Below, piece by piece: positions 1-64,000 of a stretch of 64,000 nucleotides of DNA. Within the stretch, counting starts at the first letter, position 1. Every line of letters begins with the position of its first letter. The stretch is from a virus. A program made the translations under genes and the position numbers. The DNA is taken from the IMG/VR virus record IMGVR_UViG_3300042894_008159, positions 60,013 to 124,012 of that record. The stretch is one strand, 5' to 3'. The notes under the pieces were generated by a model, which saw only the letters and a list, made by a program, of their open reading frames with translations, had not been told where the DNA came from and made no database searches.

Positions 1-2095
1 AAAGCATCAAAAAATCATAGAATCCTAAATCTGGCTCTTCATCATCTATTTGTGCAGCAGTTGAAGCAGCCTCTAAGATTTTTGCCATGGCTTCAGAAGT
101 CAAATATCCCTGTTTAAAGTATTCATATGAATCTGAATCCGGTGAAGATTTACCTGCCTTAATTGCATCTTTTATGTCATCATAAAAACTAGCACAATCG
201 TTGAAAGAATCAGCCAATTTTGGATTAACCATAGAGGAGTTTTTTGGATTTGAATAGAAGTCAAGTAGTTCTTTAATTACCTTTTCTTTTTGAATGTCTT
301 CTAAACCACCAAACCCTGTGTAGTAGCTCGTGTACCATCTTGCGAAAGAATCTTTTTCTTGTGAAGTTTCCCCTCCTGAAAATTCCTTCCATTTTTCCCA
401 ATTATATGGTTTTTTGTAATTACCTGCCAATCTTTTAGTTGAATAAAGAGCACCCGTTTTTTCATCAGGCTCTTGGAACCAAAAGAAGCCAGGTTTATCA
501 GATGAGCTAGAGTTTTCTTCTAGTGTACTAATCCACGCACTCACGAATTCATTCGGATAAGAACTCTTAAGTGTTCCATCTTCTTTCAAAAAATCCTCCT
601 CTTCTGCATTTTTGTTGTAACCGTTTCTTAACAGCTTTGATAATTTTTTTGCTAATTTAGAATCTTCTGATGTTTTCTCTTCTTTATCTTTTGCAGAACT
701 ATTTTCGGGCATATTAGCCAAATCTGCTGAATTTTTTTGGATTTCTCTTTCTAGATCATCATCATCGATAAAAATGGCTTCAAATAATTTTGAGAAATTC
801 TCTATTCCTAAAACCTTGGATTCTGACATAGCATATGTTTTTTTCAAAACACCCAAAGCATTTGTTAACATTTTTTTGTTTTCGCCGGAGATTTGCTCCA
901 TTTTCAGGAGAGAATCGAAAAGGGGTTTATCCAATTCACCATTTGCGTTTTTATTTCCAAGTAAAGATTGGATAGACTTGATTGCAATTGATGTTGCTTT
1001 ACCGTATTTACCATCCGCCCCTCCATGTTTTTGTAAGAAAGTTTTAAAAGAGGGGAAAGATGACATTAAAGATTTCTGTACAGCAGTGATAATACCAGAC
1101 TTTTTAAATTTCAGGTCTGTGTCCTTTGCTCCAATTTTTATCGGGAAAATTTTTTGAATCACCTTCTGCTCCATCTCATCCATTTCTTCCCTGATAGTTT
1201 TATCTATCAATAACTCTTGACCATTTGCTTTTGCTATAATGTCCAAAGCATCGGTAATAATTTGATTCACATCTGAATATTTTGTCACAAGTTCATCGTC
1301 ATCAATGATCTTTTTCATACTCATCTCTGCAGTTCTAATCTTGTAATTGTAATATTCTTCGGAAAGAGAATCTGTTTGTTTTTCTAGTTCAGACAAAGTT
1401 TTTCTGTCTTTCTCGCCAGTTAAATCTTTGGAGTCTTCAATGGCTTCTAATTTTTGTTCCAGTGAAGAAAACAGTCTTTGCCAGTCTCTCCCATATCCAT
1501 TTTTTGCATCCTTTCCTTTGGAATCAGAAATCAAATTAACAAGTTTTTTTCTTAGTTTTTCGATTCTACCGCTAAACCCTACGAGAGACTCGTTCAAAGA
1601 ATTTGAATTAAAATCAAAACTTGAAGATTCATTAGTCGCTTTCTTTTTTGAAAAACTTAATGCAATAGAATCCAAAGAGGAAATTAATCGATTAGCTGAA
1701 GTTTTGTAAGAATCAATAATAGAATCCTCTAATTTAGAATCAATTTCAACCAATCTTTTCAATGCATCACCCATAGAATTTAAGGCATTCATATACATAT
1801 TTTTAACCTTAGAAAATCTAGAATCTGCCAATTCAGACTCCCCTGCATAATCTTTGATTTTGGCAACTAAGCTTTTGACAGTTTTGGCGGATGCAATATC
1901 CAACAACATGGATCTTAAAACATCAGGGTTGCGATTTTCTTGAGAGGCAAGATCAAAAACAATTTTTTTGAATGTATCTAAGCAAATCTCTGTTGCTCTT
2001 TTAAGAAGATTGTCCACCGAGGCATTTTCATTAAGCTTCATAAAATCTGTAATAATAGATTTTGCAGCAGGGTTGTGAGTGAAATAATTTCTCAT
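1..2095 (-). CDS. Virion/internal-head protein candidate with peptidoglycan-binding-like segment (C-terminus outside window)
   Basis: The frame is open from an ATG at 2095 to the window edge, giving 698 codons with no stop. I do not recognise the whole protein. The N-terminus has LNE at residues 21-23, matching the L-x-E prohead protease signal also seen in the capsid protein and neighbouring genes. The rest is mostly charged, Lys/Glu/Ser-rich and helical. Near the middle, a stretch containing GGADGKYGKATSIAIKSIQ resembles the PG_binding_1 fold (DGxxGxxT followed by an amphipathic helix), which suggests cell-wall contact. It starts 2 bp after the preceding gene and closes the run that follows the capsid gene. 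My inference is a packaged or virion-associated protein. A structural role is likely; the wall-binding role is tentative. Confidence 0.6.
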   Translation of the reverse strand, partial: MRNYFTHNPAAKSIITDFMKLNENASVDNLLKRATEICLDTFKKIVFDLASQENRNPDVLRSMLLDIASAKTVKSLVAKIKDYAGESELADSRFSKVKNMYMNALNSMGDALKRLVEIDSKLEDSIIDSYKTSANRLISSLDSIALSFSKKKATNESSSFDFNSNSLNESLVGFSGRIEKLRKKLVNLISDSKGKDAKNGYGRDWQRLFSSLEQKLEAIEDSKDLTGEKDRKTLSELEKQTDSLSEEYYNYKIRTAEMSMKKIIDDDELVTKYSDVNQIITDALDIIAKANGQELLIDKTIREEMDEMEQKVIQKIFPIKIGAKDTDLKFKKSGIITAVQKSLMSSFPSFKTFLQKHGGADGKYGKATSIAIKSIQSLLGNKNANGELDKPLFDSLLKMEQISGENKKMLTNALGVLKKTYAMSESKVLGIENFSKLFEAIFIDDDDLEREIQKNSADLANMPENSSAKDKEEKTSEDSKLAKKLSKLLRNGYNKNAEEEDFLKEDGTLKSSYPNEFVSAWISTLEENSSSSDKPGFFWFQEPDEKTGALYSTKRLAGNYKKPYNWEKWKEFSGGETSQEKDSFARWYTSYYTGFGGLEDIQKEKVIKELLDFYSNPKNSSMVNPKLADSFNDCASFYDDIKDAIKAGKSSPDSDSYEYFKQGYLTSEAMAKILEAASTAAQIDDEEPDLGFYDFLML

Positions 2096-2097
2096 CT

Positions 2098-2367
2098 TTA
2101 GTATATGTTTGTTTTATCTCCAGATTTTTCTTTAGCTTCCATTGATGTTGCCAGTTTATTCAGCATAGCAGGTAATGCAGCATATAGAGTCGCTTGTTTT
2201 TTTAAACTGGCAGTTTTTTGAGCTACCTCTGATTGATTCTTTTCATTTTGGATTTCGTCCCTAATGGCTTGCAATTGATCATTCACCGCCTTCTTAGCAT
2301 TTACTAAATCTGAATTAACATCCTCGTTCAAAGGGAAATCCCCAAGATTTAAAATAATTTTAGTCAT
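2098..2367 (-). CDS. Small helical protein with N-terminal LNE motif
   Basis: This is an 89-residue protein of unknown function. It starts with a short hydrophobic beta-like segment, then LNE at residues 13-15, then a mostly helical Lys/Gln/Glu-rich body with a moderately hydrophobic stretch around residues 60-75. The 5' end overlaps the upstream gene by 8 bp, so translation is probably coupled. The LNE motif matches the possible prohead protease site of its neighbours. It is probably a small internal head or virion protein, but this rests on context and the motif only. Confidence 0.6.
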   Translation of the reverse strand: MTKIILNLGDFPLNEDVNSDLVNAKKAVNDQLQAIRDEIQNEKNQSEVAQKTASLKKQATLYAALPAMLNKLATSMEAKEKSGDKTNIY

Positions 2368-3268
2368 ATCTTCTGGCTATTGTTATTTTCGTTCTGACGT
2401 CACCTATTTTGTCGGTATGCTTTGTTTTCAAGTCTCTAATTTCTCTTTTAAGCTGAGCATCGCTCATACCAATTTTAGCCGCGTCTGCTTCTAATCTTTC
2501 CACATCTAGATCTCTAATAGCACACATTTCATTTTTAACCCGTGTCAATTCTCTTATTAGATCTTTTGTGTTTTCTTTACCTAATTCTTGTGCGTATTTT
2601 TCAAATTCAGTTCCAGAATAACCCAAAATTTTATTGAGAGTAGATTTGGCAATTTTAGAAGGACCGTAATTTTTAGACATTTTTACAGAAGAAGACTTAA
2701 CGAATTCTTCGGTTGGCAATTTCATCTCGCCATATTTTTTTCTGAAATCCTCATCTTTTTCTTTGGCAATCAAAGCAGCCTTTTTGTACTTATCATATAG
2801 TTCTTCTCCTAGATCTGTGTTGGTAAGTTTTTTTGCCACATCATATAAGCGTTCAGCAATTTCTTTTTCTGCCCTGCTTTTCTTCAAATTCCAATAAGAG
2901 ACTAATTTAGAATTTTTTTCCACAATTTTTCTAACCTTTTCCTCTATATCAGAAATAGATGAATTTTTCTTAACTAACATAGACTGAAGTAGTTTTTCGT
3001 TCCTATCAATCATACGATCCAACTTTCTAGATTCCGCTGGATCGTTTGTAATTTGGGCCTTTTGTACCTGAAGAGCATCTATCTCGGTAGCAATTTTATC
3101 CCATTCTTTTGTGTAATCTTCTTCTATTTGGATAATGTCTTCCAAATATGAATCAATCTTACTTGTTTTTCCACCAAAAAAGTTTCCAAACCAATTTAAA
3201 ATATCTTTCATTGAGTTTCCTTCATTCAATGAATTGTGAAGGTCCCATTGTTTAAAATTATAAACCAT
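2360..3268 (-). CDS. Coiled-coil protein, candidate internal head protein
   Basis: This 302-residue protein has no recognisable enzyme motif. Residues 1-16 end in SLNE, a likely prohead protease site, followed by Gly-17. A short aromatic/glycine segment (LNWFGNFFGGK) comes next, then about 250 residues of charged coiled coil. The layout matches the upstream 3283-3864 gene: a short N-terminal tail, LxE-G, a small hydrophobic patch, then helix. The two may be distant paralogues. Its position directly after the capsid gene and the T4-like targeting-peptide pattern suggest a protein packaged in the prohead core. Other possibilities are a scaffold or core component. Confidence 0.6.
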   Translation of the reverse strand: MVYNFKQWDLHNSLNEGNSMKDILNWFGNFFGGKTSKIDSYLEDIIQIEEDYTKEWDKIATEIDALQVQKAQITNDPAESRKLDRMIDRNEKLLQSMLVKKNSSISDIEEKVRKIVEKNSKLVSYWNLKKSRAEKEIAERLYDVAKKLTNTDLGEELYDKYKKAALIAKEKDEDFRKKYGEMKLPTEEFVKSSSVKMSKNYGPSKIAKSTLNKILGYSGTEFEKYAQELGKENTKDLIRELTRVKNEMCAIRDLDVERLEADAAKIGMSDAQLKREIRDLKTKHTDKIGDVRTKITIARRYD

Positions 3269-3282
3269 ATTTTGTGTTTATT

Positions 3283-3864
3283 TTAAGGGGTAGTCAATTT
3301 ATTTATCATTTCCTGTGCTTCTTTCTTTGCCTGATCTAAAGCATCTTTTAGATTTTCAATTTCTGAAGCTTCTGCAGAAATTTTTTTAGCCAAATCATAT
3401 TCAAATTCAGCTAAATCAATTTCTAACTCAGCCATTTTTGCTTTTATAACTTCTTTTAAACGTGGAGATTTCGCTCCCTCTTTTCTTAATAATTCTTTCG
3501 CTTTTTCAATTGCTGTAGATTTTGATTTAACCATAGCTTTATATTCATTTTTCTTCGCTTCAATTTGTTCTTTGATTGATTCGACTGCATCTTGATTGAT
3601 TGGTGTTCTATCACGAATACCTTTCAACTTAAGATCCATATTACGCAAAGTTTTTTTCAAATCATATTTTGCTTGAAGCAAATCTTTTTCATATTCCAAA
3701 ATATTATCTACTATATAATTAATTGTTTTGGTCTTAGAATAAGGCATTATTGAATCTATTGCATTTGCTAAAGAATCCATAAACCCTTCTTTGAGGTGAG
3801 AATCGTTGGATTTTGAGCCAAATTGTAAATCTATATAGGAATTAAAATCCTTTACTTTTGACAT
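3283..3864 (-). CDS. Coiled-coil protein, candidate internal head protein
   Basis: I chose the ATG at 3864 (193 residues) rather than a further-upstream start at 3909, because the longer version would run through the GATATATAG promoter-like motif at 3885-3893 and up to the capsid terminator. The N-terminus VKDFNSYIDLQ resembles T4 capsid-targeting peptides, and HLKE at residues 23-26 followed by Gly fits the L-x-E cleavage rule. The remainder is highly charged helix (Lys/Glu/Ala). It is the first gene after the capsid terminator and so probably has its own late promoter. The function is unknown; a packaged internal protein is the best guess. Confidence 0.6.
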   Translation of the reverse strand: MSKVKDFNSYIDLQFGSKSNDSHLKEGFMDSLANAIDSIMPYSKTKTINYIVDNILEYEKDLLQAKYDLKKTLRNMDLKLKGIRDRTPINQDAVESIKEQIEAKKNEYKAMVKSKSTAIEKAKELLRKEGAKSPRLKEVIKAKMAELEIDLAEFEYDLAKKISAEASEIENLKDALDQAKKEAQEMINKLTTP

Positions 3865-3884
3865 GACTTGGGTTTTATTTTTAT

Positions 3885-3893
3885 CTATATATC
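3885..3893 (-). promoter_or_regulatory. GATATATAG late-promoter-like motif
   Basis: The minus-strand GATATATAG lies about 20 bp before the ATG at 3864 and downstream of the capsid terminator. It is one copy of a motif recurring upstream of many virion genes and resembling the T4 late box TATAAATA. Confidence 0.55.
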
Positions 3894-3903
3894 TTTTCTT
3901 CAC

Positions 3904-3935
3904 AAACAAAAAACCCCAGACCGAAGCCTGGGGTT
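3904..3935 (-). terminator. Rho-independent terminator of the major capsid gene
   Basis: On the minus strand there is a 10-bp stem (AACCCCAGGC / GTCTGGGGTT, with one G-T pair) closed by a TTCG tetraloop with a C-G closing pair. A run of T follows. It lies 22 bp after the capsid stop codon, as expected for a very highly transcribed gene. Confidence 0.93.
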
Positions 3936-3956
3936 CTTGTTGTTATCTGGTTAGGA

Positions 3957-5684
3957 TTAAACCAGACCGCCAGTAGGCAGGTTAACATTGAAGCAGAGAT
4001 ACATGGTTTCTGGGTGGAAACCAGCTTCTACTAGAGAGTAACGAGACTTAACTGCGATTTTAGGTGACATTGTACCTTCAGAGATTGTCTGAATCGATTC
4101 TGCCATCATGTAAGGCATGAATTTGAGACCTGGCTCATCATCACCACCTTTTCTTCCAACGAGGATTCTGGTGTCGTTGTACCTCATGTTTTGATCCACA
4201 TACACGGTCATACCGGCCAAAGATCCAACTGGGTACAAAGTACCGTTGTTCTGAGTCAAGGTATTGGTGAAAGGAGCAAAGGTGAATTGGCTGATATCTT
4301 GCATCGCCGAAGCCAAGTTTGCATTGGTGACGATGAAGTTAGCAGGACCCCTTCTACCTCTGTTTGCTACCACGTTAGCGGCTGCAAGGATACGGGAGAA
4401 AAGTCTTCTCTGTAGAGTTGACAAGTTTTCATATCCACCATTTGCAGGACCTGCGGTACCAGTCATAGTCAAAGGCTGGTCTGTTTTTCCAACATAGGAA
4501 GGAATGGTGTAAGAACCAGCAAGTCCACCAAGAACCAAATTCAGGTTCAGGTTTTGACCTTCAACTGTGTTGAAGTCATAACAGTTAGACCAACCGAGAG
4601 CAAAAGCTCTGGCCAGAATGTGCTTGTTAATCGCCTGAGAAACCTCATTAACCAGTGCGTTCTCGATCATAGAAATGACGTCGATACCGAACTGCTTGTT
4701 AAGGTCCTGGATTTGCTCCGTAGTGACGGAAGCAGCTACCTGGAAGGTGTCAGCTTCTACGAACTTCGTGAAGGTCGAAAGACCCATCAAGTTGTAGTAG
4801 TTTTCTTCACCTACGCCTCTAAGCATTGGATTGTAAGTCCTCGTACCATCTACGAAAGGACCCTGCCAGTTCTGGTCGTCATAGAAACCAGCTCCAGAGA
4901 AACCTTGGATATGATCTTCCAAAGCTTTAACCAAAGAAGCAGTAGATGTGGTAGTACCAACTTCAGCTCCGTTGATTGAAGTACCAACTTTAGTTGCACC
5001 CCCATTAACAACGGAAGCAACAGATTCGCCTTCTGTAATTCCGATAATTTCGAAGATCGGGAAGCCGTCAATCCTAGAAAGACCAACAAACCTAGCAGAG
5101 ATATAAGCACCTGCTGATGTAGCGTTAGTAATGTAATACGTAGTACCTGGTGTGCCTGGTCCTACTACTAGTAAAGACATGTCTGTCTGGGTGGTGATTT
5201 GCAATTTGATCATTGCAGGAGCAGCGGCCAAAGCATCGGCTGCGGTAGTACCTACGGATTGAGGACTGAGTTTACCACCGGCATACACGTAGTCGAGGTA
5301 AGACAAAACGCCAGAAGGACCTGACATAGGAATAACTGGAACGATATCGAAACCTACAGTCTTCGCAGCTACCTGAATAGCCAAAGGAAGAAGTGAAGGA
5401 AACTTATCGCCAGAACCTTGCCAAGATTGGCTGTAGAATCCTTGGTTAGGACCGTAACCACCAACCGAAGTAGCTTGTGTTGCTCCAGGAAAGACAGGAG
5501 GTGCAACGGGACCCATGCCGTTGACAACGTTCAACGACTGGTATGCACCGGCAGATTCGTTGAGGGAGTGATAGTGGCAGTATTTAGACAACCACGCTTT
5601 TTTAGAAGGATCAGTGATACCAGCTTTCTGTTCGATGATAGGCGACCAGGTATCGAAGATCTCAGCTTCGTTAATTAGTTTCAT
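3957..5684 (-). CDS. gp23: Major capsid protein (T4 gp23-like)
   Basis: This 575-residue protein is the HK97-fold shell subunit of the head. The layout follows T4 gp23: a short N-terminal arm (residues 1-43), a region with NGMGPVAPP and a MSGPSG turn, and a conserved C-terminal half with long helices (around EQIQDLNKQFGIDVISMIEN) and the ALVNEVSQAINKHILARA segment. SLNE at residues 40-43 aligns with the T4 gp23 maturation site (FLTE), so cleavage would expose Ser-44. The gene directly follows the protease-scaffold gene, as in T4 (21-22-23), and ends in a strong terminator. Its codon use is visibly less AT-rich than its neighbours, as expected for a very highly expressed gene. The start has an A-rich leader without a Shine-Dalgarno. 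Confidence 0.95.
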   Translation of the reverse strand: MKLINEAEIFDTWSPIIEQKAGITDPSKKAWLSKYCHYHSLNESAGAYQSLNVVNGMGPVAPPVFPGATQATSVGGYGPNQGFYSQSWQGSGDKFPSLLPLAIQVAAKTVGFDIVPVIPMSGPSGVLSYLDYVYAGGKLSPQSVGTTAADALAAAPAMIKLQITTQTDMSLLVVGPGTPGTTYYITNATSAGAYISARFVGLSRIDGFPIFEIIGITEGESVASVVNGGATKVGTSINGAEVGTTTSTASLVKALEDHIQGFSGAGFYDDQNWQGPFVDGTRTYNPMLRGVGEENYYNLMGLSTFTKFVEADTFQVAASVTTEQIQDLNKQFGIDVISMIENALVNEVSQAINKHILARAFALGWSNCYDFNTVEGQNLNLNLVLGGLAGSYTIPSYVGKTDQPLTMTGTAGPANGGYENLSTLQRRLFSRILAAANVVANRGRRGPANFIVTNANLASAMQDISQFTFAPFTNTLTQNNGTLYPVGSLAGMTVYVDQNMRYNDTRILVGRKGGDDEPGLKFMPYMMAESIQTISEGTMSPKIAVKSRYSLVEAGFHPETMYLCFNVNLPTGGLV

Positions 5685-5709
5685 TTTTTTAGAGATTTTT
5701 TTTGTTTTT

Positions 5710-7743
5710 TTAGAATTTGCCTTCTAGTGACTTAGCCACCCAGCTCAGATAATCGTTGCTGTAAGCAGCGGTTGCCTGACTGTTTGAAGACTCTGATATG
5801 TTTTCGTTCTCTTGCAATTTTTGCATAGCCAGAGGCTTAGGTCCAAATTGACGGGTTGACCAGAAATTTCTGATCTGATAAGGTGTATTGAGATTGTGGA
5901 AAATAGACTGGGCAATAATTGATTGCTTATGTCCTTCGCTCAATGACTCCCAAATCGGAGCATACTCTGTTGGCATCTCGTCGATGAACTTGTGGCCAGA
6001 TGTTGGTTTGGCGTCTGCATTCTCGTTGAGAACTTGTTCTGCTTTTTGTGTTTGAGCAGTAGGCTGCCATTTGCTTTCAGCCTTTCTTTGATCATTTTCG
6101 GTCTTTTGGGTTTGGACCGACTCAATTAGGAAATCAATTTGTTTGCCAAGATTTGTATAATCTCCTGCAAACCCAGACTCCGCTAATTCAGTTCTTGAGG
6201 CGACTTCTGCCTGTCTCCGTGCGTCTTTTTCAACCACTGGTTGATATCCTACGCTTTCAGACAAAGACTCGGTGTACGAAATCGTGCCATTTAATTTTTC
6301 GGCTATGTATTCAGAATAAGAAATTGTTCTGTTTACATTTTCTGCCAAATATTCGGAATAAGAAATTCCTTGTTCTAATTTTTCGCCAATATATTCTGAG
6401 TAGGCAATACCTTTATCAAGGTTTTCACCAAGATATTCTGAGTAGGCAATACCTTTGTCCAAATTCTCCGCGAGATATTCAGCATAAGAAATGTTTCTAT
6501 CTAACTTCTCTGCGAGATATTCAGAATAAGAAATATTTCTGTCTACATTTTCTGCCAGATATTCTGAGTAGGCAATAGTGTGATCCACATTCTCTGCAAG
6601 ATATTCGGAATATTGAATGGTGTCATCCAATTTTTCTGCGAGATATTTAGAGTAGTTAATACCTTTATCCACGTTCTCTGCCACATACTCGGAATACAAA
6701 ATTGACTTGTCAACGTTCTCTGCGAGGTATTTAGAATAGGAGATATTCTTGTCAAGATTCTCTGCGAGATATTTGCTGTAAGTAATGGAGTTGTCCAAAT
6801 TCTCTGCAACGTATTCGCCATACTTGATAGATGCTTCCAGATTTTCTGCCAAATACTCGCAGTATTTTTCTAGACGATCTACTCTTTCCTCGAGTTGTTT
6901 TGTATAAGAATCTGAGCTTTCTACCAAATTCTGAGTGGTCTTAGCCTCGCGGATTTGAGACTCGAGCTCATCCATTTTTTTCTTTAAGAAAATGGAATAA
7001 TTGTTGAGTTCTTCACTCGTTACATATTCTTTTCTGGACTCCATGATGTTATTTTTATTTTTGTCTGATTTGAGTATTTTTTTAAATTCTTCATTATCGT
7101 CAACCTTATATATCATCACTCCCGAATCATTTTTGATACCTAAAGACTCGTTGAGACATTTTAGATCGTGAACAACTGAATTTTTGTTCCGATTCGAAAA
7201 ATCAGAGAATGTAAAACCAGCGCTTTCGTATACTCTTTCTAATTGAGCATCCTGAAAACCTGGATCTGCTACAAGATCATAAGTGAAGATTTTTTTAATT
7301 TGAACTTTCTTATCTGGGCCAACATTTCCAGCTGCACGAGAAGAAATAGAAAGTGGAATGCCTGCATCAACCAATTTCTTGGCTATTTGGCCAGCAGGAG
7401 TGTCAAGCAATTTTACCGTGATTTTAAGTACTCTTCCGCTTTTGTCGTATTGGAGATCCTCGATGATATGAGAGATATTCTTCAAAGAGACATCAAATTT
7501 TTCAGGATGATCCAACTCTCCAACCAATCTCTTTTGTTTGATCTTATCATTCAGGTAATCCAAATGTGGGAGATATTCACTTTCTTCGTAAATTCTGTTG
7601 TTATTGTTTTCTTTCCCGAACTGTGCTGCAATACCTTTTAAAGTGTAGCCATCTGAGTCTTTAGAAGCCTCAACGTGATGACCTTGCTTCTCCAAGATAA
7701 ACACCAGATTCTCATTCATAAAAGGTAAATCTTCCATCATCAT
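5710..7743 (-). CDS. gp21: Prohead protease fused to scaffold/core protein (gp21-gp22 fusion)
   Basis: Residues 1-180 form a T4 gp21-type (S80) prohead protease: NNNNRIYEE, the catalytic-His motif GELDHP (His-79), LLDTPAG and the catalytic-Ser motif ISSRAAG (Ser-134/135). T4 gp21 is about 212 residues and separate from scaffold gp22. Here the frame continues to 677 residues with a linker, 14 tandem 14-residue helical repeats (residues 294-489) and a C-terminal part rich in LxE sites (LNE, LQE, LSE), typical of a core digested during maturation. An internal ATG at 7044, after an A-rich leader, could give a scaffold-only product as in lambda C/Nu3. It sits directly upstream of the capsid gene. 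Three ATGs in a row open the frame; the first is used here. Confidence 0.9.
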   Translation of the reverse strand: MMMEDLPFMNENLVFILEKQGHHVEASKDSDGYTLKGIAAQFGKENNNNRIYEESEYLPHLDYLNDKIKQKRLVGELDHPEKFDVSLKNISHIIEDLQYDKSGRVLKITVKLLDTPAGQIAKKLVDAGIPLSISSRAAGNVGPDKKVQIKKIFTYDLVADPGFQDAQLERVYESAGFTFSDFSNRNKNSVVHDLKCLNESLGIKNDSGVMIYKVDDNEEFKKILKSDKNKNNIMESRKEYVTSEELNNYSIFLKKKMDELESQIREAKTTQNLVESSDSYTKQLEERVDRLEKYCEYLAENLEASIKYGEYVAENLDNSITYSKYLAENLDKNISYSKYLAENVDKSILYSEYVAENVDKGINYSKYLAEKLDDTIQYSEYLAENVDHTIAYSEYLAENVDRNISYSEYLAEKLDRNISYAEYLAENLDKGIAYSEYLGENLDKGIAYSEYIGEKLEQGISYSEYLAENVNRTISYSEYIAEKLNGTISYTESLSESVGYQPVVEKDARRQAEVASRTELAESGFAGDYTNLGKQIDFLIESVQTQKTENDQRKAESKWQPTAQTQKAEQVLNENADAKPTSGHKFIDEMPTEYAPIWESLSEGHKQSIIAQSIFHNLNTPYQIRNFWSTRQFGPKPLAMQKLQENENISESSNSQATAAYSNDYLSWVAKSLEGKF
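6277..6864 (-). repeat. Fourteen tandem 42-bp units coding a 14-residue coiled-coil repeat
   Basis: The consensus is Y-S-E-Y-L-A-E-N-L-D-x-x-I-S, 14 exact-length copies covering residues 294-489 of the protease-scaffold fusion, followed by one decayed copy (YTESLSESVGYQ). The protein pattern is tight, while the DNA units differ at many third positions. The array is therefore old and selected rather than freshly duplicated. Confidence 0.95.
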
Positions 7744-7757
7744 TCTTTTTTTTATCT

Positions 7758-7767
7758 CTTATATATC
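7758..7767 (-). promoter_or_regulatory. GATATATAAG late-promoter-like motif
   Basis: It lies 14 bp upstream of the protease-scaffold ATG at 7743, inside a 65-bp non-coding gap. It probably drives the protease-scaffold and capsid genes, since no other motif copy precedes the capsid gene. Confidence 0.6.
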
Positions 7768-7808
7768 AAAATAACTTTACAAAATTTTGAGTTTTTAACA
7801 CTTGTTAA

Positions 7809-10451
7809 TTATTTGTAAGAAATTCTATCTTTAATTTCTTCTGCAAATTTTACAGCGGCGTCAAAACCTGCTTGTCCCCTTTTTATTCTTCTGACTCTAT
7901 CTCCTAGAATTCCTGCCTCTTTGTTTTTCAAAATCACCTTGGTTGGCTTTTTATCTCTATCATAAACCAATGTAACTTTTGTAACGGTTTTCCAATTTTC
8001 AATTCCTAATTCTTTTCGTTGATCTGGAGTTAAAAATTCTTCTGCTACATTCACGTCTTCTCCTGCCTCCCCAGACGGGTCATCTTTAATGATTAATCTT
8101 CTTTTCCTATCAACTATGCTTACATCTTTCGGGGATGCCTTCACTTTTTCATCTTCTCCGTCTTCTGGACCAGGCTGAAGCGGAGCTATTTCTTCCTCTT
8201 CTTCTGGTTCTTCCACTTCTTTAGGCTTTTCGTAAGTTGCAAGTCCAAAACGAGGATTATAAACAGGATCGTTTGATGTAACTTCAACTACGATAGGATC
8301 ACCAGGGGAAGCTTCTAAACTTTCATCACCAACTACAAAATATTTAATTTCCGGCTTTCTGTCTTTAACTTCGGGATCAACAAATTCTATTGTATTTATC
8401 TGATAAATTGGGAGTGACAATCTAGAATAAGTTGAATTTTCTTGGTTTTCATTGGATTTTTCTTTTTGATTTTGGATTTTTTCTGACCTTTCATAATCCT
8501 CAATCCATTGTTTTTCCAGATCTTCTACATCAGGGATATTAGATTTTTTCGAACTATTTTTCTCTTTTTCTGTTGATTCTGTATCTTCTGAAGATTCGCT
8601 ATCACCTCGAGAATTTGTTGCTTCAAAGATGAAATTAAATTCATCAAAAGAGAGTGTAGATGTTTTTTCATTTAAAAATTTCGAAGTTTCCGCCAAGAAA
8701 TTATTATTCTCTTTCATATCAGAATTACCTTGCCCAGCAAAGTCAGGTAAAAATCTTTCGACCCCCAAATTATCCAACTCAGATTCGGATAAAAGTTTTC
8801 CGGAAACATTCAATTTGTTCCCACCTTGGTTTTGGAAATTAAATTCATAAGATTCTGGAGCTCCTTCTGGTACATAATAAGTTTTGTCTGGAGCTTCTTG
8901 ATAAGCTTTTTCCATCTCATCCCAATCACAATATCCTACAAAAGAAGTTGCCATCTTGTAATCATCCATATTCTGTAAAGCAACCATTTCAAATTCTAGA
9001 TCATCATTATCTAAAACCCCATGTTCGAATTTATCATTCTCATTAAAAACTAGTAAAACGAGCTCATTCTCAGTTACCAATTTTTTTAATTCTTTGGAAT
9101 GAACATCAATCAACATAAAATAAGATAATCCGTCGATTTCTAATATTTTAATCAAGTCCATGGTTGTCCTGGTGTCAGTTGAAAATATATAAGAAGCCCA
9201 TCCTCCTCCAGCATCATTCGTCCAACACACTGTGATTGGTTTACCAATTTGAATTTTTCCAGGTTCAAATACTTTGGATGCGAAATCATCTACCTCTCCA
9301 TACCTGGGAGCTTGTTTACTTGAAAACCAATTGTAAGAAGATTGAATAATGTCCACTGCAGCAAGTCCAAGTCCAATCGGTCCTAAAAATTTAGTAACTC
9401 CTCTGCCAAGAAGTTTAGATCCTGCTTTGGCTGCTCCCTTCCCAGCTACCTTACCAGACAATTTAATTTTAGCTCTGTTCATGGCATTTTTTCCAACCGC
9501 TCCAGCAAGCTTTATGGTTTTTCCGCCCCTCTTAACATAAGGAACACCATCTTTTACAAATACCCCATTTGGTAGTTTAACTGTTTTACCTTCTAACGAA
9601 GGACCACCACCAAAAAAATTTTTGATTGATTCCCAAGTTCCTTTCTGAGCAATAGATTTAACCCTTTCTGTCCCCTTAAAAATTCCTTTAGCTTTTTTCC
9701 ATAAAAACATAGATGCGGCTACAGAACCTGCTACTTTTGATGCTACGACAACTGCAGCTAAACCAATACCTGCAGTTAATACTTTAGAAGTAAATTCAGC
9801 AACGTCCAACAAATAAGCTTTAGCATCTGTTTTTGGTTCTGTCCCCAGTGGAATTGAATAGGTCATCTCACCTATTACTAATTTTGGGGTGTCCTTAATT
9901 TTCTTGAATTTTATTGCCTGTCTTCCTTCTGGTACTGGACTTCCAGACTCGTCAAACGGATCAAAAACAATTGCATAATCTTCTTCTTCCTTTAATGTAT
10001 CGAGTTGCAATGTGTCCTTTAGTACTCCGTTTTTTTGTAGTTGTTCGACCGCATACATGAATTTTGTGGCTCTTTCTTTGGAGTTTCCTGTATTTTCCTC
10101 CGCTTCATAAACTTTTAAAAATTCATCGAATCCAGAAATTCGGCCCGAATTAATTATTGAATTTTTTTGAAAATCAAAAAATTGACGATAGAAATCTTCT
10201 ACCTCTTCAAAATCTTCTAACAAAGATTGACCAACGTCAAAATATGATTCTGCTTCTGCAGTCCAACTTCTAGGATTTTTTTTCAACCATTGTTGCCATT
10301 TATCTGTGTATGACCACCACTGAAAATCATTAAGATCGGTGGGCGTTCCCTCTACGCTAGTAGGGAAGGAAATAATAGGGAAAACTGATCCGGGTGAATC
10401 CGGATCTTGACTTGCAGTGAAAGTCGAATTTTTTTTAAAAAGTAAAATCAT
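7809..10451 (-). CDS. Large virion protein with hydrophobic membrane-active-like segments
   Basis: This 880-residue protein is not matched to a known family. Residues 1-220 are charged and Trp/Phe-rich. Residues 224-250 and 354-370 are hydrophobic Gly/Ala-rich stretches flanking a basic region, like membrane-inserting parts of injected or pore-forming proteins. Residues 390-560 look globular. A low-complexity Glu/Ser/Lys region (about 600-760) contains FLNEK and two FDEF-type motifs, and a compact basic domain closes the protein. The gene lies just upstream of the protease-scaffold gene, and internal LxE motifs could be protease sites. An ejected head protein that helps DNA cross the envelope is plausible, but this is inference. 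Confidence 0.6.
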   Translation of the reverse strand: MILLFKKNSTFTASQDPDSPGSVFPIISFPTSVEGTPTDLNDFQWWSYTDKWQQWLKKNPRSWTAEAESYFDVGQSLLEDFEEVEDFYRQFFDFQKNSIINSGRISGFDEFLKVYEAEENTGNSKERATKFMYAVEQLQKNGVLKDTLQLDTLKEEEDYAIVFDPFDESGSPVPEGRQAIKFKKIKDTPKLVIGEMTYSIPLGTEPKTDAKAYLLDVAEFTSKVLTAGIGLAAVVVASKVAGSVAASMFLWKKAKGIFKGTERVKSIAQKGTWESIKNFFGGGPSLEGKTVKLPNGVFVKDGVPYVKRGGKTIKLAGAVGKNAMNRAKIKLSGKVAGKGAAKAGSKLLGRGVTKFLGPIGLGLAAVDIIQSSYNWFSSKQAPRYGEVDDFASKVFEPGKIQIGKPITVCWTNDAGGGWASYIFSTDTRTTMDLIKILEIDGLSYFMLIDVHSKELKKLVTENELVLLVFNENDKFEHGVLDNDDLEFEMVALQNMDDYKMATSFVGYCDWDEMEKAYQEAPDKTYYVPEGAPESYEFNFQNQGGNKLNVSGKLLSESELDNLGVERFLPDFAGQGNSDMKENNNFLAETSKFLNEKTSTLSFDEFNFIFEATNSRGDSESSEDTESTEKEKNSSKKSNIPDVEDLEKQWIEDYERSEKIQNQKEKSNENQENSTYSRLSLPIYQINTIEFVDPEVKDRKPEIKYFVVGDESLEASPGDPIVVEVTSNDPVYNPRFGLATYEKPKEVEEPEEEEEIAPLQPGPEDGEDEKVKASPKDVSIVDRKRRLIIKDDPSGEAGEDVNVAEEFLTPDQRKELGIENWKTVTKVTLVYDRDKKPTKVILKNKEAGILGDRVRRIKRGQAGFDAAVKFAEEIKDRISYK

Positions 10452-10460
10452 ATTTTATTA

Positions 10461-11231
10461 TTATTTATGTTTCAGATCTAGGATTTTAACAAGCCTCTTT
10501 ATGTATCCACCTTTAAGGAGCTTATGATAAGATGAACTTTCTAACAAAGTTTTGGAATTTCCATCGAAAGCTTTTTTTCTTAGTTTACCAAGTTTAGCCT
10601 GAACTTTTTTAATAATCTGTTTTTCGACTTTAGGATCTGTAAATTCAGAATTTTGGATTCTTTCTAACTTTTCTAGTAGATAACAAACATTGATGGCGCT
10701 TTTTTCGTCTAGATCGAAATTTTCATTTTCTTCCAAATTGGGTAACTTTTTCCATTTAGATTCTTTCAAAGAATAAACACCAGATTTAGATAGGGATTCC
10801 CCTTCGCCTAAAACCTCAAGTTCAACCTCATGTCCCCTTAAAGTAGTTTCTGGATTTGAATGCCACAAAAAAGCCTGGTGGTTTATTTTTTCTGCCACCA
10901 ATCCTTTGGATTCGCTGTGCGAATCCAAATCAAAAACAATCTCAATTTCTAAAGGTGAATCCTCAGTATATTTCGGTCCACACATGGGACCTACTAAACG
11001 AACATCCGAAACTTCACATTTATGACCAATTGAATCCTCAACATTTTGGACGAATGTTTCGGATATTCGAAGTAATTTTTTTCTTACAATGGGATCTAAA
11101 TCCCATTTAATTTGGCCAGAATGATGTTTATATTTATCCCATATTTTTGGAGAAAGTACAGGAGATGATTGGGCACGGCCCAAATCATTTTCACCTAAAA
11201 ATTCATCAAAGTTTGAAACAGAAAATCCCAA
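10461..11231 (-). CDS. Degenerate nucleotidyltransferase-fold-like phage protein
   Basis: The longest frame begins at a TTG at 11231 (256 residues). An ATG at 11242 is in another frame and stops after 15 codons. The body resembles a family of large-phage proteins with a nucleotidyltransferase-like core: the region RLVGPMCGPKYTEDSPLEIE takes the place of the usual G-S...SDIDLHI strand-turn-strand, and HEVELEV followed by SKSGVYSL...W matches the second conserved block. The catalytic Gly-Ser and Asp-x-Asp pair are not intact, so enzyme activity is doubtful. The N-terminus FDEFLGE looks like a capsid-targeting peptide with an L-x-E site. A promoter-like GATATATAG is 20 bp upstream. Confidence 0.6.
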   Translation of the reverse strand: MGFSVSNFDEFLGENDLGRAQSSPVLSPKIWDKYKHHSGQIKWDLDPIVRKKLLRISETFVQNVEDSIGHKCEVSDVRLVGPMCGPKYTEDSPLEIEIVFDLDSHSESKGLVAEKINHQAFLWHSNPETTLRGHEVELEVLGEGESLSKSGVYSLKESKWKKLPNLEENENFDLDEKSAINVCYLLEKLERIQNSEFTDPKVEKQIIKKVQAKLGKLRKKAFDGNSKTLLESSSYHKLLKGGYIKRLVKILDLKHK

Positions 11232-11251
11232 AATCCGGACATTTATTTGGA

Positions 11252-11260
11252 CTATATATC
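11252..11260 (-). promoter_or_regulatory. GATATATAG late-promoter-like motif
   Basis: It lies in the 50-bp gap upstream of the 10461-11231 gene, about 20 bp before the TTG start. It is one of the recurring virion-gene motif copies. Confidence 0.55.
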
Positions 11261-11281
11261 CAAATAAATTCCGAACAAGAT

Positions 11282-11983
11282 TTACATTTTACTCGCTGTG
11301 AGTAAAACCTTAATTACCGTTTCAACGTCCTTCTCACAGTAGATCTTAATTTTTTCAATGTCTTTTTCTTCCCAGAAGGTGAAATGAACCTGTGATCCAT
11401 CTATATCTTCTTTTGGGGATTCAACACCCAGAGAACAAGAAAGTAAATCTAAACTCAAGTATTTTTGTTGACTCCAGCTTCCAAATGCAAAAATTTCTGA
11501 GGTATCTAAATAGGGAATTTCCCAAGGTTTCTTATCCCAGACCACCAAATTGCTAGGTGGTTGAATACCATTGTACATCATTCTTTTACCCACACATGGC
11601 ACATCGAATCCCTTGATATTGTGTCCAGCTAATTTCATGTTTTTAGTCGAGGAGTTAACAAAAACTTTTTTGGTTTTAATTAAAATGTCTTCCTCGTCCT
11701 CCCCATAAAAGGAAACAAATTTAAATGTCTCATCCTCATTGATCATACCAAAAGAAACACACACGATTCTTGAATATTCTGGCTCAAGACCCGCTTTCTG
11801 CAAATAAATTTCATCACTTGTGGCATTTTGGAATTCAGGATATGATTTGTAGTACTTCACTCTTCTTTCCCAAAGTTTAGCCAATCTTGGATTTTCTTCC
11901 CGAAGACATTCTAGATTTGGGCACCATCCGGCAGTTTCAACATCAAAGAACAAACAATTTTTTAAGGTACTAATTGGAATCAT
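11282..11983 (-). CDS. DEDD-family 3'-5' exonuclease (PolB-exonuclease-like)
   Basis: The 233-residue protein has an RNase H-fold exonuclease layout: FFDVET with Asp-14 and Glu-16 (motif I), LAGHNIKGFDVP (motif II, second Asp near residue 125) and YCEKDVETV near the C-terminus (motif III Asp). This fits the stand-alone exonucleases related to the proofreading domain of family B polymerases. It would remove nucleotides from DNA 3' ends in repair, proofreading or recombination. It sits at the tail end of the replication/repair run, 15 bp after the UV-endonuclease-like gene. The three motifs make the family assignment strong; the exact substrate is not determined. Confidence 0.82.
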   Translation of the reverse strand: MIPISTLKNCLFFDVETAGWCPNLECLREENPRLAKLWERRVKYYKSYPEFQNATSDEIYLQKAGLEPEYSRIVCVSFGMINEDETFKFVSFYGEDEEDILIKTKKVFVNSSTKNMKLAGHNIKGFDVPCVGKRMMYNGIQPPSNLVVWDKKPWEIPYLDTSEIFAFGSWSQQKYLSLDLLSCSLGVESPKEDIDGSQVHFTFWEEKDIEKIKIYCEKDVETVIKVLLTASKM

Positions 11984-11998
11984 AATTTTTATTTTGAA

Positions 11999-12934
11999 TC
12001 AAATTTTCGGTATTACTAATGGGATTAAAGATTTATGCTGAGACAAATATAAAAGACATGATTTAAATGAATCGGGTGATTCTACAACTACATCTACATC
12101 TAATCCAAAGGTTGGAATTCTGTGCGATAAACGTTGTGCAGGGGAAGCCGAAAGGGAAATCCCCTTATCATCTATCATGGAACTTTCCCCGTGAAAATAA
12201 ATTGGTTTGTGTGGAGCTTCCCAAGTGGAACATGATAAAAAAAGTGCCTCCCTGAAATTCAAACCCCCTGAATTAAATTGATGAGCCAGAGATCTAAAAC
12301 ATATTGGAATTTTTGCCGGATAAAAAACCCCAGATAACAAATCGGTCACAGAAAATAAACTTGGCTTGTCGTCGTTCGTGACTGCCAACATATTCCTGAT
12401 TGTGATTGGAAATTTTGAAATCTCTTGGCAAAATCTTTGGGAAGTTTCTTTTCGGTTTCCATAGGCACTACCAACACGAAGTAAAATACAGGGTTCAGAT
12501 ATGCCAAGACCTTCTACCAAAGAGGCCAGCTTGCCAATCATCGTGTGGGTTTGTTCAACCGAATCTGGCAATTTTGATCCCAAGAAAAAATATGAAGATA
12601 GAAAAAATAAAATTCGATGACCCTGAATCCTAATTCGTTGGCTCAATTCGTCGAGTGAAATAAGATCTGGATGTTCCTCTTCCAAATCGGAAAAATCTGG
12701 AAAATTTAAATTGGATTCCGATAATTGAAAACAGGTAACATCTATACCATTCTTTACATGTTTTTCAACTGTTTCTGAGATAGATTTTAAAAATTCAGCA
12801 GCCGATATTTCTCCAGACTTTGGAAAATTCAAGCTCCCAGCAATAGAACCTAATTTGTGTGGGGTTTTGCTTAAAATCATCCTGTGCTTTACAGGAAGAA
12901 CAAATAAAAGTTTCTCAACTTCCGACTGCTTCAA
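11999..12934 (-). CDS. UV-damage endonuclease (UvsE/UVDE) homologue lacking conserved metal ligands
   Basis: The 311-residue sequence follows the UVDE TIM-barrel: the GSAYGNRKETSQRF block, then the NDDKPSLFSVTDLL block and a following IP-x-C-F strand. In active enzymes this reads HxGGxYGDK, ENDD...DLL and IPxxFDxHHH. Here the key residues differ: Thr-186 replaces the Glu of ENDD, residues 212-220 read CFRSLAHQF instead of F-D-x-H-H, and FLSSYF (111-116) replaces the LHPGQ-type His strand. The metal site therefore looks broken and the protein may bind DNA or structure without nicking. The TTG start at 12934 overlaps the upstream gene by 20 bp, so a later start is possible. Confidence 0.7.
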   Translation of the reverse strand: MKQSEVEKLLFVLPVKHRMILSKTPHKLGSIAGSLNFPKSGEISAAEFLKSISETVEKHVKNGIDVTCFQLSESNLNFPDFSDLEEEHPDLISLDELSQRIRIQGHRILFFLSSYFFLGSKLPDSVEQTHTMIGKLASLVEGLGISEPCILLRVGSAYGNRKETSQRFCQEISKFPITIRNMLAVTNDDKPSLFSVTDLLSGVFYPAKIPICFRSLAHQFNSGGLNFREALFLSCSTWEAPHKPIYFHGESSMIDDKGISLSASPAQRLSHRIPTFGLDVDVVVESPDSFKSCLLYLSQHKSLIPLVIPKI

Positions 12935-13397
12935 TTCCTAAACCAGGATTGGTGTAAACAGTTTTAGAGTTGTAGGCATCACCTGGCATATCGTTGAATT
13001 TATACTGGGATACAACTTGACGGTGACCTTTGTCTCCCATGTCTACGAACTCGACCGTGTCAGGCTTTAGTTCTAGAACTTTTTGATCCTTTTTACCTTT
13101 GGTGTGAATCTGAACAAAAAAACGATATGATTTGTGATCTGGGGCCAATACATTTTTAACAACCATGCCCGCCACCTTCTTATCACCATTTATGGGTACT
13201 CCTATGACAATATCACCCACTTGAAATTTAGAACCAGGAATGTTTCTAGGAACTCTTGGGTCTGGTCCTACACTAACAGAAAGATCCTTGTATGGCTTAT
13301 ATTGAACCTTGAAAATACCGTTGGCTCCGCCGTATCCATAGGTGTCGCCAAAAACTCCAGTGTCAAAAAATTCATTTAGGGTGAGAATGTACTTCAA
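12915..13397 (-). CDS. Unknown protein with N-terminal LNE motif and SH3-like segment
   Basis: This is a 160-residue protein starting at a TTG (13397). The first nine residues MKYILTLNE look like a T4-type capsid-targeting peptide ending in the L-x-E cleavage signal. The middle part (KFQVGDIVIGVPINGDKKV) has the pattern of a small SH3/KOW-like barrel, a KxxVGDxV turn followed by alternating strands. No catalytic motif is visible. The 3' end overlaps the UVDE-like gene. It is probably a minor virion or DNA-associated protein; the evidence is weak. Confidence 0.55.
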   Translation of the reverse strand: MKYILTLNEFFDTGVFGDTYGYGGANGIFKVQYKPYKDLSVSVGPDPRVPRNIPGSKFQVGDIVIGVPINGDKKVAGMVVKNVLAPDHKSYRFFVQIHTKGKKDQKVLELKPDTVEFVDMGDKGHRQVVSQYKFNDMPGDAYNSKTVYTNPGLGIEAVGS

Positions 13398-13411
13398 GAG
13401 ACAACTTTTTT

Positions 13412-13422
13412 TATATGTATCT
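13412..13422 (-). promoter_or_regulatory. Weak late-promoter-like motif (GATACATATAA)
   Basis: This variant of the recurring GATATATA motif lies about 15 bp before the TTG start at 13397. It differs at one core position, so it is less certain than the exact copies. Confidence 0.3.
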
Positions 13423-13958
13423 TAAATCTCCTCTGGTTTTTGGGACATTTTAAGAATGTCTTGAATCTTTTGTGCCATCTCGTAGTTTTCCTCTGAAAGA
13501 GCATTTTCCAACATGATCTTGAGTGTGTTTATATCAGAGGGTGCTGATTGACCTGAACTTTCACCAGTATTCATTGTTATACAAATCCTTTGAGGAGCAT
13601 AAATTACCTCTAGCTTAGTGTTAGGCATTTCTATTTCCAATTCAAATTCTTCGTCTTCCTGACTTAAGGTTTCAATAACAGTTTCATCGTTCCACTGTTG
13701 ATTGTACCAAGTAACAATCCAATTACCATAGGTGAAAGACTGATAGTCGTTTTCTACCACATACTTCAAAATAGTTTTGAGCTCGTGTTTTAGGTCTTTA
13801 ATTCCTAAATTTTGGTCGTAATTTTTTCTTTTCAAACCCGGGATAACCTCGCTCCCCTGACCTGTTCCATGCTTAAATGCCTGGTGAATCAAAAGGATAG
13901 AATCCCAGTCCAAACTTTGAACTAGCTTGTCGACAATTTTTTGAATACCTTTCTCCAT
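13422..13958 (-). CDS. Uncharacterised protein with C-terminal UVR-like helix pair
   Basis: The 178-residue protein has an acidic centre (a run of Glu/Asp around residues 95-110). Its C-terminal segment, LKIMLENALSEENYEMAQKI, fits the UVR-motif pattern (paired helices with an A-x-x-x-x-(N/D)(Y/F)E-x-A core) used for protein contacts in UvrB/ClpC-type proteins. The N-terminal half has mixed alpha/beta character and many aromatic residues. It lies between the FEN-nuclease cluster and the LNE protein, with a clear promoter-like motif directly upstream. I cannot assign a function. Confidence 0.55.
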   Translation of the reverse strand: MEKGIQKIVDKLVQSLDWDSILLIHQAFKHGTGQGSEVIPGLKRKNYDQNLGIKDLKHELKTILKYVVENDYQSFTYGNWIVTWYNQQWNDETVIETLSQEDEEFELEIEMPNTKLEVIYAPQRICITMNTGESSGQSAPSDINTLKIMLENALSEENYEMAQKIQDILKMSQKPEEI

Positions 13959-13980
13959 GGCTTGAAAAATTATTTTCTAT

Positions 13981-13990
13981 CTTATATATC
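13981..13990 (-). promoter_or_regulatory. GATATATAAG late-promoter-like motif
   Basis: It overlaps the stop end of the 13982-14416 gene and lies 22 bp upstream of the ATG at 13958. The sequence matches the copy before the protease-scaffold gene. Confidence 0.5.
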
Positions 13991-14416
13991 CTTTTTCTGA
14001 TTTTCCTTCCCCATCTGCTGGGAAAGTGATTTCATCCAATCATGATATTCAGTAGGAAAAAATTGTTTCAATTCTTGAAGCTCTCTTTTACTGAGTTCAT
14101 ATCGGTATCTTATGAAATCTTCTACTTCCTGAAAATTTTGTGACTTTTGGTCAGATTTTTTTTGGTCCTTTTTAGAAGTTGTGGTGTATATCCACTTTGG
14201 TGCTTTACCAAACTTAAGTGAAAGGACAGAGTGCCACCAGTTCAAAACCTGTTCAGGAACAATCTTTGTGTTGTTAAATTCGTGGGCTTGGTTAGGAAAT
14301 TGAATGGCCATAAAACGGTTAATCATAAAGAAATTTCTGACCTTATCTGCCTTTCCGACAGATTCCCAGATTTTGGAAGGTCCAAAAATAGCTTTAACGA
14401 CATCGAACAATTCCAT
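13982..14416 (-). CDS. Uncharacterised replication-cluster protein
   Basis: This is a 144-residue protein. The N-terminal half is aromatic and compact (KADKVRNFFMINRFMAIQF, then an N-W-W-H segment), followed by a Lys/Gln/Ser linker and a C-terminal helical part with FIRYRYELSKRELQELKQF. From memory, similar proteins accompany T4-like replication genes in other phages, but I cannot name a function. The start codon is 2 bp after the RNase H/FEN gene stop, so the two are co-translated. A role as a replication accessory or late-transcription cofactor is possible but unproven. Confidence 0.5.
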   Translation of the reverse strand: MELFDVVKAIFGPSKIWESVGKADKVRNFFMINRFMAIQFPNQAHEFNNTKIVPEQVLNWWHSVLSLKFGKAPKWIYTTTSKKDQKKSDQKSQNFQEVEDFIRYRYELSKRELQELKQFFPTEYHDWMKSLSQQMGKENQKKDI

Positions 14417-14418
14417 AA

Positions 14419-15552
14419 TTAATCAGGAAATGGGTTGTACATTTTAGGAATGGATGTAGCAGTAACCCATTCGGTCCCTTCTAAAATTTTAATTCTATCT
14501 AACGTGATAGATCTTCGATCCAAATTTATACCACGCTTAATTTCGGCTACGACATTTGATATTACCCATTCTGGCATAACCATTTTATCCAACCACATGA
14601 GTTTATAGTTTCGAAGCAAATTTTGAGAAGCTTTCTGTCTGTTTTCTTTTGAGTCAACATCTTTAGTCAATCTTAAAATGTAACCTGCTGACCAATCTAA
14701 AAATTCATCATCAATTAGCAGATCCTGGAAAGAAGATTTAGCCCATTTTGAATGCTGAAGGGATTCCAAAAGTTGCTCTGCCCTTTTGGGTGTCATTCTG
14801 GAGATCTTACCAGGTGTGGCCTCGAAGTTCCACACCCCAGGAACATCGTCTCCATCGTCTCCAATTAGCATTTTAACAAAAATAAAATCACGAGGAGTGA
14901 TTTCATTCAGAACAAGGTTTTCAATCCATTTTTTAAGTTTACTTTTATCTGGTTGAATCGCTTCAGACATTTCAAAAATTGAAACTTGTTCCTGTTGTTC
15001 TAGCCAATTTTTCTTCCAGTCTACGGGGGAAGAAACAACATTATTTTTGGAATTATTGGACCACACTATGGTCCAATTCTCCCCCTTCCAACGGGCAAGT
15101 TGGTGAAGATCTTTATCTCCGGAAACAATAATACAATTTTGACCTTTAGTTGTAAAATAGTCTGCCCAGAAATACAAAAGATCATCTCCCTCGGCGCCGT
15201 CCGCCCGAGAATAAATAAATCCCATTTTTTCCAGTTGTCTACCAAAAGAATCAAGCAAATTGAAAAAGATAGACCAATCTACGGTTTCGTCTTTAACCCT
15301 TTTAGACTTGTAACCTCCACCTTCAATTTCAACGTCTTTTCTCCAACTTCTGGAATCTGCTGTGAAAACTAGTCTTCCTCCCGTGGGCAATTCTCTTAAA
15401 GCAGCACAAAGATCCGTGGCTATCTTTCGGATAAACATAGCCTGATCGTTTTTAGTTTTTAGAACCTCTCCTGGGTCTTTTGATCCATAACCTCCGAAGA
15501 TTCCAAAAGTCTTGTGGAAAATGTAATTTCCGTCTATAAGAATGTTAATCAT
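14419..15552 (-). CDS. rnh: RNase H / 5'-3' exonuclease of FEN-1 family
   Basis: The 377-residue protein has the ordered acidic motifs of the PIN/FEN fold: LIDGNYIFH at the N-terminus, TADSRSWRK, GAEGDDLLYFW, SGDKDLHQLA and LIGDDGDDVPGV, followed by a helix-hairpin-helix-like region (ISRMTPKRAEQLL). This is the family of T4 RNase H, which removes RNA primers and 5' flaps during lagging-strand synthesis. It is longer than T4 Rnh (305 residues). It lies directly after the guanylate-kinase-like gene (8-bp overlap) and in the same run as ligase and clamp loader, a coherent Okazaki-fragment maturation set. Confidence 0.88.
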   Translation of the reverse strand: MINILIDGNYIFHKTFGIFGGYGSKDPGEVLKTKNDQAMFIRKIATDLCAALRELPTGGRLVFTADSRSWRKDVEIEGGGYKSKRVKDETVDWSIFFNLLDSFGRQLEKMGFIYSRADGAEGDDLLYFWADYFTTKGQNCIIVSGDKDLHQLARWKGENWTIVWSNNSKNNVVSSPVDWKKNWLEQQEQVSIFEMSEAIQPDKSKLKKWIENLVLNEITPRDFIFVKMLIGDDGDDVPGVWNFEATPGKISRMTPKRAEQLLESLQHSKWAKSSFQDLLIDDEFLDWSAGYILRLTKDVDSKENRQKASQNLLRNYKLMWLDKMVMPEWVISNVVAEIKRGINLDRRSITLDRIKILEGTEWVTATSIPKMYNPFPD

Positions 15553-16174
15553 TGTAATACTTTAAATCAAACCAAATTTCTGAACCTACAACAAAATTAG
15601 GATCGGTTATTTTAAAATCAAAGTCCGAAAAATTCGAAAAATCTTCTTCGTCCGTTCGTAATCTTCTATCAACAGAATCGGCATCCTTTCTTACAGACAA
15701 CCTAGATTTCCTAGTTTTTGAATCTATATCTAAGAAAATAATGAAAGACTCTTTTCTATCATCTGGTTTAAGATTAGCAATACCAGAAGGAGTTAGAATC
15801 ATTAAATTGCTGGAATTGAATTCTTGAATTGAAGTTCCATAAATCCATCCAGCAAAAAGGTTCACCTCGTAAAATTCTTTCCTTTCGAACATTCCTTTAA
15901 GGATTTCAAAATGCTCCAAATTTTCAACGAAGAAATAGTCTTTTCCTTCTTTTTCGTTTGTCCGTCGGGGTCGGGTGGTGTGAGAAACACAGTACTTGAA
16001 ACCTTTCTCTTCCAAAAGTTGTCGAAGGTGGTCTTTTCCTGCTCCGCCCTTTCCACACAGGATTAACCTTTTTATTTTTTTGGTGTAAAATAAACTCGAG
16101 GCATACAACCACTCATCGGATCGGTTTGGATTAAAATCTAAGTGGATTTTAGGACCCGAATTATTATTCTCCAT
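15545..16174 (-). CDS. Guanylate-kinase-like nucleoside monophosphate kinase
   Basis: The 209-residue protein has a P-loop GKGGAGKD at residues 41-48 and the guanylate-kinase GMP-binding signature SHTTRPRRTNEKEGKDYFF near residues 64-82. A lid region with RRLRTDEEDF follows. The P-loop ends in Asp instead of Ser/Thr, a variant also found in T4 gene 1 dNMP kinase. It likely phosphorylates GMP/dGMP or related (modified) dNMPs to feed phage DNA synthesis. It has an additional N-terminal 35 residues not needed for the fold. It overlaps gp62 by 11 bp and the RNase H gene by 8 bp, so it belongs to the replication operon. Confidence 0.83.
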   Translation of the reverse strand: MENNNSGPKIHLDFNPNRSDEWLYASSLFYTKKIKRLILCGKGGAGKDHLRQLLEEKGFKYCVSHTTRPRRTNEKEGKDYFFVENLEHFEILKGMFERKEFYEVNLFAGWIYGTSIQEFNSSNLMILTPSGIANLKPDDRKESFIIFLDIDSKTRKSRLSVRKDADSVDRRLRTDEEDFSNFSDFDFKITDPNFVVGSEIWFDLKYYND

Positions 16175-16475
16175 CTTCGTAACCTCTGTGATTTAAACCT
16201 TGTTCCAACTGGTTGAAAATGAATTCTGCTTTGGTATAAGTGGAAGGTGCCCAAGCCCACTTGCCGAAATCTTCGTTACCAGGAAAAATTTCTCTTTCTC
16301 CTAACTGTACTCCAAAAACCTCTTTTGGTTGGTCTATTTTTCTTTTAAATACCTCCCAGGCAATTACCTTTTCTGAATCTGAACAGAATTGCTCGTACAG
16401 CATCGCCTTTTCACCCCTTTTAAGAAGTCGATAAATAAAGGTATTCTTTTTGATTTCGTCAGGTAGAAGTTCCAT
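16164..16475 (-). CDS. gp62: Clamp-loader small subunit (gp62-like)
   Basis: This 103-residue protein overlaps the gp44-like ATPase gene by one base (TAATG), exactly the 44-62 order of T4. It starts with a helical stretch (LLPDEIKKNTFIYRLLKRG) and contains a Trp-rich C-terminal portion. T4 gp62 is longer (187 residues), so this is a short version. It would complete the 4:1 gp44:gp62 clamp loader that opens the sliding clamp and places it on primer ends. No gp45 clamp gene is visible in this window. Assignment rests mainly on position and length class, with weak sequence resemblance. Confidence 0.7.
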   Translation of the reverse strand: MELLPDEIKKNTFIYRLLKRGEKAMLYEQFCSDSEKVIAWEVFKRKIDQPKEVFGVQLGEREIFPGNEDFGKWAWAPSTYTKAEFIFNQLEQGLNHRGYEDGE

Positions 16476-17425
16476 TAAGCTTGAATTTGTTTTTGTATTT
16501 TAAACACCAAGGCCAGCAAAGAAACTATGGGATCAATAACCAACATTCGTTGTGCTTGGTGTTCGGCTACCATAACGATAACCGCCGGAATTATTTTAGC
16601 CAGTTCTGGACGATGGTGCTGGACCCAACCAACAAATTCATCACCCAAGGCTAACATGACAGAATCAACTTTACCAGAATATTGTGACACAATGAACTGA
16701 TAATTTTCAATTGGGTTTTTGCCATCACAAATTAAACGGTAAAGTTCTTCGTGTGAATAGGAAGAATCTTTTACTTTTTTGGCATCGATGGTTTGTAGTC
16801 CTTCTATCGACCAAGCTTGAATTTTATTTAAAGCAGATCTTAAATCGGGAAAAAAATCTCTTTCGAAAGCATCTAAAGCATCAGAGTCAATAGAGATAGA
16901 AAGTTTTTCTAAAATCAATCCAATCCTTTTTCTCCACTCTGCTTTCAATTCCTGTTCTTCTTCGGAATTTACTGGATCAAAATTGATCACTTCAAATCGG
17001 GATTGGATAGCCTCTGGTACTTTGGCTATCCAATTACACGTGGCTACAAATCTGGCATTCTTAGCAAATTTTTCGATAGTTCCACGAAGGGCTTTGTAGA
17101 ATTGATCCGATGCTCCATCGAACTCGTCTAGAATAACCACCTTTAAAGCAGATTTTCCATCCATGATACTTAGAGTAGAACAGAAATCGTTGATTTTAGT
17201 TCGAATCACATCTACCGAACTTTCGTCTGAAACGTTGATGAAAAGATGTGGAGAATTGGCGGCTAAAATTTTAGCCAAAGTTGTTTTACCACAGCCAGGT
17301 GATCCAGCCAACAAAACGTTCTGTGCCAATGGTTTGCCGTCAAATAAATTTCGGATTCGATCCGGCAAAATCATATGTTTCAGTTCCCGGGGCCTAAGCT
17401 TTTCAGTCAGTAATTGATTAACCAT
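16475..17425 (-). CDS. gp44: Sliding-clamp loader ATPase (gp44-like)
   Basis: This AAA+ ATPase has 316 residues, close to T4 gp44 (319). Walker A GSPGCGKTT is at residues 41-49, Walker B VVILDEFD at 96-103, sensor 1 near ATCNW, and the SRF arginine-finger motif at 142-144. The C-terminal domain is the helical collar. It assembles with gp62 and loads the clamp during replication; in T4 the clamp also activates late transcription with gp55, whose homologue is at 24210-24569. The ATG at 17425 has one of the few recognisable Shine-Dalgarno sequences in the window (AGAGG, 4 bp upstream). Confidence 0.93.
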   Translation of the reverse strand: MVNQLLTEKLRPRELKHMILPDRIRNLFDGKPLAQNVLLAGSPGCGKTTLAKILAANSPHLFINVSDESSVDVIRTKINDFCSTLSIMDGKSALKVVILDEFDGASDQFYKALRGTIEKFAKNARFVATCNWIAKVPEAIQSRFEVINFDPVNSEEEQELKAEWRKRIGLILEKLSISIDSDALDAFERDFFPDLRSALNKIQAWSIEGLQTIDAKKVKDSSYSHEELYRLICDGKNPIENYQFIVSQYSGKVDSVMLALGDEFVGWVQHHRPELAKIIPAVIVMVAEHQAQRMLVIDPIVSLLALVFKIQKQIQA

Positions 17426-17470
17426 AATTCCTCTTTTAAATTTTATGAAAATTCGAATAAAGGTTTCCCC

Positions 17471-18808
17471 TTACTTGAAAAAAGAAGTCATGTCGTCAGC
17501 CTGATTTTTATCGGTTCTAACTTCGATAAAACGGGGAAGAAACAGGCTCCGATTGCCGAATTTGTCTGTAATAGGCTCGTTGAATTGAACAGCTGCCACC
17601 CGGCCAATCCATTGATCTGGATTGGAACTGAGAGTTTTCAAATCGACATCAGTAAATCCAGATCCTATCTTCACATCCAAAGTTCTAGAGGCATCGGTAC
17701 AAATGAAACCCCCGATGAATCCTTCCCTTTTACCTTCTCCGGGATACCATCCGGTGATTTCCAGATCACAATCTTGAACTTGCTTCAATTTGACCCAACT
17801 TTTACTACGTTTACACTCATATACGTGGTGACCTGGTTTAAGAATAACACCCTCTCCACCCAAGGAAATAATTAGTCCATAAATATTTTGGGTTTCTTCC
17901 ATGGAATCTACCACCCACTGTCTGGCAAGTTTAACCTGAGAATTCAGAGACAAAAAGGCAGTTAAGAATTCCAATTCTTTTCTTCTTTGTATGAAAGGCG
18001 TAGTACCGTGTCCAATTTTTAGTACTGAAGCCTTTTCTAAATCGAACACATTGAATATAAATTCCTTGTCAATATCTTGTGGTGCTGTGCCCTTCAGAAT
18101 TTGAGTTACCTTTCCTGACACTGACTTTCTGTTGATGTCGGTTAGTTCACCATCAAAAAATACTTCTCCTACGATGTTAGCATTGTGGAGAATATTGATT
18201 AAATCTCGCTCTATGTAATAAAGTCTACTTTTATCCAACTCGTTGAAGGCTCGGGTGTAAAATTGGAATCCTTTTTCTCTGTCCCCTACAGCAATTACTC
18301 TAACACCGTCGTATTTTTCTTCACAGTAGATCTTTCCCCAGCTGGCAATTTCTTTCTGATCGTCACAAGCTAGCATCACAGAGGGATCTGGTATAAGTTC
18401 TCTACCAATTGCTTTGTTGACCAATTTGGCTCCTATACCTATATTCATTCTTTTGGTGAGGATTTTCATTAGAATTTCCCGAAGTTGTTTGTCTTCGATT
18501 GGATCCTCCGAAATACGGGAATTGATGAGTGATGTGGCTTGACCTCTAAGGTTGTCGTTGGCAGCCGGAGCTGATTTTAAACTTTCCATTAGGGACTTGA
18601 AAACATCGAAACCAGGGAATTCCCCGATAGGGGTTGGGTGTAAATCAAGCTTGTGTAACTTGGTCGTTACAAAGGGATTGAAACACACGTCCAAAAGGTA
18701 TGACATCACCTCGGTAAGGTTCTCTGAGAGCAATCTTTGCTTCTCTTTTTGTGACCCGTTTCCAGTTAAAGATTCGAGTGTCGATAGGATTTTTAGTTCG
18801 TTTATCAT
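17471..18808 (-). CDS. gp30: ATP-dependent DNA ligase (gp30-like)
   Basis: The 445-residue protein carries the nucleotidyltransferase motif I EEKYDGVRV near residues 160-168, with the Lys forming the AMP adduct. Downstream are FFDGELTD (motif III type), GGEGVILK (motif IV) and SWVKLKQ (motif V). A C-terminal OB-fold follows. Length is close to T4 ligase (487). It seals nicks after RNase H processing of Okazaki fragments, using ATP. The gene starts the DNA-replication run, 41 bp after the heptose kinase and 45 bp before gp44. Confidence 0.93.
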   Translation of the reverse strand: MINELKILSTLESLTGNGSQKEKQRLLSENLTEVMSYLLDVCFNPFVTTKLHKLDLHPTPIGEFPGFDVFKSLMESLKSAPAANDNLRGQATSLINSRISEDPIEDKQLREILMKILTKRMNIGIGAKLVNKAIGRELIPDPSVMLACDDQKEIASWGKIYCEEKYDGVRVIAVGDREKGFQFYTRAFNELDKSRLYYIERDLINILHNANIVGEVFFDGELTDINRKSVSGKVTQILKGTAPQDIDKEFIFNVFDLEKASVLKIGHGTTPFIQRRKELEFLTAFLSLNSQVKLARQWVVDSMEETQNIYGLIISLGGEGVILKPGHHVYECKRSKSWVKLKQVQDCDLEITGWYPGEGKREGFIGGFICTDASRTLDVKIGSGFTDVDLKTLSSNPDQWIGRVAAVQFNEPITDKFGNRSLFLPRFIEVRTDKNQADDMTSFFK

Positions 18809-18849
18809 GATGTAAATGTAGAACTAAACCCTGCAAAAAAAAAATTAAA

Positions 18850-19848
18850 TCAGGAAAAAATTGGATTTTTTTCGAATAATTCTTCTAATTCTCCAGGGTC
18901 AACTGGGACTGCTCCAGAATGTCTACACACTAAAGATCCTGCCAGATTAGCCAGTTCTGCTATTCGGATCAAATTCGACTTGGATACAAAATCGTATGTG
19001 CAAGAAAAAAACCCTAAGCTGAAAACTGAACTAACCGTGTCCCCCGCTCCAGAAACATCTGAAACATCTACATTTATACCAGGCACATGATGAGAAAAGT
19101 GTCTCCCCACCAACAACATTCCTTTTTCTGATAAAGTAATTAGGAAATATTTATAGTCGAATTCTTCCATCACCAGTTGAGCATAATTTACGATCTGACT
19201 AATTTCTAAATCTTGTTCAGGTTTAATATTCACCATAGCCTTGAACTCATTCAAATTTGGCTTGATAAGATCTGTTCCTTGATATCTACCAAGATCAGGT
19301 TCCTTAGGATCTACCAAAATTTCTTTCGAGTATTTCTTTGATATTTCAATCAAAGAAGTTAATATGAAATCTGTAAATAATCCCTTTCCGTAATCTTGAA
19401 AAATCACACCGTCATGCAATTGAACTTGTTTTTCAAATTCCTCAATGATTCTCAAACTAGAATCATATGATAAATCATGTGTTTGTTCAACGTCGATTCT
19501 GACAATTTGATGTTTATTTCCTATAATCCTGGTTTTTTTCGTTGTTGGTCTATCTTGCTCGTGGACGAAAATCGGATCTATATTTTTTTCGTTACATTTT
19601 TTCAACAACATTTTTCCATCTTCGTCATCTCCTACCAAAGTCAATAAAGTGCACTTGGCTCCGAAGGCTGTAATATTCTGAGCGACATTTGCTGCTCCAC
19701 CTAGAAAAAATTGCTCTTTGCTTTTCAGAACAACTGGAACTGGTGCTTCCGGGGATATTCTATGAACCTTTCCATAAACATAGTGGTCCAAAATAGAATC
19801 ACCAACAACCAATATTTTTTTAGATAAAAATAATTCCCTAAAATTCAT
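18850..19848 (-). CDS. rfaE: D-glycero-beta-D-manno-heptose-7-phosphate kinase (RfaE/HldE kinase domain)
   Basis: The 332-residue PfkB-family sugar kinase matches the N-terminal domain of HldE: VGDSILDHYVYG (16-26), the hallmark RISPEAPVPVV (30-40), GGAANVAQN (about 51-59), the substrate loop with PKEPDLGRYQG, TLSEKG, and the catalytic DVSGAGDT near residues 265-272. The cytidylyl/adenylyltransferase domain of bifunctional HldE is absent, so it would act with host enzymes. It phosphorylates heptose-7-phosphate at C1 en route to ADP-heptose, the donor used by heptosyltransferases. It lies between the portal and ligase genes, an odd place for a sugar gene, and pairs functionally with the TibC-like gene at 46003-47184. 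Confidence 0.9.
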   Translation of the reverse strand: MNFRELFLSKKILVVGDSILDHYVYGKVHRISPEAPVPVVLKSKEQFFLGGAANVAQNITAFGAKCTLLTLVGDDEDGKMLLKKCNEKNIDPIFVHEQDRPTTKKTRIIGNKHQIVRIDVEQTHDLSYDSSLRIIEEFEKQVQLHDGVIFQDYGKGLFTDFILTSLIEISKKYSKEILVDPKEPDLGRYQGTDLIKPNLNEFKAMVNIKPEQDLEISQIVNYAQLVMEEFDYKYFLITLSEKGMLLVGRHFSHHVPGINVDVSDVSGAGDTVSSVFSLGFFSCTYDFVSKSNLIRIAELANLAGSLVCRHSGAVPVDPGELEELFEKNPIFS

Positions 19849-19858
19849 TCAGTTAAAT

Positions 19859-21466
19859 TTAAAGCGTAAAATCCGGTGCTCCCCCTTCTCCACCTCCTCC
19901 TTCTTCTCCCTTGTCCTTTTTATCCTTGTCTGCCTGTTTTTTTTCATCATCTTTGTACTTTTGATTGGAACGATATTCGTCCATGCTCAGACCTAGCCAT
20001 CTTTTGATAAGCCATTCCTTATCGAAATAAGGAACTTCTTCTTCCCCAATCTTCTGTTTCATATCACCCAAGGCGGTAATAAAAGCTGTTCTTTTTGTAT
20101 AATTAGAAAGTACAATCAATTGCTCAAAAACATTTTCTTTCACAAAATCCAACCCCAAATTAACTTTGAAAGACCGGTCTTCAGACAAAGCCGGAAAATC
20201 CAAACAGGTTTGTATGTATAAAGGTTTTACCAAAAGTTCTTGAAAAACAGACCTCAAACGGGTAACGAATTTTTCATATCTAATTTCATCTCTTTCTAAC
20301 TGATCGATAGAAATCTGGTAAGTCACAGGACCACTCCTCGAAGCAAATCTAGCATATGGAATTTTGGAGTCTAACTTCAGCTTGTTGTAAAAGTACACAA
20401 CGTTTTCCATGACGTTGAAATCGGGTCCAGCAGGATTTAATGTGTTGATGTCCGGAGATTCTCCGTCTTTTTCAGGGAATAAATAATTTTTGTAAAACTG
20501 AACTTTGGGAGCTCCATTTACGGTTAATTCCCCGGAAGTATCGTTGATTTGAATTTCTTCTTTATACTGAGACATTAATTGTCCCAGTGTTTGCATTGCT
20601 TTTTGTCCTGATTGTGTTCCAACTGGAATAACAAATTTCAAACGGTATGAAGCGTTCATCACATTCCAAATAACTCTTGTGTTCTCCATCACCCTTAAAA
20701 TGTTATACGATCTAATAAGTCTTTCCGTATAACTTACTCTAGAAACTGAGTTACCCTTGGCATAGGAAAGATAAATTACTTGCTCTGCCTTTAATTTTCG
20801 GGTCATTCTAGGATCACCTGGATATTGAATCCAAATTTGTTGAAATTCTTTGTTAGGTTGTTGTTCTGTGGCTGGTTGTAAAGAAGTAGCATCTAATTCT
20901 TTAAATCCAACAATTTTCTTGCCGTCTGTAGAGTAAACAATTTCAAAAGCCAAAAACCCATCAATCAAAAATTGACGGAAATATTGCCAGGCCAAAATGC
21001 TTTGTTGAAAACCAAAAAGCATGTATAAAGTTCTGAAATTTTCTTCCACCTTAGCTCGCACCTCGGGCTTTAGATCTACATTCAATAACGAAGGATATCC
21101 AAAGAAATTTTTATCGTCATAATTTATGGCATCGTCCGAAAGGGTATCTAGGATAAAATCAATTTCTCCATTTAATGCAAATTTTCGTAGAAACTCTCTT
21201 TTGCCTAAATAGTCCTTGTCGAAATAAGCGATGTATTTTCTTACTCTGGTGTCTTGATAACCCAATGTCCAAAAGAAAGCATCATTCTCAGTAAATCCTG
21301 TTCCTTGATTATTGAAAAAAGTAGATTCAGTTGCTCCTATAGCCTGCGAATTTCTGATGACCATATCCTCATACTGCATTCCAAACCTTCCAATTCTGGA
21401 CAGATTTCGATACAAATTTCCTAAGAAAGAACGCTGTTGGCTGTTATCGTCGTTAAATCCTGCCAT
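19859..21466 (-). CDS. gp20: Portal vertex protein, second copy (gp20-like)
   Basis: This 535-residue protein is close in length to T4 gp20 (524). It shares with its upstream neighbour the blocks NSQAIGATE, YFDKDYLGKREFLRKF, FGFQQSILAWQYFRQFL, GFKELDATSLQP, VIYLSYAKGNSVSRVSY, and the DPARSVFQE-type clip/stem region RLRSVFQELLVKPL. Portal subunits form the dodecameric ring that drives prohead assembly and holds the packaging motor. The C-terminal tail is a Lys/Asp then Gly/Glu-rich low-complexity stretch. It starts 2 bp after the other portal gene, clearly an in-tandem duplication that has diverged substantially. Confidence 0.9.
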   Translation of the reverse strand: MAGFNDDNSQQRSFLGNLYRNLSRIGRFGMQYEDMVIRNSQAIGATESTFFNNQGTGFTENDAFFWTLGYQDTRVRKYIAYFDKDYLGKREFLRKFALNGEIDFILDTLSDDAINYDDKNFFGYPSLLNVDLKPEVRAKVEENFRTLYMLFGFQQSILAWQYFRQFLIDGFLAFEIVYSTDGKKIVGFKELDATSLQPATEQQPNKEFQQIWIQYPGDPRMTRKLKAEQVIYLSYAKGNSVSRVSYTERLIRSYNILRVMENTRVIWNVMNASYRLKFVIPVGTQSGQKAMQTLGQLMSQYKEEIQINDTSGELTVNGAPKVQFYKNYLFPEKDGESPDINTLNPAGPDFNVMENVVYFYNKLKLDSKIPYARFASRSGPVTYQISIDQLERDEIRYEKFVTRLRSVFQELLVKPLYIQTCLDFPALSEDRSFKVNLGLDFVKENVFEQLIVLSNYTKRTAFITALGDMKQKIGEEEVPYFDKEWLIKRWLGLSMDEYRSNQKYKDDEKKQADKDKKDKGEEGGGGEGGAPDFTL

Positions 21467-21468
21467 AA

Positions 21469-23094
21469 TTATGTTGGTGTTTCTGTTTCAGGCGGGGCTG
21501 CTCCTGGTTCTGGCCCTTCAGGAGGAGCACCGCCTTCTTCTCCCCCTTCTCCCTCAGGTGAATTTTTTTCTTTTTTCTTTTTTGCCTTCTCTTTCGCTTC
21601 TTCATTAGCCTTGATATCATCCTCGGTCATTCCAAGAAAATTTTCAATCAAAAATCCTAAAGAAAAGAAAGGTTGACCTTCTTCATCCACTAATTGGTAC
21701 ATAGAGTCGATGGATTCTTTTCTTTTGCTCATCGTTTCTATCTCCTGGTTAACACGAAACGGATTATCTGAAACAAAAGTTAAACCAAGCTGACTTCTGA
21801 ACATATAATCCTTCTCCAATTGGGGAAAATCACGACACAATTGAATCCATAGAGGTTTTATGAGAATATCTTGAAAAACAGATCTCAATCTCATAATGAA
21901 CTTCGAAAATCTAATTTCTTCTTTGTCTAATCCTTCTGCTGCATTGGCATATTTACCTGTTGATCCGCCATCAGGCCCTTGAAATCTAGAAAATGGTATT
22001 TTAGATTCTTGAACCAACTTGTCAAAAAAGTAAGCCAAAGGAGCTGGATCATTCAAATTTGGTCCAGCAGTATTTAAAGGTTCAATATTAGGAGTACCCA
22101 AAGCACCTTTGGGCATAAGATAATTTTTGTAGAACTGAATTTTTGGTTGTCCGTTTACTGAAAGTTCACCGCTTTCGTCGTTGAATTGAATATCTTCTTT
22201 ATAGATAGACATTAACTCTCCGAGTGTTTGCATAGCCTTTTGTTGTGATCTGGAGCCTACCGGAACTGTCATTTTAAGACGGAAAGATGCATTCATCACA
22301 GACCAAATAACACGAGTGTATTCTATGATCCTCAGAACATTATATGGACGAATTAACCTTTCAGTATAACTTACCCTTGAAACAGAATTACCCTTTGCGT
22401 AAGAAAGATAAATGATCTGAGAATCATACAGCATTCTTCTTTTTCTTTCGTCCTTAGGATATTGATACCAAACATTCAAGAATGTTCCATCTTTCTGCTT
22501 TTCTACAGAGGGCATTAACGTGGTAGCATCCAATTCTTTAAATCCGATAATATTTTTTCCTTTGTCATCATACACAATTTCGAAAGCTACAAAACCATCA
22601 ACCAAAAGCTGCCTGAAGTACTGCCAGGCAGAAATATCATCATTGAATCCAAACATGTCGTACAATTTTTTGTACGTTGAATCAATTTTATCTATTACAT
22701 CTTGTTTAAGCCCGGTTATATTAAGGAATGCTGGATAAGCGAAAAAGTTATAACCATCATAAGAAATAGACTCGTCGCAAACAGTATCCAGAATATATTC
22801 AATTTCCGGGTTTAAAGAAAATTTTCTCAAGTAATCTCTTTTTCCTGCATAGTCTTTATCAAAATAGGAAATGTATTGTCTGGTTGTCGTATCTTGTCTT
22901 CCTAAGGAGAAAAAAGTTGTTTCATCTTCTATAGGTCCCTTCTTTAAAAATTCTGCTTCAGTAGCACCAATGGCTTGGGAATTTTTAACCACCATGTCAC
23001 CATACCGCAATCCGAAATTACTCAGATTTTTGATGGATTCCCTTATTCTTTGGAATATGGGATTGGTATTTGGATTCTCGTTAAATCCTGCCAT
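21469..23094 (-). CDS. gp20: Portal vertex protein, first copy (gp20-like)
   Basis: This 541-residue paralogue of the 19859-21466 product keeps every conserved block in the same order (NSQAIGATE, YFDKDYAGKRDYLRKF, WQYFRQLLVDGFVAFEIVY, GFKELDATTLMP, IYLSYAKGNSVSRVSYTERL, RLRSVFQDILIKPL). Both copies are full-length and lack stops or frame breaks, so both are likely functional. The tail differs: this copy ends in a Pro/Gly/Glu-rich stretch. A promoter-like GATATATAG is 56 bp upstream, inside the 3' end of the preceding gene. The ring could be mixed, or each copy could serve a different stage. Confidence 0.92.
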   Translation of the reverse strand: MAGFNENPNTNPIFQRIRESIKNLSNFGLRYGDMVVKNSQAIGATEAEFLKKGPIEDETTFFSLGRQDTTTRQYISYFDKDYAGKRDYLRKFSLNPEIEYILDTVCDESISYDGYNFFAYPAFLNITGLKQDVIDKIDSTYKKLYDMFGFNDDISAWQYFRQLLVDGFVAFEIVYDDKGKNIIGFKELDATTLMPSVEKQKDGTFLNVWYQYPKDERKRRMLYDSQIIYLSYAKGNSVSRVSYTERLIRPYNVLRIIEYTRVIWSVMNASFRLKMTVPVGSRSQQKAMQTLGELMSIYKEDIQFNDESGELSVNGQPKIQFYKNYLMPKGALGTPNIEPLNTAGPNLNDPAPLAYFFDKLVQESKIPFSRFQGPDGGSTGKYANAAEGLDKEEIRFSKFIMRLRSVFQDILIKPLWIQLCRDFPQLEKDYMFRSQLGLTFVSDNPFRVNQEIETMSKRKESIDSMYQLVDEEGQPFFSLGFLIENFLGMTEDDIKANEEAKEKAKKKKEKNSPEGEGGEEGGAPPEGPEPGAAPPETETPT

Positions 23095-23124
23095 GAAGCC
23101 AGAAATTTATTTTTATAGACAAAA

Positions 23125-23727
23125 TCAAGTTTTTATTTTCGATTTATATTCCCTATATATCTTATCCAAAGAGAGACCCTCTATTGAGGCGTTATTGAAA
23201 TAAGGAATTTTTACCCAGTCTTCATAATCTACAATTTTCACGTCACGTAAATTTTCCTTGTGAAACCCAAAAATTGCAAACTCGTATCCAGTTCCTTTGA
23301 ATATTTTTTGTAAATTTTCTCCCTTAAGATTCAAAGGCATTTGAGATCCCAAAATATTTCTCATATTTTCTTGAAGTATTTCTGAAAAAGTAGAAGTTAG
23401 TCTAGTTAAAATTTCTGCCCGTTTATCATTTGGAATAATTGTAAGATCCATTACTTTGCAAATCATCCCTGTACCAATTCTTTCTTCTGATAAAAAAAGA
23501 AAGCACGGATATCTATTTACGAAGGGATTTTTTTCTCCTGGATTTGTTTTTGTTGTGTGTAACGCAAAATAAATTTTTCCGCTTTTAAAAGAAGTGAATT
23601 TCTCTCCAGAGTGATTCGAGCTTGGCCCATATTTTTCCAAAAATTCCTCGTTTATCAATGAATTAAGTTTAGTTAAAGAAGGAAATTCACTTCTTAATTT
23701 TCTGGCCTGATCCTGAAAGTCGATCAT
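23125..23727 (-). CDS. Uncharacterised head/tail-completion-region protein
   Basis: This is a 200-residue protein overlapping the gp4-like gene by 4 bp. The central part (YFALHTTKTNPGEKNPFVNRYPCFLFL) has the layout of a phage family in which a K-T-K...Y-D-R-F-P-L strand pair is followed by a hydrophobic segment and helix. Position between gp4 and the portal genes suggests head completion or head-tail joining. T4 has gp53 and gp2 near gp4, but I see no convincing match to either. The function is open. Confidence 0.5.
   Translation of the reverse strand: MIDFQDQARKLRSEFPSLTKLNSLINEEFLEKYGPSSNHSGEKFTSFKSGKIYFALHTTKTNPGEKNPFVNRYPCFLFLSEERIGTGMICKVMDLTIIPNDKRAEILTRLTSTFSEILQENMRNILGSQMPLNLKGENLQKIFKGTGYEFAIFGFHKENLRDVKIVDYEDWVKIPYFNNASIEGLSLDKIYREYKSKIKT
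23151..23161 (-). promoter_or_regulatory. GATATATAGGG late-promoter-like motif
   Basis: This is an exact core copy 56 bp upstream of the first portal gene's ATG (23094). It is inside the final codons of the preceding gene, so it may serve the portal pair. Confidence 0.45.
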
Positions 23728-24209
23728 TTACTTTGAAATAAGAATTTCTCGTTTACAACCCCAAATTTCATTCCTCTACTTTCAGCCCAATGTTTAGCAG
23801 CTTTGAATTTGGCTTGGTTTGTAATCCAAATTTGCATTTTGTGATTGTATGATTTCAGTTTATCTACGGTGTAAGTTCCTTCATATACTGGCTTTTCGTG
23901 TTGCTTTTCAGGTTTCACCTCTACCAACCATTCCTGTTCATTACCATCGTCTTGAAGGGCTTTCAAATAAAAATCAACATTGTACTTGTGATCTTTTTTG
24001 TCCAAAGGATTATAATATGGTATAGCGGCTGGTTCTGAACTCCACTTTAAAATTTTATCGTTATTATCACAATATTTGCAAAATCTGAATTCCCAGCTTG
24101 ATCTACAAATTATGTTGTGTATATCTCCAACGTATTTGTCTGGATTGACCGGTACATACAAACCAGATTTGTAGCTACCGTTGGGCTTTATTTTCTTAAT
24201 ATCAGTCAT
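23724..24209 (-). CDS. gp4: Head completion protein (gp4-like, TnsA/endonuclease fold)
   Basis: The 161-residue protein has the gp4 (gp50/gp4) pattern: NPDKYVGDIHNIICRSSWE, then KWSSEPAAIPYYNPLDKK, then VDFYLKA and WLVEVKPE. The last two form the D...ExK core of a PD-(D/E)XK nuclease fold. T4 gp4 is about 150 residues and is needed to finish the head after DNA packaging. The gene is sandwiched between gp55 (it starts at the base after the gp55 stop) and the unknown 23125 gene, followed by the portals. The family assignment is strong. Confidence 0.88.
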   Translation of the reverse strand: MTDIKKIKPNGSYKSGLYVPVNPDKYVGDIHNIICRSSWEFRFCKYCDNNDKILKWSSEPAAIPYYNPLDKKDHKYNVDFYLKALQDDGNEQEWLVEVKPEKQHEKPVYEGTYTVDKLKSYNHKMQIWITNQAKFKAAKHWAESRGMKFGVVNEKFLFQSK

Positions 24210-24569
24210 CTAAATATTATAGGAATTGTCTTCTCCTGTAATATAAGAAAATGGAATGGTTTTAGGGGATTTAGGGGGGTGAATTTTTTTCCACCCTTTT
24301 GCAAATCCATTTTTTGCTATTTGTGTGTAATAAGCAAATGGATTATTTGATTTGGTTGGATCGAACCTATTCCAATACTTACAAAGATCTTCCATTGCAA
24401 AAGCCATACAATCAGCTTTATCATCTGGATCTTTGTAAGCCATTTTCTTGGAAATACCAGCAATCATTAAATTGAACATTTCGATTGTCTCGTTGGTCAG
24501 TTGGCCTTTTTTCTTAGATTCAAGAATAGCAGCCATTAAACTGGAGTTTGTAACGTAAACTTTTGTCAT
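24210..24569 (-). CDS. gp55: Late-transcription sigma factor (gp55-like)
   Basis: The 119-residue protein matches the core of T4 gp55: YVTNSSLMAAILESK near the start (T4: YVNNKELLQAIIDWK), a FNLMIAGISKK helix, KDPDDKADCMAFAMEDLCKY, and FDPTKSNNPFAYYTQIAKN (T4: FDETKYKNPHAYITQACFN). In T4, gp55 replaces sigma70 on RNA polymerase and recognises the single TATAAATA late box, with the sliding clamp as activator. Here the C-terminal region is shorter than in T4 (185 residues). The recurring GATATATA boxes in the window are its likely targets. It lies next to gp4, in the head-completion block. Confidence 0.85.
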   Translation of the reverse strand: MTKVYVTNSSLMAAILESKKKGQLTNETIEMFNLMIAGISKKMAYKDPDDKADCMAFAMEDLCKYWNRFDPTKSNNPFAYYTQIAKNGFAKGWKKIHPPKSPKTIPFSYITGEDNSYNI

Positions 24570-24628
24570 TAAATGTTAAAAAAATTGCTAACTTAGAATC
24601 TTAGTTTTATCCTCGAGGTTAGTTTCAT

Positions 24629-24798
24629 TTAAAACTTATTTTCCTCAGCCGAATCATCTGTAAATTCACTATCTTCAGATTTTCCAGATGGTGCAAAACT
24701 CATACCCTTTTTATAATCATCTACAAAAGGTTCGGGTTTTTTGTCCTGATCTGGACTAGATGGTGCAAAAGCCCATACCCTACTGAGGATTTTTTTTA
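24629..24798 (-). other. Candidate -1 frameshift extension of the 888-residue repeat protein
   Basis: The 0-frame of the 24796-27462 gene ends TCA AAA AAA AAC TAA. The heptamer A AAA AAC (24805-24799) is a classic -1 slippery site directly before the stop. Shifting -1 opens 56 codons to a TAA at 24631-24629, and the extension contains AFAPSSP and SFAPSGKSEDSEF, matching the (F/L)A-x-AP-(G/S)-K repeat elements of the 0-frame C-terminus. The extension is therefore coding in origin. It is either programmed recoding or an indel in an A-run (natural or a sequencing error). Confidence 0.6.
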
Positions 24799-27462
24799 GT
24801 TTTTTTTTGACTCCTCGCTTTCGTCGATATTGTAACCCATTTCAGGATTGGACTTATAACCTATCCTTCCCTCGGAGCCCTTAGAGGGAGCTACCGCGAA
24901 ATTTGGATCAGTTTTCATTACCTGTGGACTATGTGCTTTACCCTTGATAGTTTTTACCCCATATCCAGCATCTCCTTCGGATTTACCTGGGGCAACTGCC
25001 AAATTTTGATTTGTTTTTTCGAGCTCTGTTTTTTCATCCACATTATAACCCATCTCATCATCTACTTTGTAGTGGAGCTCTTTCCCTTTTTCACTTCCTG
25101 GAGCAGAAGCAAAATTAGGATCTGTTTTCATGACCTGAGGGTTTTTAGATTTGTATCGAATTCCCTTGACTTCATAATCTGCATCGCCTTCTTCAGAACC
25201 AGGAGTTTCTGAAAGCTTCATAAGTTTAACATCAGATTTGCTGAAACGTGTGTCTTCCGACAAATTATACCCAGCACCTTTAGTTGCCTTGTATTTGGTG
25301 TGTGTTTCTTTTCCTTCTGGTGCCTCCTCTAAATTAGCATCTTTCAAATTCTCTACATCTTTTTGTCCACCTTTGTTATTGTCTTTTCCTTTAGGTGCAG
25401 CTTCTGTATTTTTTCTCATCGTGTTGCCTGGAGTTGCATCTTTCTTTTCCTTTGCAGATTTACCGGGAGCTGTAGCCAATTGCTGAGAAGCTTCTTTCAA
25501 TTCCTCTTGTGTTTCTGCCTCGACTTCATTTTCATCACCTGCAGTGGATAATGCATCGTCCAGATTGATAATTTCATCGATTTTAAAATCTCCGGTCCTA
25601 CCGTTGTCCATCAATACCGTATAAGAACCGGATGTAGAATCAATAGAAATAATTTTACCTGTGTTTCCAGATTCCAAAACCTTAACATATTCTCCGACGT
25701 TAAATTTATCATCCTCGTACACTTCCTCAAAAGACAAAGGTTCATTTTCAATTTTTTGAAGCTCTGTGTTCACTGCTGACCACTTTTTGCGCAAAGAGGA
25801 AAGTTCTCTTTCCAATAAATTCTGAGCCCTTTGAAGTTCAGGTGAATTTGCAAACAAAGGATTTAAACCCATTTGCGATTCAACTTTTTGAAGCTGTCCT
25901 TCTAGAACTGTAATATTTTCCATCAACCTCTTTCTGTCGTTTAGCATGATAGATTTGATTCTAGATTCACCATCCAAAAATTCAGTTAAACCCTCTGAAA
26001 TATCATATTTCAAGAATTCTCTTACCATGTTTGTTGCCTGTGTTCCATTAACTTCAAAAACAGAATTATCTGACATAGATTCGTTAATTCTGTTAAGGAA
26101 TATTTTATTTTCCCATTTAATGAGGTTTACTGAAGCACCTTCATAAACTTTGGATTCAATTCTTTTTGCAAAATCAAGTTCAACAATCGAAAGGAAGTTC
26201 TCATACAAATTCAAAATGTCATAAACAATTTTGTTTTCGTTCATACCCAAAGATCCGGAAATTTCTAATCCAATTGCCTTTGAAAGGTTCACTTTATCTT
26301 GGAATTTCATTGATTTTCCGTTGAATAGAATTGATACGCTTTCTCCTTCTTCAATTAAAGAAAATTTGTGTTTACCAACAAAAACATTTAAACCATTCTC
26401 ATCGACCTTTACATATGGAGCATAAAAAGATTCTAAAACTGAAATGAAATTTTTTGGGAGAACAGCTACCTGCCCACGATTTAGTTTCTTCAATCCTTGG
26501 CTTGATCCTTCAAAAACATTTGACCCAATGGTGAAAATGGTTTTACCTCCTTCTACAAGAACAGGAGAGAAAACTCTACGGACTGAAGAATTACCAGCAT
26601 GGATCGGAATATTTAGCTTGGAAGAATCTTGTTCCATCAGGGAAAGATTGTTCAACAAGTTTCTAACAATAGGATTAAATTGCCATCTTGAAATATCTTT
26701 TGTTAGAAGAGATATTGATTTATTTTCAGACACCAGCCACTTGTTCAGGGATTCGGTTACAGGAGAATAAAAATCAGAACCTGCATTACTTGAAATGGTA
26801 TACAAAGCTTTAGAAACTTCGATTTCAGGTCTGAGATCCGTTAGCTTTTCGCTTAATGATTCTGTTATTTCTTGTACTCTTTCATCCCAATCAAAATTTT
26901 TCATTTCTTGAAGAAATCCTTCTGCTACCAGGAATTCTGGCATATTTTTGCTTTTCAGCAAATGATAATATTTTTCACAAATAATTTTGATGGAAGGATG
27001 TTCGAAAATACCAGAATTCCGAATTGTATTAATTCCTTCAAAAACACCCAGATTATTTACTTCTTCTGACTTCATAAAAGCTTCTACACCTTTGTCCTGC
27101 GAAGCAAGAGCAGACAAATTCTCATTCAAGCTAGTATAGTCCACTTTTGATGTTTGTTCTTTTTCACTCTCTACATAGCTTCCTGAGTTTTTGGATAGAC
27201 CATTCCCAACACCACCCCATGATTCCATCAATCTATTTGCGGCGTTTTTGGATCTAGTCAATTCCTGTTCTCTCATAAGTTGAAAGGGATCTTGCGATGG
27301 TGTATCAACACGTTCGAAATTTTGGATGGACTCCATGATCGAATCGGAATTGATATTAGGGTCTCCTTTTTCTATCTTTTGAATGTTTGATTCACAGATA
27401 GCTTTAACTTCTGGAGAAGTAGTTGTATTTCTTAGGGTTTTGAGTTTATTCAGTAAATCCAT
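24796..27462 (-). CDS. Large virion-associated protein with KOW-like domain and acidic C-terminal repeats
   Basis: This 888-residue protein is not assigned to a family. Residues 1-600 are mainly helical and include VDYTSLNENLS near residue 115, another possible L-x-E protease site, and a coiled coil near 530-590. About residues 610-665 look like a KOW/SH3 barrel (NVGEYVKVLESGNTGKIISI, then YTVLMDNGRTGDFKIDEI). The last ~220 residues are disordered, charged repeats built from MGYN-(V/I)-DE, QVMKTDPNFA and AP-(G/S)-K elements. The start is an ATG with an A-rich leader, 23 bp after a promoter-like box. The repeats appear to continue in the -1 frame past the stop. A head-core or decoration function is possible. 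Confidence 0.65.
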   Translation of the reverse strand: MDLLNKLKTLRNTTTSPEVKAICESNIQKIEKGDPNINSDSIMESIQNFERVDTPSQDPFQLMREQELTRSKNAANRLMESWGGVGNGLSKNSGSYVESEKEQTSKVDYTSLNENLSALASQDKGVEAFMKSEEVNNLGVFEGINTIRNSGIFEHPSIKIICEKYYHLLKSKNMPEFLVAEGFLQEMKNFDWDERVQEITESLSEKLTDLRPEIEVSKALYTISSNAGSDFYSPVTESLNKWLVSENKSISLLTKDISRWQFNPIVRNLLNNLSLMEQDSSKLNIPIHAGNSSVRRVFSPVLVEGGKTIFTIGSNVFEGSSQGLKKLNRGQVAVLPKNFISVLESFYAPYVKVDENGLNVFVGKHKFSLIEEGESVSILFNGKSMKFQDKVNLSKAIGLEISGSLGMNENKIVYDILNLYENFLSIVELDFAKRIESKVYEGASVNLIKWENKIFLNRINESMSDNSVFEVNGTQATNMVREFLKYDISEGLTEFLDGESRIKSIMLNDRKRLMENITVLEGQLQKVESQMGLNPLFANSPELQRAQNLLERELSSLRKKWSAVNTELQKIENEPLSFEEVYEDDKFNVGEYVKVLESGNTGKIISIDSTSGSYTVLMDNGRTGDFKIDEIINLDDALSTAGDENEVEAETQEELKEASQQLATAPGKSAKEKKDATPGNTMRKNTEAAPKGKDNNKGGQKDVENLKDANLEEAPEGKETHTKYKATKGAGYNLSEDTRFSKSDVKLMKLSETPGSEEGDADYEVKGIRYKSKNPQVMKTDPNFASAPGSEKGKELHYKVDDEMGYNVDEKTELEKTNQNLAVAPGKSEGDAGYGVKTIKGKAHSPQVMKTDPNFAVAPSKGSEGRIGYKSNPEMGYNIDESEESKKN

Positions 27463-27485
27463 TTTCTTTTGAATTTTTTTACGTA

Positions 27486-27494
27486 CTATATATC
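27486..27494 (-). promoter_or_regulatory. GATATATAG late-promoter-like motif
   Basis: It lies 23 bp before the ATG at 27462, in a 60-bp intergenic gap. It immediately follows a hairpin at 27495-27518, so the gap combines an inverted repeat and a new start of transcription. Confidence 0.6.
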
Positions 27495-27524
27495 ATTCAG
27501 AACTTTCGTTTTCTGAATTTTTTT
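27495..27524 (+). terminator. Inverted repeat with T-run on the plus strand
   Basis: An 8-bp stem ATTCAGAA/TTCTGAAT with an 8-base loop is followed by Ts in the plus direction only. Nothing is transcribed on the plus strand here, so it may block antisense reading, or simply be an RNA hairpin between two minus-strand genes. Confidence 0.4.
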
Positions 27525-28065
27525 ATTTAGCTACCAGAACTTGTAGTTTCACATCGAAGTCGGGATGAGGGTTGGTAAAAGTGATTCCGCCACCCGAATA
27601 AAGTAAATCATATTCGCTTAAATTCCACCCAGTTACATCAGAATCAGTAGATCCAAGAGGGTTACCACTTAGTACCATAAGTTCCCCTAGGTTGTAAGTT
27701 TTACCTTGATAACTCCAGTGAATGTATTTTTGGATTTGTGGAGTTCCGTTCTTAGGTGTAGGAACTCCTGGAATAATTGGGGTTTGCGAAGCAAACAATA
27801 TCGGATTTTTTGGAGCAGGGTATTGAACCTTAACTGCTATCCAACGTACAAAACCCTCCGTTCCAATGTCGGTTTGACTTAGCTTAATAGATTTAGTTCT
27901 TTTCAGTGTGATCATCAATCTAGAATAATCTTGAACAACAAACGCTAAATCTTTAAAGTTAAAAAAGGTTGTGTAGTTAAAATCTTCTTCCAACACAAAT
28001 TGATTTTTAAAGAAAACCCAACCGTTAGGTGGAATAGGAGGACAAAGGATAGGTCTGGTTGCCAT
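27523..28065 (-). CDS. Virion protein candidate, paralogue of the 28067-28744 product
   Basis: This is a 180-residue, beta-rich protein. Its C-terminal part (IHWSYQGKTYNLGELMVLSG, then GITFTNPHPDFDVKLQVLVAK) aligns with the C-terminal part of the upstream gene (LYWEYKGSRYIMADFMMLTG, then GFVFSNPTEYNVKLTVLTAS), showing tandem duplication. There are no enzyme motifs. It starts 1 bp after the upstream stop. A small virion surface, tail or adhesin-associated protein is likely. I do not recognise the family. Confidence 0.6.
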   Translation of the reverse strand: MATRPILCPPIPPNGWVFFKNQFVLEEDFNYTTFFNFKDLAFVVQDYSRLMITLKRTKSIKLSQTDIGTEGFVRWIAVKVQYPAPKNPILFASQTPIIPGVPTPKNGTPQIQKYIHWSYQGKTYNLGELMVLSGNPLGSTDSDVTGWNLSEYDLLYSGGGITFTNPHPDFDVKLQVLVAK

Positions 28066-28066
28066 T

Positions 28067-28744
28067 TTAGCTTGCGGTTAAAACCGTTAATTTTACATTA
28101 TACTCGGTTGGATTTGAAAAAACAAAACCTCCAGTAGCTGCTCCAGTATAACCAACTTCAGAAGAAACATCATTGCTGGTTTGCCATCCCTTCCAAATTT
28201 GGCCATTTTTTACCTGTCCAGTTAGCATCATAAAATCTGCCATGATGTATCTAGAACCTTTATATTCCCAATAAAGCATTCTTTGGTCTGGTGTTGCATC
28301 TGCATAAAATTGTGCTCTTGCCATAAACAAACCGATTTCTCCTAAAGTAGTGTCGAAATCTCCTTGATCTAGATTAACCGATGTATAAGGAGCTATTACA
28401 AAGGTCTGTTGTTGGTATCCAGAGAAATCTCGAACAGGATAGAAAAAATCAACCAAATCTAATTTTTGTTCGGTAACATCCTGCCAAGCAACATTCATTG
28501 AGGTATTGTAAAACCTAATATTTTTTGGATCGTTGAAGTTCGAAAATGTCAGATTGACCCTTTCTAAACCTCCTGGATTTAAAGCAATCAGAGTGTACCT
28601 AGTATCAAAATTGGCAGAAGGACCAGGATCTAATCCTACTTGGGAGGATCCTTCACCAAAATAAGTTCCCCCGGTAACTGCTGAAGAGCTACCGCCATAG
28701 ATATCTAAATCTCCGCCTGTTATAGAATTGCTTTCGTTAAACAT
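28067..28744 (-). CDS. Virion protein candidate, paralogue of the 27523-28065 product
   Basis: This 225-residue protein starts with a Gly/Ser-rich segment (TGGDLDIYGGSSSAVTGG) and has a beta-rich body. It shares the last ~100 residues' pattern with the downstream gene (see that entry). It could be a surface-exposed decoration or tail component. The start is 2 bp after the membrane-protein gene, so the four genes 29804-27523 appear to form one operon. The function is unknown. Confidence 0.6.
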   Translation of the reverse strand: MFNESNSITGGDLDIYGGSSSAVTGGTYFGEGSSQVGLDPGPSANFDTRYTLIALNPGGLERVNLTFSNFNDPKNIRFYNTSMNVAWQDVTEQKLDLVDFFYPVRDFSGYQQQTFVIAPYTSVNLDQGDFDTTLGEIGLFMARAQFYADATPDQRMLYWEYKGSRYIMADFMMLTGQVKNGQIWKGWQTSNDVSSEVGYTGAATGGFVFSNPTEYNVKLTVLTAS

Positions 28745-28746
28745 TT

Positions 28747-29529
28747 TTATAATCTAGTTGGATCAACCTGTGGTGAAGGTCGGTCTATGATTCTTTGTTT
28801 GTTTGCATTAGAATTTAGCATTTCGACAGTTTCAACTTTTCCCAATTCTACGCTCGATTCTTTAAATTCTTCAACGACATTCTCCGGAATTTCTTGATTT
28901 GAAATTAATTCAGTAGATGTCAGGAAAACTTCAGGATCTTGTTGTGGCTGCACTTCCGGAGTTGGCAAACCCCCGTCAATAATTGTGTCCTCGGTAGTTT
29001 TTTTATTTTCTTCTGGTTCAACATTCATTTGATCTTCAGGACGTTCGTTGTTTTCTTCTTTTGCTATCTCTGGTTTAATTTCTTCAGATTTCACAGATTC
29101 TTCTGGTTTAATATAATCCACAAGAGATTTAATAAATCCTAATGATACCAAAGGAAGAATTGCTCCAGAAATAATACTAAGTATTCTTTTTTGATAAATT
29201 AGTTCTTCTTCTTCCAGTCCAAAAAGTTGGCTCCAAGCTTCGAAATTTTCAAGATTAATGAAGGCATAATATGTATTTCCCATGCCTTGCATAGCAGTTA
29301 AAACAAAAAATAAAAGCCACACCAAAGTCTTGTTCATTTTTTTCAGAACTATCAAAGACGCCAAAGAAGCAGCTGCTCCTATCTCAAACGAAATGGCGAG
29401 GAAAATGGCTAGCCAATCTGGATTTGAAAGTTTAAAAAAATCAATTACGTGAATAGTAGAAATGATACTAACTACCAAATACAAAGAGACAAATGTGGAA
29501 ATTATAAACCAATGTAAATTCTTGTTCAT
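28747..29529 (-). CDS. Four-helix membrane protein with acidic cytoplasmic tail
   Basis: The 260-residue protein has about four transmembrane helices in its first 150 residues (starting LHWFIISTFVSLYLVVSIIS, then WLAIFLAISFEIGAAASLAS, a WLLFFVLTAM helix and a SIISGAILPLVSLGF helix). A ~110-residue tail rich in Glu, Pro and Asn follows, containing many short repeats (EEIKPE, EPEENK). It likely sits in the host inner membrane. It overlaps the 29526-29804 gene by 4 bp. Possible roles are lysis control, superinfection exclusion or envelope remodelling; none can be chosen from sequence. Confidence 0.65.
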   Translation of the reverse strand: MNKNLHWFIISTFVSLYLVVSIISTIHVIDFFKLSNPDWLAIFLAISFEIGAAASLASLIVLKKMNKTLVWLLFFVLTAMQGMGNTYYAFINLENFEAWSQLFGLEEEELIYQKRILSIISGAILPLVSLGFIKSLVDYIKPEESVKSEEIKPEIAKEENNERPEDQMNVEPEENKKTTEDTIIDGGLPTPEVQPQQDPEVFLTSTELISNQEIPENVVEEFKESSVELGKVETVEMLNSNANKQRIIDRPSPQVDPTRL

Positions 29530-29804
29530 TTGGATTCTAAATTTTCAATTTCTTGATCAAGAACAGACTGTCGTGTGACATCAATCATTTTTCTATCTGT
29601 CGATTGGATCATTCTTTTTTCTGCTTTTAAACCCTCTATAATCAGGTCTTTTTTAGTGACAAGAGAATCCATCTTCACCGAAATTTTGGAATTTTCCTTT
29701 TTTATTCTTTCTAGATCTCTGCCCATTCCACACTGTTTCATAAAAAGTCCTAGAAATAAACACAGAAGAATAACTTCGAAATTTGTTTTGATTTTTTGTA
29801 ACAT
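29526..29804 (-). CDS. Small single-pass membrane protein with coiled coil
   Basis: The 92-residue protein has an N-terminal hydrophobic helix (VILLCLFLGLFMKQC) followed by a charged coiled coil of about 65 residues. This architecture fits an i-spanin-like lysis protein, but the operon partner is a polytopic membrane protein, not a recognisable o-spanin, and no lysozyme or holin is nearby. The Cys after the hydrophobic stretch is not in a convincing lipobox. The ATG is 18 bp after a promoter-like box. Confidence 0.55.
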   Translation of the reverse strand: MLQKIKTNFEVILLCLFLGLFMKQCGMGRDLERIKKENSKISVKMDSLVTKKDLIIEGLKAEKRMIQSTDRKMIDVTRQSVLDQEIENLESK

Positions 29805-29822
29805 GAGATTAAGTTTATTTTA

Positions 29823-29831
29823 GTATATATC
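29823..29831 (-). promoter_or_regulatory. GATATATAC late-promoter-like motif
   Basis: It lies 18 bp upstream of the ATG at 29804, directly after a strong terminator (29905-29937). A terminator followed by a promoter box marks a clear transcription-unit boundary. Confidence 0.65.
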
Positions 29832-29904
29832 TCCAACCATAATTTGTTCTTCGTACGATTTCGAAACGGAGATGTGATAAAGACAAATTTCTAAAAATTA
29901 TGAC

Positions 29905-29937
29905 AAAAAAAAAGATTTTGGTTTCCCAAAATCTTTT
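29905..29937 (-). terminator. Rho-independent terminator
   Basis: On the minus strand, a perfect 12-bp stem (AAAAGATTTTGG / CCAAAATCTTTT) with a GAAA loop is followed by further Ts. It lies 23 bp after the stop of the 29960-30484 gene. The region between it and 29804 holds only the promoter-like box. Confidence 0.93.
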
Positions 29938-29959
29938 AGTGTGTTTAACTTAGAAAATG

Positions 29960-30484
29960 TTAGGCAAGCTCCAAACCTTGTTGGGCTGCTGCCAATTCTT
30001 TTTCTAGCTCCCCAATTTTAGCCGAGTCTTGTTTTGCCATTTCTAATGCTAAGCCAAAAGGCTTCAAGATAGAAATAAATTTTTTAGCTTCCTTCAATCC
30101 TTTACCTGATGTCTTAGAAAGAAAATAATGACTAGCTTCCAGGGGAAGAGCCTGCATAAAAATGGTATTTTGTTTGATACCATCTTTTTTGATTGTATCA
30201 ATAATTCTACAGATTTCAATAACTCCCAAAGCTTCTTTTTCTCTCCATTCAGCTTCGTTTTCTACGAAATTGAAGAAGTTTTCAACGTCTTCTTTCTTTT
30301 CGAATTTGACTGCATATACTTTTTGACCCAAGCTTTCTTTAGCTTCTTGTAGTCTTTTTTCACACGCTTGGATTCTGTCTTGATCCAGATGATCTACAAT
30401 TTGATCTATTTCATCCCCTTTTACTTCTTCGATAATAAGAGGTGATTTAGAAGAGGTTTTTTTTCCCGTTGTTGTTTTTGCCAT
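29960..30484 (-). CDS. Uncharacterised helical protein before a strong terminator
   Basis: The 174-residue protein begins with a Lys/Thr/Ser-rich basic tail (MAKTTTGKKTSSKS), followed by helices with DHLDQDRIQACEKRLQEA, a central aromatic region (FFNFVENEAEWREKEALG) and a C-terminal coiled coil (IGELEKELAAAQQGLELA). No known family is recognised. It is followed by a strong intrinsic terminator, which often marks well-expressed genes. The basic tail and helices would fit a DNA-bound or virion protein, but this is a guess. Confidence 0.55.
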   Translation of the reverse strand: MAKTTTGKKTSSKSPLIIEEVKGDEIDQIVDHLDQDRIQACEKRLQEAKESLGQKVYAVKFEKKEDVENFFNFVENEAEWREKEALGVIEICRIIDTIKKDGIKQNTIFMQALPLEASHYFLSKTSGKGLKEAKKFISILKPFGLALEMAKQDSAKIGELEKELAAAQQGLELA

Positions 30485-30531
30485 GATTTTTTTAATATTT
30501 TTACAGAGAATAAAATTTTTGTTTCAAAAAT

Positions 30532-31332
30532 TTAGACTTTAAAAACATCAAAATCTTCGCGATTTTGTTGTAGATAAATTTTTAGTCTTTCTCTTAGGTC
30601 TTTTACTGGGTAAATTTTGGATGTTCCTTCTGGTCCTAGGTGAACCAAAAAACCACCATGTGTATCTATTCCCAGTTCTTCCTCTAAAATCAAACGATAT
30701 AAACTGATTTGAATTGAATATTCGTTGTGCGAGTTTTCATAGAGATCGGCAAAAGGATGAAGTAATTTCTTATATCTGCCTTTAGGATGGCCGTCGTCTT
30801 TAAAATCTTTATTGGTTTTCCAGTCACCAACAAGAAAAAGGATTTTACTTTGTTTTTCGTCCCACATCAAAAATGGTTGGTCAATAGTTCCAGCTAATTT
30901 CCATTTTTTAGAAAAAATCTTTAACTCTGATTTTAGTGGCTTTAATTTTTTCAAACGGGATTCGTATAAATTCAAGAAAGAATTTACCCTTTGGATGTCT
31001 TCCTCTTTCTCTGGCATCTCTGGATTTTCTCCAGACCAAAAGTCCTCTATCCATTTATGAACACGTGTCCCTAATGAAGCAGCGGTAACAGCTTTCTGGG
31101 TCCAATCGTTTTCTATCACAGAAGGGTCTACTCCCGCCTCTGCAGCTTTTCTTTTGATCCAATAATTTCGATCAAAAGGAATTTTAAATTTCCGAAGGAA
31201 GGTTGTAACCGAATCGTATGTTATCCCCTGGTAAGAATAAGAATGACTATTTTCTTCGAAAATAAAATATGGATCTTTAAAAAAATCCAATTTTTTTTGG
31301 TAATCAGCTATTACTTCATCCCAATTTACCAC
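30532..31332 (-). CDS. PD-(D/E)XK nuclease (RecB/Cas4-like)
   Basis: From the GTG at 31332 the product has 266 residues; a TTG at 31371 would add 13 but overlap the upstream gene by 46 bp. The sequence shows the PDDEXK order: LGTRVHKWIEDF (His in helix), LAGTIDQPFLM (Asp), FLVGDWKTNK (D...x-K) and YSIQISLYRLILEE (QxxxY helix). This is the RecB/Cas4-type exonuclease fold of many phages, acting on DNA ends in recombination, replication or host-DNA breakdown. It lies next to unrelated small genes. The fold call is solid; the exact role is not. Confidence 0.8.
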   Translation of the reverse strand: MVNWDEVIADYQKKLDFFKDPYFIFEENSHSYSYQGITYDSVTTFLRKFKIPFDRNYWIKRKAAEAGVDPSVIENDWTQKAVTAASLGTRVHKWIEDFWSGENPEMPEKEEDIQRVNSFLNLYESRLKKLKPLKSELKIFSKKWKLAGTIDQPFLMWDEKQSKILFLVGDWKTNKDFKDDGHPKGRYKKLLHPFADLYENSHNEYSIQISLYRLILEEELGIDTHGGFLVHLGPEGTSKIYPVKDLRERLKIYLQQNREDFDVFKV

Positions 31333-31808
31333 GATATAAACGAATTTATGAATTGCATAATCTGTTCCCAATACCTAACAACATAACTAAGAGCTACCAT
31401 TTCTAAACAGAATCTGAGCAACCAAATCCAACTTAATTCCCGATAGACAAAATAATAAACAACTAAAAATGAATCACCCCTAGTTTCTTTTAGTGGTTTG
31501 AGAAAAGGTGCGATCAATTCGTGCAAATTCAAACGGGTTAGATATTCGTTGATGGGCCTGATTTCTTCAAAGACAAAAGCTGGTCTTGCATCATCAGGAA
31601 AATCCCTAGATTGTGTAACTTCAGGAGGAAGATTCACGACGGTATAAATTCTACCGAACCAATCTTTTCTTAATCTTAATTTGCTCCATTGAGGAGAACT
31701 TAGTGATTCTTTTTTTATAACTGTAAGGTAGTCTGAATATAATTTCAAGTCCTTTAGGACACCCCATAATCTAAGGGTAACTATTATTCTGCCTAGAAAG
31801 TCAATCAT
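31326..31808 (-). CDS. Uncharacterised protein with C-terminal membrane segment
   Basis: The 160-residue protein has a basic N-terminal half with aromatic and proline-rich parts (WFGRIYTVVNLPPEVTQSRD) and a hydrophobic C-terminal third (FLVVYYFVYRELSWIWLL, then FCLEMVALSYVVRYW). This predicts one or two membrane passes near residues 113-155. It overlaps the sigma-factor gene upstream by 4 bp and the nuclease gene by 7 bp. I do not recognise a function. Confidence 0.6.
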   Translation of the reverse strand: MIDFLGRIIVTLRLWGVLKDLKLYSDYLTVIKKESLSSPQWSKLRLRKDWFGRIYTVVNLPPEVTQSRDFPDDARPAFVFEEIRPINEYLTRLNLHELIAPFLKPLKETRGDSFLVVYYFVYRELSWIWLLRFCLEMVALSYVVRYWEQIMQFINSFISW

Positions 31809-32422
31809 TTCTTAGAATTTTTTTTTGTCAAGGTCTCAATTTTCTTTCGAATTTTTGTTCTGGCCCTTCTGATTCTCGTAGCAATAGATCTCTTCTTAAT
31901 TCCATACTTGTCGGCTATGTCTTTGTACTTCATACCATAGATCTCTCGGTCAATCATGATGTCTCGATAAAGTTCAGGAAGGTCCCTAATTTCATCTACA
32001 ACCTGCTCATAAACTTCATCAATATCTGATCCACCTGCTAAAAAACTCCAAATGGGATCTTCTTCCACCGAATAAACCACAGAGTCTGAATCCATTTTAG
32101 TTGAATCTAATTCGATTTCTTCTGTGGTTTTTGTTATAAGTCTTTTCCTACTTTTTTGTAAAAGCAAAGATTCATTTTTAGCTATGTTGTAGCACCAGGT
32201 GGAAAAATTTCCTTTTTCTGAATCATATTGGTCTATTTTTTGCCAGACCTTGGCCATGGAATTTAAAAAAGCATCCTCTGCTAATTCCATGTCGTTGAGG
32301 ATAGTGAAACAGTGGTTTAAGACTCCGGGTTTAAGCCTTTCAAATAAAAATTTAAAAGACGTGTCATCTTTACCATGTATAAAATTTTCTGCTAATACTT
32401 GAATGTTTTTCTCCTTTGCCAT
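31805..32422 (-). CDS. ECF-type sigma-70 family factor
   Basis: The 205-residue protein has region 2 (around VLNHCFTILNDMELAEDAFL, then KIDQYDSEKGNFSTWCYNIA) and a region-4 helix-turn-helix (LPELYRDIMIDREIYGMKY, then DIADKYGIKKRSIATRIRRA). The layout is that of ECF sigma factors, with a longer acidic linker between the domains. It would direct RNA polymerase to a second phage promoter class. This is in addition to the gp55-like sigma at 24210-24569, so two sigma-like factors occur within 8 kb. It sits between dCMP deaminase and a membrane protein gene. Confidence 0.87.
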   Translation of the reverse strand: MAKEKNIQVLAENFIHGKDDTSFKFLFERLKPGVLNHCFTILNDMELAEDAFLNSMAKVWQKIDQYDSEKGNFSTWCYNIAKNESLLLQKSRKRLITKTTEEIELDSTKMDSDSVVYSVEEDPIWSFLAGGSDIDEVYEQVVDEIRDLPELYRDIMIDREIYGMKYKDIADKYGIKKRSIATRIRRARTKIRKKIETLTKKNSKK

Positions 32423-32433
32423 TTTTTAATTCT

Positions 32434-33012
32434 CTAGATTTTTTTTCCCAATTTTATAATTTCAATACCTGCCTCTAATAAGAAAGACAGAGGCTCTGGT
32501 TTTCTATAGACCTTGCCAAAAACTATTCTTTTAATCCCTGACTGAATAATCAACTTAGAACATTCAAAACAAGGAGAAACTGTTACATACATAGTTGATC
32601 CCTCGGAACTTTGTGTACTCTTGGCAAGTTTGGTGATTGCATTTGCTTCGGCATGTAGAACATAGTTTAAAGTGACAAAATCCTCATCTTCACATTCATT
32701 AGGAAATCCAGTAGGTGAACCATTATATCCATCGGCTATTATGGATTTATCTTTGACAATCAGGCTTCCTACCTTCATTCTTCTGCAATATGAATTTTGT
32801 GCCCAGATTTCAGCCATAGACAAATAGACTGGGTCAGTTTTAATATCTTTTGGCTTATAAAAGGTTTCGTCTTTTAAATTTTCAATTTCACTGAAAACAA
32901 AAACATTTTCTGATTTAGGATTTGCCACCCATGAAAATTCTTCATATATAGTCAAATCTTTGAAGAAATCGGATGTAGGTACTTCTTTGAATTTAAATTT
33001 CTGTGTGCTCAT
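32434..33012 (-). CDS. cd: dCMP deaminase
   Basis: This zinc-dependent deaminase has 192 residues, like T4 Cd (193). The zinc site is HAE at residues 120-122 (His-120 ligand, Glu-122 proton shuttle) and PCFEC at 147-151 (Cys-148 and Cys-151). The NGSPTGFPNECED segment (97-109) matches the substrate loop of phage dCMP deaminases. It converts dCMP to dUMP for dTTP synthesis. An unusual N-terminal extension of about 55 residues precedes the catalytic fold. It lies between the tape-measure-like gene and the ECF sigma gene. Confidence 0.92.
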   Translation of the reverse strand: MSTQKFKFKEVPTSDFFKDLTIYEEFSWVANPKSENVFVFSEIENLKDETFYKPKDIKTDPVYLSMAEIWAQNSYCRRMKVGSLIVKDKSIIADGYNGSPTGFPNECEDEDFVTLNYVLHAEANAITKLAKSTQSSEGSTMYVTVSPCFECSKLIIQSGIKRIVFGKVYRKPEPLSFLLEAGIEIIKLGKKI

Positions 33013-33083
33013 AAGGAAACTGGTTTGAAGAGTTCAAATATACCCTTTAATGATGTTGGAAAAAAATTAAAAAGGAATTTTTT

Positions 33084-34562
33084 TTAAATAACATTTGAAC
33101 CGGGCCTAAATGGCATATCATTGGCAATTCGAAGTGGTCCAGATAAAGATTTATAAATTCCTGCAAGAAGTCCTTTGATTTCTTTAATGTCTTTAGAACT
33201 TATTGTTTCGTCTTTTTTGGATTCCTTAGAATTTTCCATTGGTTTTTTTTCAGCCGATTTATATTCAATTTCCCCCTTAGCCGGAATTGATTGGCTTTGC
33301 ATTTGTGATATAGGTTCGTCGGATGTAGATGTTGTTTTTTTAAACCCAGGCTTATTTAGAACAGGTGTTTCTTTTTTAACCTGTGAAGCTTTCATGTCAG
33401 AAGCCAATTTTTGCATTTCATTCGATAAAGATCCCATTGTTTGAATTTCATCTGGTGATACTTTTCCGCTTAAAGTTTGTTTGACACCCTGTTTGAAATT
33501 ATCCACTTTTGAGCTTATTCCTTCCTTCAGTTTAGAACCAATGTCTTTACCTTTAGACTTCAGAGATTCTAAAAGTTTAGGCTTGGTTGGAGAAATAACA
33601 GAGGATTCTTTTTTTTCCTTTTCGTTTTTGCTTTCTCCCTCTTTTTTTCTTTTCCCTTTCTTAGAGGGTTCTTCAATCGGATCTGTTTTGGACAAAAGCT
33701 GTACTTTATCCTGGAGTGCCTCAGTAGAAGCAATCCTTTTTGCAACTTCTTCTTTTGTTATTTCTTTCCGATAATTTTTTATAAAATTATCGAGATCCTC
33801 CTGAAGATCTTCCGGGTATTTCGCATAGTAATCCGGGTCTCCATCTAAAAGACTTTTTCTTTTTTTCTCAATCGCGGATTTTGGGACTTCGACACCAAAT
33901 GAATTCTTTACAGATTCTGCAAGTTTTGGCGTTCCTGTAACTATTTCAGAAGCTCCGGAGGTTTGGTTTAGTGATCGGGTTTCCAATGCTGCCTGACGTT
34001 CCTTGCTCTTTTTCATGCCTTCCAATTCCATTTGAAATATTCCTTCATCATTGGAAATGACTTTTTGATTTTTCTTAAGTTGAACTAGTTCCGGTCCTTT
34101 TTCACCGACGAGCGCTACCCCTTCTTTTTTCACATCTCCGCCCTCTGCAAATTTTGGAATTTTTGAGAATATAGACTTTGCAATTGACTCTAAAGTTTGG
34201 CCAGCTGGTTTTTCCGTGGTATTTTCTTTAGTTTCTTTCGTTTTGAACGAATTTTTAGCGATTCCGCTAAGGTCTCCAGTAATTTGTTTTGTAAGATTTT
34301 GGGTTAGACCTTTAGTGTTTTCTAATATCTCTTTGGCAAAAGATTGGGTTAGATTTTTGAAAAATTTCTCATTTTGAACTGACTGTGTTTCTTGAGGTGT
34401 GTCTGCTGGAGTTGGTTTTTTATCTTTCTCTCCTGTTATCTTTTTAAGTTGCTCTGTATTTTCGGCAGTTTTCTTGTTTTGCTCTCTGAGCTCTCGTACA
34501 AGTAAATCCATGTTGGTAGACAACATGGAAAGTTCTTTAAGTACTTGAGATTCTTGAGACAT
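33084..34562 (-). CDS. Tape-measure-like / tail-hub protein
   Basis: The 492-residue, Lys/Glu/Ser-rich protein begins with a coiled coil (LSMLSTNMDLLVRELREQN). Near residue 138 it has the FAEGGDVKKEGVALVGEKGP pattern that ends many phage tape-measure proteins (GG...A-L-V-G-E-x-G-P-E). The rest is charged helix and low complexity. It follows the gp26-like hub gene and its frameshift extension, the usual position of a tape-measure protein after the tail chaperones. At 492 residues it would give a short tail if it sets length alone. T4 uses gp29 for this role. A promoter-like GAATATATAAAGG sits directly before its ATG. Confidence 0.6.
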   Translation of the reverse strand: MSQESQVLKELSMLSTNMDLLVRELREQNKKTAENTEQLKKITGEKDKKPTPADTPQETQSVQNEKFFKNLTQSFAKEILENTKGLTQNLTKQITGDLSGIAKNSFKTKETKENTTEKPAGQTLESIAKSIFSKIPKFAEGGDVKKEGVALVGEKGPELVQLKKNQKVISNDEGIFQMELEGMKKSKERQAALETRSLNQTSGASEIVTGTPKLAESVKNSFGVEVPKSAIEKKRKSLLDGDPDYYAKYPEDLQEDLDNFIKNYRKEITKEEVAKRIASTEALQDKVQLLSKTDPIEEPSKKGKRKKEGESKNEKEKKESSVISPTKPKLLESLKSKGKDIGSKLKEGISSKVDNFKQGVKQTLSGKVSPDEIQTMGSLSNEMQKLASDMKASQVKKETPVLNKPGFKKTTSTSDEPISQMQSQSIPAKGEIEYKSAEKKPMENSKESKKDETISSKDIKEIKGLLAGIYKSLSGPLRIANDMPFRPGSNVI

Positions 34563-34575
34563 CCTTTATATATTC
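34563..34575 (-). promoter_or_regulatory. Promoter-like GAATATATAAAGG next to a start codon
   Basis: The box ends right at the ATG at 34562. The AAGG could also be a weak ribosome-binding site. If it is a promoter the transcript would have almost no leader, so I rate it low. Confidence 0.3.
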
Positions 34576-34594
34576 TAATTTAATTGGCCAGAAA

Positions 34595-34768
34595 TTATTT
34601 CGAGAAATTAAAGACTTCTGATTGGCCTGACTCTTCCTGATTTTCTTTATTTTGTTTTTCTACCACCTTGTTGAGCTTATCTAGCCAAATTTGGTACTCG
34701 TAATATGGAATTTTTTCTATCCACTCAGGATCTAATTTGTGTTCGTTCCAAAGACGGAATTTCAAATC
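34595..34768 (-). other. Candidate +1 frameshift extension of the gp26-like hub protein
   Basis: The hub gene ends GAA CTA CTT TGA. A +1 slip from CTT to TTT on the minus strand at 34772-34767 reads GAT next and opens 57 codons (DLKFRLWNEHKLDPEWIEKI, then YYEYQIWLDKLNKV). CTT TGA is the exact shift site of bacterial prfB, and a GGAG stimulator lies 5 bases upstream at 34781-34778. The extension resembles the short helical second half of phage tail-chaperone pairs. A stand-alone start for it (GTG at 34855) would have no sensible ribosome site. Confidence 0.65.
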
Positions 34769-35861
34769 AAAGTAGTTCTCCAAAGATATCTGAAATAAGG
34801 AAAAGAGATCTGATCCCGTCGGGAAAGGAAATTGGTGCGGTGACCTCCTGAGCACCGCATTTAGAACAAGGTAAATTAACCTCCAATTTTGTTCCTATCT
34901 TCAACAAGTCTGTTACCTGAAATAAAATAGAAAATTCCTCCTTGGACCAGTTGTTTGACGTTTCTTCAAGCTCAGCCAATTTATTTTCATTCAAACTCCT
35001 CCAATCTTCGTATAGATGCGGAGCTATTTTAATAAAACTTTCATCAACATCCTTTCCTTGCCTAATTCTATTTCGAACATAAGTAGAAATTGCATCGATT
35101 ACTCCAATAGATGGAACCGTCAATTTTACAGTTCGAGATAACTTTGTGATATTTAAAACGAATTTTCGCTCGGATTTAGAATAGTAGGACATTAATTTCT
35201 CATCAATGACGTATTTGGACAAAACCCCAGTTCTTAACTCAATACCATTTTGGAATGGACAATCCCCAGTTTGGCATGTAGTTTTAGGTTTGAGAATAAT
35301 CATATTTTCACCTCTGACGAATGTCAAATCCCTTATGGTCATGATAATAAAAAACCGATCCTCCTGTTTGATTTCTTTGTAGGATACAACTCCATGCTGT
35401 GGAAACTTTATCACACAACATCTTTCTAAAATCAAATTTAATTTGGCATCTATGTCCAACATATCTGTTTCGTCGATGGTGGAAAAGTGTCTAATTTCTT
35501 TTACCTCTGCGGGTCGTATAGCAATTTGAACACCATCAGGGTAAAACAAGCCACCGGAAGGAAGAAGTGAAGGCGGTAAATTTTTCCACCCCAAGTCAGA
35601 GGGGCCAAAATCTTTTGGTTGAGAATTTTCAAAGCTTGTTGTAGGGGCAGGCTCGGATTTAATTTGTTGAGCCAGTCTTGTCTCTGATAAAACCGGTGTT
35701 TTTTCTTGTGCCTGTTGGAATAAAGCATTGGCTTCTTTCTCAGCCCTCACCTCTAAAGGATTTATTGGGTTTAGTACGGATATGTCATCATCAAAAGAAA
35801 TCCCACCAAGTTTTTCTTTTTCTTGTAAAATTTTTTCGGGTGATAAATTTTTTGGGTCCAT
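34767..35861 (-). CDS. gp26: Baseplate hub / tail assembly protein (gp26-like, T4_baseplate family)
   Basis: The 364-residue protein has the gp26-like features: LPSGGLFYPDGVQIAIRP, then AEVKEIRHFSTIDE, a LDAKLNLILERC-type segment, FIIMTIRDLTFVRGENM, then Cys pairs TTCQTGDCPF and CSKCG (residues 332-335) forming a probable zinc ribbon. T4 gp26 is a 208-residue hub assembly protein; this version is longer, with a ~100-residue N-terminal extension. It lies between tail tube and tape-measure-like genes, where tail chaperones are often found, and ends at the prfB-like CTT TGA site described separately. I infer a role in tail or baseplate assembly. Confidence 0.75.
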   Translation of the reverse strand: MDPKNLSPEKILQEKEKLGGISFDDDISVLNPINPLEVRAEKEANALFQQAQEKTPVLSETRLAQQIKSEPAPTTSFENSQPKDFGPSDLGWKNLPPSLLPSGGLFYPDGVQIAIRPAEVKEIRHFSTIDETDMLDIDAKLNLILERCCVIKFPQHGVVSYKEIKQEDRFFIIMTIRDLTFVRGENMIILKPKTTCQTGDCPFQNGIELRTGVLSKYVIDEKLMSYYSKSERKFVLNITKLSRTVKLTVPSIGVIDAISTYVRNRIRQGKDVDESFIKIAPHLYEDWRSLNENKLAELEETSNNWSKEEFSILFQVTDLLKIGTKLEVNLPCSKCGAQEVTAPISFPDGIRSLFLISDIFGELL

Positions 35862-35893
35862 ATAAATTAAATTAGGTCACATATAAATGTGTT

Positions 35894-35904
35894 CCTTATA
35901 TATG
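35894..35904 (-). promoter_or_regulatory. CATATATAAGG late-promoter-like motif
   Basis: It lies 33 bp upstream of the ATG at 35861, in the gap after the second tail-tube gene. It fits the TATATAAGG end of other copies but has C in place of the first G. Confidence 0.45.
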
Positions 35905-35927
35905 TATGACAGAAAAAAAAGTAAAAA

Positions 35928-36509
35928 TTATAGGAATTGATCCTGCCAGTAATCAGATTTCCACGTGGTATCAAGTATGTAAAGGGCATCCCCTGAATCA
36001 TAACTCAATGCCATAGTTGTTAGTGGTTCAACCAAAAAACAATTGTTCAAAGTTAATCTTCTGAATACATCTCCTTGTTTGTTGAAAATTGAAACAACAA
36101 TTTGACCAGTATAGTCTCTCTTTAATCCCATGGCACCGGTTAAAGGATTGTAAATCAAATCTGACCATTGTCTCATAATTTTAAATATGGTCATGGAATT
36201 GTTTTCGTTCAAATTCACCTCGAAAGCAATTGAAAATTGAACGTCTGAAGTGGAAGGTTCGCCGCCTGCATATCTTCTTTCTGCAAATTTATAATACTGA
36301 GTTACTGGAGCTGCAGGTTGGATGTCAACTGCCAGAGATCCAGTTACGCTTTTGACCTGTTGTGTCATAATAGATTCTCCATTGAACCTGACATTACCCA
36401 GAGTCACTCCTGCAGGAGGGGTAACCAGAACTTCGAATTGATTAAGGAAAACAGGCTCGAAATTATTTCGAGCTGCTAGAGAATTATTAAAATGAGGTAA
36501 ACCTGCCAT
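35928..36509 (-). CDS. gp19: Tail tube protein, second copy (gp19-like)
   Basis: This 193-residue protein is of T4 gp19 type (163 residues). It shares the MAGLPH(F/Y)xNSL start, NQFEV, IYNPLTGAMG, DYTGQIVVSIFNKQGDVFRR and the C-terminal TTWKSDYWQDQF block with its neighbour. Tube subunits stack in hexameric rings inside the sheath and form the DNA channel. It starts 17 bp after the first copy. Both copies are full length and open. It may form a different tube layer, a tail-end cap, or a gp54-like baseplate tube starter. Confidence 0.9.
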   Translation of the reverse strand: MAGLPHFNNSLAARNNFEPVFLNQFEVLVTPPAGVTLGNVRFNGESIMTQQVKSVTGSLAVDIQPAAPVTQYYKFAERRYAGGEPSTSDVQFSIAFEVNLNENNSMTIFKIMRQWSDLIYNPLTGAMGLKRDYTGQIVVSIFNKQGDVFRRLTLNNCFLVEPLTTMALSYDSGDALYILDTTWKSDYWQDQFL

Positions 36510-36525
36510 CTAGTTTTTTTAATTT

Positions 36526-37080
36526 TTAGGTGAAAAGATCATCCCAATAATCAACCGCCCATGTCATGGTGATTTCATACAGGGTAGTTCCGTTGATATA
36601 ATCTAACTCCATCGGGTCAATAGCTTTCATAGGAAAACAGTCGCGACACGTAATTCTCCTGAAAACGTCTCCGTTTTTATTGAAAATAGAAATAATGATC
36701 GTGCCAGTATAATCCGTTTTAATTCCCATAGCTCCAGTCAATGGATTGTAAATTAAATCAGTCCATTGTCTAAGAGTTTTAAACGTGTACATAGAATTGT
36801 CGTCATTTAAATTCACAGTAAATTTCACGCTCAAATCCAAACTTGTTTTATCTGGCTTACCACCCGCATAGTTTCTTTTGGAAAACTTGTATTTCTGAAA
36901 CACAAAAGATGGATTTTTATCAACGTCCATGCCGTTGACGTTTACGACCTGTTGTAACAAAATTTGACCACCCAGAACAGCTGCTGGGGGAATCACAGTT
37001 ACCTCAAATTGGTTGAGATAAACTGGCTCGTATTTGTTGATCGAATACAATGAATTTTGGTAGTGTGGTAAACCGGCCAT
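36526..37080 (-). CDS. gp19: Tail tube protein, first copy (gp19-like)
   Basis: This is the 184-residue paralogue of the 35928 product, with MAGLPHYQNSL, NQFEVTVIPP, IYNPLTGAMG, DYTGTIIISIFNKNGDVFRR and TMTWAVDYWDDLF. It directly follows the sheath gene (53-bp gap), as gp19 follows gp18 in T4. The gap holds a GATAAATA box, very close to the T4 late promoter. It is likely the main tube subunit, by its position next to the sheath and its own promoter. Confidence 0.92.
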   Translation of the reverse strand: MAGLPHYQNSLYSINKYEPVYLNQFEVTVIPPAAVLGGQILLQQVVNVNGMDVDKNPSFVFQKYKFSKRNYAGGKPDKTSLDLSVKFTVNLNDDNSMYTFKTLRQWTDLIYNPLTGAMGIKTDYTGTIIISIFNKNGDVFRRITCRDCFPMKAIDPMELDYINGTTLYEITMTWAVDYWDDLFT

Positions 37081-37091
37081 TAATTGTTTTT

Positions 37092-37106
37092 CTTTTTTTA
37101 TTTATC
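37092..37106 (-). promoter_or_regulatory. GATAAATA late-promoter-like box before the tail-tube genes
   Basis: The box is 12-20 bp upstream of the ATG at 37080. It is one base different from the T4 late consensus TATAAATA and is followed by AAAAAAG as in the protease-scaffold promoter. Confidence 0.55.
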
Positions 37107-37132
37107 TCATCTTTTGAAATTCACACAATATG

Positions 37133-40100
37133 TTATACAAAGTTGATGAAACCACCGGATGCAATTCCACCGGTTCGAGTTACTGTGATTCTGTTGATGA
37201 ATTTCTGGATTCCTCGAGCTGGCTCAATAATCACATCAATAATACCCATGTTCATGTCGATAACAGAAGGAGGATTATTAGATGCATCCATGATTACCTG
37301 GTAAGCATAAATACCACCCCCGGCTCGAACCCCGTCCAAATAGGTATCAACCAAAGTTTTAATTTCAAGACGGATTGAATCCTCGTTGAAATCGAACAGA
37401 TAGTTGGATAGAATTTCTTCAACGTCGTTCTCAAGACTAATTAACAAATCTCTGACGTGGAGTAAACCAAAGGCAGAACTAACAGTTTGATACGCTGTTT
37501 GATTACCGAAAATAACGACTCCGAAACCTCTTTTCTTTATGATCGGATTCAATCCGAAAGGTTCCAACCATCCACGATCTTCATCTGTAAAGTCATATTC
37601 TACTCCTACAATGTTACCTCCAGAGATCGTACCTCTTTTTTGACCTGCGATAATGTTGTAAGGTTCTCCATTTGCGAATTTTCTTACAAAATTGTTGGAG
37701 ACATAAGCAGCTGGTGGAACATTTGTGTTTCTATTATTTTCTCTGATGGTTATATATGGTGTGAAATAACCAGCAAATGAAGCCCCTAGATCTTGGGTTG
37801 GAAGACTAAATGTATAAGAAGGGTTCAGAGATAGGTTTCCACCTTCAGCAATATATTGAGCTTCTAGTGGAGGAAATGGATCTACTGCTGTTGGAGCGTT
37901 AGTAAATCTTGGGTCTGTGCTAGCTCTAAACTGTGCCATAGAAGGAGCATTAATGAATGCCAAAGCCTTTTGCCTCATCATAGCCAACTTAGAAAGTTGG
38001 TACTTCGAATTCGGTTGAATTGTTCCACTGAAAGTATCTACGATATAACGGAAGGAAATAACGTCTTTGGTTGCCAAAGTTGCAGCCAGATTTGTATCAT
38101 AAAGAACGTTCAAAATCTCATCAACTCTCGCATCAGTTCCATTAGGTCTTTGAGCATCCCTCATGGTGTAACCACTCAAATAAATGAAATCGAAAGATCT
38201 AGTAAATTGGGGTATTGACTTGAACTTCTGAACCTGTACTGGAGATCCAGAATAAAATAAGATGGGTCTAGCACAGACAACTCTAACAACTCCTGAAGTA
38301 GTGGTTTGTGCTACGGCGGTTACTTTAGTCAACCTCGATTGTCTGTTAGCTCCTACCGTTTCACACAATTCTAAGTCAGTAGAAACCAAATAGTCTCCAA
38401 CTGAAATTATTTTATTGTTAATCTGATCCGGAACGAACGTAAAGCTTGTAGTATCTATTTTGGTTAATACATCTAGGAATTGATTGATAGATGCTACACT
38501 TGATACTATGTCGGTTTGAGAAGAACCAACAGTAAATCCAATATTATCTGAAGCATATACAGTTCCAAAATTGGGGTAATTAACAAGATTGTCTGGACTC
38601 TGTCTGGCAATATTATTGAAAGATCTAACATAAGAGACATTGAATTGATCTCTGTCAACTGTTGTTTGAGTATCTAGATAAAGGATGTTCGTTCCTGCTG
38701 CGTCTAGCCAAACAGTATCACCATCTTCGATCTGATCTGCTTGTGAACCTGTTGGGCCTCCTATTTCAGAGTACAAAATGTTTTGATACAATCTAGTTGA
38801 GATTTGTCCGGTTAAAGCGTTTGAAGCTGTACCTCCTGTGATAGAAGCAACATTTACGATGTCAAGATAATCAGATGCACCAAACTGTTGATAAAATTCA
38901 GAAACTATTCCAGAGGTTGTTCCCATTGTAAAGGAAGTAGGACTCACCTGAATTCCTTGAGAAGCATAAACTGGAGTATCCAGTGGATGTGTGAAAGTTA
39001 TGGTTAAATTACCTGCAATTTCCCTGACACCTGTTATTTTAAGTTTGACCAAGTCCCCGGTTGTAAATTGATTAATAACATTTCCGGTAGCTCCTGCAGG
39101 AATTGTAACTGTGCCAAGAATAAACGGAGTGTATGAAGGAGTGGGGGTAACAAAATCTTTCAATCTTAATTTTTCTGCTGAGGTTAAAGAAGGTTCAGTT
39201 AAGATATCTGCAGAAGCTGCCGCTCCCGTTCCCCCACCCCCCGAGAAGGTTACAGTCGGAGCGGATGTATAGCCAGATCCACTAGCTGTTAAAGTAATGC
39301 TAGATACCTCGTTCCCTGATATGATCGCAATGGCAGCAGCCCCCGTTCCTACTCCCGAGAAAGAGATCGTTGGTGCACTTGTGTAACCAGTGCCGCCGTT
39401 AGTAATATAAACATTTACAACTGCACCACCAGTAACACCGGAATTGGTACGAAGATAATGAAGACCACCAAATGTTAAACTTGGGTCGTAAGGTTCTAGA
39501 GAGGATGCTGGTACTCCAGCAGTAGGTCCAGTTGGTCCACCTAGGTTAAATAATGTTCCAACGTTCAATGGAATGTAGGCAACACCTGCTGTTCCTCCAG
39601 TAACTCCTCCACCAGTTATTCCGATTGAATTTTGGGTGTAAAGATAATCTTGAATCAACTGTTGGTCATAACTCAAAAAATTCAAGGTAGGATCCTGAAG
39701 GTCTCTATCTCCAGTGAGTTCGTCAATCAAGAAGTTACCAACCAAATCTACTTTGAACCTATTTTGACAAAGGTACTCCAAACCCTCGGCATCAACGGCA
39801 CAAAATAGTCCAGTAGAAGGGGTGTTGTTATTAACTAGTGTTTGGATGAATTGATTGTTACCATTAAGATCTACAAAATCAACAATCAGACATCCTGTTA
39901 CCTGGGTAATAATGTTGACATTTTGTTGACTAAGAAAATTGTTGATTTGACTTTTTATAAAACCATTGGGTGTAAAAAAGGCAGACCATTCTGGATCTTC
40001 AGACAAGGCCTGATAATTTGTCCAATCCCCAGAGACAGCTATAACATCAATAAACCAATCGGAAATATAATCATAAGGATGTACGTAACTAGGTACATTG

Positions 40101-40696
40101 TTTGCTCCATACCAATCGATGGCAAAAATGTCATATCCTTGGAGGGGAGGAGTAGCATCCGTAGATTTTCTAACAATAACAGACATAGACTGTTGTCCAA
40201 GATTCACTAAATTGAAAATTCTACCTTGGTCTACAACCGACATAGTAGCAAGAAAATAATCAACGTCTGCAAACCAGAATCTTTCTTTGTTGTAAAAAGA
40301 GGAGTACAAACGAGAAGTTAAAACCCCATTAGGCTCATCAGTAGCAACTGAAAAACCGAAATAGTCTACTTTGTCTGCAGTTGATGAAGTTTCATCGTTA
40401 TTTAATCTCAGCAAATTCAAAGCAAAAACCGGTCCCGTAGAAAGACAAGTTAAAATCGATCTCTGAAAAAAGCAACCTTGTGATTCTAGGTTTTTATCAA
40501 TGTCCCCGAAGATTGCAATTGCCGTGGTGACATCTGGTATATAAACCGGAGCATTAAAGGGGCCTTTATTCGAAAACCCAACAACCAAACGAATTGTTTG
40601 TGAGGTTAGGATGATGTTTTCAGAAGCATTAAATTCCAACGTATAAACGCCAGAAGCTTTGAATTGTGATAAATCGAGTTTGATTTTCTTAGCCAT
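37133..40696 (-). CDS. gp18: Contractile tail sheath protein (gp18-like) with a large insertion
   Basis: The 1,187-residue protein is nearly twice T4 gp18 (659). The N-terminal region (FKASGVYTLEFNASENIILT) and the C-terminal core (INEVGLA-type fold ending FINRITVTRTGGIASGGFINFV) are sheath-like. Near residues 430-495 there are two copies of the repeat GGTGYTSAPT(I/V)(S/T)FSG, and the surrounding region (about 300-650) looks inserted beta-rich domain. In T4 such insertions project outward and do not touch the contraction core. The gene sits between terminase and tube, as expected. Two late-promoter boxes precede it. Confidence 0.9.
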   Translation of the reverse strand: MAKKIKLDLSQFKASGVYTLEFNASENIILTSQTIRLVVGFSNKGPFNAPVYIPDVTTAIAIFGDIDKNLESQGCFFQRSILTCLSTGPVFALNLLRLNNDETSSTADKVDYFGFSVATDEPNGVLTSRLYSSFYNKERFWFADVDYFLATMSVVDQGRIFNLVNLGQQSMSVIVRKSTDATPPLQGYDIFAIDWYGANNVPSYVHPYDYISDWFIDVIAVSGDWTNYQALSEDPEWSAFFTPNGFIKSQINNFLSQQNVNIITQVTGCLIVDFVDLNGNNQFIQTLVNNNTPSTGLFCAVDAEGLEYLCQNRFKVDLVGNFLIDELTGDRDLQDPTLNFLSYDQQLIQDYLYTQNSIGITGGGVTGGTAGVAYIPLNVGTLFNLGGPTGPTAGVPASSLEPYDPSLTFGGLHYLRTNSGVTGGAVVNVYITNGGTGYTSAPTISFSGVGTGAAAIAIISGNEVSSITLTASGSGYTSAPTVTFSGGGGTGAAASADILTEPSLTSAEKLRLKDFVTPTPSYTPFILGTVTIPAGATGNVINQFTTGDLVKLKITGVREIAGNLTITFTHPLDTPVYASQGIQVSPTSFTMGTTSGIVSEFYQQFGASDYLDIVNVASITGGTASNALTGQISTRLYQNILYSEIGGPTGSQADQIEDGDTVWLDAAGTNILYLDTQTTVDRDQFNVSYVRSFNNIARQSPDNLVNYPNFGTVYASDNIGFTVGSSQTDIVSSVASINQFLDVLTKIDTTSFTFVPDQINNKIISVGDYLVSTDLELCETVGANRQSRLTKVTAVAQTTTSGVVRVVCARPILFYSGSPVQVQKFKSIPQFTRSFDFIYLSGYTMRDAQRPNGTDARVDEILNVLYDTNLAATLATKDVISFRYIVDTFSGTIQPNSKYQLSKLAMMRQKALAFINAPSMAQFRASTDPRFTNAPTAVDPFPPLEAQYIAEGGNLSLNPSYTFSLPTQDLGASFAGYFTPYITIRENNRNTNVPPAAYVSNNFVRKFANGEPYNIIAGQKRGTISGGNIVGVEYDFTDEDRGWLEPFGLNPIIKKRGFGVVIFGNQTAYQTVSSAFGLLHVRDLLISLENDVEEILSNYLFDFNEDSIRLEIKTLVDTYLDGVRAGGGIYAYQVIMDASNNPPSVIDMNMGIIDVIIEPARGIQKFINRITVTRTGGIASGGFINFV
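39200..39410 (-). repeat. Two tandem GGTGYTSAPT repeats inside the sheath insertion
   Basis: Two ~30-residue units, each reading (G/S)GTGYTSAPT followed by FSG-x-GTGAAA, lie at about residues 430-495 of the sheath protein. This repeat is common in structural proteins of marine T4-like phages and likely forms a surface beta-module. Confidence 0.8.
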
Positions 40697-40723
40697 TATC
40701 GTTTTGAAGATATTTTTTCCCTA

Positions 40724-40732
40724 GTATATATC
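40724..40732 (-). promoter_or_regulatory. GATATATAC late-promoter-like motif
   Basis: It lies 27 bp upstream of the sheath ATG (40696). The strongest copy before the tail genes. Confidence 0.6.
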
Positions 40733-40773
40733 AAAATGGATTACCACAAATGTGGATATTACTAGAGTTCTAA

Positions 40774-40783
40774 ATTATATATC
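40774..40783 (-). promoter_or_regulatory. Second GATATATAAT motif upstream of the sheath gene
   Basis: It lies 77 bp upstream of the sheath ATG, just after the terminase stop codon (40793). It could be a second start site for sheath mRNA. Confidence 0.4.
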
Positions 40784-40792
40784 TCTAACGTG

Positions 40793-42592
40793 TTATGACA
40801 TTAGCTTACTAAAAGAATTATAAAAGCTTCCTTCCTTTGTTTTCCCGTCGTTTTCTTTGTCGTCTAATTTAGATTCTATTAATTTTCTATACCCTTCATC
40901 CATTCGATCGTACAGGTCACCTATTAGGTCATAAAAAGCAGTTGTTTCAAAAAGAGAAGATAAACTAACTAATGTCATGGCAACATCGTCGTGTCCAGAT
41001 TGTGAAGAATAGGTTCCGCTGCTGTTTAAGCCAAAAGAAAAAAGTTCAGGAATAGTCCATGCTTTTTCGTTCACAATAACCCGGTTTTGTCTAAATAAAG
41101 ATCTTAACATTTCACAATATTTCATTTTGTTCTTCTCGTTGTACTTGATGCCAGGTTTTGCAGTTCTTGCAGACTCTGTATGTTTGGTGTGTAAAAACAT
41201 ATCCAAAGAAATCTCGTCGTTTGAAATCAATTTGTCCAATAGAAGTTCTCCCCTGAAATTCATCTCTAAAATGATAGTTAATCTTTCTTTGTTGAATATA
41301 TTTAAAATTAAAGCCTCCAACATTTTTTTGATGTCCTCGATTTGAATTCCATTATCTCTAAAAACTCCAACCTGAAGTAAACCAAAAAAGTCCGCTTCGT
41401 CCTTATAGTCATCGATAGTTTCGATTAATTTTTTGGGTAAAGGAACAACTCTAAAAATATTTATGACCGTAAAATCGCCTCTTCCACCCCCAGCAAGATC
41501 CACAGAAAAAACAAAATTTTTATCCTCTAAAGATGCTGAATCTAAAGAAAATTTTGGGTGCCATCTGAAATTCTCGTAAACAACACCCAAATCGCTCAAA
41601 ACATCTATCTCCCTCCACACATATTCAGATTCGTTTGATTTGATTTTTTTTAGCTCATTTGATCCTAACAACAAAGAGGTTGAACTGAGAAATTGATTGC
41701 CGTATTCCTGATTGAAAAGTTCCTCACTACCTAGGTTGGCAATTTCTTGTCTTTTCCATTCTTCATCCCTGCCCGGAACCTGCCACCAGTCCACCCGAAC
41801 AGGATTGAACGAATTTTCCCCAGTGAGAGCGCCTTGATAAATCTCATAAAATTTATTCATGCCGTTAGGTGTAGAAGTGATAATAATTCTTGACACCTTT
41901 GAAGATGAAACTGTAGGATAGGAAGAACGAAAGAAAGACTCGATAAAATTGGGATGAATATGAGCAAACTCATCCATGTACAAAAAGTGAATTGTAAAAC
42001 CAATTGCCGTTGTTTTCGTGGTGGTCTTAGCTATCGCCCTACACCCATTATCGAATTTCATGGACATAACGTTATTAACAATCATCCCCGGCTTTAAGAA
42101 CCAGGGCAAACCTTTCACGATTGCTTTGATTTTATCCATCAATTCTTCCGCAGTGGATCCAACGTTAGCCAAAATCATCGCATTTTTATCGTGATTGAAA
42201 AGTAGATACCACACTAAAATGATAGAAGATGTGATGGATTTACCCACTTGACGCGGTGCAAGAAAAACATTGAATCTATTATTCTGATATTCCCTCAATA
42301 CAGATTCTTGATAATCTCTTAATTGAATGTATTGAAGCCCCTCATCGGTCATTACCTGACAGTACTTTGCAAAGTGTACCACGTCCAAGGCACATTTTTG
42401 CATTTCTTGCAATTCCTCTGGTGTATATTCCCAAAGCAAATTAGACCTTTTTAGAGATGGATCCCCGTCATGAAAAGGGTTTTCGACTGATTTGTAATCC
42501 AAACCTTCCTCCTCAACCTTCCTCATAAGGTCATCAACCCTTTTTGTGGACCAATAATTGGAATCTAAATAATTATCTTCTTGTTTGCTCAT
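40793..42592 (-). CDS. gp17: Terminase large subunit (gp17-like)
   Basis: The 599-residue packaging motor has the ATPase and nuclease domains of gp17 (610 residues). Walker A APRQVGKS is near residues 110-117, and Walker B FLYMDEFAH near 201-209. The C-terminal RNase H-fold nuclease begins with FSVDLAGGGRGDF near residue 363. The motor docks on the portal, cuts concatemers and pumps DNA with ATP. It overlaps the gp16-like gene by 4 bp, as in T4. The start ATG has no visible Shine-Dalgarno and relies on translational coupling. Confidence 0.95.
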   Translation of the reverse strand: MSKQEDNYLDSNYWSTKRVDDLMRKVEEEGLDYKSVENPFHDGDPSLKRSNLLWEYTPEELQEMQKCALDVVHFAKYCQVMTDEGLQYIQLRDYQESVLREYQNNRFNVFLAPRQVGKSITSSIILVWYLLFNHDKNAMILANVGSTAEELMDKIKAIVKGLPWFLKPGMIVNNVMSMKFDNGCRAIAKTTTKTTAIGFTIHFLYMDEFAHIHPNFIESFFRSSYPTVSSSKVSRIIITSTPNGMNKFYEIYQGALTGENSFNPVRVDWWQVPGRDEEWKRQEIANLGSEELFNQEYGNQFLSSTSLLLGSNELKKIKSNESEYVWREIDVLSDLGVVYENFRWHPKFSLDSASLEDKNFVFSVDLAGGGRGDFTVINIFRVVPLPKKLIETIDDYKDEADFFGLLQVGVFRDNGIQIEDIKKMLEALILNIFNKERLTIILEMNFRGELLLDKLISNDEISLDMFLHTKHTESARTAKPGIKYNEKNKMKYCEMLRSLFRQNRVIVNEKAWTIPELFSFGLNSSGTYSSQSGHDDVAMTLVSLSSLFETTAFYDLIGDLYDRMDEGYRKLIESKLDDKENDGKTKEGSFYNSFSKLMS

Positions 42593-43374
42593 AGGAATAA
42601 ATCGTCGTCTATTTCAAAAGTACCTTCGCTCTCGATACTTATGTTTTTGGAAGCATCTTGACTTGCTTTTTGTCTGGCATTAACAACCGCATTTTCATTC
42701 ACTTCCTCGACTTTTACGTCTTGGATTTCAGCTCCCAAAATGTCCCTCAGTCCTTCCATTAAACTTTTGGTTCCTCTCACCTTAAGTGCGGAGTTCGTTC
42801 CTTGGCTAGAAGGCGAAGAGCTTGGTGAAAAAGAGGTATCAGATTCTTGATTTTGCTTCATGGGAACAGATCCAGAAGAAGCCTTCATCTCCAATTCTTT
42901 TCTCAAGTTTTTGTAACTGGCTTCAGTTTTTTCTAGATATGTCTGATGATCCTTTGACATTTGCATAATCTGGGCTTGCAATTGTGCAAGAACCTCAAAC
43001 ATTCGAGCAGAAGCACTTCCCAAATCAATTTCTTCTACGAGCTTGGTTATGGCGTGCTGTGCAGTTTTTATCTGGAGCATCATAGATCCAACGTTCATTG
43101 CATCTATTTTCTTCTTATATTCAAGAAATTCGGATTCATCGATTAAATTTTGGTCCACGTAGAATTTGGCCAAAGATTCTAAAAGATCTCTGGAATCTGT
43201 ACCGGTAGACTGAATTTGAGCCTGAAAATCCATGATCTCCGTTGTTTTCATTCTCGGAAGATTGTCAGTGGTTAAAGATTCAATCTCCAAATTTTCTTCC
43301 ATCAGGATGGAATCTAAATTTGCCTTGATTCTCTCCTGGACAACCTTCTCTGGTTTTGGTTTACGTCTTGGCAT
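42589..43374 (-). CDS. gp16: Terminase small subunit (gp16-like)
   Basis: The 261-residue protein is longer than T4 gp16 (164). Residues ~90-170 carry the conserved coiled-coil hairpin: AQHAITKLVEEIDLGSASAR, then MFEVLAQLQAQIMQMSKDHQ, matching the [20 protein letters not shown] helix of T4 gp16. It overlaps gp17 by 4 bp. The N-terminus is basic (PRRKPKPEKV), consistent with DNA contact. It would stimulate the large subunit's ATPase and select phage DNA for packaging. The C-terminal ~90 residues are acidic and Ser/Asn-rich, an extension not seen in T4. Confidence 0.82.
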   Translation of the reverse strand: MPRRKPKPEKVVQERIKANLDSILMEENLEIESLTTDNLPRMKTTEIMDFQAQIQSTGTDSRDLLESLAKFYVDQNLIDESEFLEYKKKIDAMNVGSMMLQIKTAQHAITKLVEEIDLGSASARMFEVLAQLQAQIMQMSKDHQTYLEKTEASYKNLRKELEMKASSGSVPMKQNQESDTSFSPSSSPSSQGTNSALKVRGTKSLMEGLRDILGAEIQDVKVEEVNENAVVNARQKASQDASKNISIESEGTFEIDDDLFL

Positions 43375-43385
43375 AAAAATGGTTT

Positions 43386-45935
43386 TTAACCCTTTCTAGG
43401 GATTTTAGGAATTGCCAAAGTTGGTTTGGCATTGTCGATAATATGGGCGAGCTGAGCATCCCTTACAACGTTCTGATTCAGGACAATCGATTGTTTGTTA
43501 ATGTCTATCATCGATTTGAAAATTCTGATGTTGGAAAGCAAAACTGGCGAAGTATATATCCTATAAGCATTGTTGTCTGTTCCATACAAGGGGTTGGCTG
43601 GATCTGTAACAATATCTTTGGGCAAATCGAAAGTATATTCCTGTGACAAAGTTCTAAAATCTTGATGGACCGGAACAAGATTCGAGGATTGTTCTTGTGG
43701 GTTATTAACATCATAACTCATCTTCCACATATTGACTCCCAGCTGACGATATTTATTCGAAATATTTACCACCAGGGCATACCATTCACCAATCTCAGGA
43801 ACAAACTGAAGTTTGGAATTAAAGACAAAATTATTAATATTGATTTGTATGCTTCCTTCTTGTAGAAAGTTGGTGTTGTTGGGCTCTTGAGATCCTGAAT
43901 AGATAAGATCTACTCTGAGTCCTTGTGGTCCTTCGTTAGGGTCCAGATAATCCCCGGCAATTAGATTTCTAGCCTGTGCTTTTTGCATTTTAAGTGCCGG
44001 AGGATCTAAAGAAAACGGCTTGTTGGGATTAACAACAGAAAATTTAAATTCATCAATCACAGAAGCCACTTGAAATCCTCCAGAGTGGTTTAAATCAGAT
44101 TTGACTGCTACATATCCATCTGGATTTCCTTCGTAACCAAGCCACGGGGAAAGACCATGTTTATAGGGGGTGGTGTTGTAGACAATTCTGGTGGGAGTTA
44201 CCGTCTCCTGTGCCATGGGGATGGGGGGATAAGGTTTTTTGGTCAGCGAATTTTCATTAACATAATTTTTGATAGAAAACCAACACGTGAAAGCTATTTC
44301 TCCATCTACCTCGAGCTTAGGTGTGGTAAGATATCTAACACCGTTCCGATATTTGTTTGGCTCGTATACAAATTCTGGATTGGATTGGAAAGCATCATAT
44401 AAATCGTAGTAATTGTTGAACACAATTGTCCAGTTGTTATTTAAATCATAATTTACAATCGGTAGTTTTTCGTACACGTACGATCGGGTGGGATCGGTAC
44501 CGCGATCGTTCGTGGTCGTGACGTACTGTTGTGGTTTGGTAATAAGTTCCTCTTGTGCCTCTGTTTCAGCTCCAAATAATTTCTGGGAATTCAAAGCAAT
44601 CCCATCCAATTCTTCTTTGTAGGCTGGATCCCTAAAGTAAGTGTTAGATTTTGGATTGTATTTTTTCAATTCTATTTTAAAATAAATTGGTGAATACATG
44701 AAATCACGAAAAAGATAGGTGGAATTTATTTCATAAATTCTGTTGGTTAAAGGAAAATAAAGAATATCTCTTTTACGTGGCTGTGATCCTCGACCAAATA
44801 AACTTTCGAAGTACACCTTGTCGATGTGAATCTCGAATGGCTCTTCGAAAGATATCCCAAACGGATCATAGTTGGGTTTGTTGTCCGGAAATTGGTTTTG
44901 AGGTACCATCACCTTAACGCATCTTTCCTCTACCACATCATACAAAGTCCACTCTTTGAGAACAACGTCCTTTGATCTGGATTGAGGTTGTACAGAATAA
45001 TAATTGGTTTCAAAACCAAACATTTTATTAACAATTAAACTCAAATCTTTGTAAAGGTTAATTGCCTTGTTTATATTGTAAGGGTTGAAAGTAAATGGTC
45101 CACATTCGTTGAAAACTACAGGCCGATTGGATTGTTCAGGGGAACATTGTGGAACTGGATTACGTATGACTAAATTATCTGGTCCTGTAGCCACGTCGGT
45201 ATTATATGTCAAAGAAAGATCAAATGAAACTATGACAACATTTGGATTTATAGGTTCTTCCGATTCCCATGCTATTGAGCCATCTTGGTTGATAATAACA
45301 GATGTAAATCTGAACTCTGGATAAAATGGTTTATTCGGATCGAGAGGTATTGAAAAAATTTGAGCTTTTTCTCCAGATGAATTAGAATTTTGAATTCCTG
45401 TCGTGGCGAAGCCAACATTAGTCCATAGAGACCAGGTTTCTCCATCCACCGAATATCTAAAATCAACAGCGATTCCGTTTGTAATCGAAGCACTAGAAAC
45501 AGTATTCAGATCTACTGGATAACCCTCCAGGGCAAAGGCTGCATCTATAGTCCATCCATCGAAAGAACTCGCATATCTAAAAGGTTGATCGTAAGTTAGA
45601 ACTCTATAATTTCCAATGTATGTAAAATTTAGAGCAGAGTCTAACTGAGTTAATCTTTCTATCAACCACTCCTGTGATTCACAAGGAGCGTAATAATAAG
45701 TTCCATTGGAAGCTAAAACAGTGTGATATCCGTTACATCCTATCTGAATTCCTCGGGCTAAAGCAGCTCCAGTTGTTCCATATAAATTATCAGTAGATGT
45801 TTCTTGTACCTTTTCGGTGTTCGATAAATTGTCCTGGTACTGATATCTGGGATCGGTCAGATCCCTTTGATTACCATTCCCGTTATACACAGGAAGTCCT
45901 GTAAAAATTGCTTTATTGGGGGGAATGGCTGACAT
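43386..45935 (-). CDS. Large neck protein with gp14-like domain and beta-sandwich additions
   Basis: The 849-residue protein contains a segment near residues 370-470 (FGRGSQPRKRDILYFPLTNR, then IYEINSTYLF) that matches the T4 gp14 neck-protein block [20 protein letters not shown]. T4 gp14 has 256 residues, so about 600 residues are extra. The N-terminal 300 residues look like a beta-sandwich (RYSVDGETWSLWTNV) and the C-terminal half contains concanavalin-like pattern (EIAFTCWFSIKN, GEWYALVVNIS). It follows gp16 upstream in gene order, matching T4 (13-14-15-16-17). It likely forms the neck ring and its decorations. A promoter-like box lies 31 bp upstream. Confidence 0.7.
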   Translation of the reverse strand: MSAIPPNKAIFTGLPVYNGNGNQRDLTDPRYQYQDNLSNTEKVQETSTDNLYGTTGAALARGIQIGCNGYHTVLASNGTYYYAPCESQEWLIERLTQLDSALNFTYIGNYRVLTYDQPFRYASSFDGWTIDAAFALEGYPVDLNTVSSASITNGIAVDFRYSVDGETWSLWTNVGFATTGIQNSNSSGEKAQIFSIPLDPNKPFYPEFRFTSVIINQDGSIAWESEEPINPNVVIVSFDLSLTYNTDVATGPDNLVIRNPVPQCSPEQSNRPVVFNECGPFTFNPYNINKAINLYKDLSLIVNKMFGFETNYYSVQPQSRSKDVVLKEWTLYDVVEERCVKVMVPQNQFPDNKPNYDPFGISFEEPFEIHIDKVYFESLFGRGSQPRKRDILYFPLTNRIYEINSTYLFRDFMYSPIYFKIELKKYNPKSNTYFRDPAYKEELDGIALNSQKLFGAETEAQEELITKPQQYVTTTNDRGTDPTRSYVYEKLPIVNYDLNNNWTIVFNNYYDLYDAFQSNPEFVYEPNKYRNGVRYLTTPKLEVDGEIAFTCWFSIKNYVNENSLTKKPYPPIPMAQETVTPTRIVYNTTPYKHGLSPWLGYEGNPDGYVAVKSDLNHSGGFQVASVIDEFKFSVVNPNKPFSLDPPALKMQKAQARNLIAGDYLDPNEGPQGLRVDLIYSGSQEPNNTNFLQEGSIQININNFVFNSKLQFVPEIGEWYALVVNISNKYRQLGVNMWKMSYDVNNPQEQSSNLVPVHQDFRTLSQEYTFDLPKDIVTDPANPLYGTDNNAYRIYTSPVLLSNIRIFKSMIDINKQSIVLNQNVVRDAQLAHIIDNAKPTLAIPKIPRKG

Positions 45936-45966
45936 GATGAGATATAAACAAAAAAATTGCTTTTGT

Positions 45967-45975
45967 GTATATATC
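45967..45975 (-). promoter_or_regulatory. GATATATAC late-promoter-like motif
   Basis: It lies 31 bp upstream of the neck-protein ATG at 45935 in a 67-bp intergenic gap. Confidence 0.6.
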
Positions 45976-46002
45976 CACCACGGGAAGCAGAGTCAACAGA
46001 TT

Positions 46003-47184
46003 CTACAAACCTTGCTCTTGTATAAGTAAATTAATTTGTTCAATCACAAGTTGTGGACTCAGCTTTGTGGTACACTCAAACATTCTTTCTGTATTTTTCA
46101 ATCTAGGACACCAGTTCCAATCTCCACGATCAAACTTATATTTTACGTCGTTGAAACACCCGTGACACACATTTCTATTGATAACCCTATAATTCATTCT
46201 CGAAAATTCACAGGATGGATCGGAAAACCCAGAAATCATAACCACTGGTTTTTGCAAAAACCACGCTAGCCAGGAAAGTCCAGAACCAATGCCGATAAAA
46301 AAATCTGCTTGATAGATATCGGCCATTCTTTGTAAAATATCTCGGTCCCCGGTTTTATCTACCACACTCTCTAAAGTGTTGTTTTGTTTGTGAATGACCC
46401 GAACTTCATAACCAAGTATTCGAAGGTAATCCACTATTGTCTGCCATCCCTTTTCGTAGTGCCAGTGTTTGGCATTGGCTGTAGACTCTGTAGCCAAACA
46501 AACATATTTTCCGGATTCTCTTGGAGGCAAGCTATACAACCAATTAGGAAGTTGTGGAGGAAGTAAATCAGTTTTAACATCTATCCCCAGGATATCTCCT
46601 GCCACCTGTTGTAAAGAAATAGATCTAGGATCTCTGCGATGACAATTTCTATCTTCCTCTTCGTACCAGCCAACACCAAAAACTGCCTTAGCGGAATGAT
46701 CCCTGTATCCGGGTGGGAAAAATTTAAGTTGTGGAAAAAATTGCGTTAGTAAAGAATTCCAAAAGGTAGTAACAATAACATCTGCCTGATATTTATTCCG
46801 TAAAGCCTCTACCACCGGAACCCAGGCCAAAGTATCTCCTAATGAAGAGGAATCAATAGAAACCAAAATTTTCTGTTTGTGAAGAGAAGACTCAAAGTCA
46901 AAACTCCAGATTTCTTTGGTTCCTTCGTAAACCTCTACTCGCCATGGGGTAAACCATCTTCTGAAAACCGACGTAAATAATCCAGGACTGGTTTCTGTCT
47001 CGAAAACATAATGATTGGTGTTTAGATCTTTGTATTTTATGGTTCTTTTAGTTTTTGGATTATTTCCAACCATATCAACTTTGGGGCCATAATCAAAACT
47101 AAATTTGAAATCAAAAGTGTCTTTGACCCTACACCTAAGGTCTTTTACCACATTTTTATAAACATCTATACCTTTATTTTTCAT
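46003..47184 (-). CDS. TibC/Aah-type protein O-heptosyltransferase (GT9 fold)
   Basis: The 393-residue GT-B enzyme carries the heptosyltransferase block KILVSIDSSSLGDTLAWVP and the KHWHYEKGWQTIVDYLRILGY segment, then a donor-site region (FFIGIGSGLSWLAWFL). Near the C-terminus, Cys-340, Cys-343, Cys-359 and Cys-371 (pattern CHGCF...WNWCPR...FEC) match the iron-binding cysteine motif of bacterial autotransporter heptosyltransferases, which transfer heptose from ADP-heptose to Ser residues. T4 has no such gene. It overlaps the GT4 gene by 4 bp. A partner heptose kinase is at 18850-19848. The likely substrates are the Ser/Thr-rich fibres in the same genome. Confidence 0.82.
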   Translation of the reverse strand: MKNKGIDVYKNVVKDLRCRVKDTFDFKFSFDYGPKVDMVGNNPKTKRTIKYKDLNTNHYVFETETSPGLFTSVFRRWFTPWRVEVYEGTKEIWSFDFESSLHKQKILVSIDSSSLGDTLAWVPVVEALRNKYQADVIVTTFWNSLLTQFFPQLKFFPPGYRDHSAKAVFGVGWYEEEDRNCHRRDPRSISLQQVAGDILGIDVKTDLLPPQLPNWLYSLPPRESGKYVCLATESTANAKHWHYEKGWQTIVDYLRILGYEVRVIHKQNNTLESVVDKTGDRDILQRMADIYQADFFIGIGSGLSWLAWFLQKPVVMISGFSDPSCEFSRMNYRVINRNVCHGCFNDVKYKFDRGDWNWCPRLKNTERMFECTTKLSPQLVIEQINLLIQEQGL

Positions 47185-48242
47185 GAATTAAAACCTAAAA
47201 TTTCTTGAATGAGACGAGTGTTGTAAGCTTTTCCTGATTTTTCAACATCTGAGGAAAAATAATGAACTAGAGGATTGTTATCATAATCATCCATATACGA
47301 AGGCAATCTTCTCATCATGATAGGGAGTTTCCATGATAAAGATTCTTTTATTACAATGGGATTCAACTCCCAGACTGAATTGAAAACAAACAAATCAGCA
47401 GCTTGAAAAAATAAATCAGTATCGGATCTTTCCCCCCAAACTCTACAATTTTCTGGCACATTTTGAAGGATTGGCTCCCAGTATTCCTGAAAGTTACAGG
47501 CGAGATTTCCCACGAAATGAAACTCTATCGGAAGATGTGTCATCTCTCTGGCGAATTCAATTAATTCTCCTTGGTTTTTTCCTTGTGTGAAAAGACCAAC
47601 GTTGATAACATGTTTTTTGTCAGGGTCTAAACCCAATAAATTTATAGCTTTTTCTTTCCCAATACTTTCGAAATTTTCAATTGGATATTCCAACAAGTCC
47701 AAATTAAAACCAGAATTTTCGAAAACTTTTAACATCCATTTGTTGACCATCACGATTTTATCTGGACACCAAAATTTATCAGATGGTTTGTTGTTTGAAG
47801 AATGGCAGGTCTCAAAGATAAACCAGGGTCTATTTGGAACATAAATTTTCTCACACATCTCGTTACCAAGGAAAAATTCCACAAAATCTTGAAAATGAAT
47901 AACGTCAGGACACACCCGATGAATAATTTCTAGGAATTCACTCTTGTCTTCCGAGTCCAATCTGAAGTAATTTTCTCCCAAAAGGTTTTGAATTCTTTCT
48001 CTCTGAACTGTGAATTGATCGGAAAGATTGTTATATTCAACACAGAATATTTCGGAAAAAGGCAACAGGCACTCAATACATTTATAAAGGTACTGAGGCA
48101 TCCCTCCGGTGGAGAGATGAGGAGCAACGAAAAGGATCCTGGGTTTGTTACCTGAAATTTCTGAAATAGATTGTTCTACGTCGTATAAAGTTTGAGTTAA
48201 ATTGTATTTTAATTTTCTAAGAGAAAAGGAAGGATCTAACAT
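47181..48242 (-). CDS. GT4-family glycosyltransferase
   Basis: The 353-residue GT-B enzyme contains LFVAPHLSTGGMPQYLYKCI near the N-terminus, a donor domain around VINVGLFTQGKNQGELIEFA, and the ADLFVFNSVWELNPIVIKES segment (a variant of the E-x7-E motif). It would transfer a nucleotide-activated sugar onto an acceptor. It overlaps the TibC-like gene by 4 bp, so the two are co-translated and probably work on one glycan. It could extend the heptose or build a second glycan. The N-terminal ~35 residues are an extra helical region. Confidence 0.82.
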   Translation of the reverse strand: MLDPSFSLRKLKYNLTQTLYDVEQSISEISGNKPRILFVAPHLSTGGMPQYLYKCIECLLPFSEIFCVEYNNLSDQFTVQRERIQNLLGENYFRLDSEDKSEFLEIIHRVCPDVIHFQDFVEFFLGNEMCEKIYVPNRPWFIFETCHSSNNKPSDKFWCPDKIVMVNKWMLKVFENSGFNLDLLEYPIENFESIGKEKAINLLGLDPDKKHVINVGLFTQGKNQGELIEFAREMTHLPIEFHFVGNLACNFQEYWEPILQNVPENCRVWGERSDTDLFFQAADLFVFNSVWELNPIVIKESLSWKLPIMMRRLPSYMDDYDNNPLVHYFSSDVEKSGKAYNTRLIQEILGFNS

Positions 48243-48315
48243 TTAATTTTTAATTAGAATTCTGTTATTATGAATTAATAAATAAACATTTTTATTGTTT
48301 CAAACTTTTTAGTTT

Positions 48316-48489
48316 TTACTCCAATTCTATGTTATTTTCATTTTCAGCTATATGCAAATTGTAATTATCAAGATTAATTCTATAAATTGTAAAATTGTCT
48401 CTTGGATATATTTCAACAATAGTACCATACAAAGGAACGTCACCTAATGTTTTTACTCTATCCCCTATTTCAAATTTGTATGTGATCAT
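48316..48489 (-). CDS. Small beta-barrel-like protein (57 residues)
   Basis: A complete ORF starts at ATG 48489 and ends at TAA 48316. The protein reads as alternating strands beginning MITYKFEIGDRVKTLGDVPL, with GTIVEIY, TIYRINLD and an acidic tail, the pattern of a small SH3/KOW-like barrel. It begins 4 bp after the adhesin stop codon at 48494, so it is likely co-translated with it. The gap from 48243 to 48315 holds nothing I can support. The function is unknown. Confidence 0.6.
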   Translation of the reverse strand: MITYKFEIGDRVKTLGDVPLYGTIVEIYPRDNFTIYRINLDNYNLHIAENENNIELE

Positions 48490-48493
48490 TGTT

Positions 48494-49735
48494 TTATGCT
48501 ATATTGAATTGTGTTTTCAGAATATTATAGTTTGATAATACTTCGGCGTCAGTCAGAGTTCTATCGTAAATGTGTATTGAATACAAATTACTTTCACCAA
48601 TATAACCATCAAAACAAGAACCGGGGCCTCTACCCGTCATTAAATTACTATTAGCACCACTTGGTGTCGGATTAACAACCAAACCATTCTTTGTTGGTGA
48701 TTGTAGAACACCATTGATATATGCTTTGGCATTATTTGTACCCGATTTACAACTTGCAACAATATAAAGGTCTTGATTAATCCAGTTTGCTGATGTTAAT
48801 GTAAAACCAACACCACCACCAACACCATCAAAAAAATCAAGAGCAATATTTGGTGCAACGTTTACATTATTTGAAGTATTATACATATAAAAACTAAACT
48901 TCCTGTTCGCACCCGAACAAAAATCCAAATTAATAAGTGCTGACCATCTGAAACCAGTGTTTCCGTGTGGAATACTTATTTGTCTTAAGAATACACAAAC
49001 TGTTATTTCACTCGCACTACGTACTAAAGAAGCTCCAAGACCCCAATCGATGTATGGCGAAGATGATATGGCGTTATTAAATTGTAATGATTTTGTTGAT
49101 CCACCAACATAAGAAACATTTTCAGAGTTAATTATTGTTCCTGTATACCCATTTGGTGATAAATCAAATACACTTGTTCCTGTTCCTGGATAACTTGAAC
49201 TATTGGACATATTGGTATAAAGAACCAAACCTGTTTGATTTATATCTTGGCTTGGAATTGTTGGTGTATTTGTTGGTGTTGGGGTTGGGGTTGAAGTTGA
49301 CGTAACAGTAGGTGTAGGGGTTAAAGTTGGAGTCATGCTTGGTGTTGGTGTATTCGAGGGTGCAATTGACCCTTCAAATGATGTCCAGTAACCATTATTG
49401 TTCAACCAAATTTTGGCCTGTGCTCCTTGATTGGGTGCCCAAGAATCCGCTCCTGCAGCTAAGGTGTTTGCCAAATCAACGAAAGAAGACTCTGTTAATT
49501 CAGAGGATCTGAAAAAGCCAACAGAGGCAAATACTCCTTCTATCGGAGTTGGTTGACTGTTGTCTGGAACAGATTGTGCAACTACATAACCCAGCTGCTC
49601 GTCAGGACCATTCCACCAAGCAAGTCCAGTAGAAGAGAACCCTTCTGTAGGAAATCCAATAGCCAGATTGCCAATCTGTTCGGTACCTGCTATAGGAGAT
49701 CCTGTGTTATATGCAAACGGTCTGGAAATTGACAT
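48494..49735 (-). CDS. LamG-type adhesin with Thr/Pro linker
   Basis: The 413-residue protein has three parts: an N-terminal ~125-residue domain, a Thr/Pro/Ser linker (residues ~130-170, TPTPT and TSTSTPT runs) and a C-terminal laminin-G/concanavalin-like fold of ~230 residues (YPGTGTSVFDLSPNGYTGT, ending YDRTLTDAEVLSNYN). LamG-3-type domains bind sugars. The protein is probably a virion surface adhesin; the Thr-rich linker is a plausible O-glycosylation target. The GATATATAA box ends 5 bp before its ATG. Confidence 0.78.
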   Translation of the reverse strand: MSISRPFAYNTGSPIAGTEQIGNLAIGFPTEGFSSTGLAWWNGPDEQLGYVVAQSVPDNSQPTPIEGVFASVGFFRSSELTESSFVDLANTLAAGADSWAPNQGAQAKIWLNNNGYWTSFEGSIAPSNTPTPSMTPTLTPTPTVTSTSTPTPTPTNTPTIPSQDINQTGLVLYTNMSNSSSYPGTGTSVFDLSPNGYTGTIINSENVSYVGGSTKSLQFNNAISSSPYIDWGLGASLVRSASEITVCVFLRQISIPHGNTGFRWSALINLDFCSGANRKFSFYMYNTSNNVNVAPNIALDFFDGVGGGVGFTLTSANWINQDLYIVASCKSGTNNAKAYINGVLQSPTKNGLVVNPTPSGANSNLMTGRGPGSCFDGYIGESNLYSIHIYDRTLTDAEVLSNYNILKTQFNIA

Positions 49736-49739
49736 TATT

Positions 49740-49748
49740 TTATATATC
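49740..49748 (-). promoter_or_regulatory. GATATATAA late-promoter-like motif near the adhesin ATG
   Basis: An exact core copy ends only 5 bp before the ATG at 49735, so a transcript from it would be nearly leaderless. It could instead be accidental. Confidence 0.4.
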
Positions 49749-49779
49749 CACCAATCAAGATCTAATTGTCATTTGCAAT

Positions 49780-50052
49780 TTAAGAAACTGTATAAACTCC
49801 AGAATTAAAATCTAACTTTCCTTCACCATATTTTGCGACAATTTCATCCACGAGCTGTTTTTCGTTTTCGTTTAATTGTAGTGTTTCTTGGTAAAGGTTT
49901 TGAATTTGTTCACCGACCGTGGTTACCTCTCTTTCAAGAAAGAATTTTTGGGCATTGAGTTGACCTATCTGCTGAATGTTATTTCGAGCTGCCTCCCTTA
50001 AATTTTGAATCCTATCCAATTCTTCAGGGGTAAGTTTAATTTGATTTTCCAT
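49780..50052 (-). CDS. Small coiled-coil protein, paralogue of 51299-51580
   Basis: The ATG at 50052 is preferred (90 residues), since it follows an A-rich leader (AAAAAATAAAA), rather than the upstream start at 50082. The protein is a helical pair: IKLTPEELDRIQNLREAARN, a long helix, then VDEIVAKYGEGKLDFNSGVY. The 51299 product shares PEEL-x-x-IQ-x-x-R near the start and the KYG-x-x-x-(L/D)-(D/F)-x-x-(T/S)G end. The prefoldin-like hairpin suggests an assembly chaperone or adaptor. The function is unknown. Confidence 0.6.
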   Translation of the reverse strand: MENQIKLTPEELDRIQNLREAARNNIQQIGQLNAQKFFLEREVTTVGEQIQNLYQETLQLNENEKQLVDEIVAKYGEGKLDFNSGVYTVS

Positions 50053-50144
50053 TTTTATTTTTTTGTACTCCTGTTTCATCAAAATATTCCAATCCTATCC
50101 TTTGGAATTTTTTATAATTTTCCTGTACAATCTGAAATTCAAGA

Positions 50145-51302
50145 ATGAAACCTAAAATTTTAAGTTTGGTCCCAGATAGGCTTGAAAAACCTATGGGAGG
50201 ACTAGGAATTCAATACACACATATACATCCTTATTTACAAGAGAATTTTGAGGTATTCACTGTTTGTTATCCACACCTTACCCCACAATTTTCATTTCCT
50301 AATACTAAACAAATTTACCCGTCATTTTTACCAGACCCAAAAGAACCAGGAAATCCTCTAATTTATAATCTGGCACACCAAATTAATTATTTCACAGCTT
50401 CTTTAAAATTTCAACGACCTGATTTGATTCACGCCTACGATTGGCCATGCTACTTGGTAGCTAACCATCTGGCCATTTATTATGGGGTTCCTTTGGTGAT
50501 GTCTTTGAGCTTAAGTATAAGAGGTCAAATCCAAAAAAATTTAAAAATTGTTTTTGATGACAAAAATTTCGATGGATTAACCACACAAAAAACTTTGGAG
50601 GGTTTGGAAACGGGGATGTTAAATTGTGCAGATATTATTGTTGGTGTCGGAAGTTTTTACAAAGACGTATATCCAGAATTTCGTTCGAAAATCAGAATTA
50701 TTCCAAATGGAATCAATTTAGATTCTTGGATACCTAAGAGCCAAGTTTCAATACCTTTGGACAATGGTATAAATGTTCTATACATCGGAAGATTTGCCAA
50801 AATGAAAGGGTTTGATCATTTGATGAATGCAAATATTCCGGATGGGATTAATTTAATTGTGGCTGGATCATCTGAGGGAGGAGATTTAGAATGTGTAAAT
50901 CTGCTTCAAGCTAAATTAGATTCGAAAAAAAAGAATTTATTTTTCTGTGGTCCTTTATATGGACAGAAAAAAATTGAACTCATGCACTCTGTAGAAGCAG
51001 TAATCATGCCCAGCGTTCATGAACCATTTGGCATTGTAGCTTTAGAAGCTTTTGCTTCCGGTGCCATATTGATTTCATCTCGTTTAGATGGTTTGGGTGA
51101 TTTTGTAAACGAAAGAAATTCAATGTTGGTAGAACCAACTCCAGAAGGAATTGAAAAATCCCTTGAAAATTTATTGAAATTGAAAGAAGAAGAAAAGTTG
51201 AAATTAAAAATAGAAGGTAGAAAAACCTGTGAGATCTTTACATGGAAAAATGCTGGAGAAAAAATGACAGAAGTCTACAATGAACTTCTAAAATCTCGTT
51301 AA
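50145..51302 (+). CDS. GT4-family glycosyltransferase (only plus-strand gene)
   Basis: This 385-residue GT-B enzyme has the MGGLGIQYTH acceptor-loop motif, VLYIGRFAKMKGFDHLMNA and the E-x7-E donor motif in HEPFGIVALEAFASG (about residues 294-303). It resembles glycogen-synthase-type GT4/GT5 enzymes. It is the sole plus-strand gene in the window, set between two paralogous small coiled-coil genes, and overlaps the downstream one by 4 bp tail to tail. This orientation and position suggest a later insertion (moron). It may join the glycan pathway of the neighbouring genes. Confidence 0.85.
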   Translation: MKPKILSLVPDRLEKPMGGLGIQYTHIHPYLQENFEVFTVCYPHLTPQFSFPNTKQIYPSFLPDPKEPGNPLIYNLAHQINYFTASLKFQRPDLIHAYDWPCYLVANHLAIYYGVPLVMSLSLSIRGQIQKNLKIVFDDKNFDGLTTQKTLEGLETGMLNCADIIVGVGSFYKDVYPEFRSKIRIIPNGINLDSWIPKSQVSIPLDNGINVLYIGRFAKMKGFDHLMNANIPDGINLIVAGSSEGGDLECVNLLQAKLDSKKKNLFFCGPLYGQKKIELMHSVEAVIMPSVHEPFGIVALEAFASGAILISSRLDGLGDFVNERNSMLVEPTPEGIEKSLENLLKLKEEEKLKLKIEGRKTCEIFTWKNAGEKMTEVYNELLKSR

Positions 51303-51580
51303 TTTATAGGAGTTAAAATACCAGTTTCTAGGTCTAAACTGACGTTCCCATATTTATATTCCATGAGAGACATAAAATTTTTTTCTTCCTCTTTAAATTT
51401 CAAAAATTTTCTTTCAGTCTCTTTTTTCCTTTCTTGGAGATTAATTTCTTCCATCTTAAGAGAACCGAATTCAACCAAGAACATATCACCAGATTTCCTG
51501 AATTCCTGAATTTTCTTTAATTCTTCTGGCTGTATCATATCTGAATATTCTTCTTTTCCTGTTTCTTCTATATTATTCAT
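51299..51580 (-). CDS. Small coiled-coil protein, paralogue of 49780-50052
   Basis: This 93-residue protein starts MNNIEETGKEEYSDMIQPEE, followed by a charged helix and the ending MEYKYGNVSLDLETGILTP. The PEEL-x-x-IQ and KYGN-x-x-x-D-x-x-TG motifs match its paralogue. It overlaps the 51577-51885 gene by 4 bp. The C-terminal motif (KYGNVSLDLETG) is common in small helical proteins of T4-like and Bacteroidota phages. A role as an adaptor for fibre or tail assembly is a guess. Confidence 0.6.
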   Translation of the reverse strand: MNNIEETGKEEYSDMIQPEELKKIQEFRKSGDMFLVEFGSLKMEEINLQERKKETERKFLKFKEEEKNFMSLMEYKYGNVSLDLETGILTPIN

Positions 51581-51885
51581 GTGCGAGAAAATGTTGCTTG
51601 TGAATTAATCGAATTTGCGGATTGTAGTTCTGGAATAACAAAAGTTTCTATTGCCTGAATGAGGCTGTTATAAGAATCCGAAATTGAAATATCATAATTC
51701 AACTTGCTGCGATCTACGTTTGAAAAAACTACAGTATCTCTGTGAATTCCATCTTCAGAGACAACATGAAGATCAACGTGCAAATTTCCTTGGAAAGACA
51801 AATGGGCTACGATCTTCAAAAGAGGAGACTCGTGGATTAATTGCGAGGTTGGATTTTTGAATAAACCTGTAATCTGAATGGCCAT
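51577..51885 (-). CDS. Uncharacterised 102-residue protein
   Basis: This is a beta-rich small protein (MAIQITGLFKNPTSQLIHES, then LHVDLHVVSEDGIHRDTVVF) followed by a helix. No family is recognised. The promoter-like box GATATATATAAA lies 17 bp before its ATG. It overlaps the next gene by 4 bp, so this gene and the coiled-coil protein share an operon. It could be a small virion or baseplate protein. Confidence 0.55.
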   Translation of the reverse strand: MAIQITGLFKNPTSQLIHESPLLKIVAHLSFQGNLHVDLHVVSEDGIHRDTVVFSNVDRSKLNYDISISDSYNSLIQAIETFVIPELQSANSINSQATFSRT

Positions 51886-51901
51886 AGATTTCTATTAATT
51901 T

Positions 51902-51912
51902 TTATATATATC
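51902..51912 (-). promoter_or_regulatory. GATATATATAA late-promoter-like motif
   Basis: It lies 17 bp upstream of the ATG at 51885, in the 51-bp gap after the GT-A gene. Confidence 0.55.
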
Positions 51913-51936
51913 TTTGGAAATTAACCCATAAATAAA

Positions 51937-52590
51937 TTATTTTTTTAATCTTGATAAATAATCCAAAAAATTTCCTTCGTAGATTTTAACACCGATGTGT
52001 TTACAGCACATAGAAGGATTTAACCAAATTTTAAAACCTAGATCTGTTAATTTTTTACACATCATTCTATCTTCACTCATCAAGTTTCCTTCAACAATAC
52101 CAATATCAAAAACCATTCGATTTTGGGCTCCTTCGTTCCAATAGATTGAACTTTTCTCCCATAAAGTTAGTAGGGCCTTTCTTGACAGTTTCAAGAAACC
52201 AGTACCAATTCCTTCAACCTGCATCAATCCATGTTCATTGACTGATAAATTATTGGCGGATATAGGATAAATCTCCTTTGAATCTGTTTTTTTTGGATAT
52301 GTTCCGCCAATAACATCAAGTGGGCTCTCTGCCAATTCAACAACCCATCGGGGGTTAAATTCCAAATCATGATCTATGAAAATTATACTTTCTACCTGAT
52401 GTTGAACCGCTAATTTAACAAGGTCGTTTCTGGCTCTTTGTACCAATGCATCATAGGAAAGAAAAATTGGGATTAAATCAATTTTTTTTAAAGATGCCTC
52501 TTTAATTGCTGAGAATAATGAAACTGCAAATTGGGCGGTAACCTTTCCATCATAGCACGGAGTTCCAATCATAATTTTTTTTTGAGACAT
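51937..52590 (-). CDS. GT-A fold glycosyltransferase
   Basis: The 217-residue protein has a GT2-like GT-A layout: MIGTPCYDGKVTAQFAVSLF at the start, a FIDHDLEFNP stretch with Asp-73/His-74/Asp-75 as the metal-binding DxD motif, GGTYPKK, and EDRMMCKKLTDLGFKIWLNP near the end. This resembles short glycosyltransferases found in marine phages. It lies just downstream of the giant fibre gene (18 bp), so it is a candidate for modifying that fibre. The acceptor cannot be told from sequence. Confidence 0.8.
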   Translation of the reverse strand: MSQKKIMIGTPCYDGKVTAQFAVSLFSAIKEASLKKIDLIPIFLSYDALVQRARNDLVKLAVQHQVESIIFIDHDLEFNPRWVVELAESPLDVIGGTYPKKTDSKEIYPISANNLSVNEHGLMQVEGIGTGFLKLSRKALLTLWEKSSIYWNEGAQNRMVFDIGIVEGNLMSEDRMMCKKLTDLGFKIWLNPSMCCKHIGVKIYEGNFLDYLSRLKK

Positions 52591-52608
52591 TTAAATAGGT
52601 TAATTCCT

Positions 52609-55600
52609 CTAATCTTTAGGGAGAGATTTCTCTAAAGTTTCAATTCTAGAGGTCAGCTCTTGAATAGCATTAACTAAATGCCAAGTTACTCTGCTCGAAT
52701 TGACAGATAAAACACCATCGGATGTTTCTGAAACTGCTTCTGGAATAATTAATTGAAACTCCTGTGCTATTACACCAATCTGAATTCCTGGTTTTTTAAT
52801 GGCTCTGTTTTTTGGAATTTCGATAATTTCATCCTCTTTTCTATATTCGAAATTACGAACTCTTATGGAGTTAATAATTGACAAACCTTGTGAATTGTCA
52901 ATAATATTTTTTTTCAATCTTATATCGGAGTTTACTTGCCAACTTGGATCATTTTGTCCATTATAAGCTCCGTTAGTACCACCAATAAAAGCGGTATCAT
53001 CTGCTATACCTCCTGCAAGATCACCAATTACAATTTGATTTACCGCATTTGTTGCACTTCCTTCTGCACCTCGACCGATGATAACGTTTCCTGTTCCATT
53101 TATTAGCTGAGATCCTGCTTGATAACCAGCAGCAACATTTCTAGCTCCAACTGTCACATTTTTTAATGATTCAGATCCAACCGCCGTGTTTTGATTTCCG
53201 GTTGTGTTTGAACTTAAAGAAGCAGAACCAGCAGCAAGATTATTATCACCAGTTGTGTTTGAGTCTAGTGCTTGTGAACCTACTGCTACGTTATTATCAG
53301 CAGTGCTGAGCAACAAAGCATTGTGTCCTATTGCAACGTTGTTACTATTCACAACATTTGCTCCCAAAGCATCGTTTCCTATCGCAACATTTTGAATTCC
53401 TGTTGTGTTATCATCCAAGGCCTGATATCCAACCGCTACGTTGTTGGCACCAGTGGTGTTGACACCCAATGCGTTAAATCCCACGGCTAGGTTAGGTGTT
53501 CCAGTTGTATTGGAATCTAAGGCTCTAGAACCAACAGCTACGTTGTTGTCAGCCGTGTTGAGCAGCAAGGCATTATGTCCTACAGCCACGTTGTTGCTGT
53601 TGGTAGCGTTTGCTCCCAAAGCATCGTTTCCAACAGCAACATTTTGAATTCCTGTTGTGTTGACATCCAATGCCGAGTGTCCAACTGCTACGTTGTTGGC
53701 ACCAGTGGTGTTGGCTTCTAAGGCTAATGTACCTATGGCTACGTTAGGTGTTCCAGTTGTATTGGAATCTAAGGCTCTAGAACCAACAGCTACGTTGTTG
53801 TCAGCCGTGTTGAGCAGCAAGGCATTATGTCCTACAGCCACGTTGTTGCTGTTGGTAGCGTTTGCTCCCAAAGCATCGTTTCCTATCGCAACATTTTGAA
53901 CTCCTGTTGTGTTGGCATCCAAGGTCTGATGCCCAACAGCTACGTTGTTGGCACCTGTGGTGTTGAGACCCAATGCGTTAGTTCCTACAGCCACGTTTGG
54001 AGTACCTGTTGTGTTTGCGTCTAGTGCTAATGAACCTATGGCCACGTTGTTGCTGACAGTGTTGAGCAACAAGGCGTTGTGACCGAATGCTGTGTTATCT
54101 ACTCCTGTAGCAACAGCTCCTAAAGCCTCGTTACCAACTGCCACATTTCGGACTCCTGTTGTGTTGGCATCCAAGGTCTGATGTCCAACTGCTACGTTGT
54201 TGGCACCTGTGTTGTTGAGACCCAATGCGTTAGTACCTACTGCCACGTTTGGAGTACCTGTTGTGTTTGCGTCTAGTGCTAATGAACCTATGGCCACATT
54301 ATTGTTGGTAGTGTTTAGCAACAAGGCGTTGTGGCCGAATGCTGTGTTATCAGTTCCAGTGGCAACAGCTCCTAAAGCCTCGTTACCAACTGCCACATTT
54401 CGGACTCCTGTTGTGTTGGCATCCAAGGTCTGATGTCCAACTGCTACGTTGTTAGCACCTGTGTTGTTGACACCCAAAGCGTTAGTACCAACGGCCACGT
54501 TTGGAGTACCTGTAGTGTTTGCGTCTAGTGCTAATGAACCTATGGCCACATTATTGTTGGTAGTGTTTAGCAACAAGGCGTTATGTCCTAAAGCCACATT
54601 ATTCGTACCTGTAGCATTAGCACCTAAAGCATCAGTTCCTATGGCCACATTAGGTGTTCCAGTTGTATTGGCGTCTAAGGCTCTGGATCCAACAGCCACA
54701 TTATTGTTGGTAGTGTTTAGCAACAAGGCGTTATGTCCTAAAGCCACATTATTCGTACCTGTAGCATTAGCACCTAGAGCATCAGTTCCTATGGCCACAT
54801 TAGGTGTTCCAGTTGTATTGGCGTCTAAGGCTCTGGAGCCAATTGCTACGTTGTTGTCGGCTGTGTTTAAAAGTAAGGAGTTAAAGCCTACAGCCACGTT
54901 ATTACTGTTGATAAGGTTTGCTCCCAAAGAATCACTTCCGATTGCTATATTTTGTACACCTGTAGTATTGACGTCTAAAGCAGAAGATCCTATAGCTACG
55001 TTATTAGCACCCGTAGTGTTGGCATTGAGAGCGGTAGGTCCTAAAACTACGTTCGTTGCAATAGAACCCGCTCCCCTTCCAACTCTAACAGAGTTTACAG
55101 CCATATCTGAGCTTAAAACTTCTAAAGTAAATGTTGGAGCAGTCGTGCCACCGATTGTTATTCTACCGGTGTCATGGATCCTCATGACCTCTACTCCACC
55201 TTCCACGAATCCGATTGTATCTGCTGCTGGAAAGTAAATTCCAGTGTTTGTATCAGCACTATTTAAACCTGCTGAGATCGATGGATTAGTAACTGTACCT
55301 GCAGTCAAATCTAATCTTCTAGTACCAGCAGCTAAATTTACTAAGGCCATTATTTGTGTTGTACCAGCATACCAATAGTAAGCGCCATTAGCCGCTGATC
55401 CTATAATTGAATACCACATACTAGGAACACCACCGTCAGCCATATATCCCATACCAATGTCTACGGAAGCAGCACCTACACTGGGATAAAGAACAACTTT
55501 AGTACCAGCACTCCTTGTTGTGAATGCTGGTGGACCAGCTCCATTAGTATTGAAATCAATCCTATTAGATGTAACTCCATTTAAATAAATTTGTGATGCA

Positions 55601-58600
55601 CCTGTAGTTGGTGAGCCAGTACCTGTAAAAGATAAAGTAGGAGAAGTGTAAGTTAAATCAGATTCTACTGTAACGTTGGGTGAAGAACCGTTTAAAGTTA
55701 ATACACCATTATCAGTAGAACCAGATAAAGTGGCAAAACCAGAAGTTCCAGAAGATCCGGATGATCCTGAAGATCCGCTAGATCCAGAGGATCCTGATGA
55801 ACCAGAGGTTCCAGAAGATCCGGATGATCCTGAAGATCCACTAGATCCCGAAGAACCAGACGTTCCAGAAGATCCAGATGATCCTGAAGATCCACTAGAT
55901 CCCGAAGATCCACTCGAACCAGAAGAACCAGAAGATCCTGACGAACCAGACGTTCCAGAAGAACCTGATGACCCAGAAGATCCACTGGATCCCGATGAAC
56001 CAGAAGTTCCAGAAGAACCTGATGACCCAGAAGATCCACTCGAACCAGAAGAACCAGAAGATCCGCTAGATCCAGAGGATCCTGATGAACCAGAGGTTCC
56101 AGAAGATCCGGATGATCCTGAAGATCCACTAGATCCCGAAGAACCAGACGTTCCAGAAGATCCAGATGATCCTGAAGATCCACTCGAACCAGAAGAACCA
56201 GAAGATCCGCTAGATCCAGAAGATCCCGATGAACCAGAGGTTCCAGAAGATCCGGATGATCCTGAGGATCCACTTGAACCAGAAGATCCTGAAGAACCGG
56301 ATGATCCTGACGAACCAGATGTTCCTCTAGTACCAGAAGAGCCTGAGGTTCCGGAAGAACCAGAAGAACCAGAAGATCCGCTAGATCCAGATGAACCAGA
56401 TGTTCCAGAAGATCCTGACGAACCAGATGTTCCAGAAGAACCTGATGACCCAGAAGATCCACTAGATCCAGATGAACCTGATGTTCCAGAAGATCCTGAT
56501 GATCCTGAAGATCCACTCGAACCAGAAGATCCAGAAGATCCACTAGATCCAGATGAACCAGATGTTCCGGAAGAACCTGATGACCCAGAAGATCCGCTAG
56601 ATCCAGATGAACCTGATGTTCCAGAAGATCCAGATGATCCGGAAGATCCGCTAGATCCAGATGAACCTGACGATCCAGAAGATCCACTAGATCCAGATGA
56701 ACCTGATGTTCCAGAAGATCCAGACGATCCGCTAGATCCAGATGAACCTGATGTTCCAGAAGATCCTGATGATCCTGAAGATCCACTCGAACCAGAAGAT
56801 CCACTAGATCCTGATGAACCAGAAGTTCCTCTAGTACCAGAAGAACCAGAAGATCCACTAGATCCAGATGAACCTGATGTTCCAGAAGATCCGGATGATC
56901 CGGAAGATCCGCTAGATCCAGATGAACCTGACGATCCAGAAGATCCGCTAGATCCAGATGAACCAGATGTTCCAGAAGATCCTGATGATCCTGAAGATCC
57001 GCTAGATCCAGAGGATCCAGATGAACCTGAAGTTCCAGAAGAACCAGACGATCCAGAAGATCCACTAGATCCAGATGAACCTGATGAACCAGAAGTTCCA
57101 GATGATCCTGATGATCCTGAAGATCCACTCGAACCAGAAGAGCCAGAAGATCCGCTAGATCCAGAGGATCCTGATGAACCAGAAGTTCCAGATGATCCGG
57201 AAGATCCGCTAGATCCAGATGAACCAGAAGTCCCTCTAGTACCAGACGATCCAGAAGATCCACTAGATCCAGATGAACCTGATGTTCCAGAAGATCCTGA
57301 TGATCCTGAAGATCCACTCGAACCAGAAGAGCCAGAAGATCCGCTAGATCCAGATGAACCAGATGTTCCAGAAGATCCTGATGATCCTGAAGATCCGCTA
57401 GATCCAGAGGATCCTGATGAACCAGAAGTTCCAGATGATCCGGAAGATCCGCTAGATCCAGATGAACCAGACGATCCAGAAGATCCGCTAGATCCAGATG
57501 AACCTGATGTTCCAGAAGATCCTGATGATCCTGAAGATCCGCTCGAACCAGAAGATCCAGACGATCCACTTGATCCAGATGAACCAGAAGTTCCTCTAGT
57601 ACCAGACGATCCAGAAGATCCGCTAGATCCAGATGAACCAGATGTTCCAGAAGAACCTGATGACCCAGAAGATCCGCTTGAACCAGAAGAGCCAGACGAT
57701 CCAGAAGATCCACTAGATCCAGATGAACCTGATGTTCCAGAAGATCCAGACGATCCGCTAGATCCAGAGGATCCTGATGAACCAGAAGTTCCAGATGATC
57801 CGGAAGATCCGCTAGATCCAGATGAACCTGATGTTCCAGAAGATCCTGATGATCCTGAAGATCCACTCGAACCAGAAGAGCCAGAAGATCCGCTAGATCC
57901 AGATGAACCAGATGTTCCAGAAGATCCTGATGATCCTGAAGATCCGCTAGATCCAGAGGATCCAGATGAACCTGAAGTTCCAGAAGAACCAGACGATCCA
58001 GAAGATCCACTAGATCCAGATGAACCTGATGTTCCAGAAGATCCACTAGATCCAGATGAACCTGATGTTCCAGAAGATCCAGACGATCCGCTAGATCCAG
58101 ATGAACCAGATGTTCCAGAAGAACCTGATGACCCAGAAGATCCACTAGATCCAGATGAACCTGATGTTCCAGAAGATCCTGATGATCCTGAAGATCCACT
58201 CGAACCAGAAGAGCCAGAAGATCCGCTAGATCCAGAGGATCCAGATGAACCAGAAGTTCCAGATGATCCGGAAGATCCGCTAGATCCAGATGAACCAGAA
58301 GATCCAGAAGATCCGCTAGATCCAGATGAACCAGATGTTCCAGAAGAACCTGATGACCCAGAAGATCCGCTTGAACCAGAAGAGCCAGACGATCCAGAAG
58401 ATCCACTAGATCCAGATGAACCTGATGTTCCAGAAGATCCAGACGATCCGCTAGATCCAGATGAACCAGAAGTTCCTCTAGTACCAGACGATCCAGAAGA
58501 TCCACTAGATCCAGATGAACCTGATGTTCCAGAAGATCCTGATGATCCTGAAGTTCCAGAAGAACCAGACGATCCTGAGGATCCACTTGAACCAGATGAC

Positions 58601-61146
58601 CCACTAGATCCAGAGGATCCTGATGAACCTGAGGTTCCCCTAGTACCAGAAGAGCCTGAAGTTCCGGAAGAACCAGAGGATCCACTAGATCCAGATGAAC
58701 CAGATGTTCCAGAAGATCCTGATGATCCTGAGGATCCACTCGAACCAGAAGATCCCGAAGAACCAGAAGAGCCTGAAGTTCCGGAAGAACCAGAGGATCC
58801 ACTAGATCCTGATGAACCAGATGTTCCAGAAGAGCCAGAGGATCCGCTAGATCCAGAGGATCCAGATGAACCTGATGTTCCAGAAGATCCTGAGGATCCA
58901 CTTGAACCAGAAGATCCCGAAGAACCAGATGATCCTGATGAACCAGATGTTCCAGAAGAGCCAGATGATCCGCTAGATCCAGAGGATCCAGATGAACCTG
59001 ATGTTCCAGAAGATCCAGAAGATCCGCTAGATCCAGATGAACCTGATGTTCCAGAAGATCCCGAGGATCCACTAGAACCAGAAGATCCCGAAGAACCAGA
59101 TGATCCTGATGAACCAGATGTTCCAGAAGATCCAGATGATCCGCTAGATCCAGAGGATCCAGATGAACCTGAAGTTCCAGAAGAACCAGACGATCCCGAG
59201 GATCCACTTGAACCAGATGACCCACTAGATCCAGAGGATCCTGATGAACCTGAGGTTCCCCTAGTACCAGAAGAGCCTGAAGTTCCGGAAGACCCAGAGG
59301 ATCCGCTAGATCCAGATGAACCTGATGTTCCAGAAGATCCTGAGGATCCTGATGATCCACTCGAACCAGAAGATCCCGAAGAACCAGATGATCCTGACGA
59401 ACCAGATGTTCCCATAGTACCAGAAGAGCCTGAGGTTCCGGAAGAACCAGAAGAACCTGAGGATCCACTTGATCCAGATGAACCAGAGGTTCCAGAAGAA
59501 CCAGAAGATCCGCTAGATCCAGAGGATCCCGATGAACCAGAAGAACCAGATGATCCTGACGAACCGGATGTTCCAGAAGAACCTGATGACCCCGAAGATC
59601 CACTGGAGCCCGAAGAACCAGACGTTCCAGAAGATCCAGATGATCCTGAAGATCCACTCGAACCAGAAGATCCAGATGTTCCGCTAGATCCAGATGATCC
59701 GCTAGATCCAGAAGAACCACTCGAACCAGAAGAACCAGAAGATCCCGATGAACCAGACGTTCCTCTTGTACCGGAAGAACCCGATGATCCGCTAGATCCG
59801 GAGGATCCTGAAGAACCAGATGTTCCAGAAGAGCCAGACGATCCCGAGGATCCACTCGAACCAGAAGAACCAGAAGATCCCGATGAGCCACTAGTTCCTG
59901 ATGTACCATTTACACCAGATAGTCCAGAAGTACCATTAGATCCCGAGGATCCACTAGTTCCAGATGTACCATTTACACCAGATAGTCCAGAAGTACCTGA
60001 AGATCCAGATGAACCAGAAGATCCGCTAGATCCCGAGGATCCACTCGAACCAGATGAACCAGAAGAACCAGAGGATCCGCTAGATCCGGATGAACCTGAA
60101 GATCCGCTAGATCCAGAAGATCCCGATGAACCCGAAGTTCCAGAAGAACCTGATGATCCCGAAGATCCACTAGATCCAGAAGACCCCGAAGATCCGCTCG
60201 ATCCAGATGAACCAGATGTTCCAGAAGAACCAGATGATCCAGAAGATCCACTCGACCCAGAAGAACCAGATGATCCAGAAGAACCACTAGATCCAGATGA
60301 ACCAGAAGTTCCAGAAGAACCAGATGATCCAGAAGTTCCACTCGATCCAGAAGAACCAGACGATCCAGAAGATCCACTCGATCCAGAAGAACCTGATGTA
60401 CCAGAAGATCCACTAGATCCAGATGAACCAGAAGTTCCAGAAGAACCCGAAGATCCAGAAGAACCCGAAGATCCAGAAGAACCAGATGATCCAGAAGAAC
60501 CAGAGGATCCTGAAGATCCACTTGAACCAGATGAACCTGAAGTTCCAGAAGATCCAGAAGAGCCAGAGGATCCCGAGGATCCACTTGAACCGGATGATCC
60601 AGAAGATCCGGATGTACCAGAAGAACCAGAGGATCCTGAAGATCCACTAGATCCAGATGTTCCTCTAGTTCCAGAAGAGCCAGAGGATCCTGAAGATCCA
60701 CTCGATCCGGATGATCCCGAAGTTCCAGAAGAACCAGATGATCCAGAAGAACCACTTGATCCGGATGTACCGGAAGTTCCGGCAGAAACTTGCCATCCGG
60801 AACCGGTATATCTATAAATTTGTCCATCCGAGGAATTAAAAATTATCATCCCCACTGCTGGATTAGGTACAGAATTTATGTCATTAAAAATAGGAAGAAT
60901 TAAACCACTCCCTTTTACAAAAGAAGCATCGTTAATAAGTACATTTCCAGCTGTTGCCCCTGTTGCCTGAATAAAAATTGAATCGCTCTGTCCAGAAGGA
61001 TATATTCTAATTGAACCATTGTCCAACACCTGAAAAGTTATTGGCTGATTTTCAGCAGTACCCCCGGCACCAAAGAATTTAAGAGTACCTTGCCTAGGTT
61101 CAATCTGTATGTTTTTTCCTGAAGTTCCAAAAGGTCCGGTTGGCAT
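52609..61146 (-). CDS. Giant collagen-like fibre protein with S74-type chaperone C-terminus
   Basis: The 2,845-residue protein has four parts: an N-terminal ~120-residue attachment domain; residues ~121-1802 made of Gly-Ser-Ser and Gly-Thr-Ser triplets; a head with repeats of the form NNVA-(I/V)-G-x-x-AL-x-x-NTTG (about residues 2030-2680), similar to YadA-type beta-roll head repeats; and a peptidase S74 intramolecular chaperone from NSDIRLKKNI (about 2740) to the end. The last part folds the trimer and then cuts itself off. Every third residue of the shaft is Gly, so it should form a collagen-like triple helix, but without Pro. The start ATG is 17 bp after a promoter-like box. Confidence 0.93.
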   Translation of the reverse strand: MPTGPFGTSGKNIQIEPRQGTLKFFGAGGTAENQPITFQVLDNGSIRIYPSGQSDSIFIQATGATAGNVLINDASFVKGSGLILPIFNDINSVPNPAVGMIIFNSSDGQIYRYTGSGWQVSAGTSGTSGSSGSSGSSGSSGTSGSSGSSGSSGSSGSSGTRGTSGSSGSSGSSGSSGTSGSSGSSGSSGSSGSSGSSGSSGTSGSSGSSGSSGSSGSSGSSGSSGSSGSSGSSGSSGTSGSSGSSGSSGTSGSSGSSGSSGSSGSSGSSGTSGSSGSSGTSGSSGSSGSSGSSGSSGSSGSSGSSGSSGTSGSSGSSGSSGSSGSSGSSGSSGSSGTSGSSGSSGSSGSSGSSGSSGSSGSSGSSGSSGSSGSSGSSGSSGSSGTSGLSGVNGTSGTSGSSGSNGTSGLSGVNGTSGTSGSSGSSGSSGSSGSSGSSGSSGTSGSSGSSGSSGSSGSSGTRGTSGSSGSSGSSGSSGSSGSSGSSGSSGTSGSSGSSGSSGSSGSSGTSGSSGSSGSSGSSGSSGTSGSSGSSGSSGSSGSSGSSGSSGSSGTSGSSGSSGSSGSSGSSGTSGSSGTMGTSGSSGSSGSSGSSGSSGSSGSSGSSGTSGSSGSSGSSGSSGTSGSSGTRGTSGSSGSSGSSGSSGSSGSSGSSGSSGTSGSSGSSGSSGSSGSSGTSGSSGSSGSSGSSGSSGSSGSSGTSGSSGSSGSSGSSGTSGSSGSSGSSGSSGSSGTSGSSGSSGSSGSSGSSGSSGSSGTSGSSGSSGSSGSSGSSGTSGSSGSSGSSGSSGTSGSSGSSGSSGSSGSSGSSGSSGTSGSSGSSGSSGSSGTSGSSGTRGTSGSSGSSGSSGSSGSSGSSGSSGSSGTSGSSGSSGTSGSSGSSGSSGSSGTRGTSGSSGSSGSSGSSGTSGSSGSSGSSGSSGSSGSSGSSGSSGSSGTSGSSGSSGSSGSSGSSGSSGSSGSSGTSGSSGSSGSSGSSGSSGSSGSSGSSGSSGTSGSSGSSGSSGSSGSSGTSGSSGSSGSSGSSGTSGSSGSSGSSGTSGSSGSSGSSGSSGSSGTSGSSGSSGSSGSSGSSGSSGTSGSSGSSGSSGSSGSSGSSGSSGSSGTSGSSGSSGSSGSSGTSGSSGSSGSSGSSGSSGTSGSSGSSGSSGSSGSSGSSGSSGSSGSSGTSGSSGSSGSSGSSGTRGTSGSSGSSGSSGSSGSSGSSGSSGSSGTSGSSGSSGSSGSSGSSGSSGSSGSSGTSGSSGSSGSSGSSGSSGSSGTSGSSGSSGSSGSSGSSGSSGSSGSSGTSGSSGSSGSSGSSGTRGTSGSSGSSGSSGSSGTSGSSGSSGSSGSSGSSGSSGSSGSSGSSGTSGSSGSSGSSGSSGSSGSSGTSGSSGSSGSSGSSGSSGSSGTSGSSGSSGSSGSSGSSGSSGSSGSSGSSGTSGSSGSSGSSGSSGTRGTSGSSGSSGSSGSSGSSGSSGSSGTSGSSGSSGSSGSSGTSGSSGSSGSSGSSGSSGSSGSSGSSGSSGTSGSSGSSGSSGSSGSSGTSGSSGSSGSSGSSGSSGSSGSSGSSGTSGSSGSSGSSGSSGSSGTSGSSGSSGTSGSSGSSGSSGSSGSSGTSGSSGTRGTSGSSGSSGSSGSSGSSGSSGSSGSSGTSGSSGSSGSSGSSGSSGSSGSSGSSGSSGTSGSSGSSGSSGSSGSSGTSGSSGSSGSSGSSGSSGSSGSSGSSGSSGTSGSSGSSGSSGSSGSSGTSGSSGSSGSSGSSGSSGSSGSSGSSGSSGTSGSSGSSGSSGSSGSSGTSGSSGSSGSSGSSGSSGSSGTSGFATLSGSTDNGVLTLNGSSPNVTVESDLTYTSPTLSFTGTGSPTTGASQIYLNGVTSNRIDFNTNGAGPPAFTTRSAGTKVVLYPSVGAASVDIGMGYMADGGVPSMWYSIIGSAANGAYYWYAGTTQIMALVNLAAGTRRLDLTAGTVTNPSISAGLNSADTNTGIYFPAADTIGFVEGGVEVMRIHDTGRITIGGTTAPTFTLEVLSSDMAVNSVRVGRGAGSIATNVVLGPTALNANTTGANNVAIGSSALDVNTTGVQNIAIGSDSLGANLINSNNVAVGFNSLLLNTADNNVAIGSRALDANTTGTPNVAIGTDALGANATGTNNVALGHNALLLNTTNNNVAVGSRALDANTTGTPNVAIGTDALGANATGTNNVALGHNALLLNTTNNNVAIGSLALDANTTGTPNVAVGTNALGVNNTGANNVAVGHQTLDANTTGVRNVAVGNEALGAVATGTDNTAFGHNALLLNTTNNNVAIGSLALDANTTGTPNVAVGTNALGLNNTGANNVAVGHQTLDANTTGVRNVAVGNEALGAVATGVDNTAFGHNALLLNTVSNNVAIGSLALDANTTGTPNVAVGTNALGLNTTGANNVAVGHQTLDANTTGVQNVAIGNDALGANATNSNNVAVGHNALLLNTADNNVAVGSRALDSNTTGTPNVAIGTLALEANTTGANNVAVGHSALDVNTTGIQNVAVGNDALGANATNSNNVAVGHNALLLNTADNNVAVGSRALDSNTTGTPNLAVGFNALGVNTTGANNVAVGYQALDDNTTGIQNVAIGNDALGANVVNSNNVAIGHNALLLSTADNNVAVGSQALDSNTTGDNNLAAGSASLSSNTTGNQNTAVGSESLKNVTVGARNVAAGYQAGSQLINGTGNVIIGRGAEGSATNAVNQIVIGDLAGGIADDTAFIGGTNGAYNGQNDPSWQVNSDIRLKKNIIDNSQGLSIINSIRVRNFEYRKEDEIIEIPKNRAIKKPGIQIGVIAQEFQLIIPEAVSETSDGVLSVNSSRVTWHLVNAIQELTSRIETLEKSLPKD
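53110..55060 (-). repeat. YadA-head-like tandem repeats in the giant fibre
   Basis: About 20-25 repeats of NNVA(I/V)G-x-x-AL-x-x-NTTG form a block of ~650 residues. Several units are near identical at the DNA level, such as those around 54280-54560, showing recent unequal crossing-over or gene conversion. Repeats of this type stack into a beta-roll head. Confidence 0.9.
55740..60790 (-). repeat. Ser/Thr collagen-like (G-S-S / G-T-S)n shaft array
   Basis: About 5 kb of 9-bp units encode ~1,680 residues of G-S-S, with G-T-S inserted every 4-9 triplets and rare G-T-R, G-L-S, G-V-N and G-S-N triplets. All other frames also stay open over kilobases because of the unit's codon set, which makes long false ORFs on both strands. 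Confidence 0.97.
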
Positions 61147-61148
61147 GA

Positions 61149-64000
61149 TTACTTATTACTTTGTATATATTCAACTACCAAACGCTCAACATCCTTTCTC
61201 TCGGCAAAAACGGTGTAAAAAAGATTTATTTCTTCACAATTGCCGCCAATTAAAATTTTGTTATCTAGAATTTCTTCTACGAAGTAAAGACAAGGCTTTC
61301 CTATAGGGGTTAGAATTACGGATATTGAATCAGAATGAATTAGATCCGCCCAATAATAAGGTAAAAGGATTTCTTTGCAATTTTGGAGACGCCCCCTAAC
61401 AAACACACCAACTTCTGGACCTTCCAAAACCGAATATCTCAATCTCCATGGTTCCTTTTTAGAAGGATGAAGAATATCAAAATTCTTTTGATTTGCGTTT
61501 ATTATGTCGAAGTTGTCCAAAATGTTTGTTCCATCTCCATCAATATTTCCTCCAGCTTTCATATTGATACTACCGCCGTTAGTCTGAAGTTCTGCTCCAT
61601 TTATCTTGACAGTATTACCAGTTGAATCTATCGCAACAGGGATACTTCCCAAAGAAATAACAGTTCCATTGTCAGTTATAGAGGAGTTCCCTATTGTTGT
61701 TGAACTTGTGAATTTAACTACAGTGTTTGTTGTTCCCGAAACAGAAACTGATGTTCCAGATGTACCAGAAGTTCCCCTGGTTCCAGAAGATCCCGATGTA
61801 CCAGAAGAACCGGATGTACCAGAAGATCCACTAGATCCAGATGAACCGGAGGATCCAGAAGAACCTGAAGATCCAGACGATCCACTTGATCCAGAAGAAC
61901 CTGATGTTCCAGAAGAACCAGATGATCCTGAAGATCCACTTGATCCAGAAGAACCAGAAGTTCCTCTGGTTCCAGAAGAACCTGATGTTCCAGAAGAACC
62001 AGACGATCCGGAAGATCCGGATGTACCAGATGATCCACTAGATCCAGATGAACCGGATGATCCAGAAGAACCCGATGACCCACTTGAACCAGAAGATCCC
62101 GATGTTCCAGAAGATCCGGATGATCCACTTGAACCAGAAGAGCCGGATGTACCAGAGGATCCACTAGATCCAGATGAACCGGATGATCCAGAAGAACCGG
62201 ACGTTCCGGAAGATCCTGAAGATCCACTCGAACCAGAAGATCCGCTAGATCCAGAAGATCCTGATGAACCAGATGTTCCAGAAGACCCGGAGGATCCGCT
62301 GGATCCAGATGATCCTGAAGAGCCAGATGTTCCAGAAGACCCGGATGATCCTGAAGATCCGCTAGATCCAGAAGATCCTGATGAACCAGATGTTCCAGAA
62401 GACCCGGATGATCCGCTGGATCCAGATGATCCTGAAGAACCAGATGTTCCAGAAGACCCGGATGATCCTGAGGATCCACTAGATCCAGAAGATCCTGAAG
62501 AACCAGATGTTCCAGAAGACCCGGATGATCCGCTGGATCCAGATGATCCTGAAGAACCAGAGGATCCCGAGGATCCACTAGAACCAGAGGATCCAGATGA
62601 ACCAGAGGTTCCTGAAGAACCAGAGGTTCCTGAAGAACCAGAAGATCCAGACGAACCGGAGGATCCAGAAGAACCTGAAGATCCACTTGATCCAGAAGAA
62701 CCAGAAGTTCCTCTGGTTCCAGAAGAACCAGAAGATCCTGATGATCCACTAGATCCAGAAGAACCTGAAGAACCTGATGTTCCAGAAGAACCTGACGACC
62801 CGCTTGAACCTGAAGAACCCGATGTTCCGGAAGAACCAGACGATCCAGAAGATCCGCTAGACCCTGAAGAACCTGAAGATCCGGATGTTCCGGAAGAACC
62901 TGATGATCCGCTTGATCCAGATGAACCAGATGTTCCAGAAGAACCTGATGACCCGCTAGAACCTGAAGAACCCGATGTTCCGGATGAACCTGATGATCCA
63001 GAAGAACCCGAAGATCCAGAAGATCCACTGGATCCAGAAGAACCAGAAGATCCGGATGTTCCTGAAGAACCTGAAGATCCACTTGATCCAGAAGACCCAG
63101 ATGTACCAGAAGAACCAGAAGATCCGCTTGATCCAGAAGAACCGGAAGATCCAGATGTACCAGAAGAACCTGAAGATCCACTTGATCCAGAAGACCCAGA
63201 TGTACCAGAAGATCCAGAGGATCCACTCGAACCAGAAGAACCTGATGTACCTGAGGATCCACTAGATCCAGATGAACCGGATGTACCAGAAGATCCACTA
63301 GATCCAGATGAACCGGAGGATCCAGAGGAACCGGAAGATCCAGATGTTCCAGAAGAACCAGATGATCCAGAAGATCCACTTGATCCACTTGATCCAGATG
63401 TACCAGAAGACCCAGAGGATCCACTTGAACCAGAAGAGCCGGATGTACCAGAGGATCCACTAGATCCAGATGAACCGGAGGATCCAGAGGAACCGGAAGA
63501 TCCAGAGGATCCAGATGTTCCAGAAGAACCAGATGATCCAGAAGATCCACTTGATCCAGATGTACCAGAAGACCCAGAGGATCCACTTGAACCAGAAGAG
63601 CCGGATGTACCAGAGGATCCACTAGATCCAGATGAACCGGATGATCCAGAAGAACCCGATGACCCGCTTGTACCAGAAGATCCACTAGATCCAGATGAAC
63701 CGGAGGATCCGGAAGATCCGCTAGATCCCGAAGAACCGGAAGATCCAGAAGATCCGCTAGACCCAGAAGAACCTGATGTTCCCGAAGAACCCGATGATCC
63801 ACTTGATCCAGAAGAACCTGAAGATCCAGAGGTTCCGGAAGAACCAGAAGATCCAGAAGATCCAGATGTTCCTGAAGAACCTGAAGATCCACTTGATCCA
63901 GAAGAACCTGAAGATCCGGATGTTCCCGAAGAACCAGATGATCCGCTTGATCCAGATGAACCGGATGTTCCAGAAGAACCCGATGTCCCACTAGAACCCG
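61149..64000 (-). CDS. Second collagen-like fibre protein (5' end outside window)
   Basis: The frame is open from the window edge to TAA at 61149. The first ~750 visible residues are G-S-S/G-T-S triplets; they end in SVSVSGTTNTVVKF, a small beta-region (IGNSSITDNGTVIS, IPVAIDSTGN) and a C-terminal ~110-residue domain containing FDILHPSKKEPWRLRYSV, then LEGPEVGVFVRGRL and ILTPIGKPCLYFVEEIL. That domain is common at the end of fibre-like proteins of marine T4-like phages and probably caps the fibre tip. The stop is 2 bp before the giant fibre gene's ATG. A TTG at 61652 that opens a smaller frame is an internal Leu codon. Confidence 0.9.
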   Translation of the reverse strand, partial: GSSGTSGSSGTSGSSGSSGSSGSSGTSGSSGSSGSSGSSGSSGTSGSSGSSGSSGTSGSSGSSGSSGSSGSSGTSGSSGSSGSSGSSGSSGSSGSSGSSGSSGSSGSSGTSGSSGSSGSSGSSGSSGSSGTSGSSGSSGSSGSSGTSGSSGSSGSSGSSGTSGSSGSSGSSGSSGSSGSSGSSGTSGSSGSSGSSGSSGTSGSSGSSGSSGSSGSSGTSGSSGSSGSSGSSGSSGSSGTSGSSGSSGSSGTSGSSGSSGSSGSSGTSGSSGSSGSSGSSGTSGSSGSSGSSGSSGSSGTSGSSGSSGSSGSSGTSGSSGSSGSSGSSGSSGSSGSSGSSGTSGSSGSSGSSGSSGTSGSSGSSGSSGSSGTSGSSGSSGSSGSSGSSGSSGTSGSSGSSGSSGSSGTSGSSGSSGSSGSSGSSGSSGTRGTSGSSGSSGSSGSSGSSGSSGSSGSSGTSGSSGTSGSSGSSGSSGSSGSSGSSGSSGSSGSSGSSGTSGSSGSSGSSGSSGSSGSSGTSGSSGSSGSSGSSGSSGTSGSSGSSGSSGSSGSSGSSGTSGSSGSSGSSGSSGSSGTSGSSGSSGSSGSSGSSGSSGSSGTSGSSGSSGSSGSSGSSGTSGSSGSSGSSGSSGTSGSSGSSGSSGSSGSSGSSGSSGSSGTSGSSGSSGSSGTSGSSGTRGTSGSSGSSGSSGSSGSSGTSGSSGSSGSSGSSGSSGSSGSSGSSGSSGTSGSSGTSGSSGTRGTSGTSGTSVSVSGTTNTVVKFTSSTTIGNSSITDNGTVISLGSIPVAIDSTGNTVKINGAELQTNGGSINMKAGGNIDGDGTNILDNFDIINANQKNFDILHPSKKEPWRLRYSVLEGPEVGVFVRGRLQNCKEILLPYYWADLIHSDSISVILTPIGKPCLYFVEEILDNKILIGGNCEEINLFYTVFAERKDVERLVVEYIQSNK
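61163..61172 (-). promoter_or_regulatory. GAATATATAC late-promoter-like motif before the giant fibre
   Basis: It lies 17 bp before the ATG at 61146, within the last codons of the preceding fibre gene. It is a one-base variant of the GATATATAC copies elsewhere. Confidence 0.45.
61755..64000 (-). repeat. Second G-S-S/G-T-S collagen-like array (continues past the window)
   Basis: This ~2.2-kb, 9-bp-periodic array codes only Gly, Ser and Thr apart from rare Arg. It is the same type as the 55740-60790 array but belongs to a separate gene. The antisense strand again yields long false ORFs. Confidence 0.97.

Follow-up and report, generated by a model that had tools for sequence, protein, structure and literature searches.

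We explain the locus described here best, and with good confidence, as a T4-type tail-assembly-chaperone gene of a myovirus in which part of the ribosomes would slip by +1 at UUU C(CC). The window, that is, the whole stretch of DNA that was analysed, comprises 64,000 nt of the viral record IMGVR_UViG_3300042894_008159 (record positions 60,013-124,012, in a contig of 124 kb). From the sequence comparisons it is very probable that a +1 frameshift joins a gp26-like protein to a gp51-like extension in a long form, and it is likely that the shift takes place at UUU C(CC), at 34826-34821. The features of the locus are collected in Table 1.

Table 1 Features of the putative tail-assembly-chaperone gene and its neighbours (positions in the window)
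Feature	Position	Strand	Remarks
Tail sheath gene, upstream of the tail-tube-like genes	37133..40696	-	phrog_34521, E=3.4e-118
Two tandem tail-tube-like genes, upstream of the gp26-like gene	35928-36509, 36526-37080	-	phrog_45 tail tube, E=1.8e-7 and 1.4e-10
gp26-like gene, short form (TAC-N)	34767..35861	-	zero frame, 364 aa
GGAGGTC, SD-like, frozen codon choice	34842..34848	-	17 nt upstream of the proposed slip codon
TTTCCC, proposed +1 slip site	34821..34826	-	UUU to UUC or CCC to CCN would give the same product
Dual-coded overlap	34767..34823	-	codes for the short-form tail (zero frame) and for the beginning of the extension (+1 frame)
+1-frame extension (TAC-C), gp51-like	34595..34822	-	75 codons and stop; predicted long form of 421 aa
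GGAG upstream of CTTTGA	34778..34781	-	AGAG or GGAC in many relatives
CTTTGA	34767..34772	-	judged to be just the end and stop of the short form; 32/46 in the window clade, 0/53 elsewhere
Downstream gene, tape-measure-like by a weak match	33084..34562	-	492 aa; phrog_5062 E=1.5e-4, phrog_8892 E=2.8e-4

The zero-frame ORF matched phrog_36717 (E=2.7e-20) and phrog_150 "baseplate hub" (E=6.6e-4). Its AF2 model (pLDDT 75.5) has a core that matches T4-like baseplate hub assembly proteins among the predictions in BFVD and, by both kinds of matches, the N domain of the short form is homologous to that of gp26/gp51. On a second look the best match to a solved structure was the HK97 tail assembly chaperone 2ob9 (Z 5.0, rmsd 4.0 over 83 residues, Foldseek E 7.2), a resemblance of the predicted model that is suggestive only, and a profile search of the PDB gave nothing credible.

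The sequence-only reading had described the end of this gene as GAA CTA CTT TGA with GGAG five bases before CTT, followed in the +1 frame by exactly 57 codons of a helical segment with a chaperone-like look. The sequence was found again as described, on the minus strand, where the +1 frame runs to a TAA at 34597-34595, exactly 57 codons beyond the zero-frame UGA. The extension matched phrog_634 "baseplate hub assembly catalyst", the T4 gp51 family, with an E value of 1.9e-6, and the gp51-like domain was found in the same (+1) frame in the relatives examined. In AF2 it was helical with a pLDDT mostly of 69-87, in a long-form model that was poor overall (pTM 0.29) and was used solely for the helical nature of the extension; in this weak model the CTT TGA junction proposed earlier (F246|D247) falls inside the extension's first helix (residues 242-256 of P0003). 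The +1-frame homology begins upstream of CTT TGA and runs on through it: FSLFQISLENYF of the +1-frame protein aligns with FFRIALLHNTLENYF of the cyanophages and with T4 gp51. A gp51-type C-terminal extension is present, by the phrog_634 match and by the alignment with T4 gp51 and the cyanophage products, and judged by its homology the +1 segment is a genuine protein domain and not a chance ORF. These comparisons support the earlier suggestions that the +1 frame is reached by frameshifting and that the two predicted products, gp26-like and gp26 plus gp51-like, form a tail-assembly-chaperone pair.

The genes around the locus are in the order sheath, tube, tube, chaperone and tape-measure-like, the upstream sheath and tubes being clear and the downstream tape-measure match weak (E about 1e-4). 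This arrangement, the homologies and the design with a short and a long form agree with a role as tail-assembly chaperones. The two tail-tube-like genes are tandem paralogues, each of them matching phrog_32623. The sheath gene codes for 1187 aa, and its region ~417-506, apparently an insertion, matches virion structural and tail-fibre families.

Relatives of the locus were gathered by searches of viral contigs and phage records, and provided 99 junctions: 46 of the window clade (45 distinct ones and the window itself), 33 of an LR756502-type clade, 10 of an LR756500-type clade and 10 others, from the phages PAU, PTm1, pT24, MA9V-1, MaF61, Lak and LR75650x. A search of genome contigs for relatives of the window found none. 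The three clades are only about 28-40% identical to one another in protein. Relative to gp26, these relatives have an open +1 frame, with the gp51-like domain in nearly all of them, the Lak phages being the least clear case. The junction counts given below come from related, non-independent sequences and are to be read against the other columns of the same alignments (the backgrounds), not as probabilities.

An in-frame TTT C, located 54 bases (18 codons) upstream of CTT TGA, was found at the same place in all the junctions of the three clades (46/46 in the window clade, 33/33 in LR756502 and 10/10 in LR756500, 89/89 altogether), and UUU C also stands at this place in PAU, pT24, MaF61, Lak and LR756501. 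Within the search range TTT C was present in 97 of the 99 junctions. In 17 junctions a +1-frame stop within two codons upstream of TTT C bounds the open +1 frame on its 5' side, and between TTT C and the zero-frame stop +1 stops were found in 0/97 junctions. In 17 junctions no ATG, GTG or TTG stands between the upstream +1 stop and a point 25 or more codons beyond UUU C; where these junctions belong to the window clade, the first start is in most cases codon 71 of 77.

The choice of codons at this point is also constrained. In the window clade TTT was used in 44/44 (background 70%) and CCC in 44/44 (background 13%), and in the LR756502 clade TTT in 32/32 (background 60%) and CCC in 32/32 (background 1%). 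The LR756500 clade has TTT in 10/10 with C always next, the later codons up to a conserved Leu-Phe varying normally. All 13 invariant-codon columns of the window-clade gene are concentrated in its last 45 columns (13/24 there vs 0/98 elsewhere). Both GAG GTC and TTT CCC are frozen in their codons, and most of the codons between them vary at a near-normal rate (in LR756502 there is one invariant Met). Dual coding alone can explain invariance within the overlap, and invariance by itself does not fix the slip codon. At TTT C a +1 shift re-pairs perfectly (UUU to UUC, CCC to CCN), whereas a -2 shift does not. UUU_Ynn is a documented, especially +1-prone tetranucleotide in bacteria, and phage tail products made by a shift of +1, of -1 or of -2 have all been described (PMC5009743). 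The site in the window has this form, UUU followed by a pyrimidine, with the +1 frame open from there. We looked for a downstream hairpin or pseudoknot and found no structure shared across the junctions (z from -2.3 to +1.5).

A few of the most distant relatives depart from this arrangement. UUU C is absent at the aligned place in MA9V-1, PTm1 and LR756504 (L029, L026 and L035); MA9V-1 has a TTT C 7 codons later (ATT TTT C), PTm1 has one about 6 codons earlier and LR756504 none. These three keep the +1-frame domain, also without GAGGT, and may use another slip site. In LR756501 (L034, 1716-2081) there are ~23 extra residues between UUU CCC and the conserved extension, and because of them the conserved part begins only after the zero-frame stop.

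The second frozen block is the SD-like GAGGTC. Its codons were GAG 44/44 (background 32%) and GTC or ATC 44/44 in the window clade, GAG 32/32 (background 25%) and GTC 30/32 (background 5%) in the LR756502 clade, and GAG 10/10 and GTC 10/10 in the LR756500 clade. GAGGT stands 17 nt from UUU in 42/46, 33/33 and 10/10 junctions of the window, LR756502 and LR756500 clades, respectively, and the remaining four window-clade rows have GAGATC at the position. The final C of GAGGTC is invariant in most rows, yet it is not complementary to the anti-SD. SD stimulators have been reported at 3 nt for +1 and at 9-14 nt for -1 shifts (PMC5009743), and GAGGUC at 17 nt is outside both spacings. A pairing of GAGGUC with a downstream GAUCUC, looked for by eye, is possible in the window clade and missing from the other clades, and was rejected.

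The sequence-only reading had proposed an RF2-type +1 shift at CTT TGA, with GGAG acting as the stimulator. CTT TGA and GGAG are indeed present in the window, a purine-rich stretch before CTT TGA as in prfB, and CTT TGA or TTT TGA is kept in 41/46 junctions of the window clade. Conservation of the site across homologues failed, however: CTT TGA occurs in 32 of the 46 window-clade junctions and in none of the 53 from the other groups, and it is lost in relatives that keep the +1 domain intact, such as L179 and L181, which read CTT GGA TCT TAA, and L182, with CTT CGA CAT TAA. The likeness to prfB does not go far either, since the spacing of GGAG is 5 nt and not 3, the base after TGA is T and not C, GGAG is not conserved and the product is different. 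Furthermore, +1-frame coding of Tyr/Phe-Phe-Asp explains the pattern at CTT TGA, the +1-frame homology is already under way before this point, and the frozen GAGGTC and TTTCCC would be left without explanation. The sensitivity to RF2 level expected from such a signal found no comparative support, the zero-frame stop being TAA in 52/53 junctions outside the window clade. From the comparison of the junctions we consider an RF2-like site at CTT TGA probably wrong and a shift there quite improbable. The same frame could be entered by a -2 slip of tRNA-Phe at CTT TTC (34805-34800), from UUC to UUU. This was favoured at first for its alignment with the cyanophages, whose TTT TTC is at the matching position; it has a precedent in phage Mu, and CTT TTC is found in 44/44 of the window clade and ATT or GTT TTC in 32/32 of LR756502. 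It was dropped on the normal codon variation of the LR756500 clade (CTC, CTT, TTA, CTA; TTC, TTT), where TTTTC is not kept, and as TTTCCC and GAGGTC would again go unexplained we regard it as improbable.

The gp51-like protein might also be translated with no frameshift at all, from an independent or translationally coupled start at GTG 34855 or TTG 34783. The +1 frame of the window is already open 42 codons before the zero-frame stop and contains both codons, and many relatives have a GTG or ATG before UUU C. The earlier claim that the extension lacks a usable start holds only in part for the window itself; it holds for the 17 start-less relatives, where the domain is conserved nevertheless. 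In 17 junctions a +1 stop falls between GAGGTC and UUU C, and a start driven by GAGGTC could therefore not reach the domain. T4 gp51, moreover, has an N domain fused to this extension, and an independent start appears very unlikely. Finally, GAGGTC-N15-TTTCCC could be an internal promoter or another DNA signal, conserved for reasons unrelated to frameshifting, as two short invariant blocks at a promoter-like spacing might suggest. The 124-kb contig has a single exact copy of the motif, though, copies with 3 mismatches are no commoner than in shuffles (12 vs 17.4), and TTT C marks the upstream border of the open +1 frame in 17 junctions, all of which makes this possibility highly improbable. 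The slip models differ in the tryptic peptide that they predict, CGAQEVTAPISFPTGSDLFSLFQISLENYFDLK for UUU C, SLFSLFQISLENYFDLK for the -2 slip and SLFLISDIFGELLDLK for CTT TGA.

With a +1 slip at UUU C(CC), the locus would work as follows. Standard translation would give the 364-aa, gp26-like short form, while some ribosomes, on reaching UUU C(CC) 18 codons short of CTT, would advance by one extra base. The peptidyl-tRNA-Phe would leave UUU and re-pair with UUC, likewise a cognate codon; a move of tRNA-Pro from CCC to CCN would serve too, but less generally. Slipped ribosomes would end with the 421-aa long form, which carries the helical gp51-like extension. By pairing with the anti-SD, the conserved GAGGUC, 17 nt before the slip codon, probably slows the ribosome or puts it under tension, and our guess is that the hybrid ruptures near the UUU site. 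The short and long forms, in some fixed ratio, would load the tail-tube protein onto the tape measure like lambda gpG/gpGT.

In T4 the same two domains and the same short and long logic appear as two genes, whereas in the window the extension is in the +1 frame at UUU C(CC). T4 gp51 (249 aa) has both domains in one ORF, matching phrog_150 over nearly its whole length (2.6e-84) and phrog_634 (1.2e-23), and T4 gp26 corresponds to the short form, as a separate gene in divergent orientation. The 2022 work of Vladimirov and co-workers reportedly found frameshifting in several T4-like groups, with separate genes 26 and 51 in T4. The cyanophages carry the gp51-like domain in the -1 frame, as do Pelagibacter phage Mosig and Stenotrophomonas phage DLP6, and the point of the shift in the cyanophage type reads T TTT TTC throughout (35 distinct junctions, 41/41 unique ORFs). 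The cyanophage gp26-gp51 is an orthologous pair with a homologous extension and a shift at nearly the same protein position. It differs from the window in the -1 direction, in its slippery sequence, in lacking GAGGTC and in having almost no overlap; the -1 heptamer X XXY YYZ is not found in the window, where the extension is in the +1 frame and the sequence is CTT TTC and not TTT TTC. In Syn19, S-RIM50 and Mosig (L022-L024) gp51 is annotated as a separate CDS of 44-45 aa from an internal start, and its conservation reaches back to the -1 site T TTT TTC.

T4 gp26 and gp51 have a chaperone role in hub assembly (PMC3004832). PMC10885494 and PMC12846349 attribute the recognition of the two proteins as tail-assembly chaperones, with T4-like phages having one gene for the short and another for the long form, to Vladimirov, Gautam and Davidson (2022, Virology 566:9-15), and the T4-like frameshift signals that are cited are -1 polyT sequences (PMC12846349). 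Lambda gpG/gpGT, P2, Mu and HSTV-2 also make two chaperone forms by frameshifting near the tape-measure gene, a likeness of design; compared with the +1 of the window, the shift is -1 in lambda and -2 in Mu, and in HSTV-2 it has been reported as very likely +1 (PMC5009743). As for the site itself, +1 shifts at UUU-pyrimidine or CCC are known from UUU_Ynn sites, influenza PA-X (UCC_UUU_CGU), Yersinia YopN-TyeA and the CCC of Listeria phage PSA, in different genes and, as in the window, mostly away from a stop codon (PMC5009743). PA-X has no evident stimulator (PMC5009743), while the window site has the frozen GAGGUC 17 nt upstream.

The concept of gp26/gp51 as a chaperone pair, split into two genes in T4, is thus already published, and what would be new here is a +1 version of known chaperone frameshifting. 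A literature search on chaperone frameshifting in jumbo phages found nothing. We see an even chance that GAGGUC-N15-UUU C(CC) is an undescribed +1 cassette shared by a large group of T4-tailed phages, its SD-like element acting from 17 nt away, a distance beyond the known spacings; a single orthologous gene pair would then have been solved by -1 slip, by +1 slip and by gene duplication. The two forms appear to come from a -1 shift in cyanophages, from a +1 shift in the window and from two genes in T4, so that selection seems to act on the presence of both and not on the way in which they are made. How anti-SD pairing acts on elongating ribosomes becomes a testable question with the frozen GAGGUC at 17 nt. 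An internal slip site leaves no stop-codon cue, and for this reason annotation misses the extension, which is called as a separate small gene or omitted.

Elsewhere in the window, a sigma-factor-like gene and a dCMP deaminase gene (31805-33012) are found just downstream of the tail-assembly genes. A collagen-like, repetitive tail-fibre gene of 2845 aa extends from 52609 to 61146 (-), and the 1713-aa open frame opposite to it (55676-60817, +) is probably a by-product of the repeats.

Follow-up and report, generated by a model that had tools for sequence, protein, structure and literature searches.

The window analysed here, a stretch of 64,000 nucleotides from a viral record (IMG/VR IMGVR_UViG_3300042894_008159), carries four assigned or putative glycosyltransferase genes (46.0-52.6 kb) directly downstream of the gene for a giant fibre (fibre 1), and the locus raises the question of what these enzymes modify. 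Phage glycosyltransferases are usually interpreted as modifying DNA or the O-antigen; for the common family considered here, a specific protein acceptor is predicted. The positions of the features are listed in Table 1.

Table 1. Features of the glycosyltransferase and fibre locus (positions are those of the window)
Feature	Position	Strand	Remarks
TibC-like (GT9 fold) putative protein O-heptosyltransferase, core enzyme 1	46003..47184	(-)	
GT4a, GT-B retaining glycosyltransferase, core enzyme 2	47181..48242	(-)	PF00534, 4e-8
Adhesin-like structural protein with Thr/Pro linker	48494..49735	(-)	
GT4b, accessory glycosyltransferase	50145..51302	(+), opposite strand	PF00534, 2e-19
Putative GT-A-type accessory enzyme	51937..52590	(-)	FIDHDLEF, DxD-like; weak assignment
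Fibre 1, predicted acceptor	52609..61146	(-)	2845 aa; short N-terminal domain, GXY shaft, NVAIG-type beta repeats, C-terminal chaperone
Peptidase_S74 intramolecular chaperone domain, fibre 1 C-terminus	52732..52929	(-)	PF13884, 3.6e-11
Fibre 1 shaft, Pro-free	55732..60780	(-)	561 GXY triplets, 97% GSS/GTS
Fibre 2, cut by contig end	61149..64000	(-)	C-terminal domain as phrog_17490
Fibre 2 shaft	61749-63998	(-)	at least 250 GSS/GTS triplets

The preliminary description of this DNA had reported two giant fibres with shafts of nearly only Gly, Ser and Thr, and the triplet counts confirmed this for both. The fibre 1 shaft was a single unbroken run (460 GSS, 85 GTS and 9 GTR among its triplets) in which X was Ser or Thr at 99% and Y was Ser at 97.5% of the positions and Pro was absent; the visible part of fibre 2 contained 203 GSS and 44 GTS in 250 triplets. 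With its long uninterrupted Gly-X-Y repeat, the fibre 1 shaft is collagen-like. Proline and hydroxyproline normally hold the collagen helix together, and the triple-helix fold of this shaft is uncertain because its composition lacks Pro.

The TibC-like enzyme named in the same description was well founded: it matched the TibC structure 4RAP (E 5e-54), and its AlphaFold model gave a TM of 0.82 to the protein-modifying TibC versus ~0.5 to WaaC/WaaF. TibC, which heptosylates Ser of repetitive shafts (PMC4358343), belongs with AAH to the BAHT family of protein O-heptosyltransferases of autotransporters. With this family the window enzyme shares the sequence, the GT-B fold with the N-terminal beta-barrel, the iron-finger Cys4 (C340, C343, C359 and C371), the catalytic residues (base D117, K239 and W305, the counterparts of Asp110, Lys230 and Trp305) and a neighbouring gene for a long repetitive Ser-rich surface protein. 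The adenine-contact Arg for the ADP-sugar donor is R286, and heptose is the likely sugar of the window enzyme; across its clade, however, this Arg was poorly kept (24/61, versus 56/56 in the classic clade), so that the donor may vary. The beta-hairpin thumb for the active dodecamer was absent, the segment being 27 aa with no hairpin in the model, and in most clade members it was 26-32 aa (median 27), compared with 36 aa in 56/56 classic relatives. In the tree, the phage enzymes and the GSS-linked bacterial enzymes formed one clade, with the 56 classic BAHTs (autotransporter heptosyltransferases) apart. The partner also differs, being a GXY fibre or a lipoprotein and not an autotransporter, and the phage members have a dedicated GT4 partner. 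This defines a TibC subfamily whose partners, in phages and bacteria alike, are of a new kind.

GT4a (Glycos_transf_1 domain; E-x7-E motif, with E292/E300 invariant in the alignment of the relatives) lies upstream of TibC with a 4-bp overlap, the GT4a stop falling on the TibC start (ATGA). TibC was in view at 77 of the 79 GT4a loci, and fusions provide further evidence for a GT4a-TibC module. The two GT4 enzymes previously described at the locus were both solid assignments; GT4b is missing from some relatives that retain GT4a-TibC. As for the GT-A enzyme, a gene with a DxD-like motif is present, but the domain match was below the cut-off (PF00535, E 0.047); the product matched phrog_1574 (function not assigned; 6.5e-20), its AF2 model, built from a 3-sequence alignment, had a pLDDT of 49 and added nothing to the assignment, a PDB search returned no match, and the gene was absent from several relatives. 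The protein with a Thr/Pro linker is also present, and since it varies between relatives, it is unlikely to be the main acceptor. A four-enzyme module was rejected because close relatives differ in whether they carry GT4b, the GT-A-like gene and the Thr/Pro adhesin. The conserved core of the cluster originally described as four enzymes consists of two, GT4a and TibC.

To place the locus among other viruses, 50 viral records were sampled solely by the shaft DNA pattern, with 35 records with Pro-rich collagen shafts and 46 random records as controls. TibC was found in 23/50 of the Ser/Thr-shaft records (14/20 among those of at least 60 kb), and TibC relatives in 0/35 and 0/46 of the respective controls, 0/81 in all (Fisher 4e-12 against both, the sampled phages being related to an unknown degree). 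In the reverse direction, the shaft was found in ~24/34 TibC records of at least 20 kb, versus 0/80 controls. Generic GT2 (PF00535) was not significantly enriched (12/50 shaft records versus 10/80 controls), and general glycosyltransferase richness was therefore rejected as the explanation. TibC lay within ~5 kb of the shaft in 11 of the 14 records of at least 60 kb (3.5 expected), with order and strand variable and both relative orientations occurring. The 23 records with both genes represented 22 TibC clusters at 70% identity and 12 at 50%. The pairing of the enzymes, as protein O-glycosyltransferases, with the Ser/Thr shaft, as claimed in the preliminary description, survived every genomic test, and in the gene-context survey that it had proposed, the fibres were not seen to occur consistently without linked glycosyltransferases.

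TibC was absent from 27/50 shaft records, some of them large (G014, 148 kb; G030, 210 kb), and shaft composition, which was alike in records with and without TibC, was rejected as a predictor within the Ser/Thr-shaft set. In the p849 lineage, the shaft was Pro-poor at 35/36 TibC-bearing loci versus 2/12 loci without TibC; the p849 tree has just 3 independent changes, so that this covariation is not significant and was rejected as stand-alone proof. Some TibC-bearing relatives (L482, L488 and L504) have GAQ/GTN shafts with few Ser/Thr, such shafts holding only GSSGTSG islands, and in another (L522) the shaft contains Pro. The better correlate of the module is the Pro-free shaft, not the Ser/Thr-only shaft.

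Bacterial TibC relatives in the same tree clade adjoin small lipoproteins made mostly of (GSS/GTS)n, several of which are hardly more than a lipobox and the repeat, without fibre-type beta domains. In 5/5 genomes (2.3-6.1 Mb) with true six-triplet runs, every run was within ~3 kb of TibC. The pairing recurred independently in bacteria, and the chromosomal enzymes that show it belong to more than one branch of the TibC tree; the other raw GSS pattern matches in 367 gammaproteobacterial genomes were in non-coding frames or low-complexity sequence, with none beside TibC. Some bacteria pair this enzyme type with tiny surface proteins composed of the repeat seen in the phage shafts, which makes the repeat itself the very probable target of the sugar coating.

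We consider it likely that the two-enzyme module O-glycosylates the phage's own Pro-free, Ser-rich collagen-like fibre shafts, and there is good reason to regard the collagen-like shaft as the acceptor. In the infected cell, TibC would attach a sugar to Ser residues of the nascent shaft, most likely heptose, with the ADP-heptose pool of the host as its source, and GT4a would act in the same pathway, probably by extending the sugar. The dense glycan may rigidify the shaft, which lacks proline and hydroxyproline, and may shield it from proteases; stabilising the Pro-free helix is a conceivable, though somewhat doubtful, main purpose. Glycosylation of the shaft would explain the frequent TibC company of Ser/Thr-only collagen-like fibres, and would make these fibres a natural example of a collagen-like rod that sugars, in place of proline, may hold together. 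The module was found in many large environmental viruses of bacteria, beside giant Gly/Ser/Thr fibres. We tentatively suggest a widespread, unrecognised O-glycosylation system of large phages and some proteobacteria that is dedicated to Pro-free (Gly-Ser/Thr-Ser)n, in which Ser sugars stabilise in the stead of proline/hydroxyproline and the enzymes form a thumbless subfamily distinct from BAHTs. Among the accessible papers, a literature search found no description of phage TibC relatives or of their link to collagen-like repeats.

It is unlikely that the enzymes glycosylate other parts of the fibre (Ser-rich beta domains, ISSSxQ or NVAIG repeats) and that the shaft merely co-travels. The characterised TibC acceptors are indeed beta-helical autotransporter passengers (PMC4358343), several loci also have Ser-rich beta fibre proteins nearby, and the shafts of some TibC-bearing phages are poor in Ser/Thr; however, the bacterial (GSS/GTS)n partners have no such beta domains, this clade lacks the thumb on which the TibC ring around TibA depends, and phages with Pro-rich shafts have fibres too, yet lack TibC. 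Alteration of the host surface (O-antigen/LPS core), e.g. for superinfection exclusion, by enzymes lying near the fibres because the region is a hypervariable host-interaction island, has been published for glycosyltransferases near pelagimyophage fibres (PMC7029224), and GT9 enzymes include LPS heptosyltransferases. We judge it quite improbable here, given that the enzyme is far nearer to TibC than to WaaC/WaaF, that the TibC association is specific to Ser/Thr shafts with no such bias of generic GT2, and that the bacterial homologues adjoin GSS lipoproteins.

A common inheritance of both genes by large aquatic phages of one widespread family, with no functional link, would fit the relatedness of many records via p849/terL and the few state changes on the p849 tree, but is very improbable in view of the number of TibC clusters, the varying order and strand, and the recurrence of the pairing on bacterial chromosomes. 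Glycosylation of phage DNA bases, evading restriction, is a role often ascribed to phage glycosyltransferases (PMC12619734); for this locus it is extremely improbable, since protein Ser is the acceptor of the TibC family, no DNA role attaches to the bacterial homologues that have lipoprotein partners, and the genes belong to the structural module and lie apart from the replication genes.

Shaft glycosylation of this kind can be compared with several known systems. Serine-rich-repeat adhesins with GtfA/GtfB likewise combine two-enzyme cytosolic O-glycosylation with a huge Ser repeat encoded beside the enzymes, but involve a Gram-positive secretion system and GlcNAc transfer, without a GXY repeat or a GT9-type enzyme. 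Mimivirus differs in its hydroxylysine-linked sugars, eukaryotic host and unrelated enzymes. It is nevertheless similar in that the virus modifies its own collagen-like fibres, by hydroxylation and glycosylation (PMC8968730). BclA and other collagen-like proteins of bacterial spore surfaces also have GXY repeats and are known to be glycosylated, and the sugars were proposed as triple-helix stabilisers replacing hydroxyproline (PMC8968730); in their triplets, Pro occupies X and Thr occupies Y, in contrast to Ser/Thr at X and Ser at Y without Pro here, and their glycosylation enzymes differ from GT4a-TibC. In mycobacteriophages, phage-encoded glycosyltransferases modify phage structural proteins (cited in PMC12619734), as proposed here; the targets described are capsid and tail-tube C-termini, unlike the shaft, and a TibC-type enzyme or a collagen-like shaft is not reported in the accounts consulted. 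A cultured phage, Microcystis phage Mel-JY01 (PP395634), encodes a fibre of the same kind and a TibC-domain enzyme.

The 124,012-base virus record, of which the window is the final 64 kb, carries structural genes of the myovirus type (including a T4-like portal and a prohead protease), and two giant fibre genes lie on the minus strand at the window end (see the table). The shaft of fibre 1 is formed by 561 Gly-X-Y triplets without interruption (460 GSS and 85 GTS; Pro is absent), followed by NVAIG-type beta repeats and then by a Peptidase_S74 chaperone. Fibre 2 has a shaft of the same type, and its gene continues past the contig end. The glycosyltransferase genes are positioned downstream of fibre 1. 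Antisense open frames encoding PEDPDEPEVPE repeats overlie the shafts; these are very unlikely to be genes and were regarded as a by-product of the GSS/GTS repeat DNA. Many contigs of this lineage (L003, L005-L018 and L461-L492) stop within the shaft; thus, assembly breaks there and the shaft length is hidden. Two adjacent genes each match the T4-like portal family PF07230 (8.5e-59 and 4e-61); tandem portal genes are unusual. An asparagine synthase-like gene (PF00733, 9e-37) was found upstream in the same phage record (locus L063).

Positions of the features discussed
Record	Position	Strand	Feature
Window	19859-21466		portal, PF07230
Window	21469-23094		portal, PF07230
Window	46003-47184	-	TibC-like
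Window	47181-48242	-	GT4a
Window	48494-49735	-	Thr/Pro adhesin
Window	50145-51302	+	GT4b
Window	51937-52590	-	GT-A-like
Window	52609-61146	-	fibre 1
Window	55676-60817	+	antisense frame
Window	61149-64000	-	fibre 2 (cut)
Window	61606-63999	+	antisense frame
L063	17166-18602		asparagine synthase-like
L024	17760-19552		TPR plus GT9-like
L017	about 5729-6499, and preceding gene		glycosyltransferase-like
PP395634.1	739-2298		collagen-like fibre

The TibC-like protein matched the TibC structure 4RAP (E 5e-54), and its four iron-finger Cys residues and catalytic Asp were unvarying in 30 relatives. The AlphaFold model (pLDDT 88.9) gave a TM score of 0.82 on TibC and of only about 0.5 against LPS heptosyltransferases. 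GT4a lies upstream and overlaps the TibC-like gene by 4 bases (ATGA); GT4b, on the opposite strand, is a solid GT4 assignment, and the GT-A identity of the remaining product is weakly supported. Gene maps were drawn for the viral contigs found by a TibC scan, with the order readable only to each contig's reach. As far as the contigs extend, the order in close relatives is shaft fibre, GT4a, TibC, the neighbouring genes p849 and p261, terminase and sheath. More distant phages again have the GT4a-TibC pair, either side by side or fused into a single polypeptide, and a search started from GT4a recovered TibC within the fetched stretch at 77 of 79 loci. The conserved core is these two enzymes. The preliminary description had proposed a cluster of four enzymes with the Thr/Pro adhesin; GT4a and TibC recur, but GT4b and the GT-A-like gene come and go in close relatives, and the adhesin, also variably present there, is not a constant part. 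At other TibC loci, further glycosyltransferase-like genes were recognized by eye near the fibres (L024 and L017), comprising a TPR plus GT9-like protein and a GT-A-like protein of 256-261 aa; such genes suggest variable glycan extension.

The link between TibC and the shafts was surveyed in viral records picked by a DNA pattern blind to the enzymes (a match to eight G-[S/T]-[S/T]-like triplets). Fifty such records, each 15 kb or longer and confirmed to hold a true shaft, were compared with 46 records picked by an arbitrary 16-mer and 35 records with Pro-rich collagen-like genes. TibC was present in 23 of the 50 shaft records and in neither control set (0/46 and 0/35; Fisher exact test, p = 4e-12 against both sets and 5e-7 against the Pro-rich set), where the sampled IMG/VR records are partial and possibly related to one another. 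The proposed genomic pairing of enzyme and shaft thus holds across viral records. The TibC frequency climbed with record length, from 2/11 at 15-25 kb to 14/20 at 60 kb or more (p = 3e-6 against controls of that size), so that contig breakage conceals some of the link; TibC was also absent from some large Ser/Thr-shaft records. In the reverse test, the shaft pattern occurred in about 24 of the 34 TibC records that reached 20 kb or more and in 0 of 80 controls. Generic GT2 was not significantly enriched (12/50 shaft records, 10/80 controls). In large records, TibC lay within about 5 kb of a shaft in 11 of 14 cases, with 3.5 expected (P about 1e-5, assuming a 25-kb target), in both relative orientations. 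The 23 enzymes formed 22 clusters at 70% identity and 12 at 50%. The 735-kb huge phage LR756501 (L459) has about 1,270 GSS shaft-pattern matches on a single strand, and a GT4a and TibC pair adjoins a collagen-like gene.

In the lineage defined through p849, Pro at X was scarce or nil in 35 of 36 shafts of TibC-positive loci, and Pro-rich shafts (GPT, GPTGSN) were found at 10 of 12 TibC-negative loci, the two exceptions being fragments of 44-50 kb. Some TibC-positive shafts are of the GAQ, GAK or GTN type with only GSSGTSG islands. On the p849 tree, the covariation rests on just three changes and is not significant alone. Of the two traits in the previous description of the partner shaft, Ser/Thr-only and Pro-free, the latter is suggestively the better correlate of the enzyme.

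Two kinds of TibC relatives were recovered from bacterial genomes. The majority (e.g. Caballeronia, Kosakonia, Franconibacter and Lentisphaeria) are classic autotransporter heptosyltransferases (BAHTs), often adjoining very large ORFs, and no Ser/Thr triplet repeat was found near these loci. The enzymes most closely related to that of the phage (L537-L541 and L543; Gammaproteobacteria, Acidiferrobacterales and Arenicellales), as well as the Polaromonas enzyme (L564), adjoin small lipoproteins. These combine a lipobox (LAGC, LTGC, MTGC, VTGC and the like) with a run of the (GSS/GTS)n type; several end in an acidic tail, and some are little beyond lipobox and run. Secreted proteins of Methylobacter (L576, L601) carry GTS/GTA or GTN repeats. 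In five of the genomes with such repeat proteins beside TibC (G204-G208; 2.3-6.1 Mb), all true six-triplet runs shared a contig with TibC and lay no more than about 3 kb from it; G211 had an additional GTS run about 17 kb off on the same contig (locus coordinates). Such runs were absent from the TibC genomes G203, G209 and G210 and from 38 others, and a pattern search of 367 other gammaproteobacterial genomes found no convincing case. Neither a phage fibre nor an autotransporter adjoins the enzyme at the GSS-linked bacterial loci; the element common to phage and bacteria is the G-S/T-S repeat, and the bacterial loci are an independent replicate of the TibC-repeat link.

Among 117 enzymes placed on one tree, the 56 classic BAHTs formed one starred clade, opposite the phage and GSS-linked bacterial enzymes (SH-aLRT 96); bacterial L602 pairs with the long phage branch L452, and the placement of both is unsure. 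Active-site residues are common to both groups, but the beta-hairpin thumb segment, which TibC requires both to form its dodecamer and to act on TibA (PMC4358343), measures 36 aa in 56/56 classic BAHTs and 26-32 aa in the majority of the other 61 (27 in the window enzyme), as in a sister subfamily. From this sequence comparison, the window enzyme should act in a TibC-like manner but is predicted to fall outside the BAHTs as strictly defined. The residue in contact with the donor adenine, Arg286, is present in the window enzyme and in only 24/61 of its clade, so that the donor may vary among members.

TibC heptosylates Ser of a repetitive acceptor, with no Thr sites found, from host-made ADP-heptose (PMC4358343), and the phage genes retain the conserved residues of this chemistry. 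TibC would start glycans on shaft Ser, and GT4a would work next on the TibC substrate, successive steps on one substrate being proposed because the genes overlap or are fused. In prokaryotic collagen-like proteins, X is usually Pro and Y usually Thr, and BclA glycosylation is thought to aid hydration networks (PMC8968730). Unlike these, the fibre 1 shaft is Pro-free and would be expected to be weak by itself; glycans at intervals of a few Ser could both stiffen the shaft and shield it. Fibre glycosylation can be tested in the cultured Microcystis phage Mel-JY01 (L457, PP395634.1). Its fibre is of the GSS/GTS type, and a TibC domain lies at the C-terminus of a 1,226-aa protein that carries the label FkbM methyltransferase. 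The annotation of the fibre follows the wrong strand: the entry WWT39287.1 reads the shaft DNA in antisense.
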